Of a stretch of 64,000 bases of DNA, positions 1 through 64,000 are shown piece by piece (within the stretch, counting starts at the first letter, position 1; the number at the start of each line of letters is the position of its first letter). The position numbers and the translations under genes were made by a program. Source of the DNA: Prevotella sp. (GTDB lineage Bacteria; Bacteroidota; Bacteroidia; Bacteroidales; Bacteroidaceae). A model generated the notes under the pieces. It made no database searches, was not told the DNA's origin, and saw only the letters and a list, made by a program, of their open reading frames with translations. The stretch is from assembly GCA_017442825.1 (NCBI GenBank), contig JAFRYZ010000041.1, positions 124,001 to 188,000 of the forward strand, given 5' to 3'.

Positions 1-61
1 CACAACTGCCCATAACGAGAACAGCCGCAGTCAAGACGGTAAACAATAGTAATTTCTTCAT
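1..61 (-). CDS. N-terminus of a lipoprotein (partial)
   Basis: Read on the minus strand from the ATG at 61, the first 20 codons give a lysine pair, a run of about 15 hydrophobic residues and then MGSC. This is a lipoprotein signal peptide with the lipidated Cys at residue 20. The gene runs off the left edge, so its function cannot be told. Confidence 0.7.
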   Translation of the reverse strand, partial: MKKLLLFTVLTAAVLVMGSC

Positions 62-168
62 ATCAAATTGCGCAATTATCGTTTAAAACGCTGCAAAAGT
101 ACTATTTTTTTCTATATATACAAAGCCTGACGGCAAATAATTAGAAAAGAAAAACGAGATAAAACAAA

Positions 169-192
169 AGAGGGTGTCCGCAGACACCCTCT
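169..192 (-). terminator. Rho-independent terminator of uxaC
   Basis: A perfect 10-bp stem (AGAGGGTGTC / GACACCCTCT) with a 4-nt loop lies just after the uxaC stop. In the minus direction it is followed by a T-rich run. Confidence 0.85.
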
Positions 193-201
193 TGGTGAGA
201 A

Positions 202-1605
202 TTAATAGAACTTGAAATAATTCTTTGCGTTGTTGTAGGAAATGTCTTCCACCATACGTGCAAGGGCTTCCATATCGTTCGGCAGCAGACCGCTCTCTAC
301 GTCGTTGCCCAACAGGTTGCAGAGCAGACGACGGAAATACTCATGACGAGGATAGCTGAGGAACGAACGGCTATCGGTCAACATACCGACGAAGCGGCTC
401 AGCAAGCCCAGTACGGAGAGTGCATTCATCTGGCGGGTCATACCGTCGAGCTGGTCGTTGAACCACCAACCGCTACCAAACTGTATCTTACCTGGGCAAG
501 AACCGTCCTGGAAGTTACCCAACATCGTAGCGATAACCTCGTTGGCGCATGGGTTGAGCGTATAAAGAATGGTACGTGTGAGCTTGCCTTCCATGTTCAG
601 TTCGTTGAGGAAGTGGCTCATGGCCTTAGCGGTGGTGAACTCACCGATGGAGTCGAAGCCTGTATCGGCACCCAACTTATTGTACATCAACGTGTTGTTG
701 TCACGGATAGCCCCATAATGGAACTGCTGTGTCCAGTCTGAAGCGTGGTCTTGCTCTGCGCAGATACGCAGGAAGGCATGCTTGTACTGACGGATTTCAA
801 GGTTAGAGAGCTGCTGTCCGCGCATTGCCTTCTCAAAGATGGTCTCAATCTGAGAGTCTGTGTATGGTTCATCGTAGAACTCTTCAATGCCGTGGTCAGA
901 CAGACGGCAGCCATTCTTGTGGAAGAAGTCGTGACGCTTCTGAAGCGCATCCACCATATCGGCAAACTTGCTGATGCTGACGCCAGAAACTTCTGACAGC
1001 TGTTTTACGTAGTCGGCAAACTCCGGTTTCTCAATGTTCATCGCCTTGTCGGGACGCCATGCGGGAATCATCTTGATTTCGAAGCCACTCTCACGGGTTG
1101 CCTTGTGCCAACGGAGGTCGTCAACGGGGTCGTCGGTCGTGCAGACACACTCCACGTTGTAACGACGCATGAAGCCGCGAGCAGTATATTCCGGCAACTG
1201 CAACTTCTCGTTACACTCATCGAAAATCTCGCGCGCAGTCTTCGGAGACAACAGTTTGTCGATGCCGAAAGCAGTCTTCAGCTCCAAGTGTGTCCAGTGA
1301 TACAACGGGTTGCGGAAGGTATAGGGAACGGTCTCTGCCCACTTCTCGAACTTCTCCCAGTCACTGGTTTCCTTACCGGTACAGAACTTCTCGTCCACAC
1401 CGTTAGTACGCATAGCGCGCCATTTATAGTGGTCGCCGCCGAGCCACAGCTCAGTAATGCTCTTGAACTTATGGTCGCTGGCAACCATTTCGGGAATTAA
1501 GTGACAGTGATAGTCAATGATGGGCATCTTTGCCGCATGATTGTGGAAAAGTTCCTGTGCTGTAGTAGTGTCTAACAGGAAGTTTTCATCCATGAATTTT
1601 TTCAT
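202..1605 (-). CDS. uxaC: Glucuronate/uronate isomerase
   Basis: The 467-residue protein matches the UxaC family in length and sequence. It isomerises D-glucuronate to D-fructuronate and D-galacturonate to D-tagaturonate in the cytoplasm, the first step of hexuronate breakdown. The family belongs to the amidohydrolase-fold superfamily, and the metal-binding HCH is visible in DYHCHL at residues 31-36. It starts at ATG 1605 and diverges from ansA. It stands alone: no other uronate genes are in the window, so its partner enzymes must lie elsewhere. Confidence 0.96.
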   Translation of the reverse strand: MKKFMDENFLLDTTTAQELFHNHAAKMPIIDYHCHLIPEMVASDHKFKSITELWLGGDHYKWRAMRTNGVDEKFCTGKETSDWEKFEKWAETVPYTFRNPLYHWTHLELKTAFGIDKLLSPKTAREIFDECNEKLQLPEYTARGFMRRYNVECVCTTDDPVDDLRWHKATRESGFEIKMIPAWRPDKAMNIEKPEFADYVKQLSEVSGVSISKFADMVDALQKRHDFFHKNGCRLSDHGIEEFYDEPYTDSQIETIFEKAMRGQQLSNLEIRQYKHAFLRICAEQDHASDWTQQFHYGAIRDNNTLMYNKLGADTGFDSIGEFTTAKAMSHFLNELNMEGKLTRTILYTLNPCANEVIATMLGNFQDGSCPGKIQFGSGWWFNDQLDGMTRQMNALSVLGLLSRFVGMLTDSRSFLSYPRHEYFRRLLCNLLGNDVESGLLPNDMEALARMVEDISYNNAKNYFKFY

Positions 1606-1682
1606 ACTTTATTGATGTTTTAGGTGTAATTGATGTCTGGTTCTTAGCTTACGGTGTTGCTGCCGTATGCTTTTGACATGTG

Positions 1683-1690
1683 CAAATGTA
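1683..1690 (-). promoter_or_regulatory. -7 box upstream of uxaC
   Basis: On the minus strand this reads TACATTTG, matching the Bacteroidetes -7 consensus TAnnTTTG. A TTGTGTT lies upstream but only about 14 bp away, shorter than the usual 19-21 bp, so the -33 element is uncertain. The leader to the uxaC start would be about 75 nt. Confidence 0.5.
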
Positions 1691-1698
1691 CGAATAAA

Positions 1699-1731
1699 TT
1701 TTGGAACACAAGGAAATTTAAACTATATTTG
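1699..1731 (+). promoter_or_regulatory. Promoter of ansA
   Basis: TTTTGG at 1699-1704 and TATATTTG at 1724-1731 are separated by 19 bp, a near-ideal match to the Bacteroides -33/-7 promoter. The predicted leader is about 30 nt. Confidence 0.7.
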
Positions 1732-1764
1732 CACTCAAAACTTACGTAAACGTTGACGGAAAGC

Positions 1765-2835
1765 ATGTCAGGCACTATTTTCAAGCGCACCAACAAGGTG
1801 CTGCTCATCTATACAGGAGGCACCATCGGCATGGGAAGAAACCCACGAACGAAGGCGCTGGAGCCGTTGGACTTCAGGCATTTGGCAAACAACATGCCGG
1901 AATTCCAACAGATAGAGACAGCTATCGACACCTATCAGTTTACTCCGCCTATAGACTCTTCGGACATGACACCACGGCTATGGGAACAGATTGTGCGCAT
2001 CATTATTGATACATACGAGCAATACGACGGGTTTGTCGTTTTGCACGGAACGGACACGATGGCTTATACCGCCTCTGCCCTCTCCTTCATGCTGGAGAAT
2101 CTGACAAAGCCTGTCATCCTGACGGGATCACAATTGCCTGTAGGACAACTGCGGACTGACGGTAAGGAGAACCTCATCACCAGCATCGAACTGGCTTCAG
2201 CCCATCATGAAGACGGCACACCTTGGGTGCCGGAAGTATGTATCTACTTCAGCGGCAGGTTGCTGCGAGGCAACCGTTCGACGAAAATCAATGCCGACGG
2301 CTTCAATGCCTTCGACTCGTTCAACCATCCTCACCTCTGCGATGCTGGCGTGACCTTCACGTTCCACAAGCATCACATCCTCAAGCCCGACTATGACAAG
2401 CCCGTCGTTCCCCACCTGGCGCTCAATCCGAACGTTGTCGTCTTTTCGTTGTTCCCTGGCCTTCAGGAGAACATCGTCCGTCATGTACTGGATGCGCCTG
2501 AACTCCGTTCCATCGTCATGCGCTCGTTTGGCTCTGGCAATGCCCCGCAGACCCCGTGGATGCTCGATCTCTTGAAAGAGGCGACCCAACGCGGCGTATT
2601 GGTGGTCAACATCAGCCAATGTGTTTCGGGAAACGTGGAGATGTCGCGCTACGACACAGGTTGCCAGCTGAAGGAAGCCGGAGTCATCAGCGGCTACGAC
2701 AGTACCGTGGAGGCTGCCGTCACCAAACTCATGCACCTGCAGGCACGCTACGACAACTCCGATACCATTCGCGAAGCCATGAACCGTAGTCTGGCAGGCG
2801 AAATAACAACAGAACAAAACCAAGAACACTCATAA
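1765..2835 (+). CDS. ansA: Type I L-asparaginase
   Basis: This 356-residue protein hydrolyses L-asparagine to aspartate and ammonia. Both family signatures are present: YTGGTIG at residues 16-22 with the first catalytic Thr, and HGTDTM near residues 94-99 with the second Thr and Asp. There is no signal peptide, as expected for the cytoplasmic type I enzyme. The open frame extends upstream to a TTG at 1753, but the ATG at 1765 gives the usual short N-terminus. A tandem duplication begins in its last codons and runs into engB. Confidence 0.93.
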   Translation: MSGTIFKRTNKVLLIYTGGTIGMGRNPRTKALEPLDFRHLANNMPEFQQIETAIDTYQFTPPIDSSDMTPRLWEQIVRIIIDTYEQYDGFVVLHGTDTMAYTASALSFMLENLTKPVILTGSQLPVGQLRTDGKENLITSIELASAHHEDGTPWVPEVCIYFSGRLLRGNRSTKINADGFNAFDSFNHPHLCDAGVTFTFHKHHILKPDYDKPVVPHLALNPNVVVFSLFPGLQENIVRHVLDAPELRSIVMRSFGSGNAPQTPWMLDLLKEATQRGVLVVNISQCVSGNVEMSRYDTGCQLKEAGVISGYDSTVEAAVTKLMHLQARYDNSDTIREAMNRSLAGEITTEQNQEHS

Positions 2836-2899
2836 CCTATTCAGATAGTCATCAAGACAGAACACTCATAACCTATTTAAATTATGGTCATCAAGACAG
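2825..2899 (+). repeat. 36/39-bp imperfect tandem duplication at the ansA-engB junction
   Basis: Copy 1 is 2825-2860 and copy 2 is 2861-2899. Both begin AACACTCATAACCTATT and end GTCATCAAGACAG, differing by a few bases and 3 extra bases in copy 2. Copy 1 includes the ansA stop and copy 2 includes the engB start ATG, so the spacer was made by duplicating the junction. Confidence 0.9.
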
Positions 2900-3480
2900 C
2901 AGAATATACCATCAGCGCTCCCAAGGTCAGCATGTGTCCGAACGACACGAAGGCCGAATATGCCTTCATCGGGCGTTCCAACGTGGGCAAGTCTAGTCTC
3001 ATCAACATGCTTTGCAACCACAAGGGACTTGCCAAGACCTCATCTACACCAGGCAAGACGCTCCTCATCAACCACTTCCTCATCAACCGCGAGTGGTATC
3101 TTGTCGATTTGCCTGGCTACGGCTATGCCAAGCGCAGCAAGGTAGTACAAAAGCAGCTGGAACAAATGATTACGGGATACATCCTGCAACGCGAACAGCT
3201 GGTCAACGTCTTTGTGCTCATCGACATCCGCCACGAACAACAGAAAATCGACCGCGAGTTTATTGATTGGCTCGGGCAAAGCGGTATTCCCTTCTCCATC
3301 ATCTTTACCAAAGCCGACAAACTGACACCCTCAAAAGCAAAGTCGAATGCCATGCTGTGGATGAAGGCACTGGAAGACACCTGGGAAGAACTGCCCCCCT
3401 ACTTCATCACCAGCTCAGAGAAGAAAACCGGACGCGACGAAGTGCTCGACTATATCGAGCAGATTAATAAAAGTCTTTAA
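2884..3480 (+). CDS. engB: Ribosome biogenesis GTPase EngB (YsxC)
   Basis: This 198-residue TRAFAC GTPase acts in assembly of the large ribosomal subunit. The G1 P-loop GRSNVGKSS is at residues 30-38, followed by STPGKT in switch [10 protein letters not shown] as G3, and TKADK as G4. Length and motif order fit the family. It lies 48 bp after ansA and just before the ATP-binding protein Uup. The start ATG is inside the second copy of the junction duplication. Confidence 0.95.
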
Positions 3481-3481
3481 G

Positions 3482-3535
3482 GTCCTTAATGTCCTTAAAG
3501 TCCTTAAAGTCCTTAAAGTCCCTAAAGTCCCTAAC
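3482..3535 (+). repeat. Short tandem repeat, 9-nt unit GTCCTTAAA
   Basis: About five to six copies of GTCCTTAAA or GTCCCTAAA fill the gap between the engB stop and the uup start. An ATG at 3489 opens a frame through the repeat (Ser-Leu-Lys repeated) into uup, but the conserved N-terminus begins at 3537. The array is one of several such period-9 arrays at gene junctions here. Confidence 0.9.
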
Positions 3536-3536
3536 A

Positions 3537-5489
<1,953 letters not shown>

Positions 5490-5538
5490 AAAGAGTTAAA
5501 TTAAGTCTTCCACACCACGCTTTACGCATATTAATTGC

Positions 5539-5546
5539 TACCTTTG
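5539..5546 (+). promoter_or_regulatory. -7 box of the rho promoter
   Basis: TACCTTTG at 5539-5546 matches the Bacteroidetes -7 element. It would give a rho leader of about 95 nt. Rho commonly regulates its own leader, but no clear attenuator was seen. Confidence 0.6.
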
Positions 5547-5647
5547 CAGCCGAATTCTAAGAACACATCGGCGTTTACGCTCGTTAAACGTCTCTTTTCA
5601 ATTCAAAACATTTTATTTCAATTCAAATTTCCCTACATATTATATAT

Positions 5648-7630
5648 ATGTTGAACAAAGAAGAACTTTTAGCTAAGGATGTTGCCGAACTGGCAGACAT
5701 CGCAAACGAGTTGGGTGCAGAGTTCCACGCCAACGACGATAAGGAAACCATCATCTATGCCATTCTCGACAAACAGGCAGTAGAAGGCAGTATTGCGCCG
5801 AAGCGCAAGCGCACACGTATTGCCAAGAAGTCGGAAGACCATGTCTATTCCGTCAACGGAAAGGATGGCGAGAATTTAGATAAGAAGAAAGGCAAAGTGG
5901 CTGCCGAAGCACAACCGTCACTCTTCAAGGACGAAGTGCCGCAGAAGAAACAGGCTGAGCCTGAAACCAAGCCTGCTGCAGAGCAGGAAGAAAAAGCCGC
6001 GAAACAGGAAGCGCCAGCCGCAATAGACCCGTTGGCAGCTTTCCCAAAACACCGCGGACGCAAGTCGAAAGCCGAACTGGAAGCCATAGCCGCAGCAAAA
6101 AAAGCTATGGAAGAGCAGCAGGCGGCTGCACAACAGGCTGAAGCCGCAGCCGCAGAAGCAGCTACCGACGAACAGGCTCCGCAAGAAACCGACACGGTTC
6201 CCGAAGCAGCCTTTGCTGCCGGCGATGCCGAAGGAAACGAACAGGACAACAACCTGATAGCACAGCTGCAGGCAAAAACTCATGCCAATGCCACCAACGA
6301 CTTACAGGCAACAGGCATGCTGCCTGACGGCACATGGGCTGGTGACCCTGCCGACGGAACAGACTTCATCACCATCGTTGACCTACCGATAGAAGACCAC
6401 AGCGCCGTACCTACGTACGACATTTTCGACCGCCCGATGGCTCCCGTCGTCACCAACAGCCAACCCACCTACCTGCAAAACATGGCACAGGAGGACAGTC
6501 CATACGACTTTGCCGACCTCATCAAAGCCAACGGCGTGCTCGAAGTGATGCCCGACGGCTACGGTTTCCTGCGTTCCAGCGACTACAACTACTTGTCATC
6601 GCCCGACGATGTCTATGTTGCAGCACCGCAGGTGAAACGCTACGGACTGAAGACTGGCGACGTGGTAGAGTGCCGCGTGCGTCCGCCACACGACGGCGAG
6701 AAATACTTCCCGCTGACCAGCATCGACAAAATCAACGGCAGACAGGCTGCCGACGTGCGCGACCGCATACCGTTCGAACACCTCACCCCACTCTTCCCCG
6801 AAGAGAAATTTACCCTTTGCGGCGACCCGCACACCACCAACATGTCCACACGCATCGTCGACCTCTTCTCGCCCATCGGCAAGGGACAGCGCGCACTCAT
6901 CGTGGCACAACCCAAGACGGGTAAGACCATCCTCATGAAGGATATCGCCAATGCCATCGCTGCCAACCATCCCGAAGCCTATATCATGATGCTCCTCATC
7001 GACGAGCGTCCGGAAGAAGTTACCGATATGGCACGCACCGTCAACGCAGAAGTCATCGCTTCTACTTTCGACGAACCGGCAGAACGCCACGTTAAGATTG
7101 CGGGCATCGTGCTGGAGAAGGCTAAACGCATGGTGGAATGCGGTCACGACGTGGTCATCTTCCTCGACTCTATCACCCGACTGGCTCGCGCCTACAACAC
7201 CGTAGCCCCAGCCAGCGGCAAGGTGCTCACCGGTGGTGTCGATGCCAACGCCCTGCAGAAGCCGAAGCGATTCTTCGGAGCTGCGCGTAATATCGAAGGC
7301 GGCGGTTCGCTCACCATCATTGCAACGGCTCTGGTCGATACGGGTTCCAAGATGGACGAAGTCATCTTCGAGGAATTCAAGGGTACGGGCAACTCCGAGA
7401 TTCAGCTCGACCGTTCCCTCTCCAACAAGCGCATCTTCCCGGCTGTCAACCTCGTACAGTCGAGCACACGCCGCGACGACCTGCTTCAAGAAAAGACTAC
7501 GCTCGACCGCATGTGGATTCTGCGCAAGTACATTGCCGACATGAATGCCTTGGAAGCGATGAACTTCATCCACGACCGCATGGCAAAGACCAAGGACAAC
7601 GACGAGTTCCTGCTTTCTATGAATTCGTAA
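5648..7630 (+). CDS. rho: Transcription termination factor Rho
   Basis: A 660-residue hexameric RNA-dependent ATPase that ends transcription. The N-terminal Rho domain at residues 1-45 is followed by about 230 residues of Ala/Glu/Gln/Lys-rich, probably disordered sequence. The RNA-binding cold-shock-like domain begins near residue 290 ([11 protein letters not shown]). The ATPase domain has Walker A QPKTGKT near residue 421, [13 protein letters not shown] and the [12 protein letters not shown] segment. The family core is about 420 residues, so the extra length is the N-terminal insertion typical of Bacteroidetes Rho. It is monocistronic, with a promoter in the 158-bp gap and a terminator just downstream. 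Confidence 0.97.
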
Positions 7631-7650
7631 ACGGCCACAGTTACCACGCG

Positions 7651-7686
7651 AAAGAGCCTCTTTTGAACCACAAAAGGGGCTCTTTT
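7651..7686 (+). terminator. Terminator after rho
   Basis: A long stem pairs AAAGAGCC-TCTTTTG with CAAAAG-GGGCTCTTT around a short loop, with T residues following. It lies 20 nt after the rho stop. Confidence 0.85.
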
Positions 7687-7780
7687 GCCGTTCAAAACCT
7701 ATGCTTTTTACCCCCAAATGTGCTTTATTGTCAAATCACAACTTTGCAACCCTCTGATAATGAAGAAATTCCATTTTCCC

Positions 7781-8047
7781 GTGACAGTTATGACAGATGA
7801 CAGTTTTTATAGAGACAGGGGGGGGTGTAGGTGTGGAAAAAATGCAACAATAAACTATTTGTAAAATATTTTATTATATATATTATGATTTATATTTATT
7901 ATTATATATATACAATATTATATATATAACTATTATAAATAATTTTTACTTTCCTAGACCGTTTCTTCTTCCATCCTGCATACAGATACCCACATCAATA
8001 CAAAACTGTCATCTGTCATAACTGTCATAAGTCACAACTGTCACAAC
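7781..8047. repeat. Iteron inverted-repeat element A
   Basis: Left arm 7782-7807 and right arm 8002-8027 are perfect 26-bp inverted repeats. Each arm is built of iterated TGACAGT/TATGACAGA units 7-9 bp long. The right side continues to 8047 with more CTGTCATAA/CTGTCACAA units. The 194-bp spacer holds a G-run and then a strongly AT-rich, self-complementary core (about 7855-7950). No gene lies inside. Elements B and C share this architecture with different iterons. It could be an origin-like or mobile-element remnant; the function is unknown. Confidence 0.85.
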
Positions 8048-8057
8048 ACAAAAAAAA

Positions 8058-8079
8058 GAGACTACCCGAAGGCAGTCTC
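8058..8079 (-). terminator. Terminator of the outer-membrane barrel gene
   Basis: GAGACT pairs with AGTCTC around a short GC-closed loop. Read on the minus strand it is followed by a T-run (the A-run at 8048-8057). It ends the gene at 8102-8710. Confidence 0.7.
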
Positions 8080-8101
8080 CTTTATGTTTGTATGTTCCAG
8101 A

Positions 8102-8710
8102 TTATTTAATCGGAAGCTTGTAGCCGAGGGTGAACTGGATAACGCTGTTGCGAATATTCTTGTCCCATTTGTCCTTGTTAAGTCTCAGTACGCTGAGGTT
8201 GTAGCGAACATCGAATACAACGTTTTTGTACTCATAAGAAGCACCCAGAGGAATTGCCAAGTCAAATTTCTTTAAATATTTTTTAACATCTTCACTATCA
8301 GAATGACCATCTTCCTTCCACTTATCTTTTGCTCCCATCAGGAAACTCGGTTGGATACCTGCCTTAATAGCAAGACCTGGAATGATGTAGTAGTTAGCTA
8401 CAATAGGAATGTTCAGGTAATCCAGAGAAATGTGATCATAATCAACAGGCACGTCGAAAGCACATCCTTGTTTTGAATAGAGAGCACCAAGAGCAACACT
8501 GAACTTGTTGGCAACGACATACTCTGCCTCGATTCCGCCTGTCAAACCAACGAGCACTTTCGAATCATAACCGCGAATCTCTTTTCCGTTGACAATACTT
8601 GCCAGGTTCATACCGATTTTGGGCTGAAGGGTCAGTGTTCCAACCTCGCCCTGAGCGTTTGCTGTTAAAGCAGCGACTGCAAAAGCAGCCATCATCATAA
8701 TCTTTTTCAT
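8102..8710 (-). CDS. Outer-membrane beta-barrel protein (PorT-like)
   Basis: A 202-residue protein with a clear signal peptide (two Lys, a hydrophobic run with several Met and Ala, cleavage after ANAQ near residue 20). The mature part alternates aromatic and glycine residues in short strands, such as GLTGGIEAEY and VALGALYSKQG, and ends in a strand closing with Leu-Pro-Ile-Lys. This fits the small Bacteroidetes outer-membrane beta-barrel family (PorT type), with about eight strands. The specific role is unknown. It is a single-gene unit with its own promoter and terminator. Confidence 0.75.
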   Translation of the reverse strand: MKKIMMMAAFAVAALTANAQGEVGTLTLQPKIGMNLASIVNGKEIRGYDSKVLVGLTGGIEAEYVVANKFSVALGALYSKQGCAFDVPVDYDHISLDYLNIPIVANYYIIPGLAIKAGIQPSFLMGAKDKWKEDGHSDSEDVKKYLKKFDLAIPLGASYEYKNVVFDVRYNLSVLRLNKDKWDKNIRNSVIQFTLGYKLPIK

Positions 8711-8775
8711 AATCTTTCTACTTTTAGTTAATAATATTTTAAAAAAAACTCTACGTCATTTTCAGTCTGACGGTG

Positions 8776-8807
8776 CAAATATAAACACTTTTTTAATTAC
8801 CGCCAAA
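8776..8807 (-). promoter_or_regulatory. Promoter of the outer-membrane barrel gene
   Basis: On the minus strand a TTTG at 8804-8807 is followed after 20 bp by TATATTTG at 8776-8783, a good Bacteroidetes -33/-7 pair. The leader is about 60 nt. Confidence 0.65.
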
Positions 8808-8872
8808 CTTTTTTAAATAAATTTTTACCAAACGGGCGTTTTTTGTTTAAAATCAAGTTAAAAAGGAATGGT

Positions 8873-11065
8873 TTATCGTAGTACAAGGTCTTCCATGATG
8901 GCAATTTCCACTTCGGGAATGCCATAGGAAGCGATGAGCTGTTTGTCGTCGAAAAGTTCACGCCGCAAGGCTTCGTTGCCGTTTTCTTGGTCGGCATACT
9001 GACGCAACAAACTGGTTGCACCAGCGACATCGCCCAGGAACCAACGGCAGTAGCCGGCATTCAGGCAGTCTTCCTTCGACGGATGATGGGCAAGGATGGT
9101 TTGATATTCCTTGTCTGCCGCTTCCGCCTTATGTTGCCAAAGCAGTCCCCATGCCAGCACCCGCTGCACGCTCTTGTCGTCGGGATGTTCGTAGCGCAGG
9201 CGATAGAGTTCGTTCACAGCTTCATCGACGACCTTAAGTTTCAGCAGGCAGATGCAGCGGTTCAAGGCATAGCTCTTGCTGTCGGGATGGCGCTCGAGCA
9301 GTCGGGCATAGACATCGGCAGCCGTCTGGTAGTCTTCGTCCATGAGACTTGCCCTCGCCCACCCTTTCATTGCACGTTCGTCGTCGGGTTGATAACGGAG
9401 CGCTATGGAGAAACATTCGGCAGCTTCGTCATACTGTTCGTGATGCAACTTGCGGTAGGCAGACAACAGATAGGTGTCGAAGCGCATCGGTGCTTCCTCT
9501 TCATAATTCAATCTCAACAGGTCGAGGTCGTCCCATTGTTGCTGCTTCATCAGGAACCAGCCCACCTGAAGGCGTAGCGAAGCACAAGTGCTGATGGAGT
9601 CGTCAAAATAGAAGGAATTGACAAAGAAGTAATTCTGAGCTTTTATTTCATGAGCCGAAGCATCAGCATGCGAACCACGATCGAAGGGATTCTTCAGGTC
9701 GCCACGGCGGGAGTACACTTTGAAAAACCGGTAGAGGTCTTGCAGGTAGAGACGGCGAAGATAGTCTGGCGATTGCATATCTTCCTTCGGAACCATAGGT
9801 CCGAAGGCTTCTTCCGTACCCAACATCTCGCGGACGGAAGCCGGCAGGCGGTCGATGACTTGCGACAGGGCAATGGCAAAGGAATACTTGTCGGAGTCGC
9901 AGAAGGGACCGGCATGATGGAGGAACTGCATCAGGCGCTCGTTGCCCAACTTCTCGGACGTGGTCGCCAAGTCGGGATGGTCGGGATAGAACGGACAGAA
10001 CCAGTTGGACATCTTCGAGAAGAAAGGGAAATTCTTCATCTGGGAGAAGCCTCCGAAGTAGATGTCGGAACCAGCCTTCTGCATCTCCACCATCTTTTGG
10101 ATGCTTTCTTCCAGTTCTTCCATACGCTTGTCGGCAGCATCGGGATGCAGGATGTCTTCCATGGGGTCGTCTTCCTTCTCGGTGATGCCGAAACGTGTCA
10201 CGTTCAGGTTGTTGTTCTTCATCAGCGTCGGCATGATGTCTTCCTGTATCTGCCGGTTGTCGCGCTCGGCATTCAGGCAGAAGAACACTTGTTTCTGCAA
10301 CACCTCCAATTCATGCATCGCCTCTTCGTTTTCCGTCAGCTGGCGGATTTCTGTTTCCAGTTCGGGAAAGGCAGAGAGTGGCACTTGAGGCAGCACCAGC
10401 GCCCACCCTACCAATGCACGTTGGCGGACGGGTTCGTCGGCAGCTTGCCGATAGATGTGGAAGAGGGCGAGAAACTTGTTGGGGTCGAAGATGTTCATCG
10501 TGCCCAGCATGACGGCGCTGAGCAAGAGCAGCACATCGTTCTGGTCGATGGTGGGCGACAAGAGCAACTCTTCATAGTAGCGACGTTCGCCCTCCGACCA
10601 TTGGGGCGATGTCCAAAGGGCACAGAAAAGTCGGTTAAGGAATACCTGATGGCGCTCGTAGAGAACTTTGCGTCGCGACTGTTGTGTCTCGTTGTCTAAC
10701 GAAAGCATGGCGGCGTCGGCAACGAACCCCTCCAAGACAGAACGGATGAATTCGGGCGACAGGTGTTCACGGTCTGCCAGACGATTTGCCTCGGCATAGA
10801 GACTTTTCTCGCGAGTGAGCGACCACAAGTCTATGTCTTGCGCCAGCGCATAGAGCCGTTGTTGCAACTTGACATAGAGTTGCGGGCGCTGGGCATCGGG
10901 ATAGCCCTGTTGCATAAAGCCGAGCATCAGGTCATAGTCGTTGCGTATGGCTTCCAGACGTACACGTCCTTCGGCAAAGGGATGATCTTGCAAGAAACGG
11001 GCAGCCATCGCAAAAGCATCGGACAGGCGGCGCTGTTCTATATGTCTTCTGAGGAGATTGAGCAT
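8873..11065 (-). CDS. Tetratricopeptide-repeat protein, function unknown
   Basis: A 730-residue cytoplasmic-type protein without a signal peptide. The C-terminal third (about residues 510-700) holds consecutive helix pairs of TPR type, for example AYRKLHHEQYDEAAECF followed by ALRYQPDDERAMKGWA, then LDAxxxY/ALNRCICLL units. The N-terminal two thirds is helical and resembles Bacteroidetes-specific proteins of unknown role. TPR arrays usually scaffold protein complexes. It follows the binding lipoprotein gene on the same strand by 48 bp, so the two may be cotranscribed. Confidence 0.75.
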   Translation of the reverse strand: MLNLLRRHIEQRRLSDAFAMAARFLQDHPFAEGRVRLEAIRNDYDLMLGFMQQGYPDAQRPQLYVKLQQRLYALAQDIDLWSLTREKSLYAEANRLADREHLSPEFIRSVLEGFVADAAMLSLDNETQQSRRKVLYERHQVFLNRLFCALWTSPQWSEGERRYYEELLLSPTIDQNDVLLLLSAVMLGTMNIFDPNKFLALFHIYRQAADEPVRQRALVGWALVLPQVPLSAFPELETEIRQLTENEEAMHELEVLQKQVFFCLNAERDNRQIQEDIMPTLMKNNNLNVTRFGITEKEDDPMEDILHPDAADKRMEELEESIQKMVEMQKAGSDIYFGGFSQMKNFPFFSKMSNWFCPFYPDHPDLATTSEKLGNERLMQFLHHAGPFCDSDKYSFAIALSQVIDRLPASVREMLGTEEAFGPMVPKEDMQSPDYLRRLYLQDLYRFFKVYSRRGDLKNPFDRGSHADASAHEIKAQNYFFVNSFYFDDSISTCASLRLQVGWFLMKQQQWDDLDLLRLNYEEEAPMRFDTYLLSAYRKLHHEQYDEAAECFSIALRYQPDDERAMKGWARASLMDEDYQTAADVYARLLERHPDSKSYALNRCICLLKLKVVDEAVNELYRLRYEHPDDKSVQRVLAWGLLWQHKAEAADKEYQTILAHHPSKEDCLNAGYCRWFLGDVAGATSLLRQYADQENGNEALRRELFDDKQLIASYGIPEVEIAIMEDLVLR

Positions 11066-11113
11066 AGTGTTATTTCTTATTTTGGCCTATAGATACTATC
11101 GTTGCTATAGATA

Positions 11114-12028
11114 CTATAACGCTGCTGCCTTGTCCACATCTTTCTGGCGAGGCTCTGCCGCTATGGGGAACGAAAGTTTGGGCAGGCGGCCGATGGTCTG
11201 GTCGGTAGCATCCATATACTTCTTGATGAGCGGCGCATAATACTGCACGCCGTTGCGATTGATGCGTTCGCATGCCGCATTGTAGGCTTTGAGGAAGAGC
11301 GCCAACTCTTGGGGTCGCTTGCCTTGGGTGACATCAAGGGTGCGGAAAGCCAGCACACCCAGCTGGAGCGAGTCCTTGCGCGAGTCTTTCATCATGAAAT
11401 GACCTGCCGCGCGCGCCGCCGTAGCCTGTGGTTCGGTAAACCAGGCTGCGTCCATCTCGTTGTTGAGCATCATGTGCAGACGCACGCCAACATCGTTGAT
11501 TTGGACTTTATATGCAGGATACTTTGTCTTGGCTTCTTTCAGAGCAATGTCGGTAAGCAGGTCGGTAGCAGAATAACGCGTCATCGCCACCATCTTGTCG
11601 CTGAACTGCGACAGTTCGCGCAGACGGGCACGCTTGCCTGTAATGAGTTGCCAATAGGCATTTGTGGCGGCTACATATTTCAACACCGTACCCTTGCGCT
11701 GCATTCGTGCGGCACGAACAAGGTCGGTAACGGCCCCCTGCACGCTACCGCCTATGAGAGCGGTGTCGCAATCCATCTGGGCGGTAAAACGTTTCAACCG
11801 GATATCAATCTTCGTCGTGTCGTAAAGTTGACTGTCTTTCAGCAGATAGAGTGGCAAACAGTCTAATGTGGGCAACACAGCAACCTTGAAGGCTGCACGT
11901 TCCTCTGCCGCCAGCCGTGCTTGTTCGGCTCGAGTGCGCGCCCGTTCCTCCTCTACAGACTCGCCGCATGAGACGAACAGCAGTACTCCTAATAATATAA
12001 TAAGGTGGAAAAAATTCTTTCTTGCCAT
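11114..12028 (-). CDS. Periplasmic substrate-binding lipoprotein (type 2 fold)
   Basis: A 304-residue protein with an N-terminal hydrophobic segment ending in FVSC, so the Cys near residue 21 should be lipidated. The body resembles NMT1/SsuA-like solute-binding proteins: a start strand FKVAVLPTLDCLPLYL, a mid-segment DKMVAMTRYSATDLL and a late segment DAAWFTEPQA. No permease or ATPase gene lies beside it, so the ligand is unknown. The start ATG lies 5 nt after a TACCTTTG box, which suggests a leaderless mRNA. It diverges from radA across 69 bp. Confidence 0.75.
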   Translation of the reverse strand: MARKNFFHLIILLGVLLFVSCGESVEEERARTRAEQARLAAEERAAFKVAVLPTLDCLPLYLLKDSQLYDTTKIDIRLKRFTAQMDCDTALIGGSVQGAVTDLVRAARMQRKGTVLKYVAATNAYWQLITGKRARLRELSQFSDKMVAMTRYSATDLLTDIALKEAKTKYPAYKVQINDVGVRLHMMLNNEMDAAWFTEPQATAARAAGHFMMKDSRKDSLQLGVLAFRTLDVTQGKRPQELALFLKAYNAACERINRNGVQYYAPLIKKYMDATDQTIGRLPKLSFPIAAEPRQKDVDKAAAL

Positions 12029-12097
12029 GAGTGCAAAGGTATTAAATTATTATGAATTATGAATTATGAATTGTGAATTATTTCTTATCTTTGCAGC
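12029..12097. promoter_or_regulatory. Compact divergent promoter, two leaderless genes
   Basis: The 69-bp gap carries two -7 boxes pointing outward: TACCTTTG on the minus strand (12034-12041) for the binding lipoprotein and TATCTTTG on the plus strand (12086-12093) for radA. Each ends only 4-5 nt before the start codon. Repeated GAATTATGAATTATG units fill the middle. Confidence 0.7.
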
Positions 12098-13564
12098 ATG
12101 GCAAAAGACAAGATTGCATACGTCTGCTCGAATTGCGGACAGGAATCAGCGAAATGGATAGGAAAGTGTCCCAGTTGCGGACAGTGGAACACGTTTAAAG
12201 AGATACGCATAGCCAACGATTCGGGTACAATGGCGGCGAAATCGGCAGCCCAGCATGTACGAACGGCAAGGAACGATGCCAACAAACCCATGCGGCTGCG
12301 CGACATCTCATCGAAAGACGATCCGAGAATCGACGTGCACGACGGCGAACTGAACCGTGTGCTGGGCGGTGGACTGGTTCCTGGGAGCATTGTCCTGCTG
12401 GGCGGCGAACCTGGCATCGGCAAAAGTACACTCACCTTGCAGACTATCTTGAACATGCCGGAGAAGCGCATCCTCTATGTCAGCGGCGAAGAGAGCGCCC
12501 ACCAACTGAAGATGCGCGCCGAACGAATAAAACCAACATCGAGTCAGAACGATATCCCTACTGAACGACATCCCGACATCCCGACATCCAGCCCAAACGA
12601 CAACCCGACACAGCAACCCAACGACAACCTGTTGATTCTCACGGAAACATCCTTGGAAGCTATCTTCACCCACATCAAGGAGATACAACCAGAGATGGTG
12701 GTCATCGACTCTATACAAACCATTGCAACAGAAGACGTTGACAGCTCACCGGGAAGCATCAGTCAGGTGCGCGAGTGCGCTGCCGCCCTATTGCGCTTTG
12801 CCAAATCGAGCGGTGTTCCCGTCATCCTCATCGGCCATATCAACAAGGAGGGAACGCTGGCAGGACCGAAGATCCTGGAACATATCGTCGATACGGTTAT
12901 TCAGTTTGAGGGCGACCAGCACTATATGTATCGCATACTTCGCGCCATGAAGAACCGTTTTGGCAGTACCAGCGAACTGGGCATCTATGAAATGCGGCAA
13001 AACGGGCTGCGACAGGTGTCGAATCCTTCGGAGTTGTTGCTGACACAAGACCATGAAGGACTGTCGGGAATAGCCATCAGCAGCGCCATAGAAGGGGTGC
13101 GTCCCTTCCTCGTAGAGACGCAGGCATTGGTTTCGAGTGCTGCTTACGGCACACCACAACGTTCTGCTACAGGTTTCGACCAACGGCGCTTGAACATGCT
13201 TTTAGCCGTCTTGGAGAAGCGGGTGGGATTCAAACTGATGCAGAAGGATGTATTCCTGAACATTGCCGGCGGACTGCGGGTAACCGATTTGGCGATGGAC
13301 CTCAGCGTGATTGCAGCCGTACTGTCTTCTAACGTGGACACACCGATAGAAAACGGATGGTGTATGGCGGGCGAAGTGGGACTGAGCGGCGAGGTGCGTC
13401 CCGTCAGTCGCATAGAACAGCGCATTGCAGAAGCTGAGAAATTAGGTTTCCAGCATATCATCATCCCCAAATACAACCTGCAGGGGCTGAACACGAAGAA
13501 ATTCCAAATTGAACTGCATCCCGTCCGCAAGGTAGAGGAAGCACTCAGGGCGCTGTTTGGATAG
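12098..13564 (+). CDS. radA: DNA repair protein RadA
   Basis: A 488-residue RecA-like branch-migration ATPase used in recombination. The N-terminal zinc finger has Cys at residues 10, 13, 24 and 27. Walker A GEPGIGKST is at 103-111, the RadA-specific MKNRFG motif follows, and a Lon-protease-like domain closes the protein. Residues 146-177 are an odd Pro/Asn/Asp/Thr-rich insert between AERIK and LLILTETS, where other RadA proteins continue directly. Its DNA (12533-12628) is a degenerate period-9 repeat. The start is 4 nt after a -7 box, so it is probably leaderless. Confidence 0.95.
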   Translation: MAKDKIAYVCSNCGQESAKWIGKCPSCGQWNTFKEIRIANDSGTMAAKSAAQHVRTARNDANKPMRLRDISSKDDPRIDVHDGELNRVLGGGLVPGSIVLLGGEPGIGKSTLTLQTILNMPEKRILYVSGEESAHQLKMRAERIKPTSSQNDIPTERHPDIPTSSPNDNPTQQPNDNLLILTETSLEAIFTHIKEIQPEMVVIDSIQTIATEDVDSSPGSISQVRECAAALLRFAKSSGVPVILIGHINKEGTLAGPKILEHIVDTVIQFEGDQHYMYRILRAMKNRFGSTSELGIYEMRQNGLRQVSNPSELLLTQDHEGLSGIAISSAIEGVRPFLVETQALVSSAAYGTPQRSATGFDQRRLNMLLAVLEKRVGFKLMQKDVFLNIAGGLRVTDLAMDLSVIAAVLSSNVDTPIENGWCMAGEVGLSGEVRPVSRIEQRIAEAEKLGFQHIIIPKYNLQGLNTKKFQIELHPVRKVEEALRALFG

Positions 13565-13622
13565 AGAGCCTAGAAAATCTAGATAATCTAGGAAATCCTA
13601 GAAAGTCCTAGAAATCCCTAGA
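13565..13622. repeat. Degenerate short repeat CCTAGAAAnT
   Basis: Seven or so copies of a 9-10-nt unit (CTAGAAAAT, CTAGATAAT, CTAGGAAAT, CTAGAAAGT) fill the gap between radA and the convergent DUF3078 gene. The last copy supplies the DUF3078 stop codon (TAG on the minus strand at 13618-13620). Confidence 0.85.
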
Positions 13623-14934
13623 AAGAATAATTAAACCCAATAGAAGCAAACTCTTTGAACTGCCAGTAGCCGTGCTTGTCGTCGCGGCTGACGTTGTCGT
13701 CGAAACGAGGATAGACGAAGAGCTGTGCCGCCAACCATTTGTTCAACTGAAAGACAAATGTGTTTTCCCATTCAAACACAGCATTCTTATAGGTGGTATA
13801 GCCGTACATACGCGTCTTCCACTTCAGCATATCGTTGAACTCCCATGTGAGGTCTGCCGTAAACAACGAACCATAGTCGTGCAAGGCATGCCTCCCTTCT
13901 TTAATACCCAAGCGGGTAGAAAGGTCGAGGTTGCGCGTATATTTCAGATTATAGGCTATCGGAGCCAGATGGACGGTTCCTTTCAGCTTGTGGTTCATCC
14001 AATCCATATCGTAATCCATACCGAGCGAAAGGTTCAGCGAACCAGGCGCAAGGAAGTCGGCATAGACGGTGCGGTCGTTGCTCTTATAGCTGTGGGTAAA
14101 CTGCGTCTGGGCTATCAGTTGCAAAGTGTAATACCAATGTTTGGAAGCGTGCAGGCCCAATTTGGAGGTCAGGCGAATCAGGTCTTCATTGGTCTTCATA
14201 CGGTGGATGGTGTCAGAACGAGTGTTCTGCAAACCCAATTTCAGTTCAAGCTTGTTGTCCCACTTCACTTTCTGCTTGTTGTTGTAGTTGGCTTCCATCG
14301 TCACTACACCCAGCATGGCATAGCTGCTTTCACCTCCTTTATACCAATTGTCGGAGATGTAGTTCTGCATGAATTGTAAAGAATAATCACCTTTTATCTT
14401 CCAAAAATTGGGTTTGGTAACCACTACTTTCATCGGCACAATATCGATGGTTTGCGGCAACTCTTCAACCTTGCCGACCAGTTCTGCTTCCTGACGAATA
14501 GGAGTAGTAATATTCACATCGGCAGGTCCTGCCTTTTCCATCTTTTTCTGGGTATTCAGCACCCACTCTGGATGTTTCAAGTAAACATCTAACAAAGATG
14601 AGTTTATCGAACTGTTATACAATGGTTTATCGCTCTCCGTGCCACCAATACTCATCATCTCGTTTGTCCAGGTATGATAGAAGGTGGTAGGCAGAAACAA
14701 CTGCGAAAACTCACCACGCATCCCTGAGGAGCGGAGTGTGTTCGATGAGGTTTGTAATCGCTGTCGGACTGTAGCCAAAGAGTCGGTATAGGCCTTCACA
14801 AAAGAAGACACTTCTATCTTGTCAGCACTTTTCCTATTCGAAAAAGCATTTTCCTGAGCCTTCGAAGGTATCGCCATCATCAACAGGAATAGCGTTATCA
14901 GTATGTTATTGAGGATTGTCTGCATCCGTATCAT
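13618..14934 (-). CDS. DUF3078-like outer-membrane protein
   Basis: A 438-residue protein with a signal peptide ending in SKAQ near residue 26. The last 270 residues are amphipathic strands typical of an outer-membrane barrel, and the protein ends in a Phe-rich strand (FNYSF), the usual insertion signal. It resembles the Bacteroidetes DUF3078 family, whose function is unknown. An ATG 9 nt further in (14925) is an equally good start. It diverges from yidC, and the shared gap contains the palindromic promoter repeat. Confidence 0.75.
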   Translation of the reverse strand: MIRMQTILNNILITLFLLMMAIPSKAQENAFSNRKSADKIEVSSFVKAYTDSLATVRQRLQTSSNTLRSSGMRGEFSQLFLPTTFYHTWTNEMMSIGGTESDKPLYNSSINSSLLDVYLKHPEWVLNTQKKMEKAGPADVNITTPIRQEAELVGKVEELPQTIDIVPMKVVVTKPNFWKIKGDYSLQFMQNYISDNWYKGGESSYAMLGVVTMEANYNNKQKVKWDNKLELKLGLQNTRSDTIHRMKTNEDLIRLTSKLGLHASKHWYYTLQLIAQTQFTHSYKSNDRTVYADFLAPGSLNLSLGMDYDMDWMNHKLKGTVHLAPIAYNLKYTRNLDLSTRLGIKEGRHALHDYGSLFTADLTWEFNDMLKWKTRMYGYTTYKNAVFEWENTFVFQLNKWLAAQLFVYPRFDDNVSRDDKHGYWQFKEFASIGFNYSF

Positions 14935-14954
14935 GTCATTCTATTCATCTGAAA

Positions 14955-15127
14955 AACGCTGCAAAGGTACGAGTAAACGAAGACAAAGCAAAGAAAAGTC
15001 AGGTTTTTCTTGGCTTTGTTGAGCGAAAGTACCTTCGGCGCAAAGCCAAAGGTACGAGTAAACGAAGACAAAGCAAAGAAAAGTCGGTTTTTCTTTTGTT
15101 TTGTCCGCTCGAAATCGTACCTTTGCA
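14955..15127. repeat. Promoter-bearing palindromic repeat, two units
   Basis: Two tandem units of about 85 bp share the core GGTACGAGTAAACGAAGACA and are bounded by GCAAAGGTACGA on the left and TCGTACCTTTGC on the right. The ends are therefore inverted copies of one another. Each end is also a -7 box (TACCTTTG): the right one at 15118-15125 serves yidC, and the left one faces the DUF3078 gene. Related units lie at 30.8, 49.4 and 56.8 kb. Confidence 0.8.
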
Positions 15128-15164
15128 CCTTGTTATCAGAATAATAAAACGTTAATCAAACAAT

Positions 15165-17105
15165 ATGGACAAGAATACCATTATCGGATTTGTACTCATT
15201 GGTGCTGTACTGATTGGATTCAGCATGTACAATCAACCTTCAGAGGAACAAGTTCGGCAACAAAGAGAGCAGTTTGTGAAAGATTCGTTGGCTGCGGTCA
15301 AGAAAAAGAACGATGCTAAGTTGGCAGAAGAAAAACAAGCCAAGGCGGAAGAGGCTGCCAAAGTCGATTCAACGGCGCTATTCCATCAGGCCCTCAACGG
15401 AACGGCTAACGACATTGTCTTGAAGAACGACAAACTGGAGCTGACCCTTTCCACAAAGGGAGGAACCATCAAGAAGGCTGTCATCAAAGGATATACCGGA
15501 CATCAGCTACAGACTGCCACCACAGCTAAAGACAAAAACGCAGGCGACAGTCCCGACCTGACACTCTTCGACGGAGACGACCAGAGCTTGAACTTCATGC
15601 TGGCTGCCAAGGACGCCAACATCGTTACTAAAGACTTGTTCTTCACACCGACTGAACAAACAGACAGCACCGTAACACTTACCGCTGATGCAGGTGCAGG
15701 AAAGACGCTCGTGCTGAACTACAAATTGGGCAACAGCTATATGCTGCACCTTTCTTTCCAAGCGAAGGGAATGGCTGGCATCTTTGCACCGAACACGTCG
15801 CAAATGGATATAGACTGGCAGGCCCGCTGCCGCCAGCAGGAACGCGGTTTCACGTTTGAGAACCGCTATGCAACGCTGACCTACAAAGAGAAGGAAAGCG
15901 GAACAGACTACCTGAGTGAGACTTCCGAAAAACGTGATGAACCCATAGAGGAAGCTTTGGACTGGGTGGCTTTCAAAGACCAGTTCTTCTCTTCCATCAT
16001 GATTTCCAAGAACGACTTTGCTGCCAATGCCCTGATGACATCAGTACCACAAGAGAAAGGCAGCGGCTACCTGAAGAACTTCGAGGCAAAGATGAAGACA
16101 TTCTTCGACCCGACAGGAAAGACTCCTTCGGAGTTTGAATTCTACTTCGGCCCCAACGATTTCCAAATCCTCAAGAATATTGAAGAACAAAGTACATTCG
16201 GCAAAGACCTCGAACTGCAGAAGCTGGTTTATCTGGGGTGGCCTATTGTACGCTGGATCAACCGCTTCTTCACGATTTACGTATTCGATTGGTTGACAAA
16301 ACTCGGCATTCCAATGGGTATCGTGCTGATTCTCATCACTTTGTTATTGAAGGTCATCACCTTCCCCTTGGTCAAAAAGAGCTACATGAGTAGTGCCAAG
16401 ATGCGCGTACTGAAACCACGACTGAACGAAGCCACCAAACAATTCGACAAGCCGGAAGACGCCATGCAGAAACAACAAGCCATGATGCAGGAGTATGCCA
16501 AGTATGGCGTGAGTCCTATGGCGGGCTGTCTGCCTATGCTCATCCAGATGCCTATCTGGATTGCCATGTTCAACTTCGTGCCAAATGCTATTCAGTTGCG
16601 CGGACAGAGTTTCCTGTGGATCGACGACCTCTCTACCTACGACCCGATTATAGAATGGGGAAAGAACCTGTGGATGATTGGCGACCATCTGTCGCTGACT
16701 TGTATTCTCTTCTGCGTTTCCAACGTACTGTATTCGATGATGACCATGCGTCAGCAGAAAGACCAGATGGTGGGTCAGCAGGCAGACCAGATGAAGATGA
16801 TGCAATGGATGATGTACCTCATGCCCGTGATGTTCTTCTTCATGTTCAACGACTATTCCAGCGGTCTTAACTTCTACTACTTCATATCCCTCTTTTTCTC
16901 AGCCGCTATCATGTGGACGCTGCGCAAGACTACCGACGACGCGAAGTTGCTTGCCATCCTCGATGCACGCTACAAAGAGAACAAGAACAACCCGAAGAAG
17001 ATGAGCGGCTTGGCTGCACGTCTGCAGGCTATGCAGGAACAACAGGCTGAGATGCAACGTAAGCGTGAAGAACTGGAACGCAAGCGCAAAGGGCTCGGAA
17101 AATAA
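15165..17105 (+). CDS. yidC: Membrane protein insertase YidC
   Basis: A 646-residue inner-membrane insertase that works with or without SecYEG. The N-terminal transmembrane helix is at residues 4-20. A Glu/Lys-rich stretch and a large periplasmic domain follow, then the conserved C-terminal 60-kDa inner-membrane domain from about residue 360 with five membrane segments (first pair GIPMGIVLILITLLLKVIT and the region around PMAGCLPMLIQMPIWIAMF). A basic Gln/Arg/Lys-rich tail closes it. Length fits the Bacteroidetes form. Confidence 0.96.
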   Translation: MDKNTIIGFVLIGAVLIGFSMYNQPSEEQVRQQREQFVKDSLAAVKKKNDAKLAEEKQAKAEEAAKVDSTALFHQALNGTANDIVLKNDKLELTLSTKGGTIKKAVIKGYTGHQLQTATTAKDKNAGDSPDLTLFDGDDQSLNFMLAAKDANIVTKDLFFTPTEQTDSTVTLTADAGAGKTLVLNYKLGNSYMLHLSFQAKGMAGIFAPNTSQMDIDWQARCRQQERGFTFENRYATLTYKEKESGTDYLSETSEKRDEPIEEALDWVAFKDQFFSSIMISKNDFAANALMTSVPQEKGSGYLKNFEAKMKTFFDPTGKTPSEFEFYFGPNDFQILKNIEEQSTFGKDLELQKLVYLGWPIVRWINRFFTIYVFDWLTKLGIPMGIVLILITLLLKVITFPLVKKSYMSSAKMRVLKPRLNEATKQFDKPEDAMQKQQAMMQEYAKYGVSPMAGCLPMLIQMPIWIAMFNFVPNAIQLRGQSFLWIDDLSTYDPIIEWGKNLWMIGDHLSLTCILFCVSNVLYSMMTMRQQKDQMVGQQADQMKMMQWMMYLMPVMFFFMFNDYSSGLNFYYFISLFFSAAIMWTLRKTTDDAKLLAILDARYKENKNNPKKMSGLAARLQAMQEQQAEMQRKREELERKRKGLGK

Positions 17106-17112
17106 CAATAAA

Positions 17113-17168
17113 ACGGAATGCCGGAATGTCAACATACGGGAATACCGACATTCCGGAATGCCGGCATT
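17113..17168. repeat. CGGAATGCCGGAATG repeat with inverted halves
   Basis: Between yidC and the DUF1846 gene the sequence alternates CGGAATGCC and CATACGGGAATACC. CCGGAATGTC on the left is the exact reverse complement of GACATTCCGG on the right, so the array can fold as a hairpin. It belongs with the other period-9 junction repeats. Confidence 0.8.
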
Positions 17169-17187
17169 AAAAAAATACACAACCATT

Positions 17188-18684
17188 ATGAAAATCGGTT
17201 TCGACAACGAGAAATATCTCAAGATACAGTCTGAACACATCAAAGAGCGTATTGCAAAGTTCGACGGAAAACTCTATCTGGAGTTAGGCGGCAAGCTATT
17301 CGACGACCATCATGCTTCGCGCGTACTTCCAGGCTTTAAGCCAGACAGCAAACTGCGCATGTTCGGACAACTGCGCGACCAGTTGGAAATCGTCATTGTC
17401 ATCAGTGCTGAAGACATAGAGAAGAACAAAGTGAGAGCCGACCTCGGCATCACTTACGACGAAGACGTGCTCCGCCTCCGCGAGGAGTTTATGAGTCGCA
17501 GCTTCATGGTGGGTTCTGTCGTCATCACACACTACAATGGCCAACGCACCGCCGACCAATTCCGCCATCGCTTGGAACGTCTGGGCGTGAAATCATATAT
17601 CCACTACCCCATCGACGGCTATCCTCACAACGTGGAACTGATTGCCTCGGACAATGGATTCGGCAAAAACGACTATGTGGAGACCACACGTCCGCTGGTC
17701 ATCGTGACAGCACCAGGACCAGGAAGTGGCAAGATGGCAACCTGCCTCAGTCAGCTCTACAACGAAAACAAACGTGGTGTACGAGCCGGCTATGCCAAAT
17801 TTGAGACGTTCCCCGTATGGAACCTGCCGCTGAAACATCCTGTCAATATTGCCTACGAAGCAGCTACTGCCGACCTGAACGATGTGAACATGATAGACCC
17901 GTTCCATCTGGAGGCATACGGCAAGACAGCCATCAACTACAACCGCGACATTGAAATATTCCCCGTGCTGAACGCCCTCTTTGAAGGCATCTACGGCGAA
18001 AACCCATATAAGTCTCCTACAGACATGGGGGTCAATATGGTGGGATTCTGCATTTCCGACGATGAGGTATGTTGTCAGGCTTCGCGCGACGAGATTATCC
18101 GCCGCTATTACGATGCCACCAACAAACTGGCAAATGGTGCCGACAACGACAACGAGATTCAGAAAATCCGTCTGCTTTTCAACCAAGCAAAGATTTCCAC
18201 AGCCAATCGCCGCACGACGACGGCAGCTTACGAAAAGAAGATTGAGACAGGACACTCTGCTGCTGCCGTTGAACTGGAAGACGGTACTATCATCACCGCC
18301 AAATCAAGTCCTTTGTTGGGCTGTAGCGCAGCCCTGTTGCTCAATGTCACCAAGTATCTGGCAGGCATAGACCACGAGGCTAAGCTCATTCCGCAGAGCA
18401 TGATCGAGCCGATTCAGAAGACAAAGATTGAATACCTTGGCGGCAAGAACCCACGACTCCATACCGATGAAGTGCTGGTAGCACTCTCTGTCCTCTCACA
18501 ACAAGAAGAGCGTTCGGCACAATGGGACGCCCAACTGGCAGAAAACTGTCGCCGTGCATTGGAGCAGCTGCCGCAACTGCGCAACTGCCAGGTTCACAGT
18601 ACGGTGATGTTGAGCGAGGTTGACAGGAAGATCTTCAAGAAACTGGGTTGCGGTTTGACCTGCGACCCTGTAAGAAAAAACTAA
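17188..18684 (+). CDS. DUF1846 family protein
   Basis: A 498-residue protein matching the DUF1846 family along its length, beginning KIGFDNEKYLKIQ and including the conserved glycine-rich VTAPGPGSGKMATCLSQLY near residue 175. That segment resembles a nucleotide-binding loop, but the biochemical role of the family is not established to my knowledge. It has no signal peptide or membrane segment. The frame is open upstream to 17065, but those codons run through repeats, so ATG 17188 is chosen. It lies 20 bp before the S9 peptidase. Confidence 0.9.
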   Translation: MKIGFDNEKYLKIQSEHIKERIAKFDGKLYLELGGKLFDDHHASRVLPGFKPDSKLRMFGQLRDQLEIVIVISAEDIEKNKVRADLGITYDEDVLRLREEFMSRSFMVGSVVITHYNGQRTADQFRHRLERLGVKSYIHYPIDGYPHNVELIASDNGFGKNDYVETTRPLVIVTAPGPGSGKMATCLSQLYNENKRGVRAGYAKFETFPVWNLPLKHPVNIAYEAATADLNDVNMIDPFHLEAYGKTAINYNRDIEIFPVLNALFEGIYGENPYKSPTDMGVNMVGFCISDDEVCCQASRDEIIRRYYDATNKLANGADNDNEIQKIRLLFNQAKISTANRRTTTAAYEKKIETGHSAAAVELEDGTIITAKSSPLLGCSAALLLNVTKYLAGIDHEAKLIPQSMIEPIQKTKIEYLGGKNPRLHTDEVLVALSVLSQQEERSAQWDAQLAENCRRALEQLPQLRNCQVHSTVMLSEVDRKIFKKLGCGLTCDPVRKN

Positions 18685-18704
18685 AAAAAAGAAAATGATT
18701 TACC

Positions 18705-20873
18705 ATGAGAAGAACAACAATGATGCTGGCTATAGCCGCCTTCATGGCTATGCCTGTCCACATGAATGCACAAGACATGATTGGTAAAAACAATATCAAG
18801 TTGACCAGCGACCGCATGACTCCCGAAGCACTTTGGGCTATGGGACGTATCGGAGGCGCACAGGTGTCACCCGATGGCAAACAGATTGTCTATCAGGTTG
18901 GCTACTACAGCGTAAAAGAGAACAAAGGACACCAGGTGCTTTGCATCATGAATGCCGACGGTACTGGCAAACGCCAACTCACCACCTCGGCAAAGAACGA
19001 AACGGATGCAGCGTGGATTGAAGGCGGAAAGCGCATCGCGTTTCTTTCCGACGGACAGCTGTGGAGCATGAATGCCGACGGTTCCGACCGCAAGCAGCTC
19101 ACCCACGATGCCACGGAGATAGAAGGGTTCAAGTTTTCTCCTGACGGAAAACACGTCATCCTCATCAAGAGCCTTCCCTATCACGGCAGCATCAAGGAGA
19201 ACCCTTCCGACCTGCCAAAGGCAACGGGCCGACTGGCAACAGACATGAACTATCGCCACTGGGACCATTATGTGGAATCTATACCCCACCCCTTTTTAGC
19301 TGATGTCGCAGCTATCGGAGCCATCAACGAGGGTGAAGACATCCTTGCAGGCGAACCCTACGAATGTCCGATGGCACCCTTTGGAGGTATTGAGCAACTC
19401 GACTGGAGCACCGACTCCAAGTCCATTGCCTATACTTGCCGCAAGAAAGAAGGCGTTCAGTATGCCATCTCTACCGACTCCGACATTTTCCTTTATGATA
19501 TAGGTACGCGCAAGACCAAGAATCTCTGCAAGGCAGAAGGTTATGTAGAGCCTGAGAGCGATGCTACCAAGACGATGGCAACCCAACCTGTCAACAGCAA
19601 GGAGAATCTGAAGAATTTCCCTGGCTACGACACCAATCCGAAGTTTTCGCCTGACGGCAAGTATGTGGCTTGGCTCTCTATGGCTCGCAACGGCTATGAA
19701 AGCGACCGCAACCGTTTGTGTGTTTACGACCTGAAAACGGGCGAAACACGCTTCATGAGTGAAGCTTTCGACTCCAATGTTGACGATTATTGCTGGTCCG
19801 ACACGAAAGATGCCGTTTTCTATTTCATCGGAGTGTGGCATGCCACGGAGAATTTATATAGCATCAACTGGAAAGGCGAAGTCAAGCAATTGACCGACTA
19901 TAAAGCCGACTTTGGAAGCCTGCAGCTCATGAACAACGGCAAGCAACTGCTGTCTGAACGCCACAGTCATACGGCAACAGCCGACCTTTATGTCGTCACT
20001 CCGGGCAAAACGAAGGAAAAGACACAAATCAAGCAGATTACAGAAGAGAACAAGCACATCTTCGACCAGCTGGCAAAGCCTACTTCTGAGGTTCACTGGA
20101 CGAAGACGACCGATGGCAAGGACATGCTCTATTGGGTGATTTTGCCGCCCCATTTCGACAAGACGAAGAAATATCCCACCTTGCTGTATTGCGAAGGCGG
20201 ACCGCAGAGTCCTGTCAGCCAGTTCTGGAGCTATCGTTGGAACTTCATGATCATGGCTTCGCAGGGCTATGTCATCATTGCCCCCAACCGTCACGGACTG
20301 CCTGGTTTCGGCAGCGAATGGTGCGAGCAGATTAGCGGCGACTGGACAGGACAGTGCATGAACGACTATCTTTCGGCTATCGACGATGCCGTTGCCACCC
20401 TCCCCTATGTTGACAAAGACCGCATGGGTGCTATCGGAGCCTCCTTTGGCGGTTTCTCCGTCTATTATCTTGCAGGTCACCACAACAAGCGCTTCAAGTG
20501 TTTCATTGCCCACGATGGTGCCTTCAACCTCGAATCGATGTACACCGATACGGAAGAGGTGTGGTTTTCCAACTGGGAATACGACGATGCCTATTGGAAT
20601 AAGGACCAGACAGAACGCGCCAAGAGAACCTATGAGAACTCCCCCCACCGTTTTGTCGACCAATGGGACACTCCTATTCTCTGCATCCACGGAGAGAAGG
20701 ACTACCGTATCAACGCCAACCAAGGCATGGGCGCCTTCAATGCAGCCCGTCTGCGCGGCATCCCTGCCGAACTGCTCATCTTCCCCGACGAAAACCACTG
20801 GGTGTTGAAACCACAGAACGGTATTCTCTGGCAACGAACCTTCTTTAATTGGCTGGGTCGCTGGCTGAAGTAA
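18705..20873 (+). CDS. S9 family dipeptidyl-peptidase-like serine peptidase, secreted
   Basis: A 722-residue secreted prolyl-oligopeptidase-family enzyme. The signal peptide ends in MNAQ near residue 23. The first 450 residues form a beta-propeller with TolB-like repeats (VSPDGKQIVY, MNADGTGKRQLT, FSPDGKHVIL). The C-terminal alpha/beta hydrolase carries the nucleophile Ser in GASFGGFS, the Asp in HGEKDYRI and the His in DENHWV. Such periplasmic enzymes release dipeptides and feed the peptide-based nutrition of Prevotella and Porphyromonas. It is closest in style to DPP5/acylaminoacyl peptidases; the exact specificity is unknown. Confidence 0.9.
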   Translation: MRRTTMMLAIAAFMAMPVHMNAQDMIGKNNIKLTSDRMTPEALWAMGRIGGAQVSPDGKQIVYQVGYYSVKENKGHQVLCIMNADGTGKRQLTTSAKNETDAAWIEGGKRIAFLSDGQLWSMNADGSDRKQLTHDATEIEGFKFSPDGKHVILIKSLPYHGSIKENPSDLPKATGRLATDMNYRHWDHYVESIPHPFLADVAAIGAINEGEDILAGEPYECPMAPFGGIEQLDWSTDSKSIAYTCRKKEGVQYAISTDSDIFLYDIGTRKTKNLCKAEGYVEPESDATKTMATQPVNSKENLKNFPGYDTNPKFSPDGKYVAWLSMARNGYESDRNRLCVYDLKTGETRFMSEAFDSNVDDYCWSDTKDAVFYFIGVWHATENLYSINWKGEVKQLTDYKADFGSLQLMNNGKQLLSERHSHTATADLYVVTPGKTKEKTQIKQITEENKHIFDQLAKPTSEVHWTKTTDGKDMLYWVILPPHFDKTKKYPTLLYCEGGPQSPVSQFWSYRWNFMIMASQGYVIIAPNRHGLPGFGSEWCEQISGDWTGQCMNDYLSAIDDAVATLPYVDKDRMGAIGASFGGFSVYYLAGHHNKRFKCFIAHDGAFNLESMYTDTEEVWFSNWEYDDAYWNKDQTERAKRTYENSPHRFVDQWDTPILCIHGEKDYRINANQGMGAFNAARLRGIPAELLIFPDENHWVLKPQNGILWQRTFFNWLGRWLK

Positions 20874-20877
20874 TCCC

Positions 20878-20935
20878 TTGAAAGCCCGGAAAATCTAGAA
20901 AACCCGGAGATTCCGGAAAGCTCGGAAAAAACGAA
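20878..20935. repeat. Degenerate CCGGAAAnn repeat
   Basis: The gap between the S9 peptidase and the MFS gene is filled with units such as GCCCGGAAAAT, CTAGAAAACC, CCGGAGATT, CCGGAAAGC and TCGGAAAAA, with a period near 9 nt. Confidence 0.8.
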
Positions 20936-20954
20936 ACAACAAAAAACAAAAAAT

Positions 20955-22577
20955 ATGACACAAGCAATTCAGAAAACTCTTCGCGACTCTGCCGGCATGC
21001 GGTGGACAGCGTTGCTGCTGCTGGCACTCGCCATGTTCTGCAGCTACATCTTCATGGACATTCTCTCCCCCATCAAGGACCTGATGCAGGAAACCCGCGG
21101 CTGGGACTCCACAGCGTTCGGCACCATGCAGGGCTCAGAGGTGTTCCTCAACGTCTTCGTATTCTTCCTCATCTTTGCCGGTATCATCCTCGACAAGATG
21201 GGTGTCCGCTTCACCGCCGTCCTTTCTGGAGCCGTGATGCTAGCAGGCGCTCTCGTCAAGTGGTATGCCGTCAGCGAAAGCTTTATGGGAAGCGGACTGG
21301 AAACATGGTTCACCAACAACCTGAACTACATCCCCCTCTTCGACGAGTTGGGTGTTTCACCCTTCTACGAGGGCATGCCAGCATCAGCTAAGTTTGCCGC
21401 CTGCGGCTTCATGGTGTTTGGTTGCGGTTGCGAGATGGCAGGTATCACCGTCAGTCGCGGAATCGTGAAATGGTTCAAGGGCAGAGAGATGGCATTGGCT
21501 ATGGGTTCCGAGATGGCACTTGCCCGTCTGGGTGTAGCCACCTGTATGATTTTTTCGCCGTTCTTTGCCAAGCTAGGCGGCAACATCAGCGTTTCTCGTT
21601 CTGTTGCCTTCGGCGTCGTACTGATGTGCATAGCCCTGATGATGTTTATCGTTTATTTCTTCATGGACCGCAAACTGGACAGTCAGACAGGCGAAGCCGA
21701 AGAGAAAGACGATCCCTTCAAGATTTCCGACCTGGGCAAGATTCTCACCGACAGCGGTTTCTGGCTCGTTGCCTTGCTGTGCGTGTTGTACTATTCAGCT
21801 ATCTTCCCCTTCCAGAAGTATGCCGTCAACATGTTGCAATGCAACCTCGACCTTACGGAACCAGCCGCTGACTCATTCTGGGCACAGCCCGACGTAACCA
21901 TCATTCAGTATGTCATCATGCTTGTCGTGGCAGCCGCTGGTTTTGCCAGCAACTTCCAGAAGAAGAGTGGAACAAAATACGGACTGCTCGGCCTCTCCAT
22001 CATCGCTCTCGTCACCTATTGTTATATGGGTTACATGCGCCAGTCGGCAGAGTCCATCTTTGCCGTCTTCCCCTTGCTGGCAGTGCTCATCACTCCTATT
22101 CTCGGCAGTTATGTTGACCATAAGGGCAAGGCCGCCTCAATGTTGGTACTGGGCTCGCTGTTGCTCATCGCCTGCCACCTCACTTTCGCTTTCGTCCTGC
22201 CTGCCTTCAAAGGCAACGAAGTCGGCGGCGTAGCTATTGCCTATATCACCATTCTCGTGCTCGGCGCTTCCTTCTCACTCGTTCCGGCTTCGCTCTGGCC
22301 TAGTGTTCCGAAGCTCGTCGATGCCAAAGTCATTGGTTCTGCCTACGCCCTCATCTTCTGGATTCAGAACATTGGTTTGTGGCTCTTCCCGCTGCTCATT
22401 GGCAAGGTGCTCGATGCCACCAACCCCGGTGTCACCGACCCTACAAAGTTCAACTATACGGCACCGCTGGTCATGTTGGCTTCGCTGGGTGTCGCCGCCC
22501 TCATCCTCGGCCTTATCCTCAAGGTGGTCGATAAGAAGAGGGGCATAGGACTGGAAGAACCCAACATCAAGGAATAA
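20955..22577 (+). CDS. Major facilitator superfamily transporter
   Basis: A 540-residue polytopic membrane protein with about 12 helices, beginning after a short cytoplasmic tail (ALLLLALAMFCSYIFMDIL). The motif between helices 2 and 3 reads GIILDKMGVRFT, the MFS motif A position, and a second pseudo-symmetric half starts near residue 265. A lumenal loop at residues 95-135 is longer than usual. The substrate cannot be told. It heads a same-strand run of membrane protein genes: a zinc-ribbon protein, an AspT-family and a TSUP transporter. Confidence 0.85.
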   Translation: MTQAIQKTLRDSAGMRWTALLLLALAMFCSYIFMDILSPIKDLMQETRGWDSTAFGTMQGSEVFLNVFVFFLIFAGIILDKMGVRFTAVLSGAVMLAGALVKWYAVSESFMGSGLETWFTNNLNYIPLFDELGVSPFYEGMPASAKFAACGFMVFGCGCEMAGITVSRGIVKWFKGREMALAMGSEMALARLGVATCMIFSPFFAKLGGNISVSRSVAFGVVLMCIALMMFIVYFFMDRKLDSQTGEAEEKDDPFKISDLGKILTDSGFWLVALLCVLYYSAIFPFQKYAVNMLQCNLDLTEPAADSFWAQPDVTIIQYVIMLVVAAAGFASNFQKKSGTKYGLLGLSIIALVTYCYMGYMRQSAESIFAVFPLLAVLITPILGSYVDHKGKAASMLVLGSLLLIACHLTFAFVLPAFKGNEVGGVAIAYITILVLGASFSLVPASLWPSVPKLVDAKVIGSAYALIFWIQNIGLWLFPLLIGKVLDATNPGVTDPTKFNYTAPLVMLASLGVAALILGLILKVVDKKRGIGLEEPNIKE

Positions 22578-22619
22578 GCAGTCCTTCAGGCAATAAAGGA
22601 ACTCCTTACACGAACGGAG

Positions 22620-23039
22620 ATGAAGTATAAGGTCAGATGTAATGGATGTGGCCGACAGTTTATGATAGAGGCTACCGACAGCGGCAAACACCGCTATCGG
22701 TGTCCCTATTGCAACAAAGTAGTGTTGTGCCAGGTCAACGTTCCATCATCAGACCCTGTTGACAAGAAAGACGTACAGCCTCAGCCTCCTGTTCCCCACC
22801 GTTCTTTCCCACGCACAATGCTCAAAAAGAGTGTGCAAGGCGGCAAGTGGGCAGGCGGACGCATCCAACGGTTCCGCGAGAAATACACCAATGCCGACCT
22901 GTGGCTGTTCTTCATCTTCAGCATCCTCTTTATCGTCAGCGTCATCGTCGGACTCATCGTCTGTGCAGAGCTGGCTAAAGTTATTGCCCAAGGCAAATCG
23001 TGGCTCTTCCGCCTATGGTTAGATTTCAAACATTGGTAA
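22620..23039 (+). CDS. Small zinc-ribbon membrane protein, function unknown
   Basis: A 139-residue protein with an N-terminal zinc ribbon (CNGCG at residues 7-11 and CPYCN near 29-33) and one strongly hydrophobic segment (about residues 97-119, LWLFFIFSILFIVSVIVGLIV region). The middle is Pro- and basic-rich. The next gene starts at the base after its stop, so they are probably translationally coupled. A similar N-terminal ribbon is found in the FHA protein at 32030. I do not recognise a named family. Confidence 0.7.
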   Translation: MKYKVRCNGCGRQFMIEATDSGKHRYRCPYCNKVVLCQVNVPSSDPVDKKDVQPQPPVPHRSFPRTMLKKSVQGGKWAGGRIQRFREKYTNADLWLFFIFSILFIVSVIVGLIVCAELAKVIAQGKSWLFRLWLDFKHW

Positions 23040-24752
23040 ATGATTAATTCTTTTATGGATTGGATAACAAACTTATTTACAACGCAAGACAGCGTGGCAC
23101 ACATCGTGCTGCTCTACTCCATCGTCATTGCCCTCGGCGTCTATCTGGGCAAGATTAAAATCGGCGGCATCTCACTCGGTGTCACCTTCGTACTCTTTGC
23201 CGGCATCCTTGCCGGACACATTGGCTTCACTGGTCCTACTCAGACGCTTACTTTCCTGCAAGACTTCGGACTGATACTCTTCGTCTTCATGATAGGTCTG
23301 CAGGTGGGGCCAGGCTTCTTCGAGAGTTTCGGGGCAGCCGGCATCCGGCTCAACATGCTCTCCGTCGTTGCCATTCTGCTCAACATCGGCGTCATGTTCG
23401 GCTGCTACTACCTCTTCTTCGACACATCAAACCCCAACAACCTGCCGATGATGGTGGGCACGCTCTATGGCGCCGTCACCAACACGCCGGGTCTGGGTGC
23501 TGCCAACGAAGCCCTTTCGTCGCTCGAATCCTATGACGAGGCACCCGTCATCGCCTCCGGCTATGCCTGTGCCTACCCGTTGGGTGTATTGGGAATCATC
23601 GGAGCCACGCTTGCCATCAAGTACTTCCTCAACATCAGCTTTGAGAAAGAGGAAGAGGAACTGCAAGCCAAAGAGGATGAGAACCCGCACGAGAAGCCTC
23701 GTGTACTGCACCTGCGTGTGGAAAACGCCTTCATCACAGGGCGCAACCTCATGCAAATCAACGAATTCCTGAAGCGCGACATCGTCTGCACACGCCTTCA
23801 CCACAACGGCGAGGTCACCATCCCTAACCGCGACACAGTCTTTGCACTCGGCGACGAGGTCATCATCGTCTGCGCTGAAGCCGACACAGAAGCCATCAAG
23901 TCGTTTATCGGACCTGAGACAGAGACCGACTGGCACGTGGAAGACGAGAAACAACCCCTGGTGAGCCGCCGTATCGTCGTCACCAACTCCAAGATGAACG
24001 GCAAGACACTTGGCAGCATGCACTTCTCCAGCGTCTATGGCGTCAACGTCACGCGCATCACCCGTCAGGGCATGGACCTCTTTGCGTCGCGCAACCACCA
24101 CTTCCATGTCGGCGACCGCATCATGGTGGTCGGAACTGAAGAGAACGTGAACCGCGTGGCTGACGTCATGGGCAACAGCGTGAAGCGTCTCGACGCACCC
24201 AACATCGCCACCATCTTCGTCGGCATCATCGTGGGTATCCTCTTCGGCAGCATGCCTTTCGCTATGCCTGGCATGCCTGTTCCGCTGAAACTCGGTCTTG
24301 CCGGCGGTCCGCTCATCATCGCCATCCTCATCGGACGCTTCGGCTACCGCATCAAACTTGTCACCTACACCACCACCTCTGCCAACATGATGTTGCGCGA
24401 GATAGGACTCGTCCTCTTCCTTGCCAGCGTCGGCATCAAGGCGGGCAACGGGTTCTGGGAAACGGTTGTCTCTGGCGACGGACTGAAATACGTCGGCACC
24501 GGCTTCCTCATCACCATCATCCCCATCCTCATCGTGGGCACCATCGCCCGCCTGAGGTACCGTTTCAACTACTTCACCATCATGGGCATGTTGGCAGGAA
24601 CCTATACCGATCCGCCAGCCCTTGCCTATGCCAACAGCGTCTGCAACCGCGAGGCACCTGCCATCGGCTATTCTACCGTCTATCCGCTGAGCATGTTCCT
24701 CCGAATCTTTACCGCACAGGTCATCGTTCTCTTCTGCTGCGGCGTTCTCTAA
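23040..24752 (+). CDS. AspT/YidE-family transporter with two TrkA-C domains
   Basis: A 570-residue membrane protein of the aspartate:alanine exchanger superfamily. Five or six helices come first, including [18 protein letters not shown], then two cytoplasmic RCK_C/TrkA-C ligand domains (about residues 220-295 and 310-390), then a second membrane half with [19 protein letters not shown]. This two-half layout with central regulatory domains is diagnostic of the family. The substrate is unknown. The start codon abuts the upstream stop, and the TSUP gene follows after 36 bp. Confidence 0.88.
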
Positions 24753-24788
24753 ACGGACAAGAAAAGTCCCTTCCAACACGACAAAGAC

Positions 24789-25547
24789 ATGTTAGACTTC
24801 TCCCCATATATGCAGAGCAGCTGGTCATGGATCATCCTTTTCGTGATGGCGCTCTTTGTGGGAATGTCTAAGACGGGAATACAAGGACTGACATTGCTCA
24901 CCATCCCCCTGTTGGCGATGACCTTCGGAGCCAAGCCGTCAACAGGACTGGTGCTGCCCGTCCTGTGCTTTGCCGACCTGATAGGCGTGAGCTATTACCG
25001 CCGACGCGCAGAGTGGAAGTACATCTTCCGCCTCCTGCCTACGGCAATAGCCGGCTTCTTCCTCGCCCTGTGGGTCGATCATCTGATTCCAGCCACCGCC
25101 TTCAAACATCTCATGGGAGCCTGTCTCGCGCTCGTCCTTGTGGTCATGCTGTGGAGCCAGTGGAAAGGTAAAGAAAATCTTTTGGCTAACTATTGGTGGT
25201 ACAGTCCGCTCTTCGGCTTGTTGGGCGGCTTTACCACCATGATTGGCAATGCAGCAGGTCCCGTCATGGCCATCTACCTGCTCTCCATCCGCATGCCCAA
25301 ACTCGCCTTCGTGGGTACCAATGCATGGTTTTTCCTTTGTGTCAACTACCTGAAGCTACCCCTTCAAGCATTCGTTTGGCACAACATCACCCCCACCACA
25401 TTGGCTATCGACGCCTGCACCATTCCCTTCATCCTCCTGGGTGCCTTCCTGGGCATCCGCCTGGTCAAGTTCCTGCCCGAACGCGGCTTCCGCATCTTCA
25501 CCACCGCCGTCACCATCATCAGCGTCTTGGTAATGTTGTTGGTGTAG
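24789..25547 (+). CDS. Sulfite exporter TauE/SafE (TSUP) family protein
   Basis: A 252-residue integral membrane protein with about eight helices. It has the family pattern of a short hydrophilic N-terminus, then GMSKTGIQGL (the first-repeat GxxKTGxxG motif), and in the second half GGFTTMIGNAAGPVMAIYLL, the matching glycine-rich repeat. TSUP proteins move sulfur or carbon oxyanions such as sulfite or sulfoacetate; the substrate here cannot be specified. It is the last of a four-gene same-strand run. Confidence 0.88.
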   Translation: MLDFSPYMQSSWSWIILFVMALFVGMSKTGIQGLTLLTIPLLAMTFGAKPSTGLVLPVLCFADLIGVSYYRRRAEWKYIFRLLPTAIAGFFLALWVDHLIPATAFKHLMGACLALVLVVMLWSQWKGKENLLANYWWYSPLFGLLGGFTTMIGNAAGPVMAIYLLSIRMPKLAFVGTNAWFFLCVNYLKLPLQAFVWHNITPTTLAIDACTIPFILLGAFLGIRLVKFLPERGFRIFTTAVTIISVLVMLLV

Positions 25548-25584
25548 GAACAGAAAAACAAACTATACAAAAAGTACAGGCAAA

Positions 25585-25857
25585 CTATTTATCATCGTAA
25601 TGGCCGTAAGCTCTGAGCACAAGAACTAATACTGCTTCATCGAAGATTCGGTACACCAAGCGATGCTTCTTGGAGATTCGTCTGCTCCAACGTCCTTGCG
25701 GTTCCCCTTTCAATGGTTCTGGGTGTCCAGTACCCGTTTGGGGATGTTCCATAAGTTCTAGGAGCATTTGTGTCATCTTCTGGAATGCTTTAGGCTCATA
25801 ACGCTTCAGTTGTTGCATTTGCAACTTAGCATCATCCGTATATTCAATCTTGTACAT
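25585..25857 (-). CDS. YoeB/Txe-like toxin of a toxin-antitoxin pair
   Basis: A 90-residue RelE-superfamily mRNA interferase-like protein. The start MYKIEYTDDAKLQMQQLK, the middle GTGHPEPLKGEPQGRWSRRI and the end HRLVYRIFDEAVLVLVLRAY GHYDD carry the family's basic and catalytic segments (Arg in SRRI, His-Arg before LVYR, His-Tyr at the C-terminus). It starts 5 nt after the antitoxin stop. An upstream in-frame TTG at 25866 is less likely. Toxins of this type cut mRNA in the ribosomal A site. Confidence 0.85.
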   Translation of the reverse strand: MYKIEYTDDAKLQMQQLKRYEPKAFQKMTQMLLELMEHPQTGTGHPEPLKGEPQGRWSRRISKKHRLVYRIFDEAVLVLVLRAYGHYDDK

Positions 25858-25862
25858 AGAAA

Positions 25863-26114
25863 TCAAAGGCTGTTAAGGAAACTATGCAACTCATCGACAG
25901 AGTTAATACGATGAGTCTTACCCCGTCGGTATTCCTCTTCACCACGTTCAAGACTAGCCAAGAACTCTTCCTTGGTAAGAAGTGTCGAGTCGGCTTGTTT
26001 TTCGGCAACAACCTTACGCAGATATTTTGCAACCCGCTTTAGCAGGTGTTCATCCTCAGCAATGATACTCATATTGCGGAGCATTTCGGCATTTAATTGT
26101 ATGCTAGTCATCAT
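25863..26114 (-). CDS. Antitoxin of the YoeB-like pair
   Basis: An 83-residue protein encoded immediately upstream of the toxin, the usual antitoxin-first order. It is predicted helical and charged, with an N-terminal half containing EMLRNMSIIAEDEHLLKRVAKYL and an acidic linker LTKEEFLASLERGEEEYRRG, typical of small Bacteroidales antitoxins that wrap RelE-fold toxins. ATG at 26114 or 26111 could start it. A TTG at 26132 lies inside the probable -7 box (TAATTTTG on the minus strand, about 26131-26138), so the leader would be short. Confidence 0.75.
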   Translation of the reverse strand: MMTSIQLNAEMLRNMSIIAEDEHLLKRVAKYLRKVVAEKQADSTLLTKEEFLASLERGEEEYRRGKTHRINSVDELHSFLNSL

Positions 26115-26220
26115 TTCTTCTTTTGTCTGCAAAATTAAGAATAAACTCTAAATATACAAGCAATCAACGATAAAAAATATACTCTCCTTTTTCTACTTCT
26201 CCAAACATTCGTCCTTAAAA

Positions 26221-26352
26221 TTATAATATATCCCTTGCTATCAAGGCGCAAGCTTCGGCATCGGCGAGGGCGTAGTGGTGGTTCTTCATAATGAAACCGA
26301 AAGCCTCTGCGACGGTGTCGTCGACTTAGGTTTCACCTTGCGAAGTTACAAG
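26221..26352 (-). pseudogene. Remnant of a DnaQ-like 3'-5' exonuclease
   Basis: On the minus strand, 34 codons before the stop at 26221-26223 read VDDTVAEAFGF, KNHHYALADAEACALIA and RDIL. This is the C-terminal Exo III motif (H-x-A-x-x-D-A) of DEDDh exonucleases. An in-frame stop at 26326-26328 precedes it, and the rest of the gene is gone. Element B lies about 50 bp further upstream. The piece is too short to be active. Confidence 0.65.
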
Positions 26353-26399
26353 TTTTTTGGGGGGGAAAGCAAGGGAAAGGAGAAGATTTTTGAGAAAAC

Positions 26400-26564
26400 G
26401 TATAAAATGTATAACGTATAACCGTATAACTACTTTTGATTTTTTTGTGCAGAGAGAAAATCCCTATATAATAATGTACGCGCGAATTAATTATATAAGG
26501 TGTTTTTTCCAGGCACCTTTTTTTTCGCTATGTGTTATACGGTTATACGTTATACATTTTATAC
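26400..26564. repeat. Iteron inverted-repeat element B
   Basis: Perfect 31-bp inverted arms lie at 26400-26430 and 26534-26564. They are made of GTATAAC/GTATAACC units 7-9 bp long. The 103-bp spacer is AT-rich and holds a small hairpin (AGGTG...CACCT, about 26498-26517). No gene lies inside. It has the same plan as elements A and C with unrelated iterons, and it sits beside the exonuclease remnant, as if a larger element had decayed. Confidence 0.88.
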
Positions 26565-26711
26565 ACTTCGCCTCGGAAAATGAAAGAATATGTCTTTTCC
26601 AGCAAAAAGCGGACTTTACGTTTGCAACGGAAAAGTGTAAAGATAGCGGAAAAGGTGCAGGGCGCCCGAAACTATCTGGAAAAAGTACTTGCATTCGCCT
26701 TGAAAAAGCAG

Positions 26712-26719
26712 TAATTTTG
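26712..26719 (+). promoter_or_regulatory. -7 box before the GH3 gene
   Basis: TAATTTTG, 26 nt before the GH3 start codon, matches TAnnTTTG. No convincing -33 element was found. Confidence 0.5.
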
Positions 26720-26745
26720 CACTCAAAACAGAAAAGTATAAAACT

Positions 26746-29316
26746 ATGAAGATTCAAACGATAATGACCATACTGCTGATGGCAGCAATCACGGCGACAG
26801 CACAAACGCTGCCCTACCAGGACAGGAACCTCTCTGCCCAAGAGCGGGCGAAAGACTTGTGCGAACGACTGACCATAGAGGAGAAGACGGCGCTGATGAT
26901 GGACCGTTCGCCGGAAATCAAACGTCTGGGCATTCCTGCGTTCCACTGGTGGAGCGAGGCGCTGCACGGCGTGGGCAGAAACGGGTTTGCCACCGTGTTC
27001 CCCGTCACCATCGGCATGGCGGCATCGTTCGACGACGCCCTACTCTACCGCGTTTTCACGGCGGTGAGCGACGAGGCTCGTGCCAAGAACACGCTGGCAC
27101 GAAGCCGCAACGACCTGAATCGCTATCAAGGTCTGTCGTTCTGGACACCGAACATCAACATCTTCCGTGACCCGCGATGGGGACGCGGACAGGAAACCTA
27201 CGGCGAAGACCCGTATCTGACCTCACGCTTGGGACTGGCTGTGGTTGCCGGACTGCAAGGCGAGGACACACCTTACAAGAAACTGCTGGCTTGTGCAAAA
27301 CATTTCGCTGTTCATAGCGGACCGGAATGGAACCGCCATTCGTTCAATGTGGAAAAACTGCCGCCGCGCGACCTGTGGGAGACTTATCTGCCTGCCTTCA
27401 AGTCGCTGGTTCAGGAAGGTAAGGTGGCAGAGGTGATGTGCGCCTATCAGCAGATTGACGGAGAACCTTGTTGCGGCAACACGCGCTACCTGCGGAAGAT
27501 TCTTCGCGACGAATGGGGATTCAAGGGACTGGTAGTCTCCGACTGCGGTGCCATCAACGACTTCTGGATGCCGAACCGCCACAACTTCACCAAGACTGCA
27601 CACGAGGCTACAGCCCGTGCCGTCAGGGCAGGAACGGACGTGGAATGTGGCAGCCAATATGAAACGCTGCCCGAAGCGCTGAAAGCCGGCAAGATAACCA
27701 TGGCTGAGGTGGATAGCAGCATCGTGCGCCTGCTGACGGCACGCTTCGAGCTGGGCGACTTCGACCAAGATGAGCTGAACCCGTGGACGAAGATACCCCA
27801 AACGGTCATTGCCTGCAAAGAACACAAGCAACTCGCCTTGCAGATGGCTCGCGAGTCTATCGTCCTGCTGAAAAATAACGGCATCCTGCCGCTCAACCCT
27901 CAATCCTCATCCTTCGTCGTCATGGGTCCTAACGCCAACGACTCGGTGATGCAATGGGGAAACTACAGTGGCTATCCTACTGCCACATCGACCATTCTTC
28001 AGGGAATACGCGAACGGTTGGGCAAGGTGAAATACGTACAGGGTTGCGGACACACACGCAACGAGGTGGCAGAGAGCCGATATGCCGACCTGCGCACACC
28101 GGATGGAAAACGGGGCATGAAGGCCACCTACTGGAATAACAGCAGAATGGAAGGACAACCAGCGACGACTCAGACGCTCACAGAACCAATCCAGTTGAGC
28201 AACGGTGGTGCCACGGTGTTTGCTCCTGGCGTAAACCTTGAAGAGATGTCTGCCCGATACGAGGGAACCTTCACGCCACGCGAGTCGGAAACCATTACGT
28301 TCACGGCGAGTTTCGATGACGGCATGCGCCTGATGGTCAACGGCGACACGCTGATTGATGTATGGAAATCGCGCGCGCGCATACAATATAAAAATATAGA
28401 GATGGCGGTGGAGAAAGGAAAGCGTTACGACATCGTCGCCGAATACTTCCAGAAGACCGACCTCGGCGTGTTGCAGTTCGACATCGTACACAAGAAGACG
28501 CCTACCCAAGAGCAGATTCTCGCTGAAGTGGGCAATGCCGAGACGGTCATCTTCGTAGGCGGCATCTCACCCAGACTGGAGGGGGAAGAGATGAAAGTGA
28601 ACGAACCCGGATTCAAAGGCGGCGACCGCACAGACATAGAGCTGCCACAGGCACAGCGCGACATCATTGCCATGCTGCACGAAGCCGGCAAGAAGGTCGT
28701 CTTCATCAACTGTTCAGGCTCTGCCATCGCCATGGTGCCGGAGTTGGAGCATGCCGATGCCATCCTGCAGGCATGGTATCCGGGCGAACAGGGCGGCAAG
28801 GCTGTTGCCGATGTCCTGACGGGAGTGTATAATCCCAGCGGTAAGTTGCCGATAACCTTCTACAAGAGCGTCAGCGACCTGCCCGACTTCATGGACTACA
28901 CGATGGCGAATCGCACCTACCGATACTTCAAAGGCGAACCGCTCTTTGCCTTTGGTTACGGACTGAGCTATACCACGTTCCGCGTCAAGGCGGAAGGTGT
29001 GAAAGACAACAAACTAGTGGTCAACGTCACGAATACCGGCGACAGAGAGGGTACGGAAATCGTACAGCTCTACATCCGGAAGAAGGACGACACGGCAGGA
29101 CCATTGAAGTCGCTGCGGGGATTCCAAAGGGTACCCCTGCAACCTGGCGAGAGCAAGACCGTCACCATGAACCTCATCGACAAGAAAGTCTTGGAAACAT
29201 GGGACAAGAAAAGCAATACCATGCGCTTTACAGGTGGAACTTACGAGGTGATGGTGGGCAACAGCAGCCGCAACGATGACCTAAGACGATTTGAAATAGA
29301 AGTGGGAAAGCAATAG
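26746..29316 (+). CDS. GH3 beta-xylosidase/beta-glucosidase with PA14 insert
   Basis: An 856-residue secreted glycoside hydrolase of family 3. The signal peptide ends in ATAQ near residue 20. The TIM barrel carries KHFAVHSGPE and the nucleophile Asp in VVSDCGAI near residue 266. The second domain starts with ESIVLLKNNGILPL and is interrupted by a PA14 carbohydrate-binding-like insert (about residues 450-575). A fibronectin-III-like domain closes it. The barrel resembles the Xyl3A xylosidases of rumen Prevotella, so release of xylose or glucose from oligosaccharides is likely. It is not in a polysaccharide utilisation locus here. A terminator overlaps its stop. Confidence 0.9.
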   Translation: MKIQTIMTILLMAAITATAQTLPYQDRNLSAQERAKDLCERLTIEEKTALMMDRSPEIKRLGIPAFHWWSEALHGVGRNGFATVFPVTIGMAASFDDALLYRVFTAVSDEARAKNTLARSRNDLNRYQGLSFWTPNINIFRDPRWGRGQETYGEDPYLTSRLGLAVVAGLQGEDTPYKKLLACAKHFAVHSGPEWNRHSFNVEKLPPRDLWETYLPAFKSLVQEGKVAEVMCAYQQIDGEPCCGNTRYLRKILRDEWGFKGLVVSDCGAINDFWMPNRHNFTKTAHEATARAVRAGTDVECGSQYETLPEALKAGKITMAEVDSSIVRLLTARFELGDFDQDELNPWTKIPQTVIACKEHKQLALQMARESIVLLKNNGILPLNPQSSSFVVMGPNANDSVMQWGNYSGYPTATSTILQGIRERLGKVKYVQGCGHTRNEVAESRYADLRTPDGKRGMKATYWNNSRMEGQPATTQTLTEPIQLSNGGATVFAPGVNLEEMSARYEGTFTPRESETITFTASFDDGMRLMVNGDTLIDVWKSRARIQYKNIEMAVEKGKRYDIVAEYFQKTDLGVLQFDIVHKKTPTQEQILAEVGNAETVIFVGGISPRLEGEEMKVNEPGFKGGDRTDIELPQAQRDIIAMLHEAGKKVVFINCSGSAIAMVPELEHADAILQAWYPGEQGGKAVADVLTGVYNPSGKLPITFYKSVSDLPDFMDYTMANRTYRYFKGEPLFAFGYGLSYTTFRVKAEGVKDNKLVVNVTNTGDREGTEIVQLYIRKKDDTAGPLKSLRGFQRVPLQPGESKTVTMNLIDKKVLETWDKKSNTMRFTGGTYEVMVGNSSRNDDLRRFEIEVGKQ

Positions 29317-29330
29317 GCTTTCCCACTTTT
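29300..29330 (+). terminator. Terminator overlapping the GH3 stop codon
   Basis: A perfect 12-bp stem pairs 29300-29311 (AAGTGGGAAAGC) with 29317-29328. The TAG stop codon is in the 5-nt loop, and T residues follow. Confidence 0.85.
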
Positions 29331-29383
29331 GCATATTTAAATTCACGCTTTAGCTATAACAATATAACTTGCTGAGTTAAAGA

Positions 29384-30217
29384 CTATTTCAATCTCTTGC
29401 TCAATTCTCCTTTCTTGGAAATGCGGAGCTCAACAACATAGCTGGAAGCTGCATCTGGAATACCGATGACAGCATCGAAACAGACGGCTGACGTGTCGGC
29501 ACTTGCCAACTGGACATCGCGCAGTATAGACTTCGGCATGAACTCTTTAGGAACGAAAGAAGAAAACTCGTGCTTGCGAAACTCGTGAGAATAGATGCCG
29601 ACACCTTTTGTCGAAATATTCAGCCGCACCAGATTGTCAAGGTACATGTTGTCAACCTCGATGCCTTCATTGTTGAAGACGGACTTGATGACACGGTCAG
29701 ATGTCGGCTCTATGTGCAAATGGCAATCGTAATGACGGTTGCCGCCATTAGCAATCGTATCGACATCGAAGGTGCGGAAAAAGTTGATGGCATAGGGACG
29801 GTGCTGCGCAAAGAGCGGCAACAGGCGCTTGTCGTCGCTACGCACCAAACGGATATCGTCGCCAGAGGCATTGCGAAACTTGAACAAATGCTCTGCCTGC
29901 TTGGTAATGAGGTAACTGTTGACGTTGCTACTCTGTATATACAGGCTGTCGCCGTAAATCCAAAAAACAGCAGGAAGACTTGTTGCATCGGGAAAGAAGA
30001 GGCTGTCGCCGCGCACCAACCAGGCTGGAGCACCCTCATCGTCGTTCACCCATACGCCTTGCAACATCTCCTTCGCCTCTTTGTCTTCATGTTGACGCGT
30101 GTAATCGGGCGCTGATTGGCGGCAAGACAACAGGACTACCGTCATGGCTACACACAAAAACACCATTGCCGAACGGGCCAACAAGCCAGAGGAATGTCTT
30201 ATACTACCATCGTTCAT
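29384..30217 (-). CDS. DUF4738-like lipoprotein
   Basis: A 277-residue protein starting at ATG 30217. The N-terminus has a hydrophobic run ending VVLLSC, a lipoprotein signal with Cys near residue 32. The mature part is strand-rich, begins GVWVNDDEGAPAWLVRGDSL and resembles the Bacteroidales DUF4738 family, of unknown function. Lipoproteins of this kind sit on the periplasmic face or cell surface. The frame is open upstream to 30265, but that would bury the signal peptide. It follows rfbC by 28 bp and is probably cotranscribed with it. Confidence 0.7.
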   Translation of the reverse strand: MNDGSIRHSSGLLARSAMVFLCVAMTVVLLSCRQSAPDYTRQHEDKEAKEMLQGVWVNDDEGAPAWLVRGDSLFFPDATSLPAVFWIYGDSLYIQSSNVNSYLITKQAEHLFKFRNASGDDIRLVRSDDKRLLPLFAQHRPYAINFFRTFDVDTIANGGNRHYDCHLHIEPTSDRVIKSVFNNEGIEVDNMYLDNLVRLNISTKGVGIYSHEFRKHEFSSFVPKEFMPKSILRDVQLASADTSAVCFDAVIGIPDAASSYVVELRISKKGELSKRLK

Positions 30218-30245
30218 CGTTAAAGGGGAGCAATGTCTGCAAGAA

Positions 30246-30797
30246 TTATTCAAAAACTTCGGCATCCTTCAGAGATGCAGCATTCAGGTCTTTCTCACTG
30301 GTAACGACATCCTTGGGGTCGATAGGCCATTCCACAGCGATAGTCTCATCGTTCCAACGGATACCGGCTTCAGCCTGCGGAGCATAGACATTGTCCACCT
30401 TATAAGTGAAAATAGCCTCATCGCTCAATACGAGGAAGCCGTGAGCAAAGCCGCGGGGAATGAAGAACTGACGCTTGTTCTCGTCGCTCAGCTCTACTGC
30501 CACATGCTGACCAAAGGTGGGGGAACTCTTACGGATATCTACAGCCACGTCGAGCACACGCCCCTTGATGACACGCACCAGCTTAGCCTGCGACCATTCA
30601 CCTTTCTGGTAGTGCAGGCCGCGCAAAACGCCGTAACTAGACTTCGACTCATTGTCTTGAATAAATTCCACATGGCGACCAATATGCTCGTCGAAATCGA
30701 CCTGTTTCCATGCTTCAAAAAAATAGCCGCGCTGGTCATTGAACACTTTTGGTTCTATAATCCAAACGCCTTCGATTGATGTCTTAATATAATTCAT
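30246..30797 (-). CDS. rfbC: dTDP-4-dehydrorhamnose 3,5-epimerase
   Basis: A 183-residue cupin enzyme of dTDP-L-rhamnose synthesis. It makes dTDP-4-dehydro-L-rhamnose from the 6-deoxy-4-ketohexose precursor. Typical segments are QDNESKSSYGVLRGLHYQ, with the catalytic His, the RVIKGRVLDVAVDIRKSSPTFG strand pair and FIPRGFAHGFLVLSDEA. The usual partner genes rfbA, rfbB and rfbD are absent, so the pathway is split in this genome. The promoter box lies in the palindromic repeat upstream. Confidence 0.95.
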   Translation of the reverse strand: MNYIKTSIEGVWIIEPKVFNDQRGYFFEAWKQVDFDEHIGRHVEFIQDNESKSSYGVLRGLHYQKGEWSQAKLVRVIKGRVLDVAVDIRKSSPTFGQHVAVELSDENKRQFFIPRGFAHGFLVLSDEAIFTYKVDNVYAPQAEAGIRWNDETIAVEWPIDPKDVVTSEKDLNAASLKDAEVFE

Positions 30798-30811
30798 TGT
30801 GCAAATAAATA

Positions 30812-31007
30812 TGATGCAAAGGTACGATTAAGCGAGCACAAAACAAAAGGAAAACTAAATTTTCTTTTTTTGTCGAGCGTGAGTACCTACGGCAAAGCCA
30901 AAGGTACGACGAAGCGAAGGAAAACCAAACGAAAAATCATTTTTTATCTTTTAACATAGAAAAAGACTGCCAGAGCTTGCTTCTTTTTCTGAAAAACCGT
31001 ACCTTTG
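30812..31007. repeat. Promoter-bearing palindromic repeat between rfbC and the HU-SPOR gene
   Basis: The left end has GCAAAGGTACGA (the -7 box of rfbC on the minus strand). The middle has GAGCGTGAGTACC, CGGCAAAGCC and a second AAAGGTACGA. The right end has CCGTACCTTTGC with the -7 box TACCTTTG at 31000-31007 for the plus-strand gene. The plan is the same as at 14.95 kb, with divergence. Confidence 0.75.
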
Positions 31008-31012
31008 CAAAC

Positions 31013-31996
31013 GTGAAAGAACTACAAAGACATATTGAAATTTTACTCTTAACCAACGACTGCGTAGTAATACCGGGGTTAGGAGGATTCGTGGCACATT
31101 ATGTAGAGGCTCGATACGACGAGAACGACGGCGTCTTCCTGCCGCCCATGCGCACGCTGGGCTTCAATCCCCAACTTACCATGAACGATTCGTTGCTGGC
31201 TCAATCGTATGTGGAAGCATACGACATCAGCTATCCCGAAGCACTCCGACGCATAGAGAAAGCGGCACGGCAGATGCAGAACGAATTGGACGAGCATGGT
31301 GAATACGAATTGTACAACATTGGACGGCTCATCGTCAATGCTAACGGCAAAATGGAGTTCTCTCCTTGCGAGGCAGGCATCCTGACACCTGAACTTTACG
31401 GACTCAGTTCGTTTGAAATGACACCTATCCGCGGCATGAATCAGAGTCGCACACCTATTGCAGGACATGCTGCAAAGAAAGCACGCATCATTAGCATCGA
31501 CACCGATGGCGAGACAGGACAGAAGAGAGTCAGCATCAGTATGAAAGCTCTTCGCAACACAGCTGTTGCAGCTGTTCTTGTCGTTGCCTTCATGATGGTC
31601 GCCTCACCGCTGAGCAACAACCCGAAGGTGTTCACGACTGAAAAGATAAAGAGTAGCATACTCTATAACATTTTAGATTTGGGCAAGACTGACACGAAAC
31701 AAATGTCAGCTAATGCCATGAAGAACACAGCTGCAACTGACAAGAAGCAGACGGTGGACCTCAGCCAACAGCCTTGGAGTATCGTTCTCTGCACCCATGT
31801 CACCAAGGAGAATGCTAAAATCTTTATCAACCAATTGGCAGCCGAGGGTGTTCAGAGCCGACTTGTCATCAACAGCAAGGGCACTGTAAAAGTTCTATAC
31901 GGTGGGTTCGCTACTGAAGCTGAGGCGCATGACGCACTCCGCACCATGCGTATGAAGAACAGACACTTCGAACAAGGCTGGGTTACAAATAATTGA
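31013..31996 (+). CDS. HU-domain and SPOR-domain membrane protein
   Basis: A 327-residue protein. Residues 1-120 match the HU/CCDC81-like prokaryotic domain (LLLTNDCVVIPGLGGFVAHY). A single transmembrane helix lies near 180-200 (NTAVAAVLVVAFMMVASPL region), and a C-terminal SPOR domain runs from about residue 250 (WSIVLCTHVTKENAKIF). SPOR domains bind denuded peptidoglycan at division sites, so the protein may link the envelope and nucleoid or septum; this is inference. The start is taken as GTG 31013, 5 nt after a TACCTTTG box, so the mRNA is probably leaderless. The upstream reading frame runs through the promoter. Confidence 0.8.
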   Translation: MKELQRHIEILLLTNDCVVIPGLGGFVAHYVEARYDENDGVFLPPMRTLGFNPQLTMNDSLLAQSYVEAYDISYPEALRRIEKAARQMQNELDEHGEYELYNIGRLIVNANGKMEFSPCEAGILTPELYGLSSFEMTPIRGMNQSRTPIAGHAAKKARIISIDTDGETGQKRVSISMKALRNTAVAAVLVVAFMMVASPLSNNPKVFTTEKIKSSILYNILDLGKTDTKQMSANAMKNTAATDKKQTVDLSQQPWSIVLCTHVTKENAKIFINQLAAEGVQSRLVINSKGTVKVLYGGFATEAEAHDALRTMRMKNRHFEQGWVTNN

Positions 31997-32029
31997 CAAT
32001 TGATAATTCTAATTGACAATTCATAATTC
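31992..32029. repeat. AATTGACAATT short repeats before the FHA gene
   Basis: AATTGACAATT, GATAATTCT, AATTGACAATT, CATAATTC fill the gap between the HU-SPOR stop and the FHA start. The same type occurs before dnaJ, and a related AATTATG type before radA. Confidence 0.8.
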
Positions 32030-32590
32030 ATGAAACGTGTACGCTGCCCCAAGTGCGACCATTTCATTGTGTTTGATGAAACAAAATACCAACCTGGTCA
32101 GTCTCTGATATTCCAATGCCCCGAATGCAATAAGCAGTTCGGCATACGCATAGGCACCAGCAAACTGCTGGACAAAAACCAGAAGACAACACTTCATCCT
32201 CAAGACCATCAAGGAGAAAACGACAACGACGAGCAGCAAAAGCCCGTCGTTGGATCTATCGTCGTGATAGAGAATGTTTTTCACTACAAACAAGAGATTC
32301 CCTTGACCATGGGCGACAACGTCATAGGACGCTACCAGAAAGGCAACCCCATCAACTGTCCTATTGAAACGGTTGATCCCAGTGTGGATATGACGCACTG
32401 CATCATCAATGTCAGCCGAGACAAACGCGGGAACTTGAAGTTTGTCTTGCGCGACGGACCCAGCTACACTGGCACGTTCGTGGACAATGAGATACTTGGC
32501 GACCGCGAACGTCGCGTCATCGAAGACGGCTCACTCTTCACTATCGGAGCAACGAGTATTATCCTCCGCACAAAAAATGAAGAGGAATAA
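32030..32590 (+). CDS. FHA-domain protein with N-terminal zinc ribbon
   Basis: A 186-residue soluble protein. The N-terminal ribbon has CPKC at residues 5-8 and CPEC near 35-38. After an acidic, Gln-rich linker, an FHA domain occupies about residues 80-180 with GDNVIGRYQKGNP (first Arg loop), MTHCIINVSRD (Ser/His loop) and SYTGTFVDNEIL (Asn loop). FHA domains bind phosphothreonine peptides, so this may read Ser/Thr kinase signals. It follows the HU-SPOR gene by 33 bp. Confidence 0.85.
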   Translation: MKRVRCPKCDHFIVFDETKYQPGQSLIFQCPECNKQFGIRIGTSKLLDKNQKTTLHPQDHQGENDNDEQQKPVVGSIVVIENVFHYKQEIPLTMGDNVIGRYQKGNPINCPIETVDPSVDMTHCIINVSRDKRGNLKFVLRDGPSYTGTFVDNEILGDRERRVIEDGSLFTIGATSIILRTKNEEE

Positions 32591-32615
32591 ACACACAATC
32601 ATGATATTTTTTTTG

Positions 32616-32623
32616 TACCTTTG
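32616..32623 (+). promoter_or_regulatory. -7 box before the ABC-F gene
   Basis: TACCTTTG lies 45 nt before the ATG of the ABC-F gene and follows a run of T residues. Confidence 0.5.
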
Positions 32624-32650
32624 CACCCTCAATGAAGAAACAATAGATAA

Positions 32651-34282
<1,632 letters not shown>

Positions 34283-34403
34283 TACCAAAGTGATGGGTAT
34301 TTGTATTCATTTACAGATGTATTCCTAATACTAAAGTGACGGATATTAGTAATCATTTTCGATTGGCATGATATTTGTATAAGGGAAGGAAAAACATACG
34401 ATT

Positions 34404-34991
34404 ATGAGCAAAGAAAAAGAAAAGGAAAAAGAAATTGAAATAGAAGACGGAAGCGTTGAGGAACCTATTCTCAATGAAGAAGAAAACGCAGAAAATTCAG
34501 AAAGTTCCGGAACCCCCGGAGAATCCGATTCCTCCGAGGAAGAAAAAGACCCGCTGGAGGCTGCACAGGAAGAGAATGCCAAGTTGCGTGACCAACTGTT
34601 ACGAACTATTGCAGAGTTTGAAAACTACAAGAAACGAACTTTGAAGGAAAAGACGGAACTGATCTTGAACGGCGGTGAGAAAACCATAACAGCTGTACTC
34701 CCTGTCCTTGACGACTTTGAACGTGCCATAGCAGACAAAAACGAAGATGCTGCAGCCATCAAAGAGGGAATGGAACTGATTTTCCATAAGTTTGTGAAGA
34801 CCCTGGAAGGTCTCGGCGTCAAGAAGATTGAAACTGATGATGCGGACTTCGATGTGGACTACCACGAAGCCATTGCCATGGTTCCAGGGATGGGCGACGA
34901 CAAGAAAGGAAAGGTTATCGACTGTGTACAGACAGGCTATATGCTTAATGACAAAGTCATCAGACATGCCAAAGTGGCAGTAGGACAATAA
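34404..34991 (+). CDS. grpE: Nucleotide exchange factor GrpE
   Basis: A 195-residue DnaK co-chaperone that releases ADP. Acidic N-terminal residues 1-55 are low in complexity. A long coiled coil (ENAKLRDQLLRTIAEFENYK) leads to the beta-domain with HEAIAMVPGMGDDKKGKVI and the end GYMLNDKVIRHAKVAVGQ. The DNA of the acidic part (about 34490-34557) has CCGGAA-type degenerate repeats, as in uup. dnaJ follows by 44 bp, the usual order, while dnaK is absent from the window. Confidence 0.95.
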   Translation: MSKEKEKEKEIEIEDGSVEEPILNEEENAENSESSGTPGESDSSEEEKDPLEAAQEENAKLRDQLLRTIAEFENYKKRTLKEKTELILNGGEKTITAVLPVLDDFERAIADKNEDAAAIKEGMELIFHKFVKTLEGLGVKKIETDDADFDVDYHEAIAMVPGMGDDKKGKVIDCVQTGYMLNDKVIRHAKVAVGQ

Positions 34992-35030
34992 ACAATTGAC
35001 AATTGAGAATTGACAATTGACAATTCATAA
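34991..35030. repeat. AATTGACAATTGA short repeats between grpE and dnaJ
   Basis: About four copies of CAATTGACAATT/GAGAATTGA fill the grpE-dnaJ gap. Confidence 0.85.
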
Positions 35031-35035
35031 GGAAC

Positions 35036-36196
35036 ATGGCGAAAAGAGACTATTATGAGGTGCTGGGCATCAGCAAGGGCGCTTCGGAAGACGAAATAAA
35101 GAAAGCTTATCGAAAGATAGCTATCAAATACCATCCTGACCGTAATCCCGGCGATAAAGAGGCCGAAGAGAAATTCAAGGAAGCGGCAGAGGCTTACGAC
35201 GTTTTGCATGACCCGCAGAAACGGCAGACATACGACCAGTTTGGATTCGAAGGCCTGTCTGGTGGAGCCGGAGGGTTCGGAGGAGGTTTTGGAGGAGGCT
35301 TCTCCATGGACGACATATTCTCTATGTTCGGCGATGTCTTTGGCGGACGCGGAGGGTTCGGTGGTTTTGGAGGTGGCGGCCGTCGCCAGCCTGCCCAGTA
35401 TCGTGGTGCCAACCTGCGCCTGAAAGTCCGTCTTACGTTACAGGAAATTGCGACAGGCGTAACCAAGAAGTTCAAGGTGCGCAAGGATGTTCCCTGCGAC
35501 CATTGCCACGGTACAGGTGCTGAGGGGGGCAGCGGCAGTGATACTTGTCCGAACTGTCACGGTTCCGGTGTGGAAATCCGTACCCAACAGAGCATTTTCG
35601 GCATGATGCAGACACAAACGACCTGCCACGTCTGCGGTGGAGAAGGTAAAATTATCAAGAACAAGTGCCACCATTGTCATGGTGAAGGCATCGTCAAAGG
35701 TGAGGAAGTGGTGGAAATCAATATCCCTGCCGGCGTTGCTGAAGGAATGGTGGTCAATGTGCCCGGGAAAGGTAATGCAGGAAAGCACAACGGCATCACG
35801 GGCGACATACAGGTGTTTATTGAAGAAGAGCCTAACGATACATTCGTGCGTGACGGCAACAACCTCTTATATAACCTACTGCTCGATTTCCCGACGGCAG
35901 CACTCGGTGGCACGGTGGATATCCCGACCATTGAGGGCAACAGCGTGAAAATAAAGATTGAGCCGGGAACACAACCAGGCAAAACCCTTCGTCTGCGCGA
36001 CAAGGGACTCAAGCCGGTACAAGGTTACGGAAACGAGAAAGGTGACTTAATTGTCAACATCAGTGTTTATGTGCCGAAGACGCTTTCCAAAGAAGAGAAA
36101 AAATCCATTGAAGGTTTCAAAGACAGCGACAACTTCAAGGGTGACTCTTCGACCAAGGAAAGTATCTTTAGGAAGTTCCGCAATTATTTTTCATAA
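35036..36196 (+). CDS. dnaJ: Chaperone protein DnaJ
   Basis: A 386-residue type I J-protein. The J domain at residues 1-70 has the HPD motif ([10 protein letters not shown]). A Gly/Phe-rich linker follows, then the zinc domain with four CxxC pairs (CDHCHG, CPNCHG, CHVCGG, CHHCHG) and the C-terminal substrate domains. It stimulates DnaK ATP hydrolysis and hands over clients. Length fits the family. It is probably cotranscribed with grpE, and folC starts 6 nt after its stop. Confidence 0.97.
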
Positions 36197-36202
36197 CACT
36201 TG

Positions 36203-37444
36203 ATGAACTACCAAGAAGCAATAGATTATCTATATCACAGCACCCCTGTTTTTGAACATGTGGGTGCTTCTGCATATAAGGAAGGATTGGAGAACACACT
36301 GGCATTGGATCATCATTTCAATCATCCGCACCGCCAGTATAAGACCATACATATTGCAGGAACTAACGGCAAGGGCTCTTGCTCGCACACCATAGCTTCA
36401 ATTCTTCAGGAGGCTGGCTACAAAGTGGGATTATACACGTCACCGCATCTCGTAGATTTCCGTGAGCGGATTCGCGTTAACGGCCAGTGCGTCAGCGAGA
36501 AATACGTCATCGACTTTATCGAGCATGAACGCTCTTTTTTCGAACCGCTCCATCCCTCTTTCTTTGAGTTGACTACAGCGATGGCATTCAAATATTTTGC
36601 CGAGCAACAGGTTGATGTTGCTGTTATTGAAGTGGGACTTGGCGGAAGGTTGGACTGCACCAATATTATCTCGCCTATTCTGTCCGTCATCACCAACATC
36701 TCTTTTGACCATACAGGGTTCCTCGGTGACACCTTGGCAAAGATTGCCAGCGAGAAAGCAGGCATTATCAAAAAAGGTGTACCAGTTGTCATTGGGGAAT
36801 ATACAGATGAGACGCGTCCCGTTTTTGAAAAGAAAGCGAAAGAACTGAACGCCCCTATCACCTTTGCACAAGATTTTAAAGAGTTGGGAAAGGACATCGC
36901 CTTTGAACTCAAAGGCGACTATCAACAGAAAAACAAGCAAACCATCTTGGCTGCCATTTCTATTCTCACCCCCACTCTCCTTCAAGGCCTTAATGAAGCA
37001 ACCATCAGAAAAGGACTCACAAACGTTGTCAAGAATACAGGATTGATGGGACGTTGGCAAACCATACAGGACAAACCAAAAGTTGTATGTGACACGGGCC
37101 ACAACGTAGGCGGCTGGAAATATCTGAGCCAACAGATTCAGGCGCAGCCGTGCCGAAAGTTACGCATTGTTTTCGGCATGGTTGACGACAAGGACATCGA
37201 TGCCGTTATGGAACTGTTGCCTGAAAATGCTGTTTTTTATTGGACACAAGCCGACAACCACCGAGCCATTGCTGCTGATGTCGTAGCTCAAAAAGCTATA
37301 GCACACCAACTCAAAGGAACTTCATATAGTAAGGTGGTGGATGCCTATCAACATGCTCTTCAAGATGCTGACAAAGAGGATTTTATCTTTGTGGGAGGAA
37401 GTAGCTATGTCGTAGCAGACTTTCTAACAAGTCTTCGTCATTAA
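36203..37444 (+). CDS. folC: Bifunctional folylpolyglutamate/dihydrofolate synthase
   Basis: A 413-residue Mur-ligase-family enzyme that adds glutamate to dihydropteroate and folates. The P-loop is in HIAGTNGKGSCSHTIASIL. ITNISFDHTGFLGDTLAKIA is the Mur central motif with the Mg-binding residues, and CDTGHNVGGWKY lies in the C-terminal domain. ATG 36203 is chosen over the TTG at 36200. It is placed directly after dnaJ. Confidence 0.95.
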   Translation: MNYQEAIDYLYHSTPVFEHVGASAYKEGLENTLALDHHFNHPHRQYKTIHIAGTNGKGSCSHTIASILQEAGYKVGLYTSPHLVDFRERIRVNGQCVSEKYVIDFIEHERSFFEPLHPSFFELTTAMAFKYFAEQQVDVAVIEVGLGGRLDCTNIISPILSVITNISFDHTGFLGDTLAKIASEKAGIIKKGVPVVIGEYTDETRPVFEKKAKELNAPITFAQDFKELGKDIAFELKGDYQQKNKQTILAAISILTPTLLQGLNEATIRKGLTNVVKNTGLMGRWQTIQDKPKVVCDTGHNVGGWKYLSQQIQAQPCRKLRIVFGMVDDKDIDAVMELLPENAVFYWTQADNHRAIAADVVAQKAIAHQLKGTSYSKVVDAYQHALQDADKEDFIFVGGSSYVVADFLTSLRH

Positions 37445-37542
37445 TCCAACTCTGTTTCTGCCACAATTAGCTATTTATTTCCAGAGAAGAAGAAGGTTTA
37501 AAAGTTTTTAACGCACTGTTAACCGCTTTTTCAACCTTTCGT

Positions 37543-37573
37543 TTGTTACTCTCATTTTTTTTTCGTTACTTTG
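37543..37573 (+). promoter_or_regulatory. Promoter of galM-galK
   Basis: TTTG at 37543-37546 and TTACTTTG at 37566-37573 are spaced by 19 bp, the Bacteroidetes -33/-7 arrangement. The galM start is 38 nt downstream. Confidence 0.65.
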
Positions 37574-37610
37574 CAACAATCTATTATTTTAACTAAAAAC
37601 GGAATATATT

Positions 37611-38696
37611 ATGAGTAACACTGAAACCGAAAACATCTGTGGTTTGAAAAGAGCAGATTTTCAGACCACTATCAACGGTAAACAAACTGATTTATACATT
37701 CTGAAAAACAATCTCGGACATGAGATTGCAGTGACAAACTATGGTGGAGCCATCATTGCTATCATGGTTCCTGACAAAGATGGGAAACTGGCAAATGTCA
37801 TTCAAGGACATGCCAATATTCAGGAAGCCATCAACTCACCAGCGCCTTTCCTCTCTACACTAATCGGCAGATACGGCAACCGTATCAAAGACGGAAAATT
37901 CCAACTGAACGGAAAGGAATACCAACTTGCCATCAACAATGCTCCTAATGCACTTCATGGTGGACCTACGGGGTTCCATGCCCGTGTATGGGATGCCAAT
38001 CAGGTAAGCGAGAGAGCTCTCGTTCTGAAATATGTCAGTTCCTATGGTGAGGAAGGATTTACGGGCGAAGTCGTCACATGGGTAGCCTACACCTTTACCG
38101 ACGACGACGAACTCATTATCAAGTATCAAGCTACATCAAACAAGAAAACCATTGTCAACCTGACCCATCACGGCTATTTCAGCCTGCAAGGAACCGCTAA
38201 TCCAACACCTGAAGCTGTTAATCAGGTGTGTGAAATCAATGCAGACTTCTTCCTGCCCATCGATGCAACGGGAATTCCTACGGGTGAGATCAGGAAAGTT
38301 GAAGGCACACCATTTGATTTCCGTCAAGCAAAACCTCTCTCGCAAGACATTGATGCTGATTGCGAGCAAATCAAGAACGGAGGCGGCTACGACCATTGCT
38401 TCGTACTGAACAAGAAAGAAGAGGGTGAGTTGAGTTTTGCTGCACGTATAGAAGACCCTGTCAGTGGCAGGACCATGGAGGTTTACACTACGGAACCCGG
38501 CGTGCAAGTCTATACTAAAAATGGCAATAAAATCGTCAACGGACCTAATGGCACCACTTTCCCACGCCGTTCTGCAGTATGTTTCGAGTGCCAGCACTTC
38601 CCAGATACACCAAACCGCCCTTATTTCCCGACGGTCATCTTGGAACCTGGAAATAAATATACACAAAAGACGGTTTACAAATTCGGAACCATCTGA
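37611..38696 (+). CDS. galM: Aldose 1-epimerase (galactose mutarotase)
   Basis: A 361-residue mutarotase that interconverts alpha and beta sugars, mainly galactose and glucose. The catalytic His are in NAPNALHGGPTGFH (first) and NLTHHGYFSL (second), and the Glu is in FPTVILEPGN. There is no signal peptide, so it is cytoplasmic. galK follows after 12 bp, making a short Leloir operon without galT or galE in view. Confidence 0.94.
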   Translation: MSNTETENICGLKRADFQTTINGKQTDLYILKNNLGHEIAVTNYGGAIIAIMVPDKDGKLANVIQGHANIQEAINSPAPFLSTLIGRYGNRIKDGKFQLNGKEYQLAINNAPNALHGGPTGFHARVWDANQVSERALVLKYVSSYGEEGFTGEVVTWVAYTFTDDDELIIKYQATSNKKTIVNLTHHGYFSLQGTANPTPEAVNQVCEINADFFLPIDATGIPTGEIRKVEGTPFDFRQAKPLSQDIDADCEQIKNGGGYDHCFVLNKKEEGELSFAARIEDPVSGRTMEVYTTEPGVQVYTKNGNKIVNGPNGTTFPRRSAVCFECQHFPDTPNRPYFPTVILEPGNKYTQKTVYKFGTI

Positions 38697-38708
38697 GTCT
38701 ATTAGGTT

Positions 38709-39875
38709 ATGATAGCAATTGAAGAAGTTAGGAAACGCTTTGTAAAGCATTTCGACGGAAAAACCGGAAACATCTATTTCGCCCCAGGACGCATCAACCT
38801 GATAGGTGAACACACCGACTACAACGGCGGCTTCGTTTTCCCAGGTGCTGTTGACAAAGGAATCACGGCAGAAATGCGCGTCAACGGAACGGAAGATATG
38901 GTGATGTGCTATGCCATTGACATGAAAGACCGTGTCGATTTTCATTTAAATGACGATAAAGGTCCTCGCACATCGTGGGCACGTTACATTTTCGGCATCG
39001 CCAAAGAAATGCAGAACTTGGGCGTTCCAGTAAAAGGTTTCAACATTGCCTTTTCGGGTGATGTGCCTTTAGGGGCTGGCATGTCCTCCTCTGCAGCAAT
39101 GGAAAGTTGCTTTGCTTGCGGACTGAATGACCTCTTCGGCGACAATAGAGTCAGCAAGTGGGATATGGTACTTGCCGGACAGGCAACAGAACACCATTAT
39201 TGCGGTGTGAATTGTGGCATTATGGATCAGTTTGCCAGCATCTTCGGTGAGAAAGGAAAACTGATGCGTCTCGATTGCAGAAGCCGCGAATTCGAGTATT
39301 TTCCATTTTCCCCTGTAGGTTATAAAGTTGTGCTGTTAAACTCATGTGTCAAGCACGAACTGTCGGGTTCCCCCTATAACGATCGTCGCAATTCCTGCGA
39401 GAACGTCGTACACCACATTGCCTCCAATCATCCAGAAACATACATTGAAACCTTGCGCGACTGCACATGGGAACAATTAGAGGAAGTGCGCGAAGAGGTC
39501 GGTGAGGAAGATTATAAGCGTGCCCGTTTCGTCCTTGGGGAAAAAGACCGTGTGCTAAAAGTATGTGAGGCGTTGAACAATAACGTTTTTGAAACTGTGG
39601 GCAAAATGATGTATGAAACCCATGAAGGTTTGTCGAAAGAATACGAAGTCAGTTGTGAGGAACTCGACTTTCTCAATAACATTGCAAAAGTATGCAACGT
39701 TACAGGGTCACGAATCATGGGTGGCGGCTTCGGAGGATGTACCATTAACCTAGTGAAGGAAGAACTGTACGATAAGTTTATCGAAACGGCCAAGAATCAG
39801 TATTTTGAAAAATACCAAAAGATACCAAAGGTCATTGATGTTGTTATCGGACAGGGAGCTCATCGTGTATGTTAA
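38709..39875 (+). CDS. galK: Galactokinase
   Basis: A 388-residue GHMP kinase that phosphorylates alpha-D-galactose at C1. The galactokinase signature GRINLIGEHTDYNGG is at about residues 27-41, the ATP loop PLGAGMSSSAAMES near 121-134 and the third motif GGGFGGCTINL near 339-349. The catalytic Asp is in CGIMDQFAS. It is paired with galM. Confidence 0.95.
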   Translation: MIAIEEVRKRFVKHFDGKTGNIYFAPGRINLIGEHTDYNGGFVFPGAVDKGITAEMRVNGTEDMVMCYAIDMKDRVDFHLNDDKGPRTSWARYIFGIAKEMQNLGVPVKGFNIAFSGDVPLGAGMSSSAAMESCFACGLNDLFGDNRVSKWDMVLAGQATEHHYCGVNCGIMDQFASIFGEKGKLMRLDCRSREFEYFPFSPVGYKVVLLNSCVKHELSGSPYNDRRNSCENVVHHIASNHPETYIETLRDCTWEQLEEVREEVGEEDYKRARFVLGEKDRVLKVCEALNNNVFETVGKMMYETHEGLSKEYEVSCEELDFLNNIAKVCNVTGSRIMGGGFGGCTINLVKEELYDKFIETAKNQYFEKYQKIPKVIDVVIGQGAHRVC

Positions 39876-39903
39876 AGGATGGAATGCAAGTTACTTGTTA
39901 ATA

Positions 39904-40278
39904 ATGAACAACATGAGAATAATGTGTAAAAGTTTTCTAACCATATTGCTGACAATGCTCACGCTGTCGGCAGCTACACCCCTCGTTGCGCAAGAAAGAG
40001 GTAAGGCTGCATACTACTCACGCAAGACGACAGGTAAACGTACAGCCAGTGGCGAACGCTTCAATTCCGACAGTATGATTTGTGCCCATAGGAAACATCC
40101 TTTCGGCACTCGCTTGAAGGTTACTCGCACAGACAATGGCAAGTCTGTCATCGTAAGAGTTGTTGACAGAGGGCCTTTTGGCAAAGGAATGATTGTTGAT
40201 TTGTCGTGGAAGGCTGCACAGGCGCTCGGGATGATCAGGGAAGGTGTGGCACCCGTAGTTGTCACTCCTGTGAAATAA
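39904..40278 (+). CDS. RlpA-like double-psi barrel protein, secreted
   Basis: A 124-residue secreted protein. The signal peptide ends at about residue 28 (PLVAQ). The double-psi beta-barrel domain has KAAYYSRKTTGKRTASGERF, HPFGTRLKVTRTDNGKSVIV and VVDRGPFGKGMIVDLSWKAA, the RlpA family pattern. RlpA proteins can act as septal lytic transglycosylases on denuded glycan. It lacks a SPOR domain, so targeting may differ. ATG 39904 is chosen because it gives a proper signal peptide. Confidence 0.85.
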   Translation: MNNMRIMCKSFLTILLTMLTLSAATPLVAQERGKAAYYSRKTTGKRTASGERFNSDSMICAHRKHPFGTRLKVTRTDNGKSVIVRVVDRGPFGKGMIVDLSWKAAQALGMIREGVAPVVVTPVK

Positions 40279-40367
40279 TCACCAAACTATCTCCTTTCTG
40301 ATATCAGGAATGTCTTCCCAAAGTAAACTTTTCGAGGCAGAAACGGATGAAATTAAATTTTTATGCG

Positions 40368-40375
40368 TATCTTTG
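40368..40375 (+). promoter_or_regulatory. -7 box of the transketolase gene
   Basis: TATCTTTG lies 37 nt before the tkt start codon and follows an AT-rich stretch. Confidence 0.55.
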
Positions 40376-40412
40376 CAAAGTATATCATAAATGATTATAA
40401 CTAACAACCATT

Positions 40413-42425
40413 ATGAACAACAAAGAATTAATGAACCGCGCAGCCGACAACATCCGAATTTTGGCTGCATCTATGGTTGAAAAAGCTAACTCTGGCCACC
40501 CAGGAGGTGCGATGGGTGGCGCTGACTTTATCAACGTTCTTTTCTCTGAATTTCTTGTTTATGATCCTGAAAATCCTACATGGGCAGGACGAGACCGGTT
40601 TTTCCTTGATCCTGGTCATATGTCGCCAATGCTCTATTCTGCATTAGCATTGCAAGGTTGGTTCACGCTGGACGAACTGAAAGAATTCCGCCAGTGGGAG
40701 TCCCCTACTCCAGGCCATCCTGAGCGTGACCTCTTCCGCGGCATTGAGAATACCAGCGGACCTCTCGGACAAGGTCATACCTTTGCCGCAGGGGCTGCCG
40801 TTGCAGAGAAATTCCTTGCCACGAAACTCGGCAAAGAGGTAATGCAGCATAAAATTTATGCATATATCTCTGACGGTGGTGTAGAAGAAGAAATATCGCA
40901 GGGCACCGGTCGCATTGCTGGTAACCTTGGCTTGAACAACCTCATCATGTTCTACGACTCCAACGACATTCAACTTTCTACAGAATGTAAAGTGGTCATG
41001 AACGAAGACACGGCTGCCAAATATAAGGCCTGGGGATGGAATGTGCTGACCTGTAACGGCAATGATGTCGATGAGATTCGCGAAGCGCTGAAAGCTGCTC
41101 AAAAAGAAGAGCATCGCCCAACTCTGATTATCGGTAAGACCATTATGGGTAAAGGTGCGCTGCGAGCTGACGGCACAAGCTACGAAGCTTGTATCAACAC
41201 TCACGGAGCTCCACTCGGAGGTGATGCCTATATCAATACGATGAAGCATCTGGGTGCCGACCCGGAAAATCCTTTCCAGATTTTCCCAGAAGTGAAAGAA
41301 TTATACGCGGCACGCAAGGAGGAACTGAAGAAAATCGTTGCTGAGCGCAAGGCTGTTGAAGCGACATGGACAGCTGCCAACCCTGAGAAGGCTGTGCTGT
41401 TGAAAGAATGGTTCAGCGGAAATGCGCCCAAGGTTGATTGGAGTGCAGTCGTACAGAAAGAAGGTAGTGCTACACGCGCCGCATCAGCTGCATGCTTAGG
41501 TGTACTGGCTGAGCAGGTTCCCAATATGATTTGTGCTTCTGCCGACCTCAGCAACTCTGATAAAACAGATGGATTCCTAAAGAAGACCAAGAGTATTGTC
41601 AATGGTGATTTTGAAGGAGCTTTCTTCCAAGCTGGTGTTGCAGAGCTGACTATGGCTTGCATGTGTATCGGTATGTACCTGCACGGCGGCGTCATCCCTG
41701 CCTGCGGTACCTTCTTCGTATTCTCCGACTATATGAAGCCCGCCGCACGTATGGCAGCCCTGATGGAGGTGCCAATCAAGTTTATTTGGACACACGATGC
41801 TTTCCGCGTAGGCGAAGACGGCCCTACTCACGAACCAGTAGAGCAGGAAGCACAGATTCGCCTGATGGAGAAACTGAAGAACCATCACGGCAAGGACTCC
41901 ATCCGCGTTTTCCGTCCGGCTGATGCCGATGAGACCACCGTATGCTGGGCTATGGCAATGGAAAACATGGAGACGCCAACGGCACTGATCTTCTCCCGTC
42001 AGAATATTGCCAAACTTCCCGCAGGCAATGACTATGAACAAGCTCGCAAGGGAGCTTATGTAGTAGCGGGAAGTGATACTGATTTCGACATCATCCTGTT
42101 GGCAAGCGGTTCTGAGGTTTCTACCCTCGTTGCTGGTGCTGAACTGTTGCGCAAAGACGGTGTGAAAGTACGCATTGTCAGCGTTCCTTCTGAAGGTCTC
42201 TTCCGCTGCCAAAGTAAGGAATATCAAGAAAGTGTACTTCCCGCAGGTGCCAAGATTTTCGGTATGACAGCAGGTTTACCTGTAACCCTTGAGGGACTGG
42301 TTGGTGCCAATGGTAAAGTTTGGGGAATGCCGAGCTTCGGTTTCTCTGCTCCTTACAAGGTTCTTGACGAGAAACTAGGCTACACGGGAGAGAACGTCTA
42401 TAAGCAGGTAAAAGCGATGCTTTAA
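40413..42425 (+). CDS. tkt: Transketolase
   Basis: A 670-residue thiamine-diphosphate enzyme of the non-oxidative pentose phosphate pathway. Typical segments are ANSGHPGGAMGGADF with a catalytic His, GPLGQGHTFAAGAA, the cofactor-binding segment YISDGGVEEEISQG, and the pyrimidine-binding domain with FFQAGVAELTMACMCIGM. rpiB lies downstream after 125 bp of repeats, so the two pentose enzymes are probably expressed together. Confidence 0.96.
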   Translation: MNNKELMNRAADNIRILAASMVEKANSGHPGGAMGGADFINVLFSEFLVYDPENPTWAGRDRFFLDPGHMSPMLYSALALQGWFTLDELKEFRQWESPTPGHPERDLFRGIENTSGPLGQGHTFAAGAAVAEKFLATKLGKEVMQHKIYAYISDGGVEEEISQGTGRIAGNLGLNNLIMFYDSNDIQLSTECKVVMNEDTAAKYKAWGWNVLTCNGNDVDEIREALKAAQKEEHRPTLIIGKTIMGKGALRADGTSYEACINTHGAPLGGDAYINTMKHLGADPENPFQIFPEVKELYAARKEELKKIVAERKAVEATWTAANPEKAVLLKEWFSGNAPKVDWSAVVQKEGSATRAASAACLGVLAEQVPNMICASADLSNSDKTDGFLKKTKSIVNGDFEGAFFQAGVAELTMACMCIGMYLHGGVIPACGTFFVFSDYMKPAARMAALMEVPIKFIWTHDAFRVGEDGPTHEPVEQEAQIRLMEKLKNHHGKDSIRVFRPADADETTVCWAMAMENMETPTALIFSRQNIAKLPAGNDYEQARKGAYVVAGSDTDFDIILLASGSEVSTLVAGAELLRKDGVKVRIVSVPSEGLFRCQSKEYQESVLPAGAKIFGMTAGLPVTLEGLVGANGKVWGMPSFGFSAPYKVLDEKLGYTGENVYKQVKAML

Positions 42426-42454
42426 TCATTTCTCTCGGAATATATGCGAAATAA

Positions 42455-42537
42455 CAACTTGCCAGAATGCCGGAATAACGGAATACCGAAATAATGAAAT
42501 AACGACAACAACATCATAACGAAATAACGTTAATAAA
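42455..42537. repeat. GGAATAACGGAATACCG-type repeats
   Basis: Degenerate units AGAATGCCG, GGAATAACG, GAATACCG, AAATAATG, AAATAACG fill most of the tkt-rpiB gap, with a period of 8-9 nt. Confidence 0.8.
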
Positions 42538-42550
42538 AAAGTAAAAGCTT

Positions 42551-42994
42551 ATGGAAATCAAAAAAGTAGGAGTTGCCTGCGACCACGCAGGTTATCCTTT
42601 GAAGCAGTATGTGATGCAGTATCTCGAAGAAAAGGGATACCCCGTAGAAGACTTCGGAACCAATAGCGACATCAGCGTGGACTATCCTGACTATGCTCAC
42701 GCCTTGGCAAAAGCCATCGAAAGTGGCGACATCTATCCGGGTATTGCTATCTGTGGTAGCGGTGAGGGTATGACCATCACACTGAACAAGCATCAAGGCA
42801 TCCGTGCAGGACTCTGCTGGAACAAGGATGTAGCCGAGTTGATTCGTCAGCATAACGATGCCAACGTACTCGTTCTTCCAGGTCGTTTCATTGACAATAA
42901 GACTGCGGGCAAAATCATGGATGCTTTCTTCAAGGCCACCTTTGAGGGTGCACGCCACCAGCGTCGTGTGGAGAAGATTCCTGTAACGGAGTAA
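42551..42994 (+). CDS. rpiB: Ribose 5-phosphate isomerase B
   Basis: A 147-residue RpiB/LacAB-family isomerase interconverting ribose 5-phosphate and ribulose 5-phosphate. The start GVACDHAGYPLKQYV has the Asp-His substrate residues. AICGSGEGMTITLNKHQGIRAGL holds the phosphate-binding and catalytic region (Ser where some members have Cys). It follows tkt. Confidence 0.94.
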   Translation: MEIKKVGVACDHAGYPLKQYVMQYLEEKGYPVEDFGTNSDISVDYPDYAHALAKAIESGDIYPGIAICGSGEGMTITLNKHQGIRAGLCWNKDVAELIRQHNDANVLVLPGRFIDNKTAGKIMDAFFKATFEGARHQRRVEKIPVTE

Positions 42995-43023
42995 CAACGA
43001 CCTCCTACAAAAACAAAAACAAA

Positions 43024-43058
43024 AGAAGATGTGCGTTAGGGCACATCTTCTTTCTTTT
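43024..43058. terminator. Terminator between rpiB and fucI
   Basis: AGAAGATGTGC pairs with GCACATCTTCT around a short loop, followed by T-rich sequence. It can serve both convergent genes. Confidence 0.8.
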
Positions 43059-43105
43059 TATCCGTACACGTTTCTAGCCTATCCGAAACTTACTTCTCTG
43101 AAACT

Positions 43106-44929
43106 CTATTTGTATATTGGTCCGAAATTCTTGCAAGCACGATAGTCGGCCCCCTCTTTGTCCATTCCGAAGGAATTCCATACAGCAGGACGGAAAATGT
43201 CTTTATCGGCTACGTTGTGCATACATACGGGGATGCGAAGGATAGAACAAAGGGTGATGATGTCAGCTCCAACATGACCATAGCAAATGGCACCATGGTT
43301 AGCTCCCCAGTTATTCATCACACTATAAACATCCTTGAATGCATCCTTTGTCGGATCAAGACGCGGTGCGAACCATGTCGTCGGCCAAGTGGGATCTGTG
43401 CGTTTGTCAAGGATATCGTTGGTTTTCTGATCAATATCCACCGTCCAGCCTTCAGCCAACTGGAGCACCGGCCCAAGGCCTTCTACAAGGTTGATGCGCA
43501 ACATCGTCATTGGCATGCCACCTTTGGTTAGGAAGTGAGACGAATATCCACCGCCGCGGAAATAGTCACGATCGGCAGGCATCCAACTGGTAGCCTCCAA
43601 ACAAGCCTCCACATCCTTATCGTTCATCTCCCAATGTGACTTCATGACAGGTTTGCCTTCATCATCTATCATGGCACCTGTGGCATCAAGGGTTGTTGCG
43701 CCCGAATTAATCAAGTGAATGAAACCGTTTGCTGCAGCCCCCTCTGGGCGTTTTCCAGCCACACGTTCCACTGCTTCAGGACTCCAATAAGTACGAATGT
43801 CGGAGAACATCACGCCCTTGTTGGTAAGCAAATGTCCGAAGAGCATCGACATACCATTGAGGAAATCGTTCTCTGTAGCCAAGATTTTGGCTTCACGCGG
43901 ACCATTCCAATCGAAAGAGGTACACATCATAGCCTCCGGGAAATCAAAATTCGGCTTGTAGTCGGTCCACTGACGCTGTCCTTGTACACCTGCTGCAATG
44001 GCATTGTGTCCGATAGCCTCTTCCTTATATCCCATCTCCAACAGTTTCTGCGAACCTTGCATCAGGTCGCGTATAATCATCATATTCTTCACCGTGAACT
44101 CCCAATCCTCGTCTTTCTCCTCGCGCGTCTTGCCCTTGCCCTTTCCGTTGAAAGTAGTCATCGGCACGCCTGGAAAGAGAGGCCGGTCTTCGTTGTAGTC
44201 ATGTCCCTCGTTGGGCTTACAATACTTGTTGACCCACTCCATGGCTTTCTTAAACTCTTCCTTGTCATAGATGCCGAAATCAACACGGCGCAGGATTTCA
44301 ACGAGAGAAACATACTCCGTTCGCATGCCGAGATAGTGCTGCAGGAAGTCAGCATTGACGATACTTCCGGCAATACCCATACAAGTGTTGCCGAGCGAGA
44401 GGTATGACTTGCCGCGCATGGTAGCCACCGCCTGAGCCGCACGAGCGAAGCGCAGGATTTTCTCAGCTACATCGGAAGGGATCGTATTGTCGTCCAAGTC
44501 TTGAACATCATGTCCGTAGATGCCGAAAGCGGGCAGTCCTTTCTGTGCATGGGCGGCGAGGACGGCAGCCAGATAGACAGCACCTGGACGCTCGGTCCCA
44601 TTGAACCCCCATACAGCCTTCGGGTAGTAGGGGTTCATGTCCATCGTCTCCGAACCATAGCACCAGCAGGAGGTAACCGTAATGGTAGAACCTACACCTT
44701 CGCGCTCAAACTTTTCAGCGCATGCTGCACTCTCTCCCACTCGTCCGATAGTGGTATCGGAAATGACACACTCAACGGGACTTCCGTCACCGTTCTTCAC
44801 GTTTGCCTCTATCAGCTGCTTCACAGCCTTGGCAAGATTCATGGTCTTTTCCTCAAGACCTTCACGAATGCCACCCTGACGACCGTCTATGGTAGGGCGA
44901 ATTCCAATTTTAGGATAATTGCTTTTCAT
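43106..44929 (-). CDS. fucI: L-fucose isomerase
   Basis: A 607-residue Mn-dependent ketol isomerase for L-fucose and D-arabinose. The N-terminal part has [20 protein letters not shown], and the mid-protein Glu/Asp metal ligands fall in [16 protein letters not shown] and the [21 protein letters not shown] region. Length slightly exceeds the usual ~590. It is last in a minus-strand operon with a sodium symporter (18-bp gap) and a DapA-family aldolase. No fuculokinase or fuculose-phosphate aldolase is nearby, so the route is incomplete here. Confidence 0.93.
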
Positions 44930-44947
44930 ATTTCATAAGTTTTTCGA

Positions 44948-46474
44948 TTAATCGATGTTTGGATTTCCTTTAAACAGATAAGTCAGCAAGAAACCTACTA
45001 GGAAGATGGTACAGGTGCCAAGGACAATGGCAAGGTATTCATGCAGATGGGTACCGGGAAAATTCCACAGTCCTGCCAATGAAATCCAAGCGATTACAAG
45101 CACACCGCATATACAGCCTATAAAGGCTGCCACACGGTTGATTTTTCGGGAAATGCACCCCAAAAGGAACAAACCTAGCATTCCGCCGGAAAAGATACTT
45201 GACAGCGTCCACCAAGCATCAATGATACTTTCTACACTCAACATGGCAATGGCAACGACCGCTCCAAGCAACCCCACACCAACGCTGGAAAGTCGCACGA
45301 CAGCAAGTTCCATTTTCTTATGCCTGGCATGGTGAACTTCAGGATCGTGATGCATGAGTTGGTCTTTCACCTTGCGTGCTTTTAGGAAGAACGGGCGTGC
45401 GTAGTCGGTCAATATGATGGTAGCTGCCGAAGTCACACTGGTTGATACGGTACTCATTCCGGCAGCAAAGATACTGGCAATAAGCAATCCGCGCAAGCCA
45501 ACAGGCAACCCGTTGACAATGAAGTACGGAAAGACGTAGTCGGGTTTTGCAGCAATTTCAGCCGGCAGCTGTGCCACCCCTGACTGATAGTAGGAATACA
45601 ATGCCGAACCAATGAGGAAGAACAAGGCAGAAACGGGGATGAAAAGATAACCGCCAAAGAGTGCCGAAAACTTAGCATCTTTGTCTGTCTTGGCGGCATG
45701 GTAGCGCTGCACGTAGTTCTGGTCTATTCCGTAGTTCTGCAGGTTGATGAAAATTCCGTATATCAGACAAACCCAAAACGTACTCGTTGTTAAATCGCTC
45801 GTAAACTCACCCAATGAAAACTTGTTGCCTTGCGGAGAGTTGATGGCTAGCTCGAAAGTCTGCATCGGACCATCGGGCATACTAAACATCAAAATGCCAA
45901 GGCAGAGCAAAGCACCTCCAATGAGGATAAAGCCTTGGATGGCATCCGCCCAAATGACAGCCTTCAGTCCACCCAGCATCGAGTAGATGATTATGCCTAT
46001 CGAAGTAGCAATTATCACCACATGCAGATTCCAACCCATCAAGATATACATAGGGACCGCCAACAAGTAAAGAATGCTGCCCATACGGGCAATCTGCGTA
46101 AGCAGATAGCAAGCCGAAGCATACAAGCGTGCCCATGCCCCAAACTTCTCTTCCAGAAAAGTATAGGCAGAGACGGAACCACTATGACGATAGAACGGCA
46201 CGAAATATTTTGCCGCAAAATAGCTTGCTATTGGAATGGATAGTGAAAAAACAAACGCATTCCAGTTGGAGGCAAATGCCTTACCTGGATAGCCGATGTA
46301 GCTTATGCTCGACACATAGGTAGCAAAAATACTCATGCCGACCACCCATCCAGGAATGGAGTGCCCTGCGGAGGTAAACTCGTCGGCTGAACTGCCTTTC
46401 TTGAAAAAAGAACAGCCGAAGACGACAACTCCCAATGTAAAAACGATAAAAATGATAAAATCTATGAGTTGCAT
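44948..46474 (-). CDS. Sodium:solute symporter family protein
   Basis: A 508-residue SSS-family transporter with about 13 helices. Family features include FTSAGHSIPGWVVGMSIFA with the GR-type start of helix 1, TYVSSISYIGYPGKAFASNW, and SIFAAGMSTVSTSVTSAATI, the helix 8 Na-site Ser-Thr cluster. It likely imports the sugar or acid handled by the flanking aldolase and FucI; the substrate is inferred only from context. It lies 62 bp after the aldolase gene. Confidence 0.9.
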   Translation of the reverse strand: MQLIDFIIFIVFTLGVVVFGCSFFKKGSSADEFTSAGHSIPGWVVGMSIFATYVSSISYIGYPGKAFASNWNAFVFSLSIPIASYFAAKYFVPFYRHSGSVSAYTFLEEKFGAWARLYASACYLLTQIARMGSILYLLAVPMYILMGWNLHVVIIATSIGIIIYSMLGGLKAVIWADAIQGFILIGGALLCLGILMFSMPDGPMQTFELAINSPQGNKFSLGEFTSDLTTSTFWVCLIYGIFINLQNYGIDQNYVQRYHAAKTDKDAKFSALFGGYLFIPVSALFFLIGSALYSYYQSGVAQLPAEIAAKPDYVFPYFIVNGLPVGLRGLLIASIFAAGMSTVSTSVTSAATIILTDYARPFFLKARKVKDQLMHHDPEVHHARHKKMELAVVRLSSVGVGLLGAVVAIAMLSVESIIDAWWTLSSIFSGGMLGLFLLGCISRKINRVAAFIGCICGVLVIAWISLAGLWNFPGTHLHEYLAIVLGTCTIFLVGFLLTYLFKGNPNID

Positions 46475-46536
46475 CCCTATTATGATTTATCCATGAGTAA
46501 TCGCAAAACGCTTGCAGAACGAGCTGCGTAAAAATA

Positions 46537-47466
46537 TCAGATCACCAACTTACCATTCTCAATGGGTAGTACTGCCAGTGCCTGGCGGATTTTCTCACGT
46601 TCTGGAGCATCAAACTTGTAGAAAGGAGATGCCACAAAGTCGTCCTTAATCACACCAAGCAGTGAGAGAGCACATTTCAAGCCTTTCAGATAGCTGGAGC
46701 CGTGTTTGCCTACTGTATAAATAGAGGTGGAAATCTGCATGATGAGCTGCTGCAACTGGCGCACACGCGGCAGATTGCCCGCTTTGGCAGCGTCGTACAT
46801 GCCGACATACAGTTCCGGGAACATATTGGCACCGCCGTTGATGCCACCATGGCCCCCTAAGAGAACACATTCGCCAGTGATCTCCTCCGGCCCTACCAAC
46901 ATAGCGAAGTCAGGACGATGCTGCATCTTGTACATCACAGACTGGAAATAGACAGCATTGGCACTGGAATCCTTGAAACCTACCACTTGCGGATTATTGG
47001 CTATACGTGCCACTGTGTCGGGAGCAAAACTCACCTTCACATGACTCGGCATGTTATACAGGAAAACGGGAAGAGGCAACTGCGGAACCAGTTCCTCATA
47101 AAATTGTGCCAACTCAGGCTGACCGGTTGCAAAATAATAAGGTGGTGCTGAGACGACACCATCGGCACCACAATCTGCCGCCACTTTTGCCAGATGGATA
47201 CTCTCCACAATGGAAGTATCGGTGATGCAAACCAACAACGGCAACCGTCCACGGTTGATGCGTGCTGACTCTTCTATCATCTTCTTGCGGAGGTCGTAGC
47301 TTAGGCTCTGTTCCTCGCCAGTAGTTCCGAGAATAAACAGACCATGCACACCTCCGGCTATCAAATGCTCTATCAGATTTTCAAGACTCTCCACATCGAG
47401 TGTCTCATTGTCCTTCAAAGGGGTGACAAGTGGCGGAATTATACCACAAAGCGGTTTATTATCCAT
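46537..47466 (-). CDS. DapA/NanA-family class I aldolase
   Basis: A 309-residue TIM-barrel enzyme of the dihydrodipicolinate synthase/N-acetylneuraminate lyase family. The Schiff-base Lys is in VVGFKDSS, the proton-relay Tyr in VFLYNMPSH, and the GTTGE motif in LFILGTTGEEQSL. Context with a symporter and FucI suggests sugar-acid catabolism (for example a 2-keto-3-deoxy acid aldolase or sialic acid lyase) rather than lysine synthesis. The substrate is unknown. It is first in the operon. Confidence 0.88.
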   Translation of the reverse strand: MDNKPLCGIIPPLVTPLKDNETLDVESLENLIEHLIAGGVHGLFILGTTGEEQSLSYDLRKKMIEESARINRGRLPLLVCITDTSIVESIHLAKVAADCGADGVVSAPPYYFATGQPELAQFYEELVPQLPLPVFLYNMPSHVKVSFAPDTVARIANNPQVVGFKDSSANAVYFQSVMYKMQHRPDFAMLVGPEEITGECVLLGGHGGINGGANMFPELYVGMYDAAKAGNLPRVRQLQQLIMQISTSIYTVGKHGSSYLKGLKCALSLLGVIKDDFVASPFYKFDAPEREKIRQALAVLPIENGKLVI

Positions 47467-47585
47467 ATTCGTTCTTTACTATTATATCTTATATGTTAAA
47501 GATAAGACGGACAGAACCGCCACTTGTCACTCCCAACGCTTGGAAACTTTTTAGTTGAAAATTATGGTGTTTCTGCTTTTTTGTG

Positions 47586-47593
47586 TACTTTTG
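47586..47593 (+). promoter_or_regulatory. -7 box of the second toxin-antitoxin pair
   Basis: TACTTTTG lies 25 nt before the antitoxin ATG. Confidence 0.55.
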
Positions 47594-47618
47594 CAATCGA
47601 ACAATATATTTCAAGATT

Positions 47619-47855
47619 ATGCGCATGCAAAATATCACAACCGACAGCCCTTATGATACCAACGTCATAGAGCGTAGCAAAACCGCAAGCCAAGCCTGTA
47701 CAAACAGACAAGATGCTGGCAACGTTATTCCTTATACGATGGAAGAATTAAATGCACGCATAGACGAAGCAGAGGCTGAAATAGAACGTAACGAGGGAAA
47801 GACGTTCAGCGAAATGATGAACGGATTCAGAAAGGAACTTTCATGGCTTTTGTAA
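47619..47855 (+). CDS. Antitoxin of a ParE-like pair
   Basis: A 78-residue small protein. The N-terminal 40 residues are polar. The C-terminal half is an acidic helix (MEELNARIDEAEAEIERNEG) followed by FSEMMNGFRKEL, typical of antitoxin tails that wrap a RelE/ParE-fold toxin. The last 13 nt overlap the toxin start, showing translational coupling. I do not recognise its DNA-binding class. ATG 47619 is chosen over an earlier frame start through the promoter. Confidence 0.7.
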   Translation: MRMQNITTDSPYDTNVIERSKTASQACTNRQDAGNVIPYTMEELNARIDEAEAEIERNEGKTFSEMMNGFRKELSWLL

Positions 47856-48163
47856 AATGGCAAAAACGTGCTGAAAACGAACTCTATCGGCTCCTTGTAG
47901 AAGGCTTTCAGGAGTATGGAGAGACAACAGCCAACAAGTTTGCTGAAAGAGTTGCTTACCTGAATACCGCATTAGAGCGATATCCTGAAATCGGATATCC
48001 AGAACCATTATTAAAAGGCAGGAAAAAACTATATAGAGCTTACCCTATTAACAAGCGGTATAAACTAATTTATTACTTTGCAGAAAGTTCCGACACCATT
48101 CATATTGCCGACATCTGGGACACAAGAAGAGAACCGACTTTTCTTACGCTCAGAATAAAATAA
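47843..48163 (+). CDS. ParE/RelE-superfamily toxin
   Basis: A 106-residue basic protein with the family arrangement VKWQKRAENELYRLLVEGFQ, YGETTANKFAERV, a turn at YPEIGYPEPLL, KLYRAYPINKRYKLIYYF and IHIADIWDTRREP. The strand pair and the Arg-rich end fit ParE/RelE toxins; whether the target is gyrase or mRNA cannot be told. A hairpin terminator follows the stop. Confidence 0.8.
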   Translation: MAFVKWQKRAENELYRLLVEGFQEYGETTANKFAERVAYLNTALERYPEIGYPEPLLKGRKKLYRAYPINKRYKLIYYFAESSDTIHIADIWDTRREPTFLTLRIK

Positions 48164-48164
48164 G

Positions 48165-48203
48165 AAACATGAGGAACTGTATTTATGCCCCTCATGTTTT
48201 TCT
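48165..48203 (+). terminator. Terminator of the ParE-like module
   Basis: AAACATGAGG at 48165-48174 pairs with CCTCATGTTT at 48190-48199, followed by T residues. Confidence 0.8.
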
Positions 48204-48219
48204 TTCACATCACTTCTCT

Positions 48220-49338
48220 TTATTCCTTCACCCCGACTATTTCTGTAGGTGGTTGTTCCTGATTACGACGGTTAACCACCGTGACGACAGCCTGAGCCAG
48301 TGCGAGGAAAGCCTGCCCCGTCGCGGTGTTCTCGTCGAGGGCAGCCGGAGTACCCTTGTCGCCATTCTCGCAAATGCTCTGCACGATAGGAATCTGTGCC
48401 AGCAAGGGGATGCCCATCTCCTCAGCCAACCGTTTTGTACCCTCTTTACCAAAGATAAAGTAGCGGTTTTCAGGCAGTTCGGCGGGTGTGAACCATGCCA
48501 TATTCTCAACAAGTCCGAGAATGGGCACGTTCACCTTATCGTTACGATACATGTCTATACCTTTCCTGGCATCAGCCAGAGCCACCTGTTGGGGTGTGGA
48601 AACGATGACAGCACCTGTGATGGCAAGCGTCTGCAAGAGTGTGAGATGGATGTCGCTCGTTCCTGGCGGCGTGTCGAGAATGAAATAATCTAGCTCATCC
48701 CAATCGCTGTCTGCTATGAGTTGTTTCAGAGCCGACGTCGCCATACCGCCGCGCCATAGGGTAGCTGTATCTTTATTGACAAAAAAACCAATGCTCAGCA
48801 ACTTCACGCCATATTGTTCGATAGGGGCAATAAGCTGCCTGCCGTCCTTCTCGACTGCATAGGGGCGTGCATCCTCCACATTAAACATCTTCGGCATAGA
48901 AGGTCCGAAGATATCGGTGTCGAGCAGTCCCACCTTATAGCCAAGACGAGCCAATGCAATAGCAAGATTGGCAGAAACTGTAGATTTTCCTACCCCACCC
49001 TTACCGGAGCTCACGGCGATGATGTTCTTCACCTTCGGCAGCAATTTGCCAGCTTCCGGTCGCGGTGCCGATTTGAACTCGGTCTTCACCGTCACTTCCA
49101 CATCCTTTCCGCAATGGTAGTGGATAGCAGCTTCAGCCGCCTTCACCGTCGATTTCAGGAAGGGATCAGTCTCGCGGGGGAAAAGTAGTACTACTGTCAC
49201 CATCCACACACCGCGTTCTTCATTCCAGGCCACCGTCGGCGTGTCGGCAACCATATCACTTTCCACTAAATTCTTCTTCGTGCCCGCATAAGTAACCGTA
49301 GCGAGCGCCTCCATTATTTTTTTAGGATACAATTCCAT
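48220..49338 (-). CDS. mrp: Mrp/NBP35-family Fe-S carrier ATPase
   Basis: A 372-residue P-loop protein. The N-terminal 95 residues form a DUF59/MIP18-like domain (EALATVTYAGTKKNLVESDM). The deviant Walker A SGKGGVGKST follows, then VGLLDTDIFGPSMP and FILDTPPGTSDIHLT. Mrp proteins deliver Fe-S clusters. The frame is open far upstream, but those codons read through the palindromic promoter repeat, so ATG 49338 is used. It diverges from rpsF. Confidence 0.93.
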   Translation of the reverse strand: MELYPKKIMEALATVTYAGTKKNLVESDMVADTPTVAWNEERGVWMVTVVLLFPRETDPFLKSTVKAAEAAIHYHCGKDVEVTVKTEFKSAPRPEAGKLLPKVKNIIAVSSGKGGVGKSTVSANLAIALARLGYKVGLLDTDIFGPSMPKMFNVEDARPYAVEKDGRQLIAPIEQYGVKLLSIGFFVNKDTATLWRGGMATSALKQLIADSDWDELDYFILDTPPGTSDIHLTLLQTLAITGAVIVSTPQQVALADARKGIDMYRNDKVNVPILGLVENMAWFTPAELPENRYFIFGKEGTKRLAEEMGIPLLAQIPIVQSICENGDKGTPAALDENTATGQAFLALAQAVVTVVNRRNQEQPPTEIVGVKE

Positions 49339-49343
49339 TTCAT

Positions 49344-49670
49344 GTATATTTTTGATGTGCAAAGGTACGATTAAGCGAGGACAAAAACAAAGAACTTGTT
49401 CTTTTTTTGTCGAGCGAGAGTATCTTCGGCGATAGCCAAAGGTACGATTAAGTGAGTGAAAAGCAAAATTTATTTTAGCTTTTCCGAACGAGAGTACCTT
49501 CGACAAAGGTCAAAGATACGATTAAGCGAGGACAAAAACAAAGAACTTGTTCTTTTTTTGTCGAGCGTGAGTACCTTCGATGAAGGTCAAAGGTACGATT
49601 AAGTGAGTGAAAAGCAAAATTTATTTTATCTTTTCCGAACGAAAGAACCATTAAAGGCAAACTAAGAGTT
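49344..49670. repeat. Promoter-bearing palindromic repeat array, four units
   Basis: Four units of about 73 bp alternate in two forms, giving a 146-bp period. Units share TACGATTAAGCGAGGACAAA, AACAAAGAACTTGTTC and GTCGAGCG(A/T)GAGTACCTTCG. The left end supplies the minus-strand -7 box of mrp (GCAAAGGTA at about 49359-49367). Boxes in the inner units may be extra promoters. The array occupies most of the 483-bp mrp-rpsF gap. Confidence 0.85.
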
Positions 49671-49722
49671 AATATTTGTTAAGTATTGTATTGCAACCAC
49701 CTGACATTAAGTATTATTTTCG

Positions 49723-49821
49723 TACCTTTGCATCCGCATTTCGCGCGAGCATACTATATAAGTATCATTTTGCGCGGTTTGCACTGTTTTTTTATTTAAT
49801 CATTTTTTATTTCAAAGTAGT
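49723..49821 (+). promoter_or_regulatory. rpsF promoter and structured leader
   Basis: TACCTTTG at 49723-49730 is the -7 box. The leader can fold: CGCGC (49742-49746) pairs with GCGCG (49772-49776), and inside ATACT (49751-49755) pairs with AGTAT (49761-49765). Ribosomal protein operons with bS6 and bS18 are often controlled by a leader that binds the bS6:bS18 pair. Whether this fold is that site is uncertain. Confidence 0.45.
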
Positions 49822-50166
49822 ATGAATCAATACGAAACCGTTTTCATTTTGACTCCCGTTTTGTCTGATGATCAGGCAAAGGAAACGGTCGCTAAGTTCA
49901 AGACACTGCTCACCGACAATGGTGCAGAGATTGTGAACGAAGAGGCCTGGGGACTGAAGAAGCTGGCTTATCAGATCCAGAAGAAGACATCAGGTTTCTA
50001 CAACCTGATGGAATTCAAGGCAGAGCCGGCACTCATCGACAAACTCGAAGTAGCATTCCGCCGCGACGAGAAAGTAATTCGTTTCATGACTGTTAAACTC
50101 GACAAGTATGCCGTTGCTTACTCAGAGAAGCGCCGTGCAAAGCTTGGCAAAAAAGAGGAGGCTTAA
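49822..50166 (+). CDS. rpsF: 30S ribosomal protein bS6
   Basis: A 114-residue small-subunit protein, first of rpsF-rpsR-rplI. The start [20 protein letters not shown], the segment [20 protein letters not shown] and the end in basic [11 protein letters not shown] fit bS6. It pairs with bS18 on the platform. In Bacteroidia, bS6, bS18 and bS21 help hide the anti-SD tail of 16S rRNA. Confidence 0.97.
50156..50161 (+). promoter_or_regulatory. Shine-Dalgarno sequence of rpsR
   Basis: AGGAGG, within the last codons of rpsF and 8 nt before the rpsR ATG. Strong SD sequences are rare in this window. Confidence 0.75.
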
Positions 50167-50169
50167 ACC

Positions 50170-50439
50170 ATGGCAGAGCAGAAATCAGAAATCCGTTATT
50201 TGAACGCTCCTTCTATCGATACAAAGAAGAAGAAGTATTGCCGTTTCAAGAAGAGCGGCATCAAGTACATCGACTACAAAGATCCCGAGTTCCTGAAGAA
50301 GTTCCTCAACGAGCAGGGTAAGATTCTTCCCCGTCGTATTACCGGAACCTCTCTGAAGTATCAGCGTCGCGTGGCACAGGCTGTTAAGCGTGCCCGTCAG
50401 ATTGCACTGCTTCCTTACGTAACCGATTTGATGAAGTAA
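50170..50439 (+). CDS. rpsR: 30S ribosomal protein bS18
   Basis: An 89-residue protein with the bS18 core [19 protein letters not shown], then LLNE-type helix and [20 protein letters not shown], ending in [14 protein letters not shown]. It begins 3 nt after the rpsF stop. bS18 contacts the anti-SD region in Bacteroidia ribosomes. Confidence 0.97.
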
Positions 50440-50444
50440 TAAAG

Positions 50445-50451
50445 AAGGAGG
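50445..50451 (+). promoter_or_regulatory. Shine-Dalgarno sequence of rplI
   Basis: AAGGAGG, a full-strength SD sequence, lies 7 nt before the rplI ATG. It is the clearest SD in the window. Confidence 0.8.
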
Positions 50452-50458
50452 AAACAGA

Positions 50459-51046
50459 ATGGAATTAATACTGAAAGAAGATATTATCGGTCTTGGATAC
50501 AAGAACGATATCGTGAATGTAAAGTCAGGCTACGGCCGAAACTATCTCATTCCCCAGCAGAAGGCAGTCATCGCTTCTCCCTCAGCCAAGAAGATTTTGG
50601 CAGAGAACCTGAAGCAACAGGCACACAAGATTGCCGCCCAGAAGGCAGCTGCAGAGGATAAGGCAAAGGCTTTCGAGGGTGTTTCTTTGGAAATCCCTGC
50701 AAAAGTTGCCGTCACCGGTCAGCTTTATGGTTCAGTCGGTGCAGCTCAGGTTGTTGAGGCTCTTGCAGCCAAAGGCATCGAGGTTGACCGCAAGATTGTC
50801 ACCATGAAGGAAGCCAAGAAAGTAGGAGAATACGAGGCTGTTGTTCACTTCCACAAGGAAGTAGAAGTTAAGGTTCCCGTATTGGTTGTTGCCGAGAACC
50901 CCGAGGCTTTAGCTCCTGCCAAGGTGGAGGAAGCTCCCAAGGCTGTAGAGGCTGTTGAAGAAGCACCCGTAGCTGTTGAAGAGGCTCCCGTTGTTGAAGA
51001 AGCTCCCGCAGCAGAAGAGGCTGAGGACGAAGCAGCCGAGGCTTAA
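50459..51046 (+). CDS. rplI: 50S ribosomal protein bL9
   Basis: A 195-residue protein. The N-terminal domain (MELILKEDIIGLGYKNDIV, then GYGRNYLIPQQKAV) and the long helix plus C-terminal domain up to about residue 147 fit bL9. The last 45 residues are an Ala/Glu/Val/Pro-rich acidic tail (repeated EEAPV) not found in most bL9 proteins, which are about 150 residues. Its DNA is a degenerate repeat of GAAGCTCCC/GTTGAAGAA. Confidence 0.95.
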   Translation: MELILKEDIIGLGYKNDIVNVKSGYGRNYLIPQQKAVIASPSAKKILAENLKQQAHKIAAQKAAAEDKAKAFEGVSLEIPAKVAVTGQLYGSVGAAQVVEALAAKGIEVDRKIVTMKEAKKVGEYEAVVHFHKEVEVKVPVLVVAENPEALAPAKVEEAPKAVEAVEEAPVAVEEAPVVEEAPAAEEAEDEAAEA

Positions 51047-51098
51047 TCCCAAAGAAGTAAATTCTTTTCGCACTGTAAAACAGCGTTTCGATAGGAAT

Positions 51099-51132
51099 CC
51101 CAGTCATCGAATCTGATGACTGGGATTTTTCT
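51099..51132 (+). terminator. Terminator of rpsF-rpsR-rplI
   Basis: CCCAGTCATC pairs with GATGACTGGG around GAATCT, followed by ATTTTTCT. Confidence 0.9.
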
Positions 51133-51145
51133 ATCAATCTCTCTC

Positions 51146-51244
51146 TTAGAGGTTAAAGCAGCTCGTGACACCCAGTGTCGTCGCAATCGCAGTCAGGATG
51201 GCTATCGCCGTCTGAATGATAAATTTCCAAGTTTCTTTTTTCAT
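51146..51244 (-). CDS. Smalltalk-family small membrane peptide
   Basis: A 32-residue ORF (MKKETWKFIIQT, then AIAILTAIATTLGVTSC, ending FNL). It matches the smalltalk protein family of Bacteroidales, tiny peptides encoded beside HU-like and amidase or phage-type genes. It has one hydrophobic segment of about 20 residues and a near-terminal Cys after VTS. Its function is unknown. A holin-like or anchoring role would be speculation. It is first on the left side of the accessory island. Confidence 0.85.
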   Translation of the reverse strand: MKKETWKFIIQTAIAILTAIATTLGVTSCFNL

Positions 51245-51269
51245 AATTGTAAAGGTTTAAGGTTGAAAG

Positions 51270-51615
51270 CCCCCAGCCCCCCAGCCCCCTAAAGGGGGTG
51301 TTTAAGGTCAAAGGTCGGAGCCCCCCAGCCCCCTAAAGGGGGTGTTTAAGGGTCTAAGGTTGAAAGCCCCCAGCCCCCTAAAGGGGGAAGATAGGTTGCC
51401 TCACTCACCAGTCATCTCTTTCCCACTTTCCCCGCGACTGTGCCCCACTCGCGCGCCAAGCGAGGCTCAGTTAGCCCCCCAGCCCCCTAAAGGGGGTGAA
51501 AGCCCCCAAGCCCCCTAAAGGGGGTGTTTGTGGTCGGAGGGCTTTGGCCTCCCCCCTTCAGGGGGGATAAGAGGGGATGGGGGTGTCCTTCTTCCCCCCT
51601 TCAGGGGGGATTAGA
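51270..51615. repeat. G/C-rich palindrome array
   Basis: Five copies of AGCCCCCTAAAGGGGGT-type palindromes (near 51283, 51328, 51371, 51481, 51509) and two of CCCCCCTTCAGGGGGGAT followed by AAGAGGGG or TAGAGGGG (near 51551 and 51595). They fill the gap between the smalltalk ORF and the HU-like gene. The last copy runs up to the HU stop codon. The structure resembles REP sequences. Confidence 0.85.
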
Positions 51616-51623
51616 GGGGGGCT

Positions 51624-52058
51624 TTAGGGCTGCTCCTCCTTGTCCACGTGGTACATGCCGTACTCTTCCACGGTGACGCCCGTCAGGAGCGACTTCACGC
51701 GTTTGCCGTCTGCGCTCTTCTTCACGGTGGGCTGGAAGATGATGTGCACACTCTTCACGTTCTTCGTCGGCGTGAAGTCCTTCGCCGAGTCTGCCGGCGA
51801 GGTGGCGATGCCGCACTTGAATCCGCCGAATCCGTCGAGGATGACGCGCTCTCCAGCCAGGAGGTGCTTGCGCATCTGGGTCACCAGTTCGGTGATCACT
51901 CCGAGCACGTCGCTCTTGGTCAGCGAGCACTTCTCTTCGATGTCCTCAGCAATCTGCTCCGAGCGGATGACGCCTACGGGCACCGCGCGAGCGTACCACT
52001 TACCGCGGGTCCTTGACCCTTCTCTGTTGTTCTGAACTAATTTGTAACGTACTGACAT
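51624..52058 (-). CDS. HU-like DNA-binding protein of the island type
   Basis: A 144-residue protein starting at ATG 52058 (SVRYKLVQNNREGSRTRGKW). An extended N-terminus precedes the DNABII fold: IAEDIEEKCSLTKSDVLGVI as helices 1 and 2, then GERVILDGFGGFKCGIA with the beta-arm entrance. It is longer than chromosomal HU (92 residues at 62228). Bacteroidales islands commonly pair this HU type with smalltalk, VirE and amidase genes. It may organise the island's own DNA; that is inference. Confidence 0.85.
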   Translation of the reverse strand: MSVRYKLVQNNREGSRTRGKWYARAVPVGVIRSEQIAEDIEEKCSLTKSDVLGVITELVTQMRKHLLAGERVILDGFGGFKCGIATSPADSAKDFTPTKNVKSVHIIFQPTVKKSADGKRVKSLLTGVTVEEYGMYHVDKEEQP

Positions 52059-52249
52059 AATGTTAAAGTTTAAGTTAATGGTTATGGCTAACAGTTCTCT
52101 TGTCCGGACGGTGCAAAAGTACAACACATCGAAGCGCAACACCAAATCCGGCGTGCCCTGCAGTGCAAAAATCTGTTAAAGAAACGGGTGTTTGGCAACA
52201 AATTTATAACACTACTGATTGTCAGCGAGTTACGGATGGCATATTGCAA

Positions 52250-52474
52250 AATGCAACATTGCAACATTGCAACATTGTTGCATTAAGCATTTTCCGACAT
52301 GCAAAATGGGCACGTATGCTAATAGGTTATTATAATATATAATTATATTTATATATTATAATAAAATTACTATTATTACATTCTATCACATTTTTATATT
52401 ACTTTTCTTACAATTTTCAACCCCACATATATAGAAATTCCTTAATGCAACAATGTTGCAATGCAACAATGTTA
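52250..52474. repeat. Iteron inverted-repeat element C
   Basis: Perfect 23-bp inverted arms lie at 52265-52287 and 52441-52463, extended outward by more 8-bp units (GCAACATT, GTTGCATT). The 153-bp spacer contains an AT-rich near-palindrome (about 52327-52364) and a pyrimidine-rich stretch ending CCCCACAT. It lies between the HU-like gene and the WG gene inside the island. A third direct copy of the arm is at 56123-56145. Confidence 0.88.
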
Positions 52475-52523
52475 CAAACCGTGTTTTGCCGAGGGGTTCC
52501 CTGTTTTTTTCTGAAAAGTTTTT

Positions 52524-52554
52524 TTTGAAGGTAAACAGGAATTGCTTATATTTG
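52524..52554 (+). promoter_or_regulatory. Promoter of the WG-repeat gene
   Basis: TTTG at 52524-52527 and TATATTTG at 52547-52554 with 19-bp spacing. The start codon is 42 nt downstream. Confidence 0.7.
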
Positions 52555-52596
52555 CAGTTGACAACTTAAATCATCACATTAAAAACCGCAATACGT

Positions 52597-53937
52597 ATGA
52601 AACGATTGGTCATTTGTTGTGTGGCGCTGGCAGGCGTGCTGAGTATGAAGGCGCAGGTGCCGGCAGCCAGTAATCCTGTATGCGCCGAATGTGGCGGAAA
52701 CGAGCAACGCAAAGAAGGTGGACGGTGGGTCCAGGTTTCCGATCACAAGTCGTGGTGTCCTATCGGCAAGAAGATTGCCGAGGCTAAAGCCAAAGCCAAA
52801 GCAGCAGAGTGGTCGCCTGACTTCAGTTCCATTGAGTATCAGTATGGCAACGGCGTGATGTGCGATGAATGCGAACGGGTGCAAGGTCATACTTCGGACT
52901 GTACGATAGGCTTTTTTCAAAAGAAAATCTATAAACTCGCCGAACTTGACCATTCCAAGTGGTGGGCGGGATCAGTAGAGTCGTATAAGCTTTCGGTTCG
53001 TAACCGGGAGGAGAATATCCGCAATGCTGCCCGACGAGGACGTGAAGAAAGGGCGAAGGCTCAACAGGCCCGAACATCCCAGCAACCCACCTCTGCAACG
53101 CCCCAGCGCCAGGTCTCCACCAAGCTGAAGGACCATCAGCCTATACCTGAGCAACGCCCTGCAGCTCAGCCAGATCCGAACATCACCCTGATTCCCTATA
53201 TGGGCAGGATGCCGGCGCCGGTCATTCCTACGACGGAAATGACGGTGATCAGGGAAACAGGACCTGACGGTACCGTCTATGACAAGCACATCAAGTTTCA
53301 CGACCGGTATTCTGCCGTTGCCTACTGTAAGATGAATCCCAGCGGCTCTGAACAGTGGACGATGTTTTCATCGGATGGCAAAAAGTTAGGAATTTTCAGC
53401 AAGGTCTATACCGTCGAACGGGACAAGTTCGACAAATACTTTATTGCCCAAGACGCACGCGGCTATTGGGGTGTCTATAACCTCAGGGGTGATGCGAAAC
53501 TGCCTCATGAATATGAAGAAATCGAGGCTCTTGCCGTCGATGACAATCTCGGCTACCATCGCCTGCTGCTGAAATGCTCTCGCAACGGAAAATGGGGCAT
53601 CTATGGCGCAGACATCGCCTGCGAATGGGACGACATCTGGTTCGAGGACATCAACCCCGGACTCATCTTCCGCGTCCTGAAAGACGGCAAGTACGGCATC
53701 GTGGAACAGTACAAGATCCCCTTCATCCCGTGCGAATACACCTACCTGGAAAAGGTGGTCTATCAGGGTGGCGGAGCTGAATACTACATCGTCAGCAAGG
53801 ACGGACAGCAATACGGTGTTTATCGCCGCTATGAGAAATGGCGGGACGAGCAGCTGTCGCTCTGCGAAGCGCGAGACGCCATCAAAGCCGACGTCACACA
53901 ATACAAGCAGAAAATGAGCAAGAAAAGGAACCCATAA
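52597..53937 (+). CDS. Secreted WG-repeat protein with Cys motifs
   Basis: A 446-residue protein. The signal peptide ends in MKAQ near residue 20. Two Cys clusters follow (CAECGG near 28 and CPIG near 51; CDECERVQGH near 88 and CTIG near 102). After a Gln/Arg/Ala-rich stretch, four WG-type repeats occupy about residues 280-420 (GYWGVYNLRG, GKWGIYGADI, GKYGIVEQYK, QQYGVYRRYE). WG repeats form beta-propeller or solenoid binding surfaces, mostly on secreted proteins. It lies in the island downstream of element C. The function is unknown. Confidence 0.75.
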   Translation: MKRLVICCVALAGVLSMKAQVPAASNPVCAECGGNEQRKEGGRWVQVSDHKSWCPIGKKIAEAKAKAKAAEWSPDFSSIEYQYGNGVMCDECERVQGHTSDCTIGFFQKKIYKLAELDHSKWWAGSVESYKLSVRNREENIRNAARRGREERAKAQQARTSQQPTSATPQRQVSTKLKDHQPIPEQRPAAQPDPNITLIPYMGRMPAPVIPTTEMTVIRETGPDGTVYDKHIKFHDRYSAVAYCKMNPSGSEQWTMFSSDGKKLGIFSKVYTVERDKFDKYFIAQDARGYWGVYNLRGDAKLPHEYEEIEALAVDDNLGYHRLLLKCSRNGKWGIYGADIACEWDDIWFEDINPGLIFRVLKDGKYGIVEQYKIPFIPCEYTYLEKVVYQGGGAEYYIVSKDGQQYGVYRRYEKWRDEQLSLCEARDAIKADVTQYKQKMSKKRNP

Positions 53938-53976
53938 CATCGGCGCACCGAACCGTTTGCCCTCCCCACATAGCAG

Positions 53977-54100
53977 ATGACGCGAGAAGAGATGATAGCT
54001 GCAGGACTGACACCTGAGGAGACGAAACACAACAGTCACCGCAGGGCGTTCTTCCACGACTACAACCGCCCCGGACTGTATATGATCACCCTGGTGACAG
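53977..54100 (+). pseudogene. Fragment resembling a REP-associated tyrosine transposase
   Basis: From ATG 53977 about 41 codons read MTREEMIAAGLTPEET, then HRRAFFHDYNRPGLYMITLV. This resembles the start of RAYT/Y1 transposases (HRR...DY...G.YfiT). The homology stops near 54098. The frame then runs into primase sequence read in another frame (shifted by one), so the transposase is truncated and not functional. The His-hydrophobic-His and Tyr catalytic motifs are missing. Confidence 0.6.
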
Positions 54101-54121
54101 AAGCCCATCACCGACGAGGGG

Positions 54122-56122
54122 ATGATTGCCGAACTGAAGCGTCTGGGCATCTACTTGGTACATGTGACGCCTTCGACGGAGGGTTTCCGCCTGTTCTTCG
54201 CGGTGCCTCACGGCATGACGCTGGAGGAGGCTCAACGGTGGATGTCTCAGCAGCTGGGCGATGCCGACTACGACGGTTGCGTGAAGGACTTGGCGCGTTG
54301 CTCGTTTGTGGTGCCGAGAGACTATCTCCTTTATTTGGATGAGGAAAACCTGTTTAAAGCCCCCCTCGCGTCCCCCCTGAAGGGGGGAAGAACTGAAGCC
54401 CCACAAGCCCCTCTCGCGTCCCCCCTGAAGGGGGGAAGAACTGAAGCCCCTCAAGCCCCCCAAGCATTCTCTCCGTCAGGACTTCCCCCCTTCAGGGGGG
54501 ACGCGAGAGGGGCTCTTTCCTTCAAAGGTATCCCTTATGCTTCTATCATTCGTGAGTGGTTTGTGCGCAACGGCGGCGAGCCTCAGGAGGGCGAGCGGAA
54601 TGTGAAGTTGCACAAGCTGGCGGTGAACCTGCGGGCTATCTGCGACAACAAGCGTGAGGTGCTGATGCAGGTGATGCCCCGCTTCGGACTCTCAGATCAG
54701 GAACTGAGGAGCATCGTCGATTCTGCCTGCAAGGAGGAGCCGAAGGGTGTGTCGAAGGTGATGCAGCAGATTGTGGATCATGAAGAGCGGAGGATGAGGA
54801 ATGATGAATCATGGGACGAGTCGGAAACGTCGGAGGAAACCCGTTCCTCACTTCTTAACGCTTCGTTGAAGAAGGCGCTCCCCATAGGGCTCCGCGAGTC
54901 GCTGAAAGGGGTGCCTGAGTCGATGCACATGCCTGTGTTGTGCTCGGTGATGCCGATAGCGGCGGCGTATGCCGACCAGGTGGAGGTGGAGTATTGCGAC
55001 GGCAACCGCCAGCGGCTGGGGCTGATGTCGATTATCAGAGGTGAGCAGGCGAGCGGCAAGAGCGTATGTAAGAATGTGGTGGATGTGTGGAAGCGCCAGT
55101 TGGACGAGGAGGATGCGCTTGCCCGCAAGCGTGAGGAGGAATGGAAGGAGCGCAAGAAGAGTCGCAAGGCGAACGAGAAGGCTCCCGAAGACCCGAAGGT
55201 GCTCATCCGTATGGTGCCCGTAACGGTGTCGTGCTCTACGCTCCTGAAACGGTTCAAGAACTCCAACGGACACACGCTCTACTCCTTCGGTGAGGAACTC
55301 GACACGCTCCGCAAGACCAACGGCGCCGGCTCGTGGTCGTCGAAGTATGACATCTATCGCGTGGCGTTCGACAACGGCGAATGGGGTCAGGACTACAATT
55401 CGGACCAGGCGGAGTCGGGTGTGGTGAAGGTGGCCTACAACTGGACGATGCTGGGTACGGACGGCGCTATGAAGAAGTGTTTCAAGAGTGACAACATAGA
55501 GAACGGACTGTCTTCGCGAATACTCGTTGCCGAGATGCCCGACGCGTCGTTTGCCAAGATGCCGAAGTTCGGACGGCGTTCGGCTGATGATGAGGCAAGG
55601 ATTCAGGAGGCTGTCACCCGTCTGCGCTCGTATAGCGGATTCGTGGATACGCCCCGTCTGCGCAAAGCCATAGAGACGTGGGTGGAGCAGAAGCGCGTGG
55701 AGGCGGCTAAGGACATCGACCGCGTGAAGGACACCTACCGCAAGCGTGCGGCGGTCATCGGGTTCAGGTGCGGAGTGATACATCATCTGTTGGAGCAAGA
55801 GCATGAAAGCGCCAGAGAGTCTAAACGATGCCTGGACTTCGCCCTGATGATGGCGGAATATTGTCTCCAGCAGCAGATAAGTGCCTTCGGCGAGGCGTTG
55901 CAGAACGAATATGTCAGCGCACAAGGCGAGTGCCAGCGATATGGTGCCAACCACAGCGTCTTCGACCAGTTGCCGCCAACGTTCATGATGGATGACCTGC
56001 GGGCAAAGAAACGCGGTTTCTGTACTGACCAATCCTTACGTTCTATCGTCTCACGCTGGCGACGCGACGGATGGATAGAGAAGATTGACTCTAAACATTG
56101 GAAGAAAAATGTAACATTGTAA
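54122..56122 (+). CDS. VirE-N/DUF3987 primase-helicase, 5'-truncated
   Basis: A 666-residue protein from ATG 54122. Residues 1-78 are the rear part of the BT4734/VirE-N domain (LGIYLVHVTPSTEGFRLFF, VKDLARCSFVVPRDYLLYLDE); the domain's front half is missing. Residues about 79-132 are a repeat-encoded linker of PLASPLKGGR units. Residues about 133-215 resemble a primase C-terminal region. DUF3987 helicase-like ATPase follows (Walker A GEQASGKS near residue 307, later AYNWTMLGTDGAMKK and LSSRILVAEMPDA). Its last codons and stop lie in the third iteron copy. It may be a decayed island replication protein. Confidence 0.75.
   Translation: MIAELKRLGIYLVHVTPSTEGFRLFFAVPHGMTLEEAQRWMSQQLGDADYDGCVKDLARCSFVVPRDYLLYLDEENLFKAPLASPLKGGRTEAPQAPLASPLKGGRTEAPQAPQAFSPSGLPPFRGDARGALSFKGIPYASIIREWFVRNGGEPQEGERNVKLHKLAVNLRAICDNKREVLMQVMPRFGLSDQELRSIVDSACKEEPKGVSKVMQQIVDHEERRMRNDESWDESETSEETRSSLLNASLKKALPIGLRESLKGVPESMHMPVLCSVMPIAAAYADQVEVEYCDGNRQRLGLMSIIRGEQASGKSVCKNVVDVWKRQLDEEDALARKREEEWKERKKSRKANEKAPEDPKVLIRMVPVTVSCSTLLKRFKNSNGHTLYSFGEELDTLRKTNGAGSWSSKYDIYRVAFDNGEWGQDYNSDQAESGVVKVAYNWTMLGTDGAMKKCFKSDNIENGLSSRILVAEMPDASFAKMPKFGRRSADDEARIQEAVTRLRSYSGFVDTPRLRKAIETWVEQKRVEAAKDIDRVKDTYRKRAAVIGFRCGVIHHLLEQEHESARESKRCLDFALMMAEYCLQQQISAFGEALQNEYVSAQGECQRYGANHSVFDQLPPTFMMDDLRAKKRGFCTDQSLRSIVSRWRRDGWIEKIDSKHWKKNVTL
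54357..54514. repeat. G/C-rich palindromes inside the primase gene
   Basis: Two direct copies (54357-54390 and 54405-54438, 48 bp apart) read AAGCCCC, CTCGCGT and CCCCCCTGAAGGGGGG. An inverted copy lies at 54482-54514. All are in frame, encoding APLASPLKGGRTE twice and GLPPFRGDARGA. They match the intergenic palindromes of the same island. Confidence 0.85.
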
Positions 56123-56145
56123 CATTGCAACATTGTTGCATTAAG
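56112..56145. repeat. Third copy of the element C iteron arm
   Basis: The 23-bp arm sequence of element C recurs at 56123-56145 in direct orientation, preceded by further AACATTGT units. The primase stop codon lies inside it. Confidence 0.9.
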
Positions 56146-56182
56146 CACATTCGTGCATGAACTTACAAAAAGATACAATACT

Positions 56183-56653
56183 ATGGAAATGATATTAAAA
56201 AGAATAGCAAAGAGAAAGGGATATACAATAGGAAGACTATACATCACCAACAGCCCCTCCCCTAATGGGGAGGGTGGTACCTACTTCTGCGACACGCTGG
56301 AACCTACGGCGCTGGAGCTGAAGACGACGGTGAAGAAGGAGGCGGTGATGAGGTCGGCAAAGAAGGCGGCGGCGCTGAAGCCCTTCGCCATCCCCGAAGG
56401 ACGATACCCGGTGGTCATCACGTGGAGCCCGAAGATGAAGAAATGGCTGCCCCTATTAGTGAACGTTCCGATGTTCAGCGGCATCCGCATACACGCCGGC
56501 AACACGGCGAAGGACACCGCAGGCTGCATCCTCGTGGGACAGAACCTGACGAAGGGGATGGTGCTGAACTCCAACACGTGGATGAAACGGCTGAAGGACA
56601 AAATCGTGGAAGCGAAGGACAAGGGCGAAGCGGTGTGGATAACGATTAGGTAG
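56183..56653 (+). CDS. DUF5675 family protein
   Basis: A 156-residue protein, usually found in Bacteroidetes phages and islands. Features are GRLYI near the start, [25 protein letters not shown] and [23 protein letters not shown]. The His and Cys in these last two resemble peptidase catalytic residues, and such proteins may act on peptidoglycan or peptides; this is inference. Between the start and YFCDTLE is an extra [11 protein letters not shown] encoded by an in-frame G/C palindrome. ATG 56183 is chosen. It takes the place where an amidase often lies in such islands. Confidence 0.75.
56255..56274. repeat. In-frame palindrome in the DUF5675 gene
   Basis: CCCTCCCC and GGGGAGGG form an 8-bp perfect stem with a TAAT loop. 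It is read as part of the coding frame. Confidence 0.8.
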
Positions 56654-56654
56654 C

Positions 56655-56725
56655 CCCCCTCTTATCCCCCCTGAAGGGGGGAAGAAGGGCACCCCCAGCC
56701 CTCCTAGGGGGGCTGGGGAGCGATA
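56655..56725. repeat. G/C-rich palindromes after the DUF5675 gene
   Basis: CCCCCCTCTTATC, CCCCCCTGAAGGGGGG and AGCCCTCCTAGGGGGGCT units follow the stop codon. They match the island's other palindromes and mark its right end. Confidence 0.8.
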
Positions 56726-56753
56726 CCGAAGCGTCGGGCTATAAAAATCATTA

Positions 56754-56790
56754 AAAACTCAACGGCTATAAGGCTCGGTTGAGTTTTTTT
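56754..56790 (+). terminator. Terminator before fabD
   Basis: AAAACTCAAC (56754-56763) pairs with GTTGAGTTTT (56778-56787), followed by a T-run. Confidence 0.85.
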
Positions 56791-56799
56791 TGTAATTTT

Positions 56800-56890
56800 G
56801 AGCTTCGCTCGAAAGTACTCACGTTCGACAAAGCAAAGAAACCTTTGGTTTTCTTTGGTTTTGTGCTCACTAAATCGTACCTTTGCGCGT
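56800..56890. repeat. Promoter-bearing palindromic repeat before fabD
   Basis: One unit with GCTCGAAAGTACTCACG, GTTCGACAAAGCAAAG and the right end AATCGTACCTTTGCG. The -7 box TACCTTTG is at 56878-56885, about 51 nt before the fabD start. Confidence 0.75.
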
Positions 56891-56936
56891 CAATTACAAG
56901 AAACAGAGTAAAAACAATAAAGAATAAAAGGAAAAA

Positions 56937-57815
56937 ATGAAAGCATTTGTATTCCCTGGTCAGGGTGCTCAGTTCGTAGGAATGGGCAAGGACCTTTACG
57001 AGAACAACGCATTGGCAAAGGAACTGTTCGACAAAGCGAACGAGGTTCTTGGTTTTAAGATTACCGATATCATGTTTGACGGAACGGCTGAAGAGCTGAA
57101 GCAGACGAAGGTGACACAGCCTGCGGTATTCCTGCACAGCGTCATCAGCGCGCTCTGCATGGGCGACGCCTTCCAACCCGACATGGTTGCTGGCCACTCT
57201 TTGGGCGAATTTTCGGCATTGGTTGCAGCAGGAGCTTTAAATTTTGAAGACGGTCTGAAACTCGTTCATGCTCGTGCGCTGGCGATGCAGAAAGCCTGCG
57301 AGAAGGCTGCGGGTACGATGGCTGCTATCATTGGACTGCCCGACGAGAAGGTGGAGGAAATCTGTGAGAGCATCGACGGCGTTGTCGTTGCTGCCAACTA
57401 CAACTGTCCGGGTCAGCTGGTTATCTCCGGTGAGGTGGATGCTGTCAACGCTGCCTGCGAGAAGATGAAGGAAGCGGGTGCCAAGCGTGCCCTACCCCTC
57501 CCCGTCAGCGGTGCGTTCCACTCTCCGCTGATGCAGCCTGCCAAGGATGAACTGCAGGCAGCCATCGAGACCACCGAGTTCTCCGTTCCAAAATGCCCCG
57601 TCTATCAGAATGTTGACGCGAAGCCGCATACCGATGCTGCTGAAATCAAGGCGAACCTCATTGCTCAGCTCACCAGCAGCGTACGTTGGACGAAGAGTGT
57701 ACAGAATATGGTGGCTGACGGTGCCGACGACTTCACCGAGTGCGGACCAGGCAAGGCTCTGCAAGGTATGATTGGTCGCATAGCCAAAGGCGTTGCAGCG
57801 CACGGAATTGAATAA
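56937..57815 (+). CDS. fabD: Malonyl CoA-acyl carrier protein transacylase
   Basis: A 292-residue enzyme that loads malonyl groups onto ACP for fatty acid synthesis. The start FVFPGQGAQFVGMGKDLY, the nucleophile Ser in AGHSLGEFSAL, the Arg/His regions and the SGAFHSPLM motif are all present. No other fab genes are close by. GH13 amylase follows by 23 bp. Confidence 0.96.
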   Translation: MKAFVFPGQGAQFVGMGKDLYENNALAKELFDKANEVLGFKITDIMFDGTAEELKQTKVTQPAVFLHSVISALCMGDAFQPDMVAGHSLGEFSALVAAGALNFEDGLKLVHARALAMQKACEKAAGTMAAIIGLPDEKVEEICESIDGVVVAANYNCPGQLVISGEVDAVNAACEKMKEAGAKRALPLPVSGAFHSPLMQPAKDELQAAIETTEFSVPKCPVYQNVDAKPHTDAAEIKANLIAQLTSSVRWTKSVQNMVADGADDFTECGPGKALQGMIGRIAKGVAAHGIE

Positions 57816-57838
57816 TGCGTAATGCGTAATTAGTTACC

Positions 57839-59509
57839 ATGAAACCAATTATCTATCAAGTTTTCACACGCTTGTTTGGCAATAAGAACACGACGTGCAA
57901 AGAAAATGGAAGCTACGAGGAGAACGGCTGTGGAAAGATGAACGACTTCGACGAGAAGACGTTGAACCACATCAAGGAAATGGGCGTAACGCACGTGTGG
58001 TACACAGGCATCATCCGCCATGCCTCACAAACCGACTATTCTTCTTACGGCATTCCCACTCAGCATGTGGAGGTAGTTAAAGGAAAGGCTGGTTCACCCT
58101 ATGCCATTACCGACTACTACGACATAGATCCCGATTTGGCTGTGGACGTAGATAAGCGTATGGAAGAGTTCGAAGCACTTATCCAGCGCACCCACAAAGC
58201 AGGATTGAAGGTCATCATGGATTTCGTTCCCAACCATGTGGCTCGTGAGTATCACTCAGTTTGTAAACCGAAGGGCGTGAAAGACCTGGGCGAACTGGAC
58301 GACACCACAAAACATTTCGACCCGCAGAACAATTTCTACTATCTGTGGGGACAGCCCCTAGACATCAGTTCTATCCATCATGCAGCCTCAGGCGAAAAGG
58401 AAGGACGCTATCAGGAAAAGCCAGCCAAAGCCACAGGCAACGATCAATTCTCGAACCATCCGAACCAAAACGACTGGTACGAGACGGTGAAGCTGAACTA
58501 TGGCATTGACTATTGCGATGCCGGTGGTCGCTCCGAACACTTCTACCCCATTCCCGACACCTGGCTCAAGATGACTGACATTCTGCTGTTCTGGGCACGC
58601 AAGGGCATCGACGGTTTCCGCTGCGACATGGCAGAAATGGTACCGGCAGCCTTTTGGCATTGGGCTACCGACAAAGTTAAATTCGCCTATCCCGACATCA
58701 AGTTCATCGGCGAAGTCTATAACCCAGCCGAATACCGCAACTATATCCATGCCGGTTTCGACTGGCTCTACGACAAAGTAGGCATGTACGACTGCATTCG
58801 CGATGTCATCTGCGGACGGCGTCGCACAGGCGACATCACCTACAAATGGCAAGAGACCGACGACATTCGCGAACACATGCTCTACTTCCTGGAGAATCAC
58901 GACGAGCAGCGCATCGCCAGCGACTTTTTTGCTGGCGAAGGTATAAAGGCTTTCCCTGGTCTTATCGTGAGTGTGCTGATGCAGACCAATCCGTTCATGA
59001 TCTATGCTGGAGAGGAGTTCGGCGAACGCGGCATGGACAAGGAGGGTTTCAGCGGAAAAGACGGCAGAACCACCATCTTTGACTATTGGTGTGTTGACAG
59101 CATCCGCCGCGGCTTCTTCGACCGCAAGCAGATGACTGCCGAGGCAAAACAGCTGGAGGGTCTATATAAATATGTGTTGAATCTCGCCAATGCAGAAAAA
59201 GCCCTTCGCGAGGGCGATTTTTTCGACCTGATGTATATGAACCAGCACATTGCCGACAAGCAGTATGCCTTCATGCGGCAGGCAGACAATGAGAACATGC
59301 TTATTATCGTCAACTTTGCTGGCGAGCCCGTTACGTGCGACATCGTGATTCCACAGCATGCCATCGACTATTTTGGTATTCAGAAACGCGACTACGAGGT
59401 GCTCGACTTGTTATCGAACGAGCGTTTCCAGACAGGAGTCTATGGCGAGCATGCCATCAAAATTGATATAGCACCTTATGCCGCACGTATCTTTAAGATG
59501 AAGCTGTAA
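57839..59509 (+). CDS. GH13 alpha-amylase family enzyme
   Basis: A 556-residue cytoplasmic-type glycosidase with no signal peptide. The conserved regions are DFVPNHV (region I), GIDGFRCDMAEM with the nucleophile Asp (region II), KFIGEVYN with the acid/base Glu (region III) and FLENHDEQRIA with the transition-state Asp (region IV). An N-terminal domain of about 30 residues precedes the barrel. It likely cleaves maltodextrin inside the cell. Exact specificity is unknown. Confidence 0.92.
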   Translation: MKPIIYQVFTRLFGNKNTTCKENGSYEENGCGKMNDFDEKTLNHIKEMGVTHVWYTGIIRHASQTDYSSYGIPTQHVEVVKGKAGSPYAITDYYDIDPDLAVDVDKRMEEFEALIQRTHKAGLKVIMDFVPNHVAREYHSVCKPKGVKDLGELDDTTKHFDPQNNFYYLWGQPLDISSIHHAASGEKEGRYQEKPAKATGNDQFSNHPNQNDWYETVKLNYGIDYCDAGGRSEHFYPIPDTWLKMTDILLFWARKGIDGFRCDMAEMVPAAFWHWATDKVKFAYPDIKFIGEVYNPAEYRNYIHAGFDWLYDKVGMYDCIRDVICGRRRTGDITYKWQETDDIREHMLYFLENHDEQRIASDFFAGEGIKAFPGLIVSVLMQTNPFMIYAGEEFGERGMDKEGFSGKDGRTTIFDYWCVDSIRRGFFDRKQMTAEAKQLEGLYKYVLNLANAEKALREGDFFDLMYMNQHIADKQYAFMRQADNENMLIIVNFAGEPVTCDIVIPQHAIDYFGIQKRDYEVLDLLSNERFQTGVYGEHAIKIDIAPYAARIFKMKL

Positions 59510-59546
59510 AGACCCTCCCCTGCCCCTCCCTGTTAAGGGAGGGAGA

Positions 59547-60062
59547 ATGAAGAATATGGCAGAAGAATATATATTAAACGACCATAACAAAGAGGAGTTT
59601 CCGCCCGCACATACGGCGGAACACCTCTTGAACCAGTTGATGATGAGAATGTTCGGATGCGAGCGTTCCAATAACGCACATGTGGAGCGCAAGAAAAGCA
59701 AAATCAGCTACATTCTCGACCATAAGCCCGACCGCAAGGAAGAGAGGGAGATAGAGCAGAGCATGAACGAGCTGATAGCTGAAGACCTTCCCGTAACTTT
59801 CGACTTCGTGACGAGGGCAGAACTGGAGGGCATGGTCATGGAGGCCGATTCCGACAGTCCTGATGCCAGGATATCTCTCGACCGATTGCCTGACGATGCC
59901 TCGGAGACCATCCGGCTGGTGCGTATCGGCAACTACGATGTCTGTCCATGCATCGGCAAGCATGTTCGCAGCACCTCGCAGATAGGACGTTTTGAGATGC
60001 TCGGAACCAACTGGGACAACGATAAACATTCGTTCCGCATACGCTATAAGGTTATCCTGTAA
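59547..60062 (+). CDS. AlaX-like alanyl-tRNA editing protein
   Basis: A 171-residue protein with the second-additional-domain fold of ThrRS/AlaRS. The zinc ligands are visible: HTAEH near residues 23-27 (HxxxH) and CPCIGKH near 131-137 (CxxxH). AlaX proteins remove serine or glycine mischarged on tRNA-Ala. A pyrimidine/purine palindrome (CTCCCTGTTAAGGGAG) lies between it and the GH13 gene. ATG 59556 is an alternative start. Confidence 0.85.
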   Translation: MKNMAEEYILNDHNKEEFPPAHTAEHLLNQLMMRMFGCERSNNAHVERKKSKISYILDHKPDRKEEREIEQSMNELIAEDLPVTFDFVTRAELEGMVMEADSDSPDARISLDRLPDDASETIRLVRIGNYDVCPCIGKHVRSTSQIGRFEMLGTNWDNDKHSFRIRYKVIL

Positions 60063-60093
60063 CCTGGAAACTAGGCGCTACAATACATATGAT

Positions 60094-60315
60094 TTGGAGA
60101 AGGTAACAAGGCCTATACTGACCATTACCGGTGCCGACCCGATGGGTGAAACCGGAGTACAGGCGGACGTCAACACGATGTCGGCTTTGGGTTGTCATGC
60201 TATGACAGCAGTGACAAGCATCACCGCCCAAACCACACTGGGCATTCAAGAATTCTATGACGTACCTGCACATATTGTGGCAGGTCAGATAGAAGCCGTG
60301 ATGAACGACGTGCAG
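60094..60315 (+). pseudogene. N-terminal fragment of thiD
   Basis: After the AlaX stop the frame reads PILTITGADPMGETGVQADV, NTMSALGCHAMTAVTSITAQ and AHIVAGQIEAVMNDVQ. This is the first third of hydroxymethylpyrimidine (phosphate) kinase, about 75 of 270 residues. The match ends near 60315 just before a terminator. No ATG precedes it in frame (TTG at 60094). It appears to be a truncated remnant. Confidence 0.75.
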
Positions 60316-60327
60316 CAAGAGAGAAAC

Positions 60328-60366
60328 AAAAGGAGTTCAAACCGTTTTTGGTTGAACTCCTTTTTG
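60328..60366. terminator. Bidirectional terminator between thiD fragment and rng
   Basis: A long stem pairs AAAAGGAGTTCAA with TTGAACTCCTTTT, with a T-run on one side and an A-run on the other. It can stop both convergent transcripts. Confidence 0.85.
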
Positions 60367-60369
60367 TTT

Positions 60370-61944
60370 TTAGTGATTATCGTTTTCCTCTTTCATGTCG
60401 ATGAAGTGCCGTTCCGAGTCGTAGAACTCATATTGCAACATGGCTAACTTCTGTGAGGGAACGATACGCACTCCGATGCCGTATTTGATTTGCCATTTTC
60501 GTTTCAGGCTAATAAAGCCCTGGTTGATGTATGCAGCAACATACGGATGGACGTGCAGGTAGAATTTTCTGATGCCAATCTTGTTGACCAGGTTATCAAT
60601 TTTCCTCTCCAGTTGGTCGGTGAAAAGAATGCTTGCCTTGATCTTTCCACTTCCGAAACACGTCGGGCACTCTTCCTCTACATTGATATCGACAGCAGGT
60701 CGTACGCGCTGTCGTGTGATTTGCATCAGTCCGAACTTAGACAGCGGCAGGATGTTGTGGCGGGCACGGTCGTTCTTCATGTTCTCGCACATGCGCTCGT
60801 AGAGCAGCTGGCGGTCTTCCGCCAGATTCATGTCGATGAAGTCGACGACGATGATGCCTCCCATGTCGCGCAATCTGAGTTGCCTTGCCAGTTCGTCGGC
60901 AGCGCCCAGGTTGGCTTCCAGTGCGTTTTGTTCCTGTCCGTTCTCCTTCTTGGTTCGTGTACCGCTGTTCACGTCCACCACGTGCATGGCCTCGGTATGT
61001 TCGATGATGAGGTAGGCTCCATGTTTGTAGTTGACGGTCTTGCCGAACCCCGACTTGAGTTGTTTTGTCACGTCGAAGGCATCGAAGATAGGCACCTTAC
61101 CGTCGTACTTCTTCACTATGCCCGCCTTTTCAGGGGCTATTAGAGAGACATAGTGCTTGATGGCTGTGCAGATCTCGTCGTCGTTGATGTAGATGTTCTC
61201 GTAGGTAGGATTAAACAAGTCGCGCATCATGGCGACCGCCCTACCCTTTTCTTCGAAGACGAGCTGTGGCAGTTGTTGTGCTTTCTGCACCTTGGTAATG
61301 AGTTCGTCCCATCGTTTCAGCAAGACTTTCATTTCAGCGTCGAGTTCCGCCACCCTTTTTCCTTCCGCCACCGTTCTTACGATGACGCCGAAGTTTTTTG
61401 GTGTGATGCTCCGTATGAGCTGTTTGAGTCGAGCTCTCTCGGCGCTGCTTTTGATTTTAGAGGAAACAGAGACTTTATCGTCGAATGGTATGAGCACCAG
61501 GTAGCGTCCTGCGAGCGACAGTTCTGCCGTGAGTCGCGGTCCCTTGGTGGATATGGGTTCTTTAACGATTTGTACCAACACCTCTTGTCCGGGCGTCAAT
61601 ACGTGTTGCACGCTGCCTTCCTTCTCGGTGTTGGGCAGTCGTGAAGCCTTAGTAATGGGATAAAGTCTCTTTCTGTCGCTTCTTACCTGTTTCAGGTATT
61701 TTGCAAAGGAGTTGAATTGATTTCCCAAGTCAAGATAATGCAGAAAGGCATCGCGCTCATAACCTACATCTACGAAACAGGCGTTGAGCCCTGGCATGAG
61801 TTTTTTGACTTTTGCCAAGTAGATGTTGCCGACGGAAAAAGAAGCCTCTCTCGGTTCCTTCTGGTATTCGACCACTTTTTTGTCTTCCAGAAGTGCGATG
61901 GAAATCTCTTTCTGTCCTACGTCGATGATTACTTCGCTCGTCAT
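60370..61944 (-). CDS. rng: Ribonuclease G/E family endoribonuclease
   Basis: A 524-residue RNase E/G enzyme that cuts single-stranded A/U-rich RNA, acting in mRNA decay and rRNA maturation. It has an S1-like N-terminus (VGNIYLAKVKKLMPGLNACF), the catalytic DFIDMNLAED with Mg-binding Asp, and the Zn-link CPTCFGSGK. Length matches RNase G plus some extension. The 29-residue basic protein and hup lie upstream on the same strand. Confidence 0.94.
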   Translation of the reverse strand: MTSEVIIDVGQKEISIALLEDKKVVEYQKEPREASFSVGNIYLAKVKKLMPGLNACFVDVGYERDAFLHYLDLGNQFNSFAKYLKQVRSDRKRLYPITKASRLPNTEKEGSVQHVLTPGQEVLVQIVKEPISTKGPRLTAELSLAGRYLVLIPFDDKVSVSSKIKSSAERARLKQLIRSITPKNFGVIVRTVAEGKRVAELDAEMKVLLKRWDELITKVQKAQQLPQLVFEEKGRAVAMMRDLFNPTYENIYINDDEICTAIKHYVSLIAPEKAGIVKKYDGKVPIFDAFDVTKQLKSGFGKTVNYKHGAYLIIEHTEAMHVVDVNSGTRTKKENGQEQNALEANLGAADELARQLRLRDMGGIIVVDFIDMNLAEDRQLLYERMCENMKNDRARHNILPLSKFGLMQITRQRVRPAVDINVEEECPTCFGSGKIKASILFTDQLERKIDNLVNKIGIRKFYLHVHPYVAAYINQGFISLKRKWQIKYGIGVRIVPSQKLAMLQYEFYDSERHFIDMKEENDNH

Positions 61945-62061
61945 GCTCTGTATTACTTGTTGGTTTTTTCAGCGATTAGGGATTAAGGTATTGAAAAAAC
62001 TCCGTGTTTCCACCTTTCTTCCACACCCTAATCCCTAATCTTTTTCGAACGACCTTAGCCC

Positions 62062-62151
62062 TTACTTGCTCTTGTGTCTGTTCTTTCTCAGTCTCTTCTT
62101 ACGCTTATGCGTGGCCATCTTGTGACCTTTCTTTTTCTTTCCGTTTGGCAT
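62062..62151 (-). CDS. 29-residue basic protein conserved in Bacteroidales
   Basis: The ORF reads MPNGKKKKGHKMA, THKRKKRLRKNRHKSK; 17 of 29 residues are Lys, Arg or His. Its place between hup and rng is one I recall from other Bacteroidales, though I cannot check this. Such composition suggests an rRNA-bound ribosomal small protein; this is inference. No track or motif identifies it. Confidence 0.75.
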   Translation of the reverse strand: MPNGKKKKGHKMATHKRKKRLRKNRHKSK

Positions 62152-62227
62152 ATTAAAAATGTTTTATTTGTGATATATAATTTATTGTGTATTCTTTGTT
62201 GTCAGGGCTGTTGTGCCTCTCGCCTCC

Positions 62228-62506
62228 TTACTCACCCTTCACCTGGTTAATGAACGTTCTTGCCGGTTTGAATGTCGGGAAGTCATGTGCGGGTATGATG
62301 ATGGTCGTATTCTTTGAGATATTACGAGCCGTTTTCTCTGCACGACGCTTGAGAATGAAGCTACCAAAACCGCGCAAGTAGATGTTTTCCTTTTCGGCAA
62401 GACTATCTTTAATGGCTTCCATAAAAGATTCGACCACTGCCGTTACGTCTTTTTTTGTTATGCCGGTGTTTTCGACAATCTCATTGATAATATCAGCCTT
62501 TGTCAT
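62228..62506 (-). CDS. hup: HU family DNA-binding protein
   Basis: A 92-residue nucleoid protein of normal HU length. The start TKADIINEIVENTGITKKDV, then ENIYLRGFGSFILKRRAEKT (turn into the beta-arm) and IIPAHDFPTFKPARTFINQV (Pro at the arm tip, C-terminal helix). It bends DNA without strong sequence choice. Confidence 0.95.
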   Translation of the reverse strand: MTKADIINEIVENTGITKKDVTAVVESFMEAIKDSLAEKENIYLRGFGSFILKRRAEKTARNISKNTTIIIPAHDFPTFKPARTFINQVKGE

Positions 62507-62642
62507 TGTTGTAGTATTTAAAAGTTGTTATATGGTATTGTGATTAAATTCTAACGGGTTGCAAAGGTAGTGGTTTTTAAGAAGATACGAAAACATATTG
62601 CGGTTTTTTTTCAAAATCTTTTGAATTGTCTTCAGTTTGCAC

Positions 62643-62655
62643 TACCTTTGCAGGC
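62643..62655 (+). promoter_or_regulatory. -7 box immediately before coaW
   Basis: TACCTTTG at 62643-62650 ends 5 nt before the ATG, so the mRNA is predicted to be leaderless. Confidence 0.65.
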
Positions 62656-63486
62656 ATGAAAACGGTAATAGGTATAGATGTAGGCATTTCTACTACAAAG
62701 ATTGTTGGTATTCGTTCAGGTAAAGTTATTTCTCCCTTGCGCATCCGTGCCACCGACCCGGTGACCTCGCTCTATGGTGCCTTCGGCAAATATCTCTACG
62801 ACAACAAGATAGAGCTGTCCGACGTAGCGCAGGTGATGCTGACCGGTGTCGGCTCCGCCTATATCGACAAACCCGTCTACGGCTTGCCTACTACCCATGC
62901 TGAGGAGTTTCTTGCCGATGGCTGGGGTGCTCGTTTCGAGAGTGAGCTCGACCGCATGATGGTGGTGAGCATGGGCACTGGGACGTCTATCGTTCGTTGC
63001 GACGGCGGTGACATCCGTCACATCGGCGGCATCGGCATCGGCGGCGGCACGCTGACCGGTCTTTCGCGCCTGTTGCTGAAAACCGATGATGTGCACCAGA
63101 TAGCCTCTTTGGCCACGAGGGGCGACATCAGCCACATCAACCTTCTCATCGGCGACATCAGTGCCAAACCCCTGCCCGGTCTGCCTATGGACGCCACTGC
63201 ATCGCTCTTTGCTGCGGCACAAGCCAATGCCTCTCGCGAGGATATCGCTCTGGGACTCATCTGCATGGTGTTGCAGGCCGTAGGCTCAGCCGCCATCTTG
63301 AGTGCGCTCGACAGCGGCATCAAGGATTTTGTGCTGATAGGCAACCTGACACTTCTGCCGCAGTGCAAGGAAGTATTCCCGATGATGGAACAGCTTTACG
63401 GCGTCCGCTTCATCATTCCCAAATACTCAGAATACTGCACCGCCATCGGTGCAGCCCTCTGCTACGAGCACTATAAAATAAGGTAA
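62656..63486 (+). CDS. coaW: Type II pantothenate kinase
   Basis: A 276-residue ASKHA-fold kinase that phosphorylates pantothenate, the first step of CoA synthesis. Visible motifs are the phosphate-1 loop GIDVGISTTK near residues 6-15, the Glu in THAEEFLADG, SMGTGTSIV as phosphate 2 and GGIGIGGGTLTGL. Type II enzymes are not inhibited by CoA in some bacteria. ATG 62656 is chosen; the upstream frame runs through the promoter. Confidence 0.88.
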   Translation: MKTVIGIDVGISTTKIVGIRSGKVISPLRIRATDPVTSLYGAFGKYLYDNKIELSDVAQVMLTGVGSAYIDKPVYGLPTTHAEEFLADGWGARFESELDRMMVVSMGTGTSIVRCDGGDIRHIGGIGIGGGTLTGLSRLLLKTDDVHQIASLATRGDISHINLLIGDISAKPLPGLPMDATASLFAAAQANASREDIALGLICMVLQAVGSAAILSALDSGIKDFVLIGNLTLLPQCKEVFPMMEQLYGVRFIIPKYSEYCTAIGAALCYEHYKIR

Positions 63487-63530
63487 AAGATAACATTTCA
63501 GCATCACAAGCACTAAAAAACGAATAGAAC

Positions 63531-64000
63531 ATGGGTGGTTTTTTTGGAACAATCTCCGTAAAGGAATGCGCCAGCGATTTATTCTACGGCACTGACTATC
63601 AGTCGCATTTAGGAACAAAGCGCGCAGGTCTCGTCACATTCGATCCCGAACTGGGTTTCAACCGTTCAATCCACAGTCTGGAGCGCAACTATTTCCGTTC
63701 GCGCTTCGAGGACGAGCTTACTAACTTCAAGGGCAACCAAGGCATTGGCGTCATCAGCGACACCGAGCCGCAGCCCATCATCGTGAATTCTCATCTAGGT
63801 CGCTATGCCGTTGTCACGGTGGCAAAAATCAACAACATGCCCGAGATAGCCGCGGAGTTGTTGGAGCAACGCATCCACTTCAGCGAGCAGAGCGCCAACA
63901 AGATCAACCAGACCGAGCTGGTGGCGCTGCTCATCAACATGGGCAAGACCTTTGTTGATGGCATCAACAACGTCTATAAGCGCATCAAGGGCTCGTGCTC
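63531..64000 (+). CDS. PurF-like amidophosphoribosyltransferase homologue (partial)
   Basis: The first 156 residues of a class II glutamine amidotransferase-domain protein, cut by the window edge. The Ntn-hydrolase pattern is clear (FYGTDYQSHLGTKRAGL, GNQGIGVISD), as in PurF. The start MGGFFG has Gly at position 2, where active PurF has the nucleophile Cys. So the glutaminase function should be absent or altered. It may be a paralogue with another role. The start ATG lies 44 nt after the coaW stop. Confidence 0.75.
   Translation, partial: MGGFFGTISVKECASDLFYGTDYQSHLGTKRAGLVTFDPELGFNRSIHSLERNYFRSRFEDELTNFKGNQGIGVISDTEPQPIIVNSHLGRYAVVTVAKINNMPEIAAELLEQRIHFSEQSANKINQTELVALLINMGKTFVDGINNVYKRIKGSC

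Follow-up and report, generated by a model that had tools for sequence, protein, structure and literature searches.

Inverted iteron pairs beside DUF3987 primase genes in Prevotella: putative replication origins of a chromosomal-island family

Introduction

The satellite P4 carries the repeats of its origin at a further cis-acting site as well. Passages of the literature on its alpha protein describe a winged helix that binds the origin repeats (PMC4234260), and in E. coli PICI origins, as set out in passages of PMC6092414, two iteron sets flank an AT-rich region. For PICMI, minimal satellites in Vibrionaceae, DUF3987 or DUF5906 primase models define the searches, and deletion of prim results in fewer circular copies (passages of PMC10803314). 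For DUF3987 itself, a helicase role in mobile elements has been predicted (passages of PMC5862659). Among titles and abstract openings, with many subscription papers beyond reach, no published work on the architecture described below was met.

Here we analyse a stretch of 64,000 nucleotides of a Prevotella sp. genome (the window; GCA_017442825.1, contig JAFRYZ010000041.1, positions 124,001 to 188,000), which is part of contig C1 in an assembly of 2.31 Mb in 69 contigs that is 79% complete. The window carries three inverted pairs of iteron arrays, A, B and C, and our reading, which we hold to be probable, is that such pairs are the replication origins of a chromosomal-island family in the genus, C belonging to a decayed island and A and B being orphans.

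Results and discussion

The initial annotation, made from the letters of the window, described A, B and C as inverted arms of tandem words around gene-free, AT-rich spacers, as one structural class with differing words, and as having the anatomy of an origin with two word arrays around a melting region. All of this is upheld here: the exact arms measure 26, 31 and 23 bp respectively, whilst 100 dinucleotide shuffles of the window produced inverted arms (40-400 bp apart) of 17 bp at most. The elements are as follows.

7782..8043, no strand: element A, an orphan inverted iteron pair with the word TGACAG, between rho and an outer-membrane protein gene
7782-7807 and 8002-8027: arms of element A, exact over 26 bp and 194 bp apart, the right array extending to 8043
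about 26317..26658, no strand: element B, an orphan unit with the word GTATAAC, one of three copies in the genome
26400-26430 and 26534-26564: arms of element B, exact over 31 bp and 103 bp apart
about 52137..52479, no strand: element C, a putative origin unit with the word GCAACATT
about 52252-52287 and about 52441-52479: far arm and near arm of element C, with the AT-rich spacer between them
52265-52287 and 52441-52463: exact arms of element C, 23 bp and 153 bp apart

The exact arms of C are nested in a 43-bp arm that is 86% complementary. Element A is flanked by convergent genes, and the repeated unit around B, likewise that around C, extends beyond the inverted arms. An Rfam scan of the window gave nothing at the gathering threshold. 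Other short tandem arrays are also found in the window.

Element C is accompanied by the following genes and by a third array of its word.

51624..52145, minus strand: HU-HIG gene pointing away from the island (Pfam PF18291, E 3.3e-23)
52597..53937, plus strand: ORF of 446 aa between the pair and the primase, without a Pfam family
54122..56122, plus strand: DUF3987 primase-helicase gene (Pfam PF13148, E 1.5e-8), with an N-terminus shorter than that of its homologues in the alignment
56106..56147, plus strand: third array of the C word, spanning the DUF3987 stop codon, a direct repeat of the C far arm
56153..56653, plus strand: DUF5675 gene on the right side of the island (Pfam PF18925, E 2.4e-33)

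Aligned with the homologue from locus L192, the window primase begins some 95 residues further in, and a C-rich inverted repeat lies inside its gene (54365-54514). We read C as the putative origin of a decayed island whose primase is without its N-terminus. Judged by eye from the alignment, the primase C-terminus looks like a winged helix; a search of solved structures gave no useful match (best E 0.062). The initial annotation had tied the pairs to VirE-N/DUF3987 primase genes, and the VirE-N part of that tie is dropped: no VirE-N domain was present in any of the four primases scanned with Pfam (those of the window, which is N-terminally short, L036, L153 and L207), so the tie is to DUF3987. 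Two DUF3987 genes are present in the genome: besides the window gene there is L001, of a different type, on contig C3, where an integrase is found too. Plasmids and phages were considered as sources of the window primase and rejected, with zero matches in the plasmid collection and just two phage records, at about 24% identity. Amongst viral contigs there were two related loci in eight candidate stretches, and the arm patterns gave one match for A, none for B and three that were C-like. Several primases from outside the genus are of a shorter type.

Relatives of the window primase occurred in 25 of the 60 genomes searched, with up to 22 matches per genome, and from primase matches we took 60 loci, selected for a DUF3987 primase-helicase gene. 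Pairs were called with a detector requiring at least two six-base words, each occurring two or more times on one strand and two or more times as its complement 50-350 bp further on, together with a spacer of at least 60% AT. A pair was detected in 28 of the 60 DUF3987 loci versus one of 20 control stretches (398 kb in total; Fisher 4e-4), a comparison in which loci and controls are not independent because source genomes are shared (several loci per genome, controls from nine genomes). The single positive control stretch held two GGAGTG pairs, and one shuffle of each DUF3987 locus (n = 60) yielded zero pairs. Since the detector was altered once, after 20 of the 60 loci had already been seen, the two sets are given separately: pairs were found in 14/20 early loci and in 14/40 later ones, the latter against 1/20 controls giving a Fisher value of 0.009. 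Where at least 7 kb was available upstream of the primase, the pair was present in 20 of 31 loci and absent in 11. The 32 of 60 DUF3987 loci without a pair, many of them with short flanks, count against the origin reading. Within the genus, then, the association with primase genes that had been proposed is found, whilst its extension to all Bacteroidales is not borne out, with just one pair (L323) in 18 DUF3987 loci from 15 genomes outside the genus.

For comparison of island anatomy we used 33 islands with a DUF3987 gene and an upstream pair (26 from the 60 loci, the window, and six selected by the A word). Around the primase stop, 18 of 30 islands have a third array that scores 16 or more against the far arm, whilst 0/30 do so against the near arm; L150 and L166, in which the primase end falls outside the locus, and L047, with a broken gene, are omitted from the count. 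Foreign words reach a score of 16 in 21 of 870 comparisons, permuted words do so in at most 6/30 islands (5000 trials), and leaving out the six islands chosen by A gives 14/26. The remaining 12 of 30 islands have no third array, which counts against the origin reading, and include one entire clade (L052, L194, L207, L210, L211 and L230) in which the pair lies about 1.5 kb upstream and no HU gene was found. To the right of the primase is a DUF5675 gene (window, L153) or an endolysin-like gene (L043).

The same third array favours the view that the arrays are recombination or attachment sites and not origins, a circle having integrated at a chromosomal array and the solitary pairs being sites or scars. 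As direct repeats, the far arm and the third array enclose the spacer, near arm, cargo and primase, and in L041, L048 and L221 the third array copies the far arm over about 30 bp. We nevertheless consider this view unlikely: it accounts neither for the inversion of the near arm nor for the AT-rich spacer, an unsystematic look noticed no empty site with a single array, and PF00589 integrases, present on six other contigs of the genome, were found on none of C1, C5, C8 and C50. There was likewise no integrase among the island proteins scanned, which represent part of the genes.

The association with HU genes noted around C recurs, an HU gene lying beyond the far arm in 19 islands and pointing away in 19/19; HU genes are also present in four pair-less DUF3987 loci of the 60 and in 2/20 controls. 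The far arm is 79-1425 bp from the start of this divergent gene, as might be expected were the arrays operators for a regulator of island genes (HU, cargo or primase) with no role in replication, but the third array is at the end of the primase gene and not ahead of a shared promoter, element A sits between convergent genes and the orphan pairs are far from any island, all of which makes a purely regulatory role quite unlikely.

Each island has its own iteron word, and across the 33 islands word similarity tracks primase identity (rho 0.28, reached by 1 of 2000 permutations; rho 0.23, reached by 4 of 2000, without the six islands chosen by A), in keeping with the earlier suggestion that iterons would be matched to the adjacent primase. 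Again without the A-chosen islands, word sharing was seen in 9/18 island pairs whose primases are at least 70% identical, in 1/45 in the range 35-70% and in 7/288 under 35%. The correlation may be partly due to linkage. That one word recurs within an island at three sites kilobases apart is more suggestive of a shared binding protein, or of copying from array to array. Both the anatomy and the matching of words are well supported.

Cargo proteins were scanned from 13 islands, mostly chosen by size and for only part of the genes, and restriction or other defence families were found in the cargo sampled from eight of the 13.

L153: type III RM
L046: type IIG RM, specificity subunit and AAA protein
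L043: type IIG RM and PDC-S02
L036: C5 methyltransferase, Eco29kI- and BsaWI-type nucleases
L048: N6/N4 methyltransferase
L198: HSDR_N
L040: AAA_21
L154: capP and IrrE-like

The scanned proteins of L041, L042, L044, L158 and L162 (the large genes of the last lying outside the scan) included no defence families. An antirepressor is part of the L158 cargo.

Pairs also occur apart from primases. B is a non-coding unit of about 340 bp whose three copies in the genome are 92% alike, with 0 of 62 arm columns varying versus 38 of 253 elsewhere (one-sided Fisher 1.3e-4). Contigs C50 and C8 end in partial copies of C, representing either one copy or two, with changed columns numbering 0/36 and 0/39 in the arms and 10/174 and 3/126 elsewhere; the stretches taken beside them (L168, L169) yielded no HU or DUF3987 gene. 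These counts show the arms of the dispersed copies to be under apparent constraint. A was found once in the genome and is absent after rho in 29/29 relatives (27 of them with 900 bp to inspect; loci from 93 genomes with a match). Within the genus, therefore, neither outcome that would have spoken against the initial annotation, the lack of a primase link or the conservation of A in place as ordinary intergenic DNA, is seen. Its suggestion that A and B are gene-less elements stands in so far as no primase lies beside them and B is a dispersed repeat; this does not extend to the mechanism, for which mobilisation in trans would be a candidate. The assembly, 79% complete, yielded no primase with the orphan words.

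In the species collection the A-arm pattern matched 57 stretches, whose titles give Prevotella, Prevotellaceae, Bacteroidaceae or Bacteroidales and in 20 cases also mention a compartment of the ruminant stomach. When 20 loci were fetched via the A arm, some with short flanks, six held a DUF3987 gene, four HU only and ten neither; two of these ten gave no detected pair, in one case with too short a spacer and in the other at a contig end. An orphan stands at the same place in two species (L164, L165). L333 retains the pair together with a part of HU and the DUF5675 end but has lost the cargo and primase, and L157 looks like a deletion form of L158 from the same genome; islands can thus shrink to their origin. 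The genome of L333 carries the same 385 bp at a different place (L182, 86% identity), around which no HU or DUF5675 gene was found, so copies also move.

Such dispersal would suit miniature transposons, with a transposase recognising the arms of the solitary units: B is a repeated non-coding unit of 340 bp in three copies, and in L171 and L172, from another genome, outer inverted repeats of about 70 bp surround the pair. In B and C, however, homology continues past the arms, which are therefore not the unit ends, no target duplication was seen by eye, and identical arms belong to islands with a primase, making transposons an improbable explanation. It is extremely improbable that the pairs reflect chance or ordinary intergenic repeats, for although the window has its other tandem arrays and one control its GGAGTG pairs, neither the shuffled window nor the shuffled loci produced comparable arms or any pairs, the excess over controls was marked, no arm column of B varied, and permuted third-array words reached at most 6 islands versus 18.

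Returning to replication, the best reading of this anatomy is that the pairs would function as origins. Through its own iteron word, the DUF3987 primase-helicase of an island would bind both the inverted pair and the third array where its gene ends; it would then open the AT-rich spacer and prime replication, as in phage satellites. Excision or transfer of the island, if any, would also belong to this scheme. A, B and the further copies of C may be orphan origins, left by island loss or spread as short units, and these are the most unusual part of the system. A wider proposal, possible but offered tentatively, is that the genus carries a large and so far unnamed family of satellite-like defence islands that lack an integrase and use private origin codes. 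The primase and three arrays would change word together, so that several islands could coexist in one cell free of cross-talk, and orphan origins (about 340 bp) might survive, or spread, as minimal passengers that an island using the same word replicates in trans.

If the origin reading is true, it adds a satellite-like class of defence island to an abundant gut and rumen genus, and the word-matched pair with its third array becomes a sequence handle for finding such islands. The genus would then also offer many natural primase-origin pairs in which to test the co-change of binding word and protein, and its orphan origins would represent minimal passengers or, alternatively, fossil traces of islands since lost.

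Comparison with known systems

In anatomy only, the islands share with the PICI of passages in PMC6092414 the plan of two iteron sets and an AT-rich region, the spacer being at least 60% AT in the 28/60 loci with a pair. They are unlike PICI, as described there, in the third array at the primase stop, the HU and DUF5675 genes and the solitary origins, and in that no integrase or AlpA was recognised within what was scanned (PMC6092414). With PICMI they have in common a primase of the DUF3987/DUF5906 models, defence cargo and direct repeats at the edges, but PICMI are defined, in passages of PMC10803314, by an integrase, AlpA and a site at fis, whilst the islands here lie at different genes and neither protein was seen in the scans. 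The union of primase and helicase functions in one protein recalls P4-like elements; P4 alpha, however, has a bacterial-type primase, and P4-like elements carry integrase and capsid genes that were not seen in the islands here (passages of PMC8628076, PMC4234260). As a short, non-coding, dispersed repeat in a Prevotella genome, the PINSR of Prevotella intermedia resembles the solitary units, but it is 188 bp long and without terminal inverted repeats, and the passages of PMC4755523 that describe it give no primase link.

Because no integrase was recognised in what was scanned, we do not file the islands as members of the satellites. They do carry a replication gene of their own, that for DUF3987, and, at the level of sequence, the direct repeats matched to a putative initiator beside an AT-rich region that characterise iteron replicons; on this evidence the islands would appear to work like satellites.

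Inverted pairs of iteron arms flanking an AT-rich spacer, which on sequence grounds are putative origins of DUF3987 primase islands, are also represented in a different genus by one pair (TGGCACAA) that lies close to a DUF3987 gene (comparison locus L323, 11586-11725). In two other loci fetched for comparison (L186, 9674-10014; L185, 9817-10096) the inverted pairs are concentric, one inside another, and are built of differing words, the short tandem repeats that make up each arm. Upstream of the L052 primase (13142-13551) there are four array clusters with a spacing of ~120 bp, as if the origin unit had been multiplied.

Among the orphan pairs, which have neither an island nor a primase beside them, those of L171 (9577-10192) and L172 are enclosed by outer inverted repeats of ~70 bp, the two copies belonging to a single genome and both keeping this feature, whilst those of L148 and L167 are three-armed, with one arm a direct repeat.

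Further short tandem arrays in the window, at 3482-3530, 12566-12589 and 13597-13624 (words GTCCTTAA, CGACATCC and CCTAGAAA), have no inverted partner. Two small frames lie side by side at 47583-48163, and these look like a RelE-type toxin-antitoxin pair. Inside the open frame of the window DUF3987 primase-helicase gene (54122..56122, + strand) are C-rich inverted repeats (54365-54514), exact up to 33 bp and REP-like in appearance. A short frame (53977-54110), for which Pfam returned no family, precedes this truncated primase and resembles the start of a REP-associated transposase.
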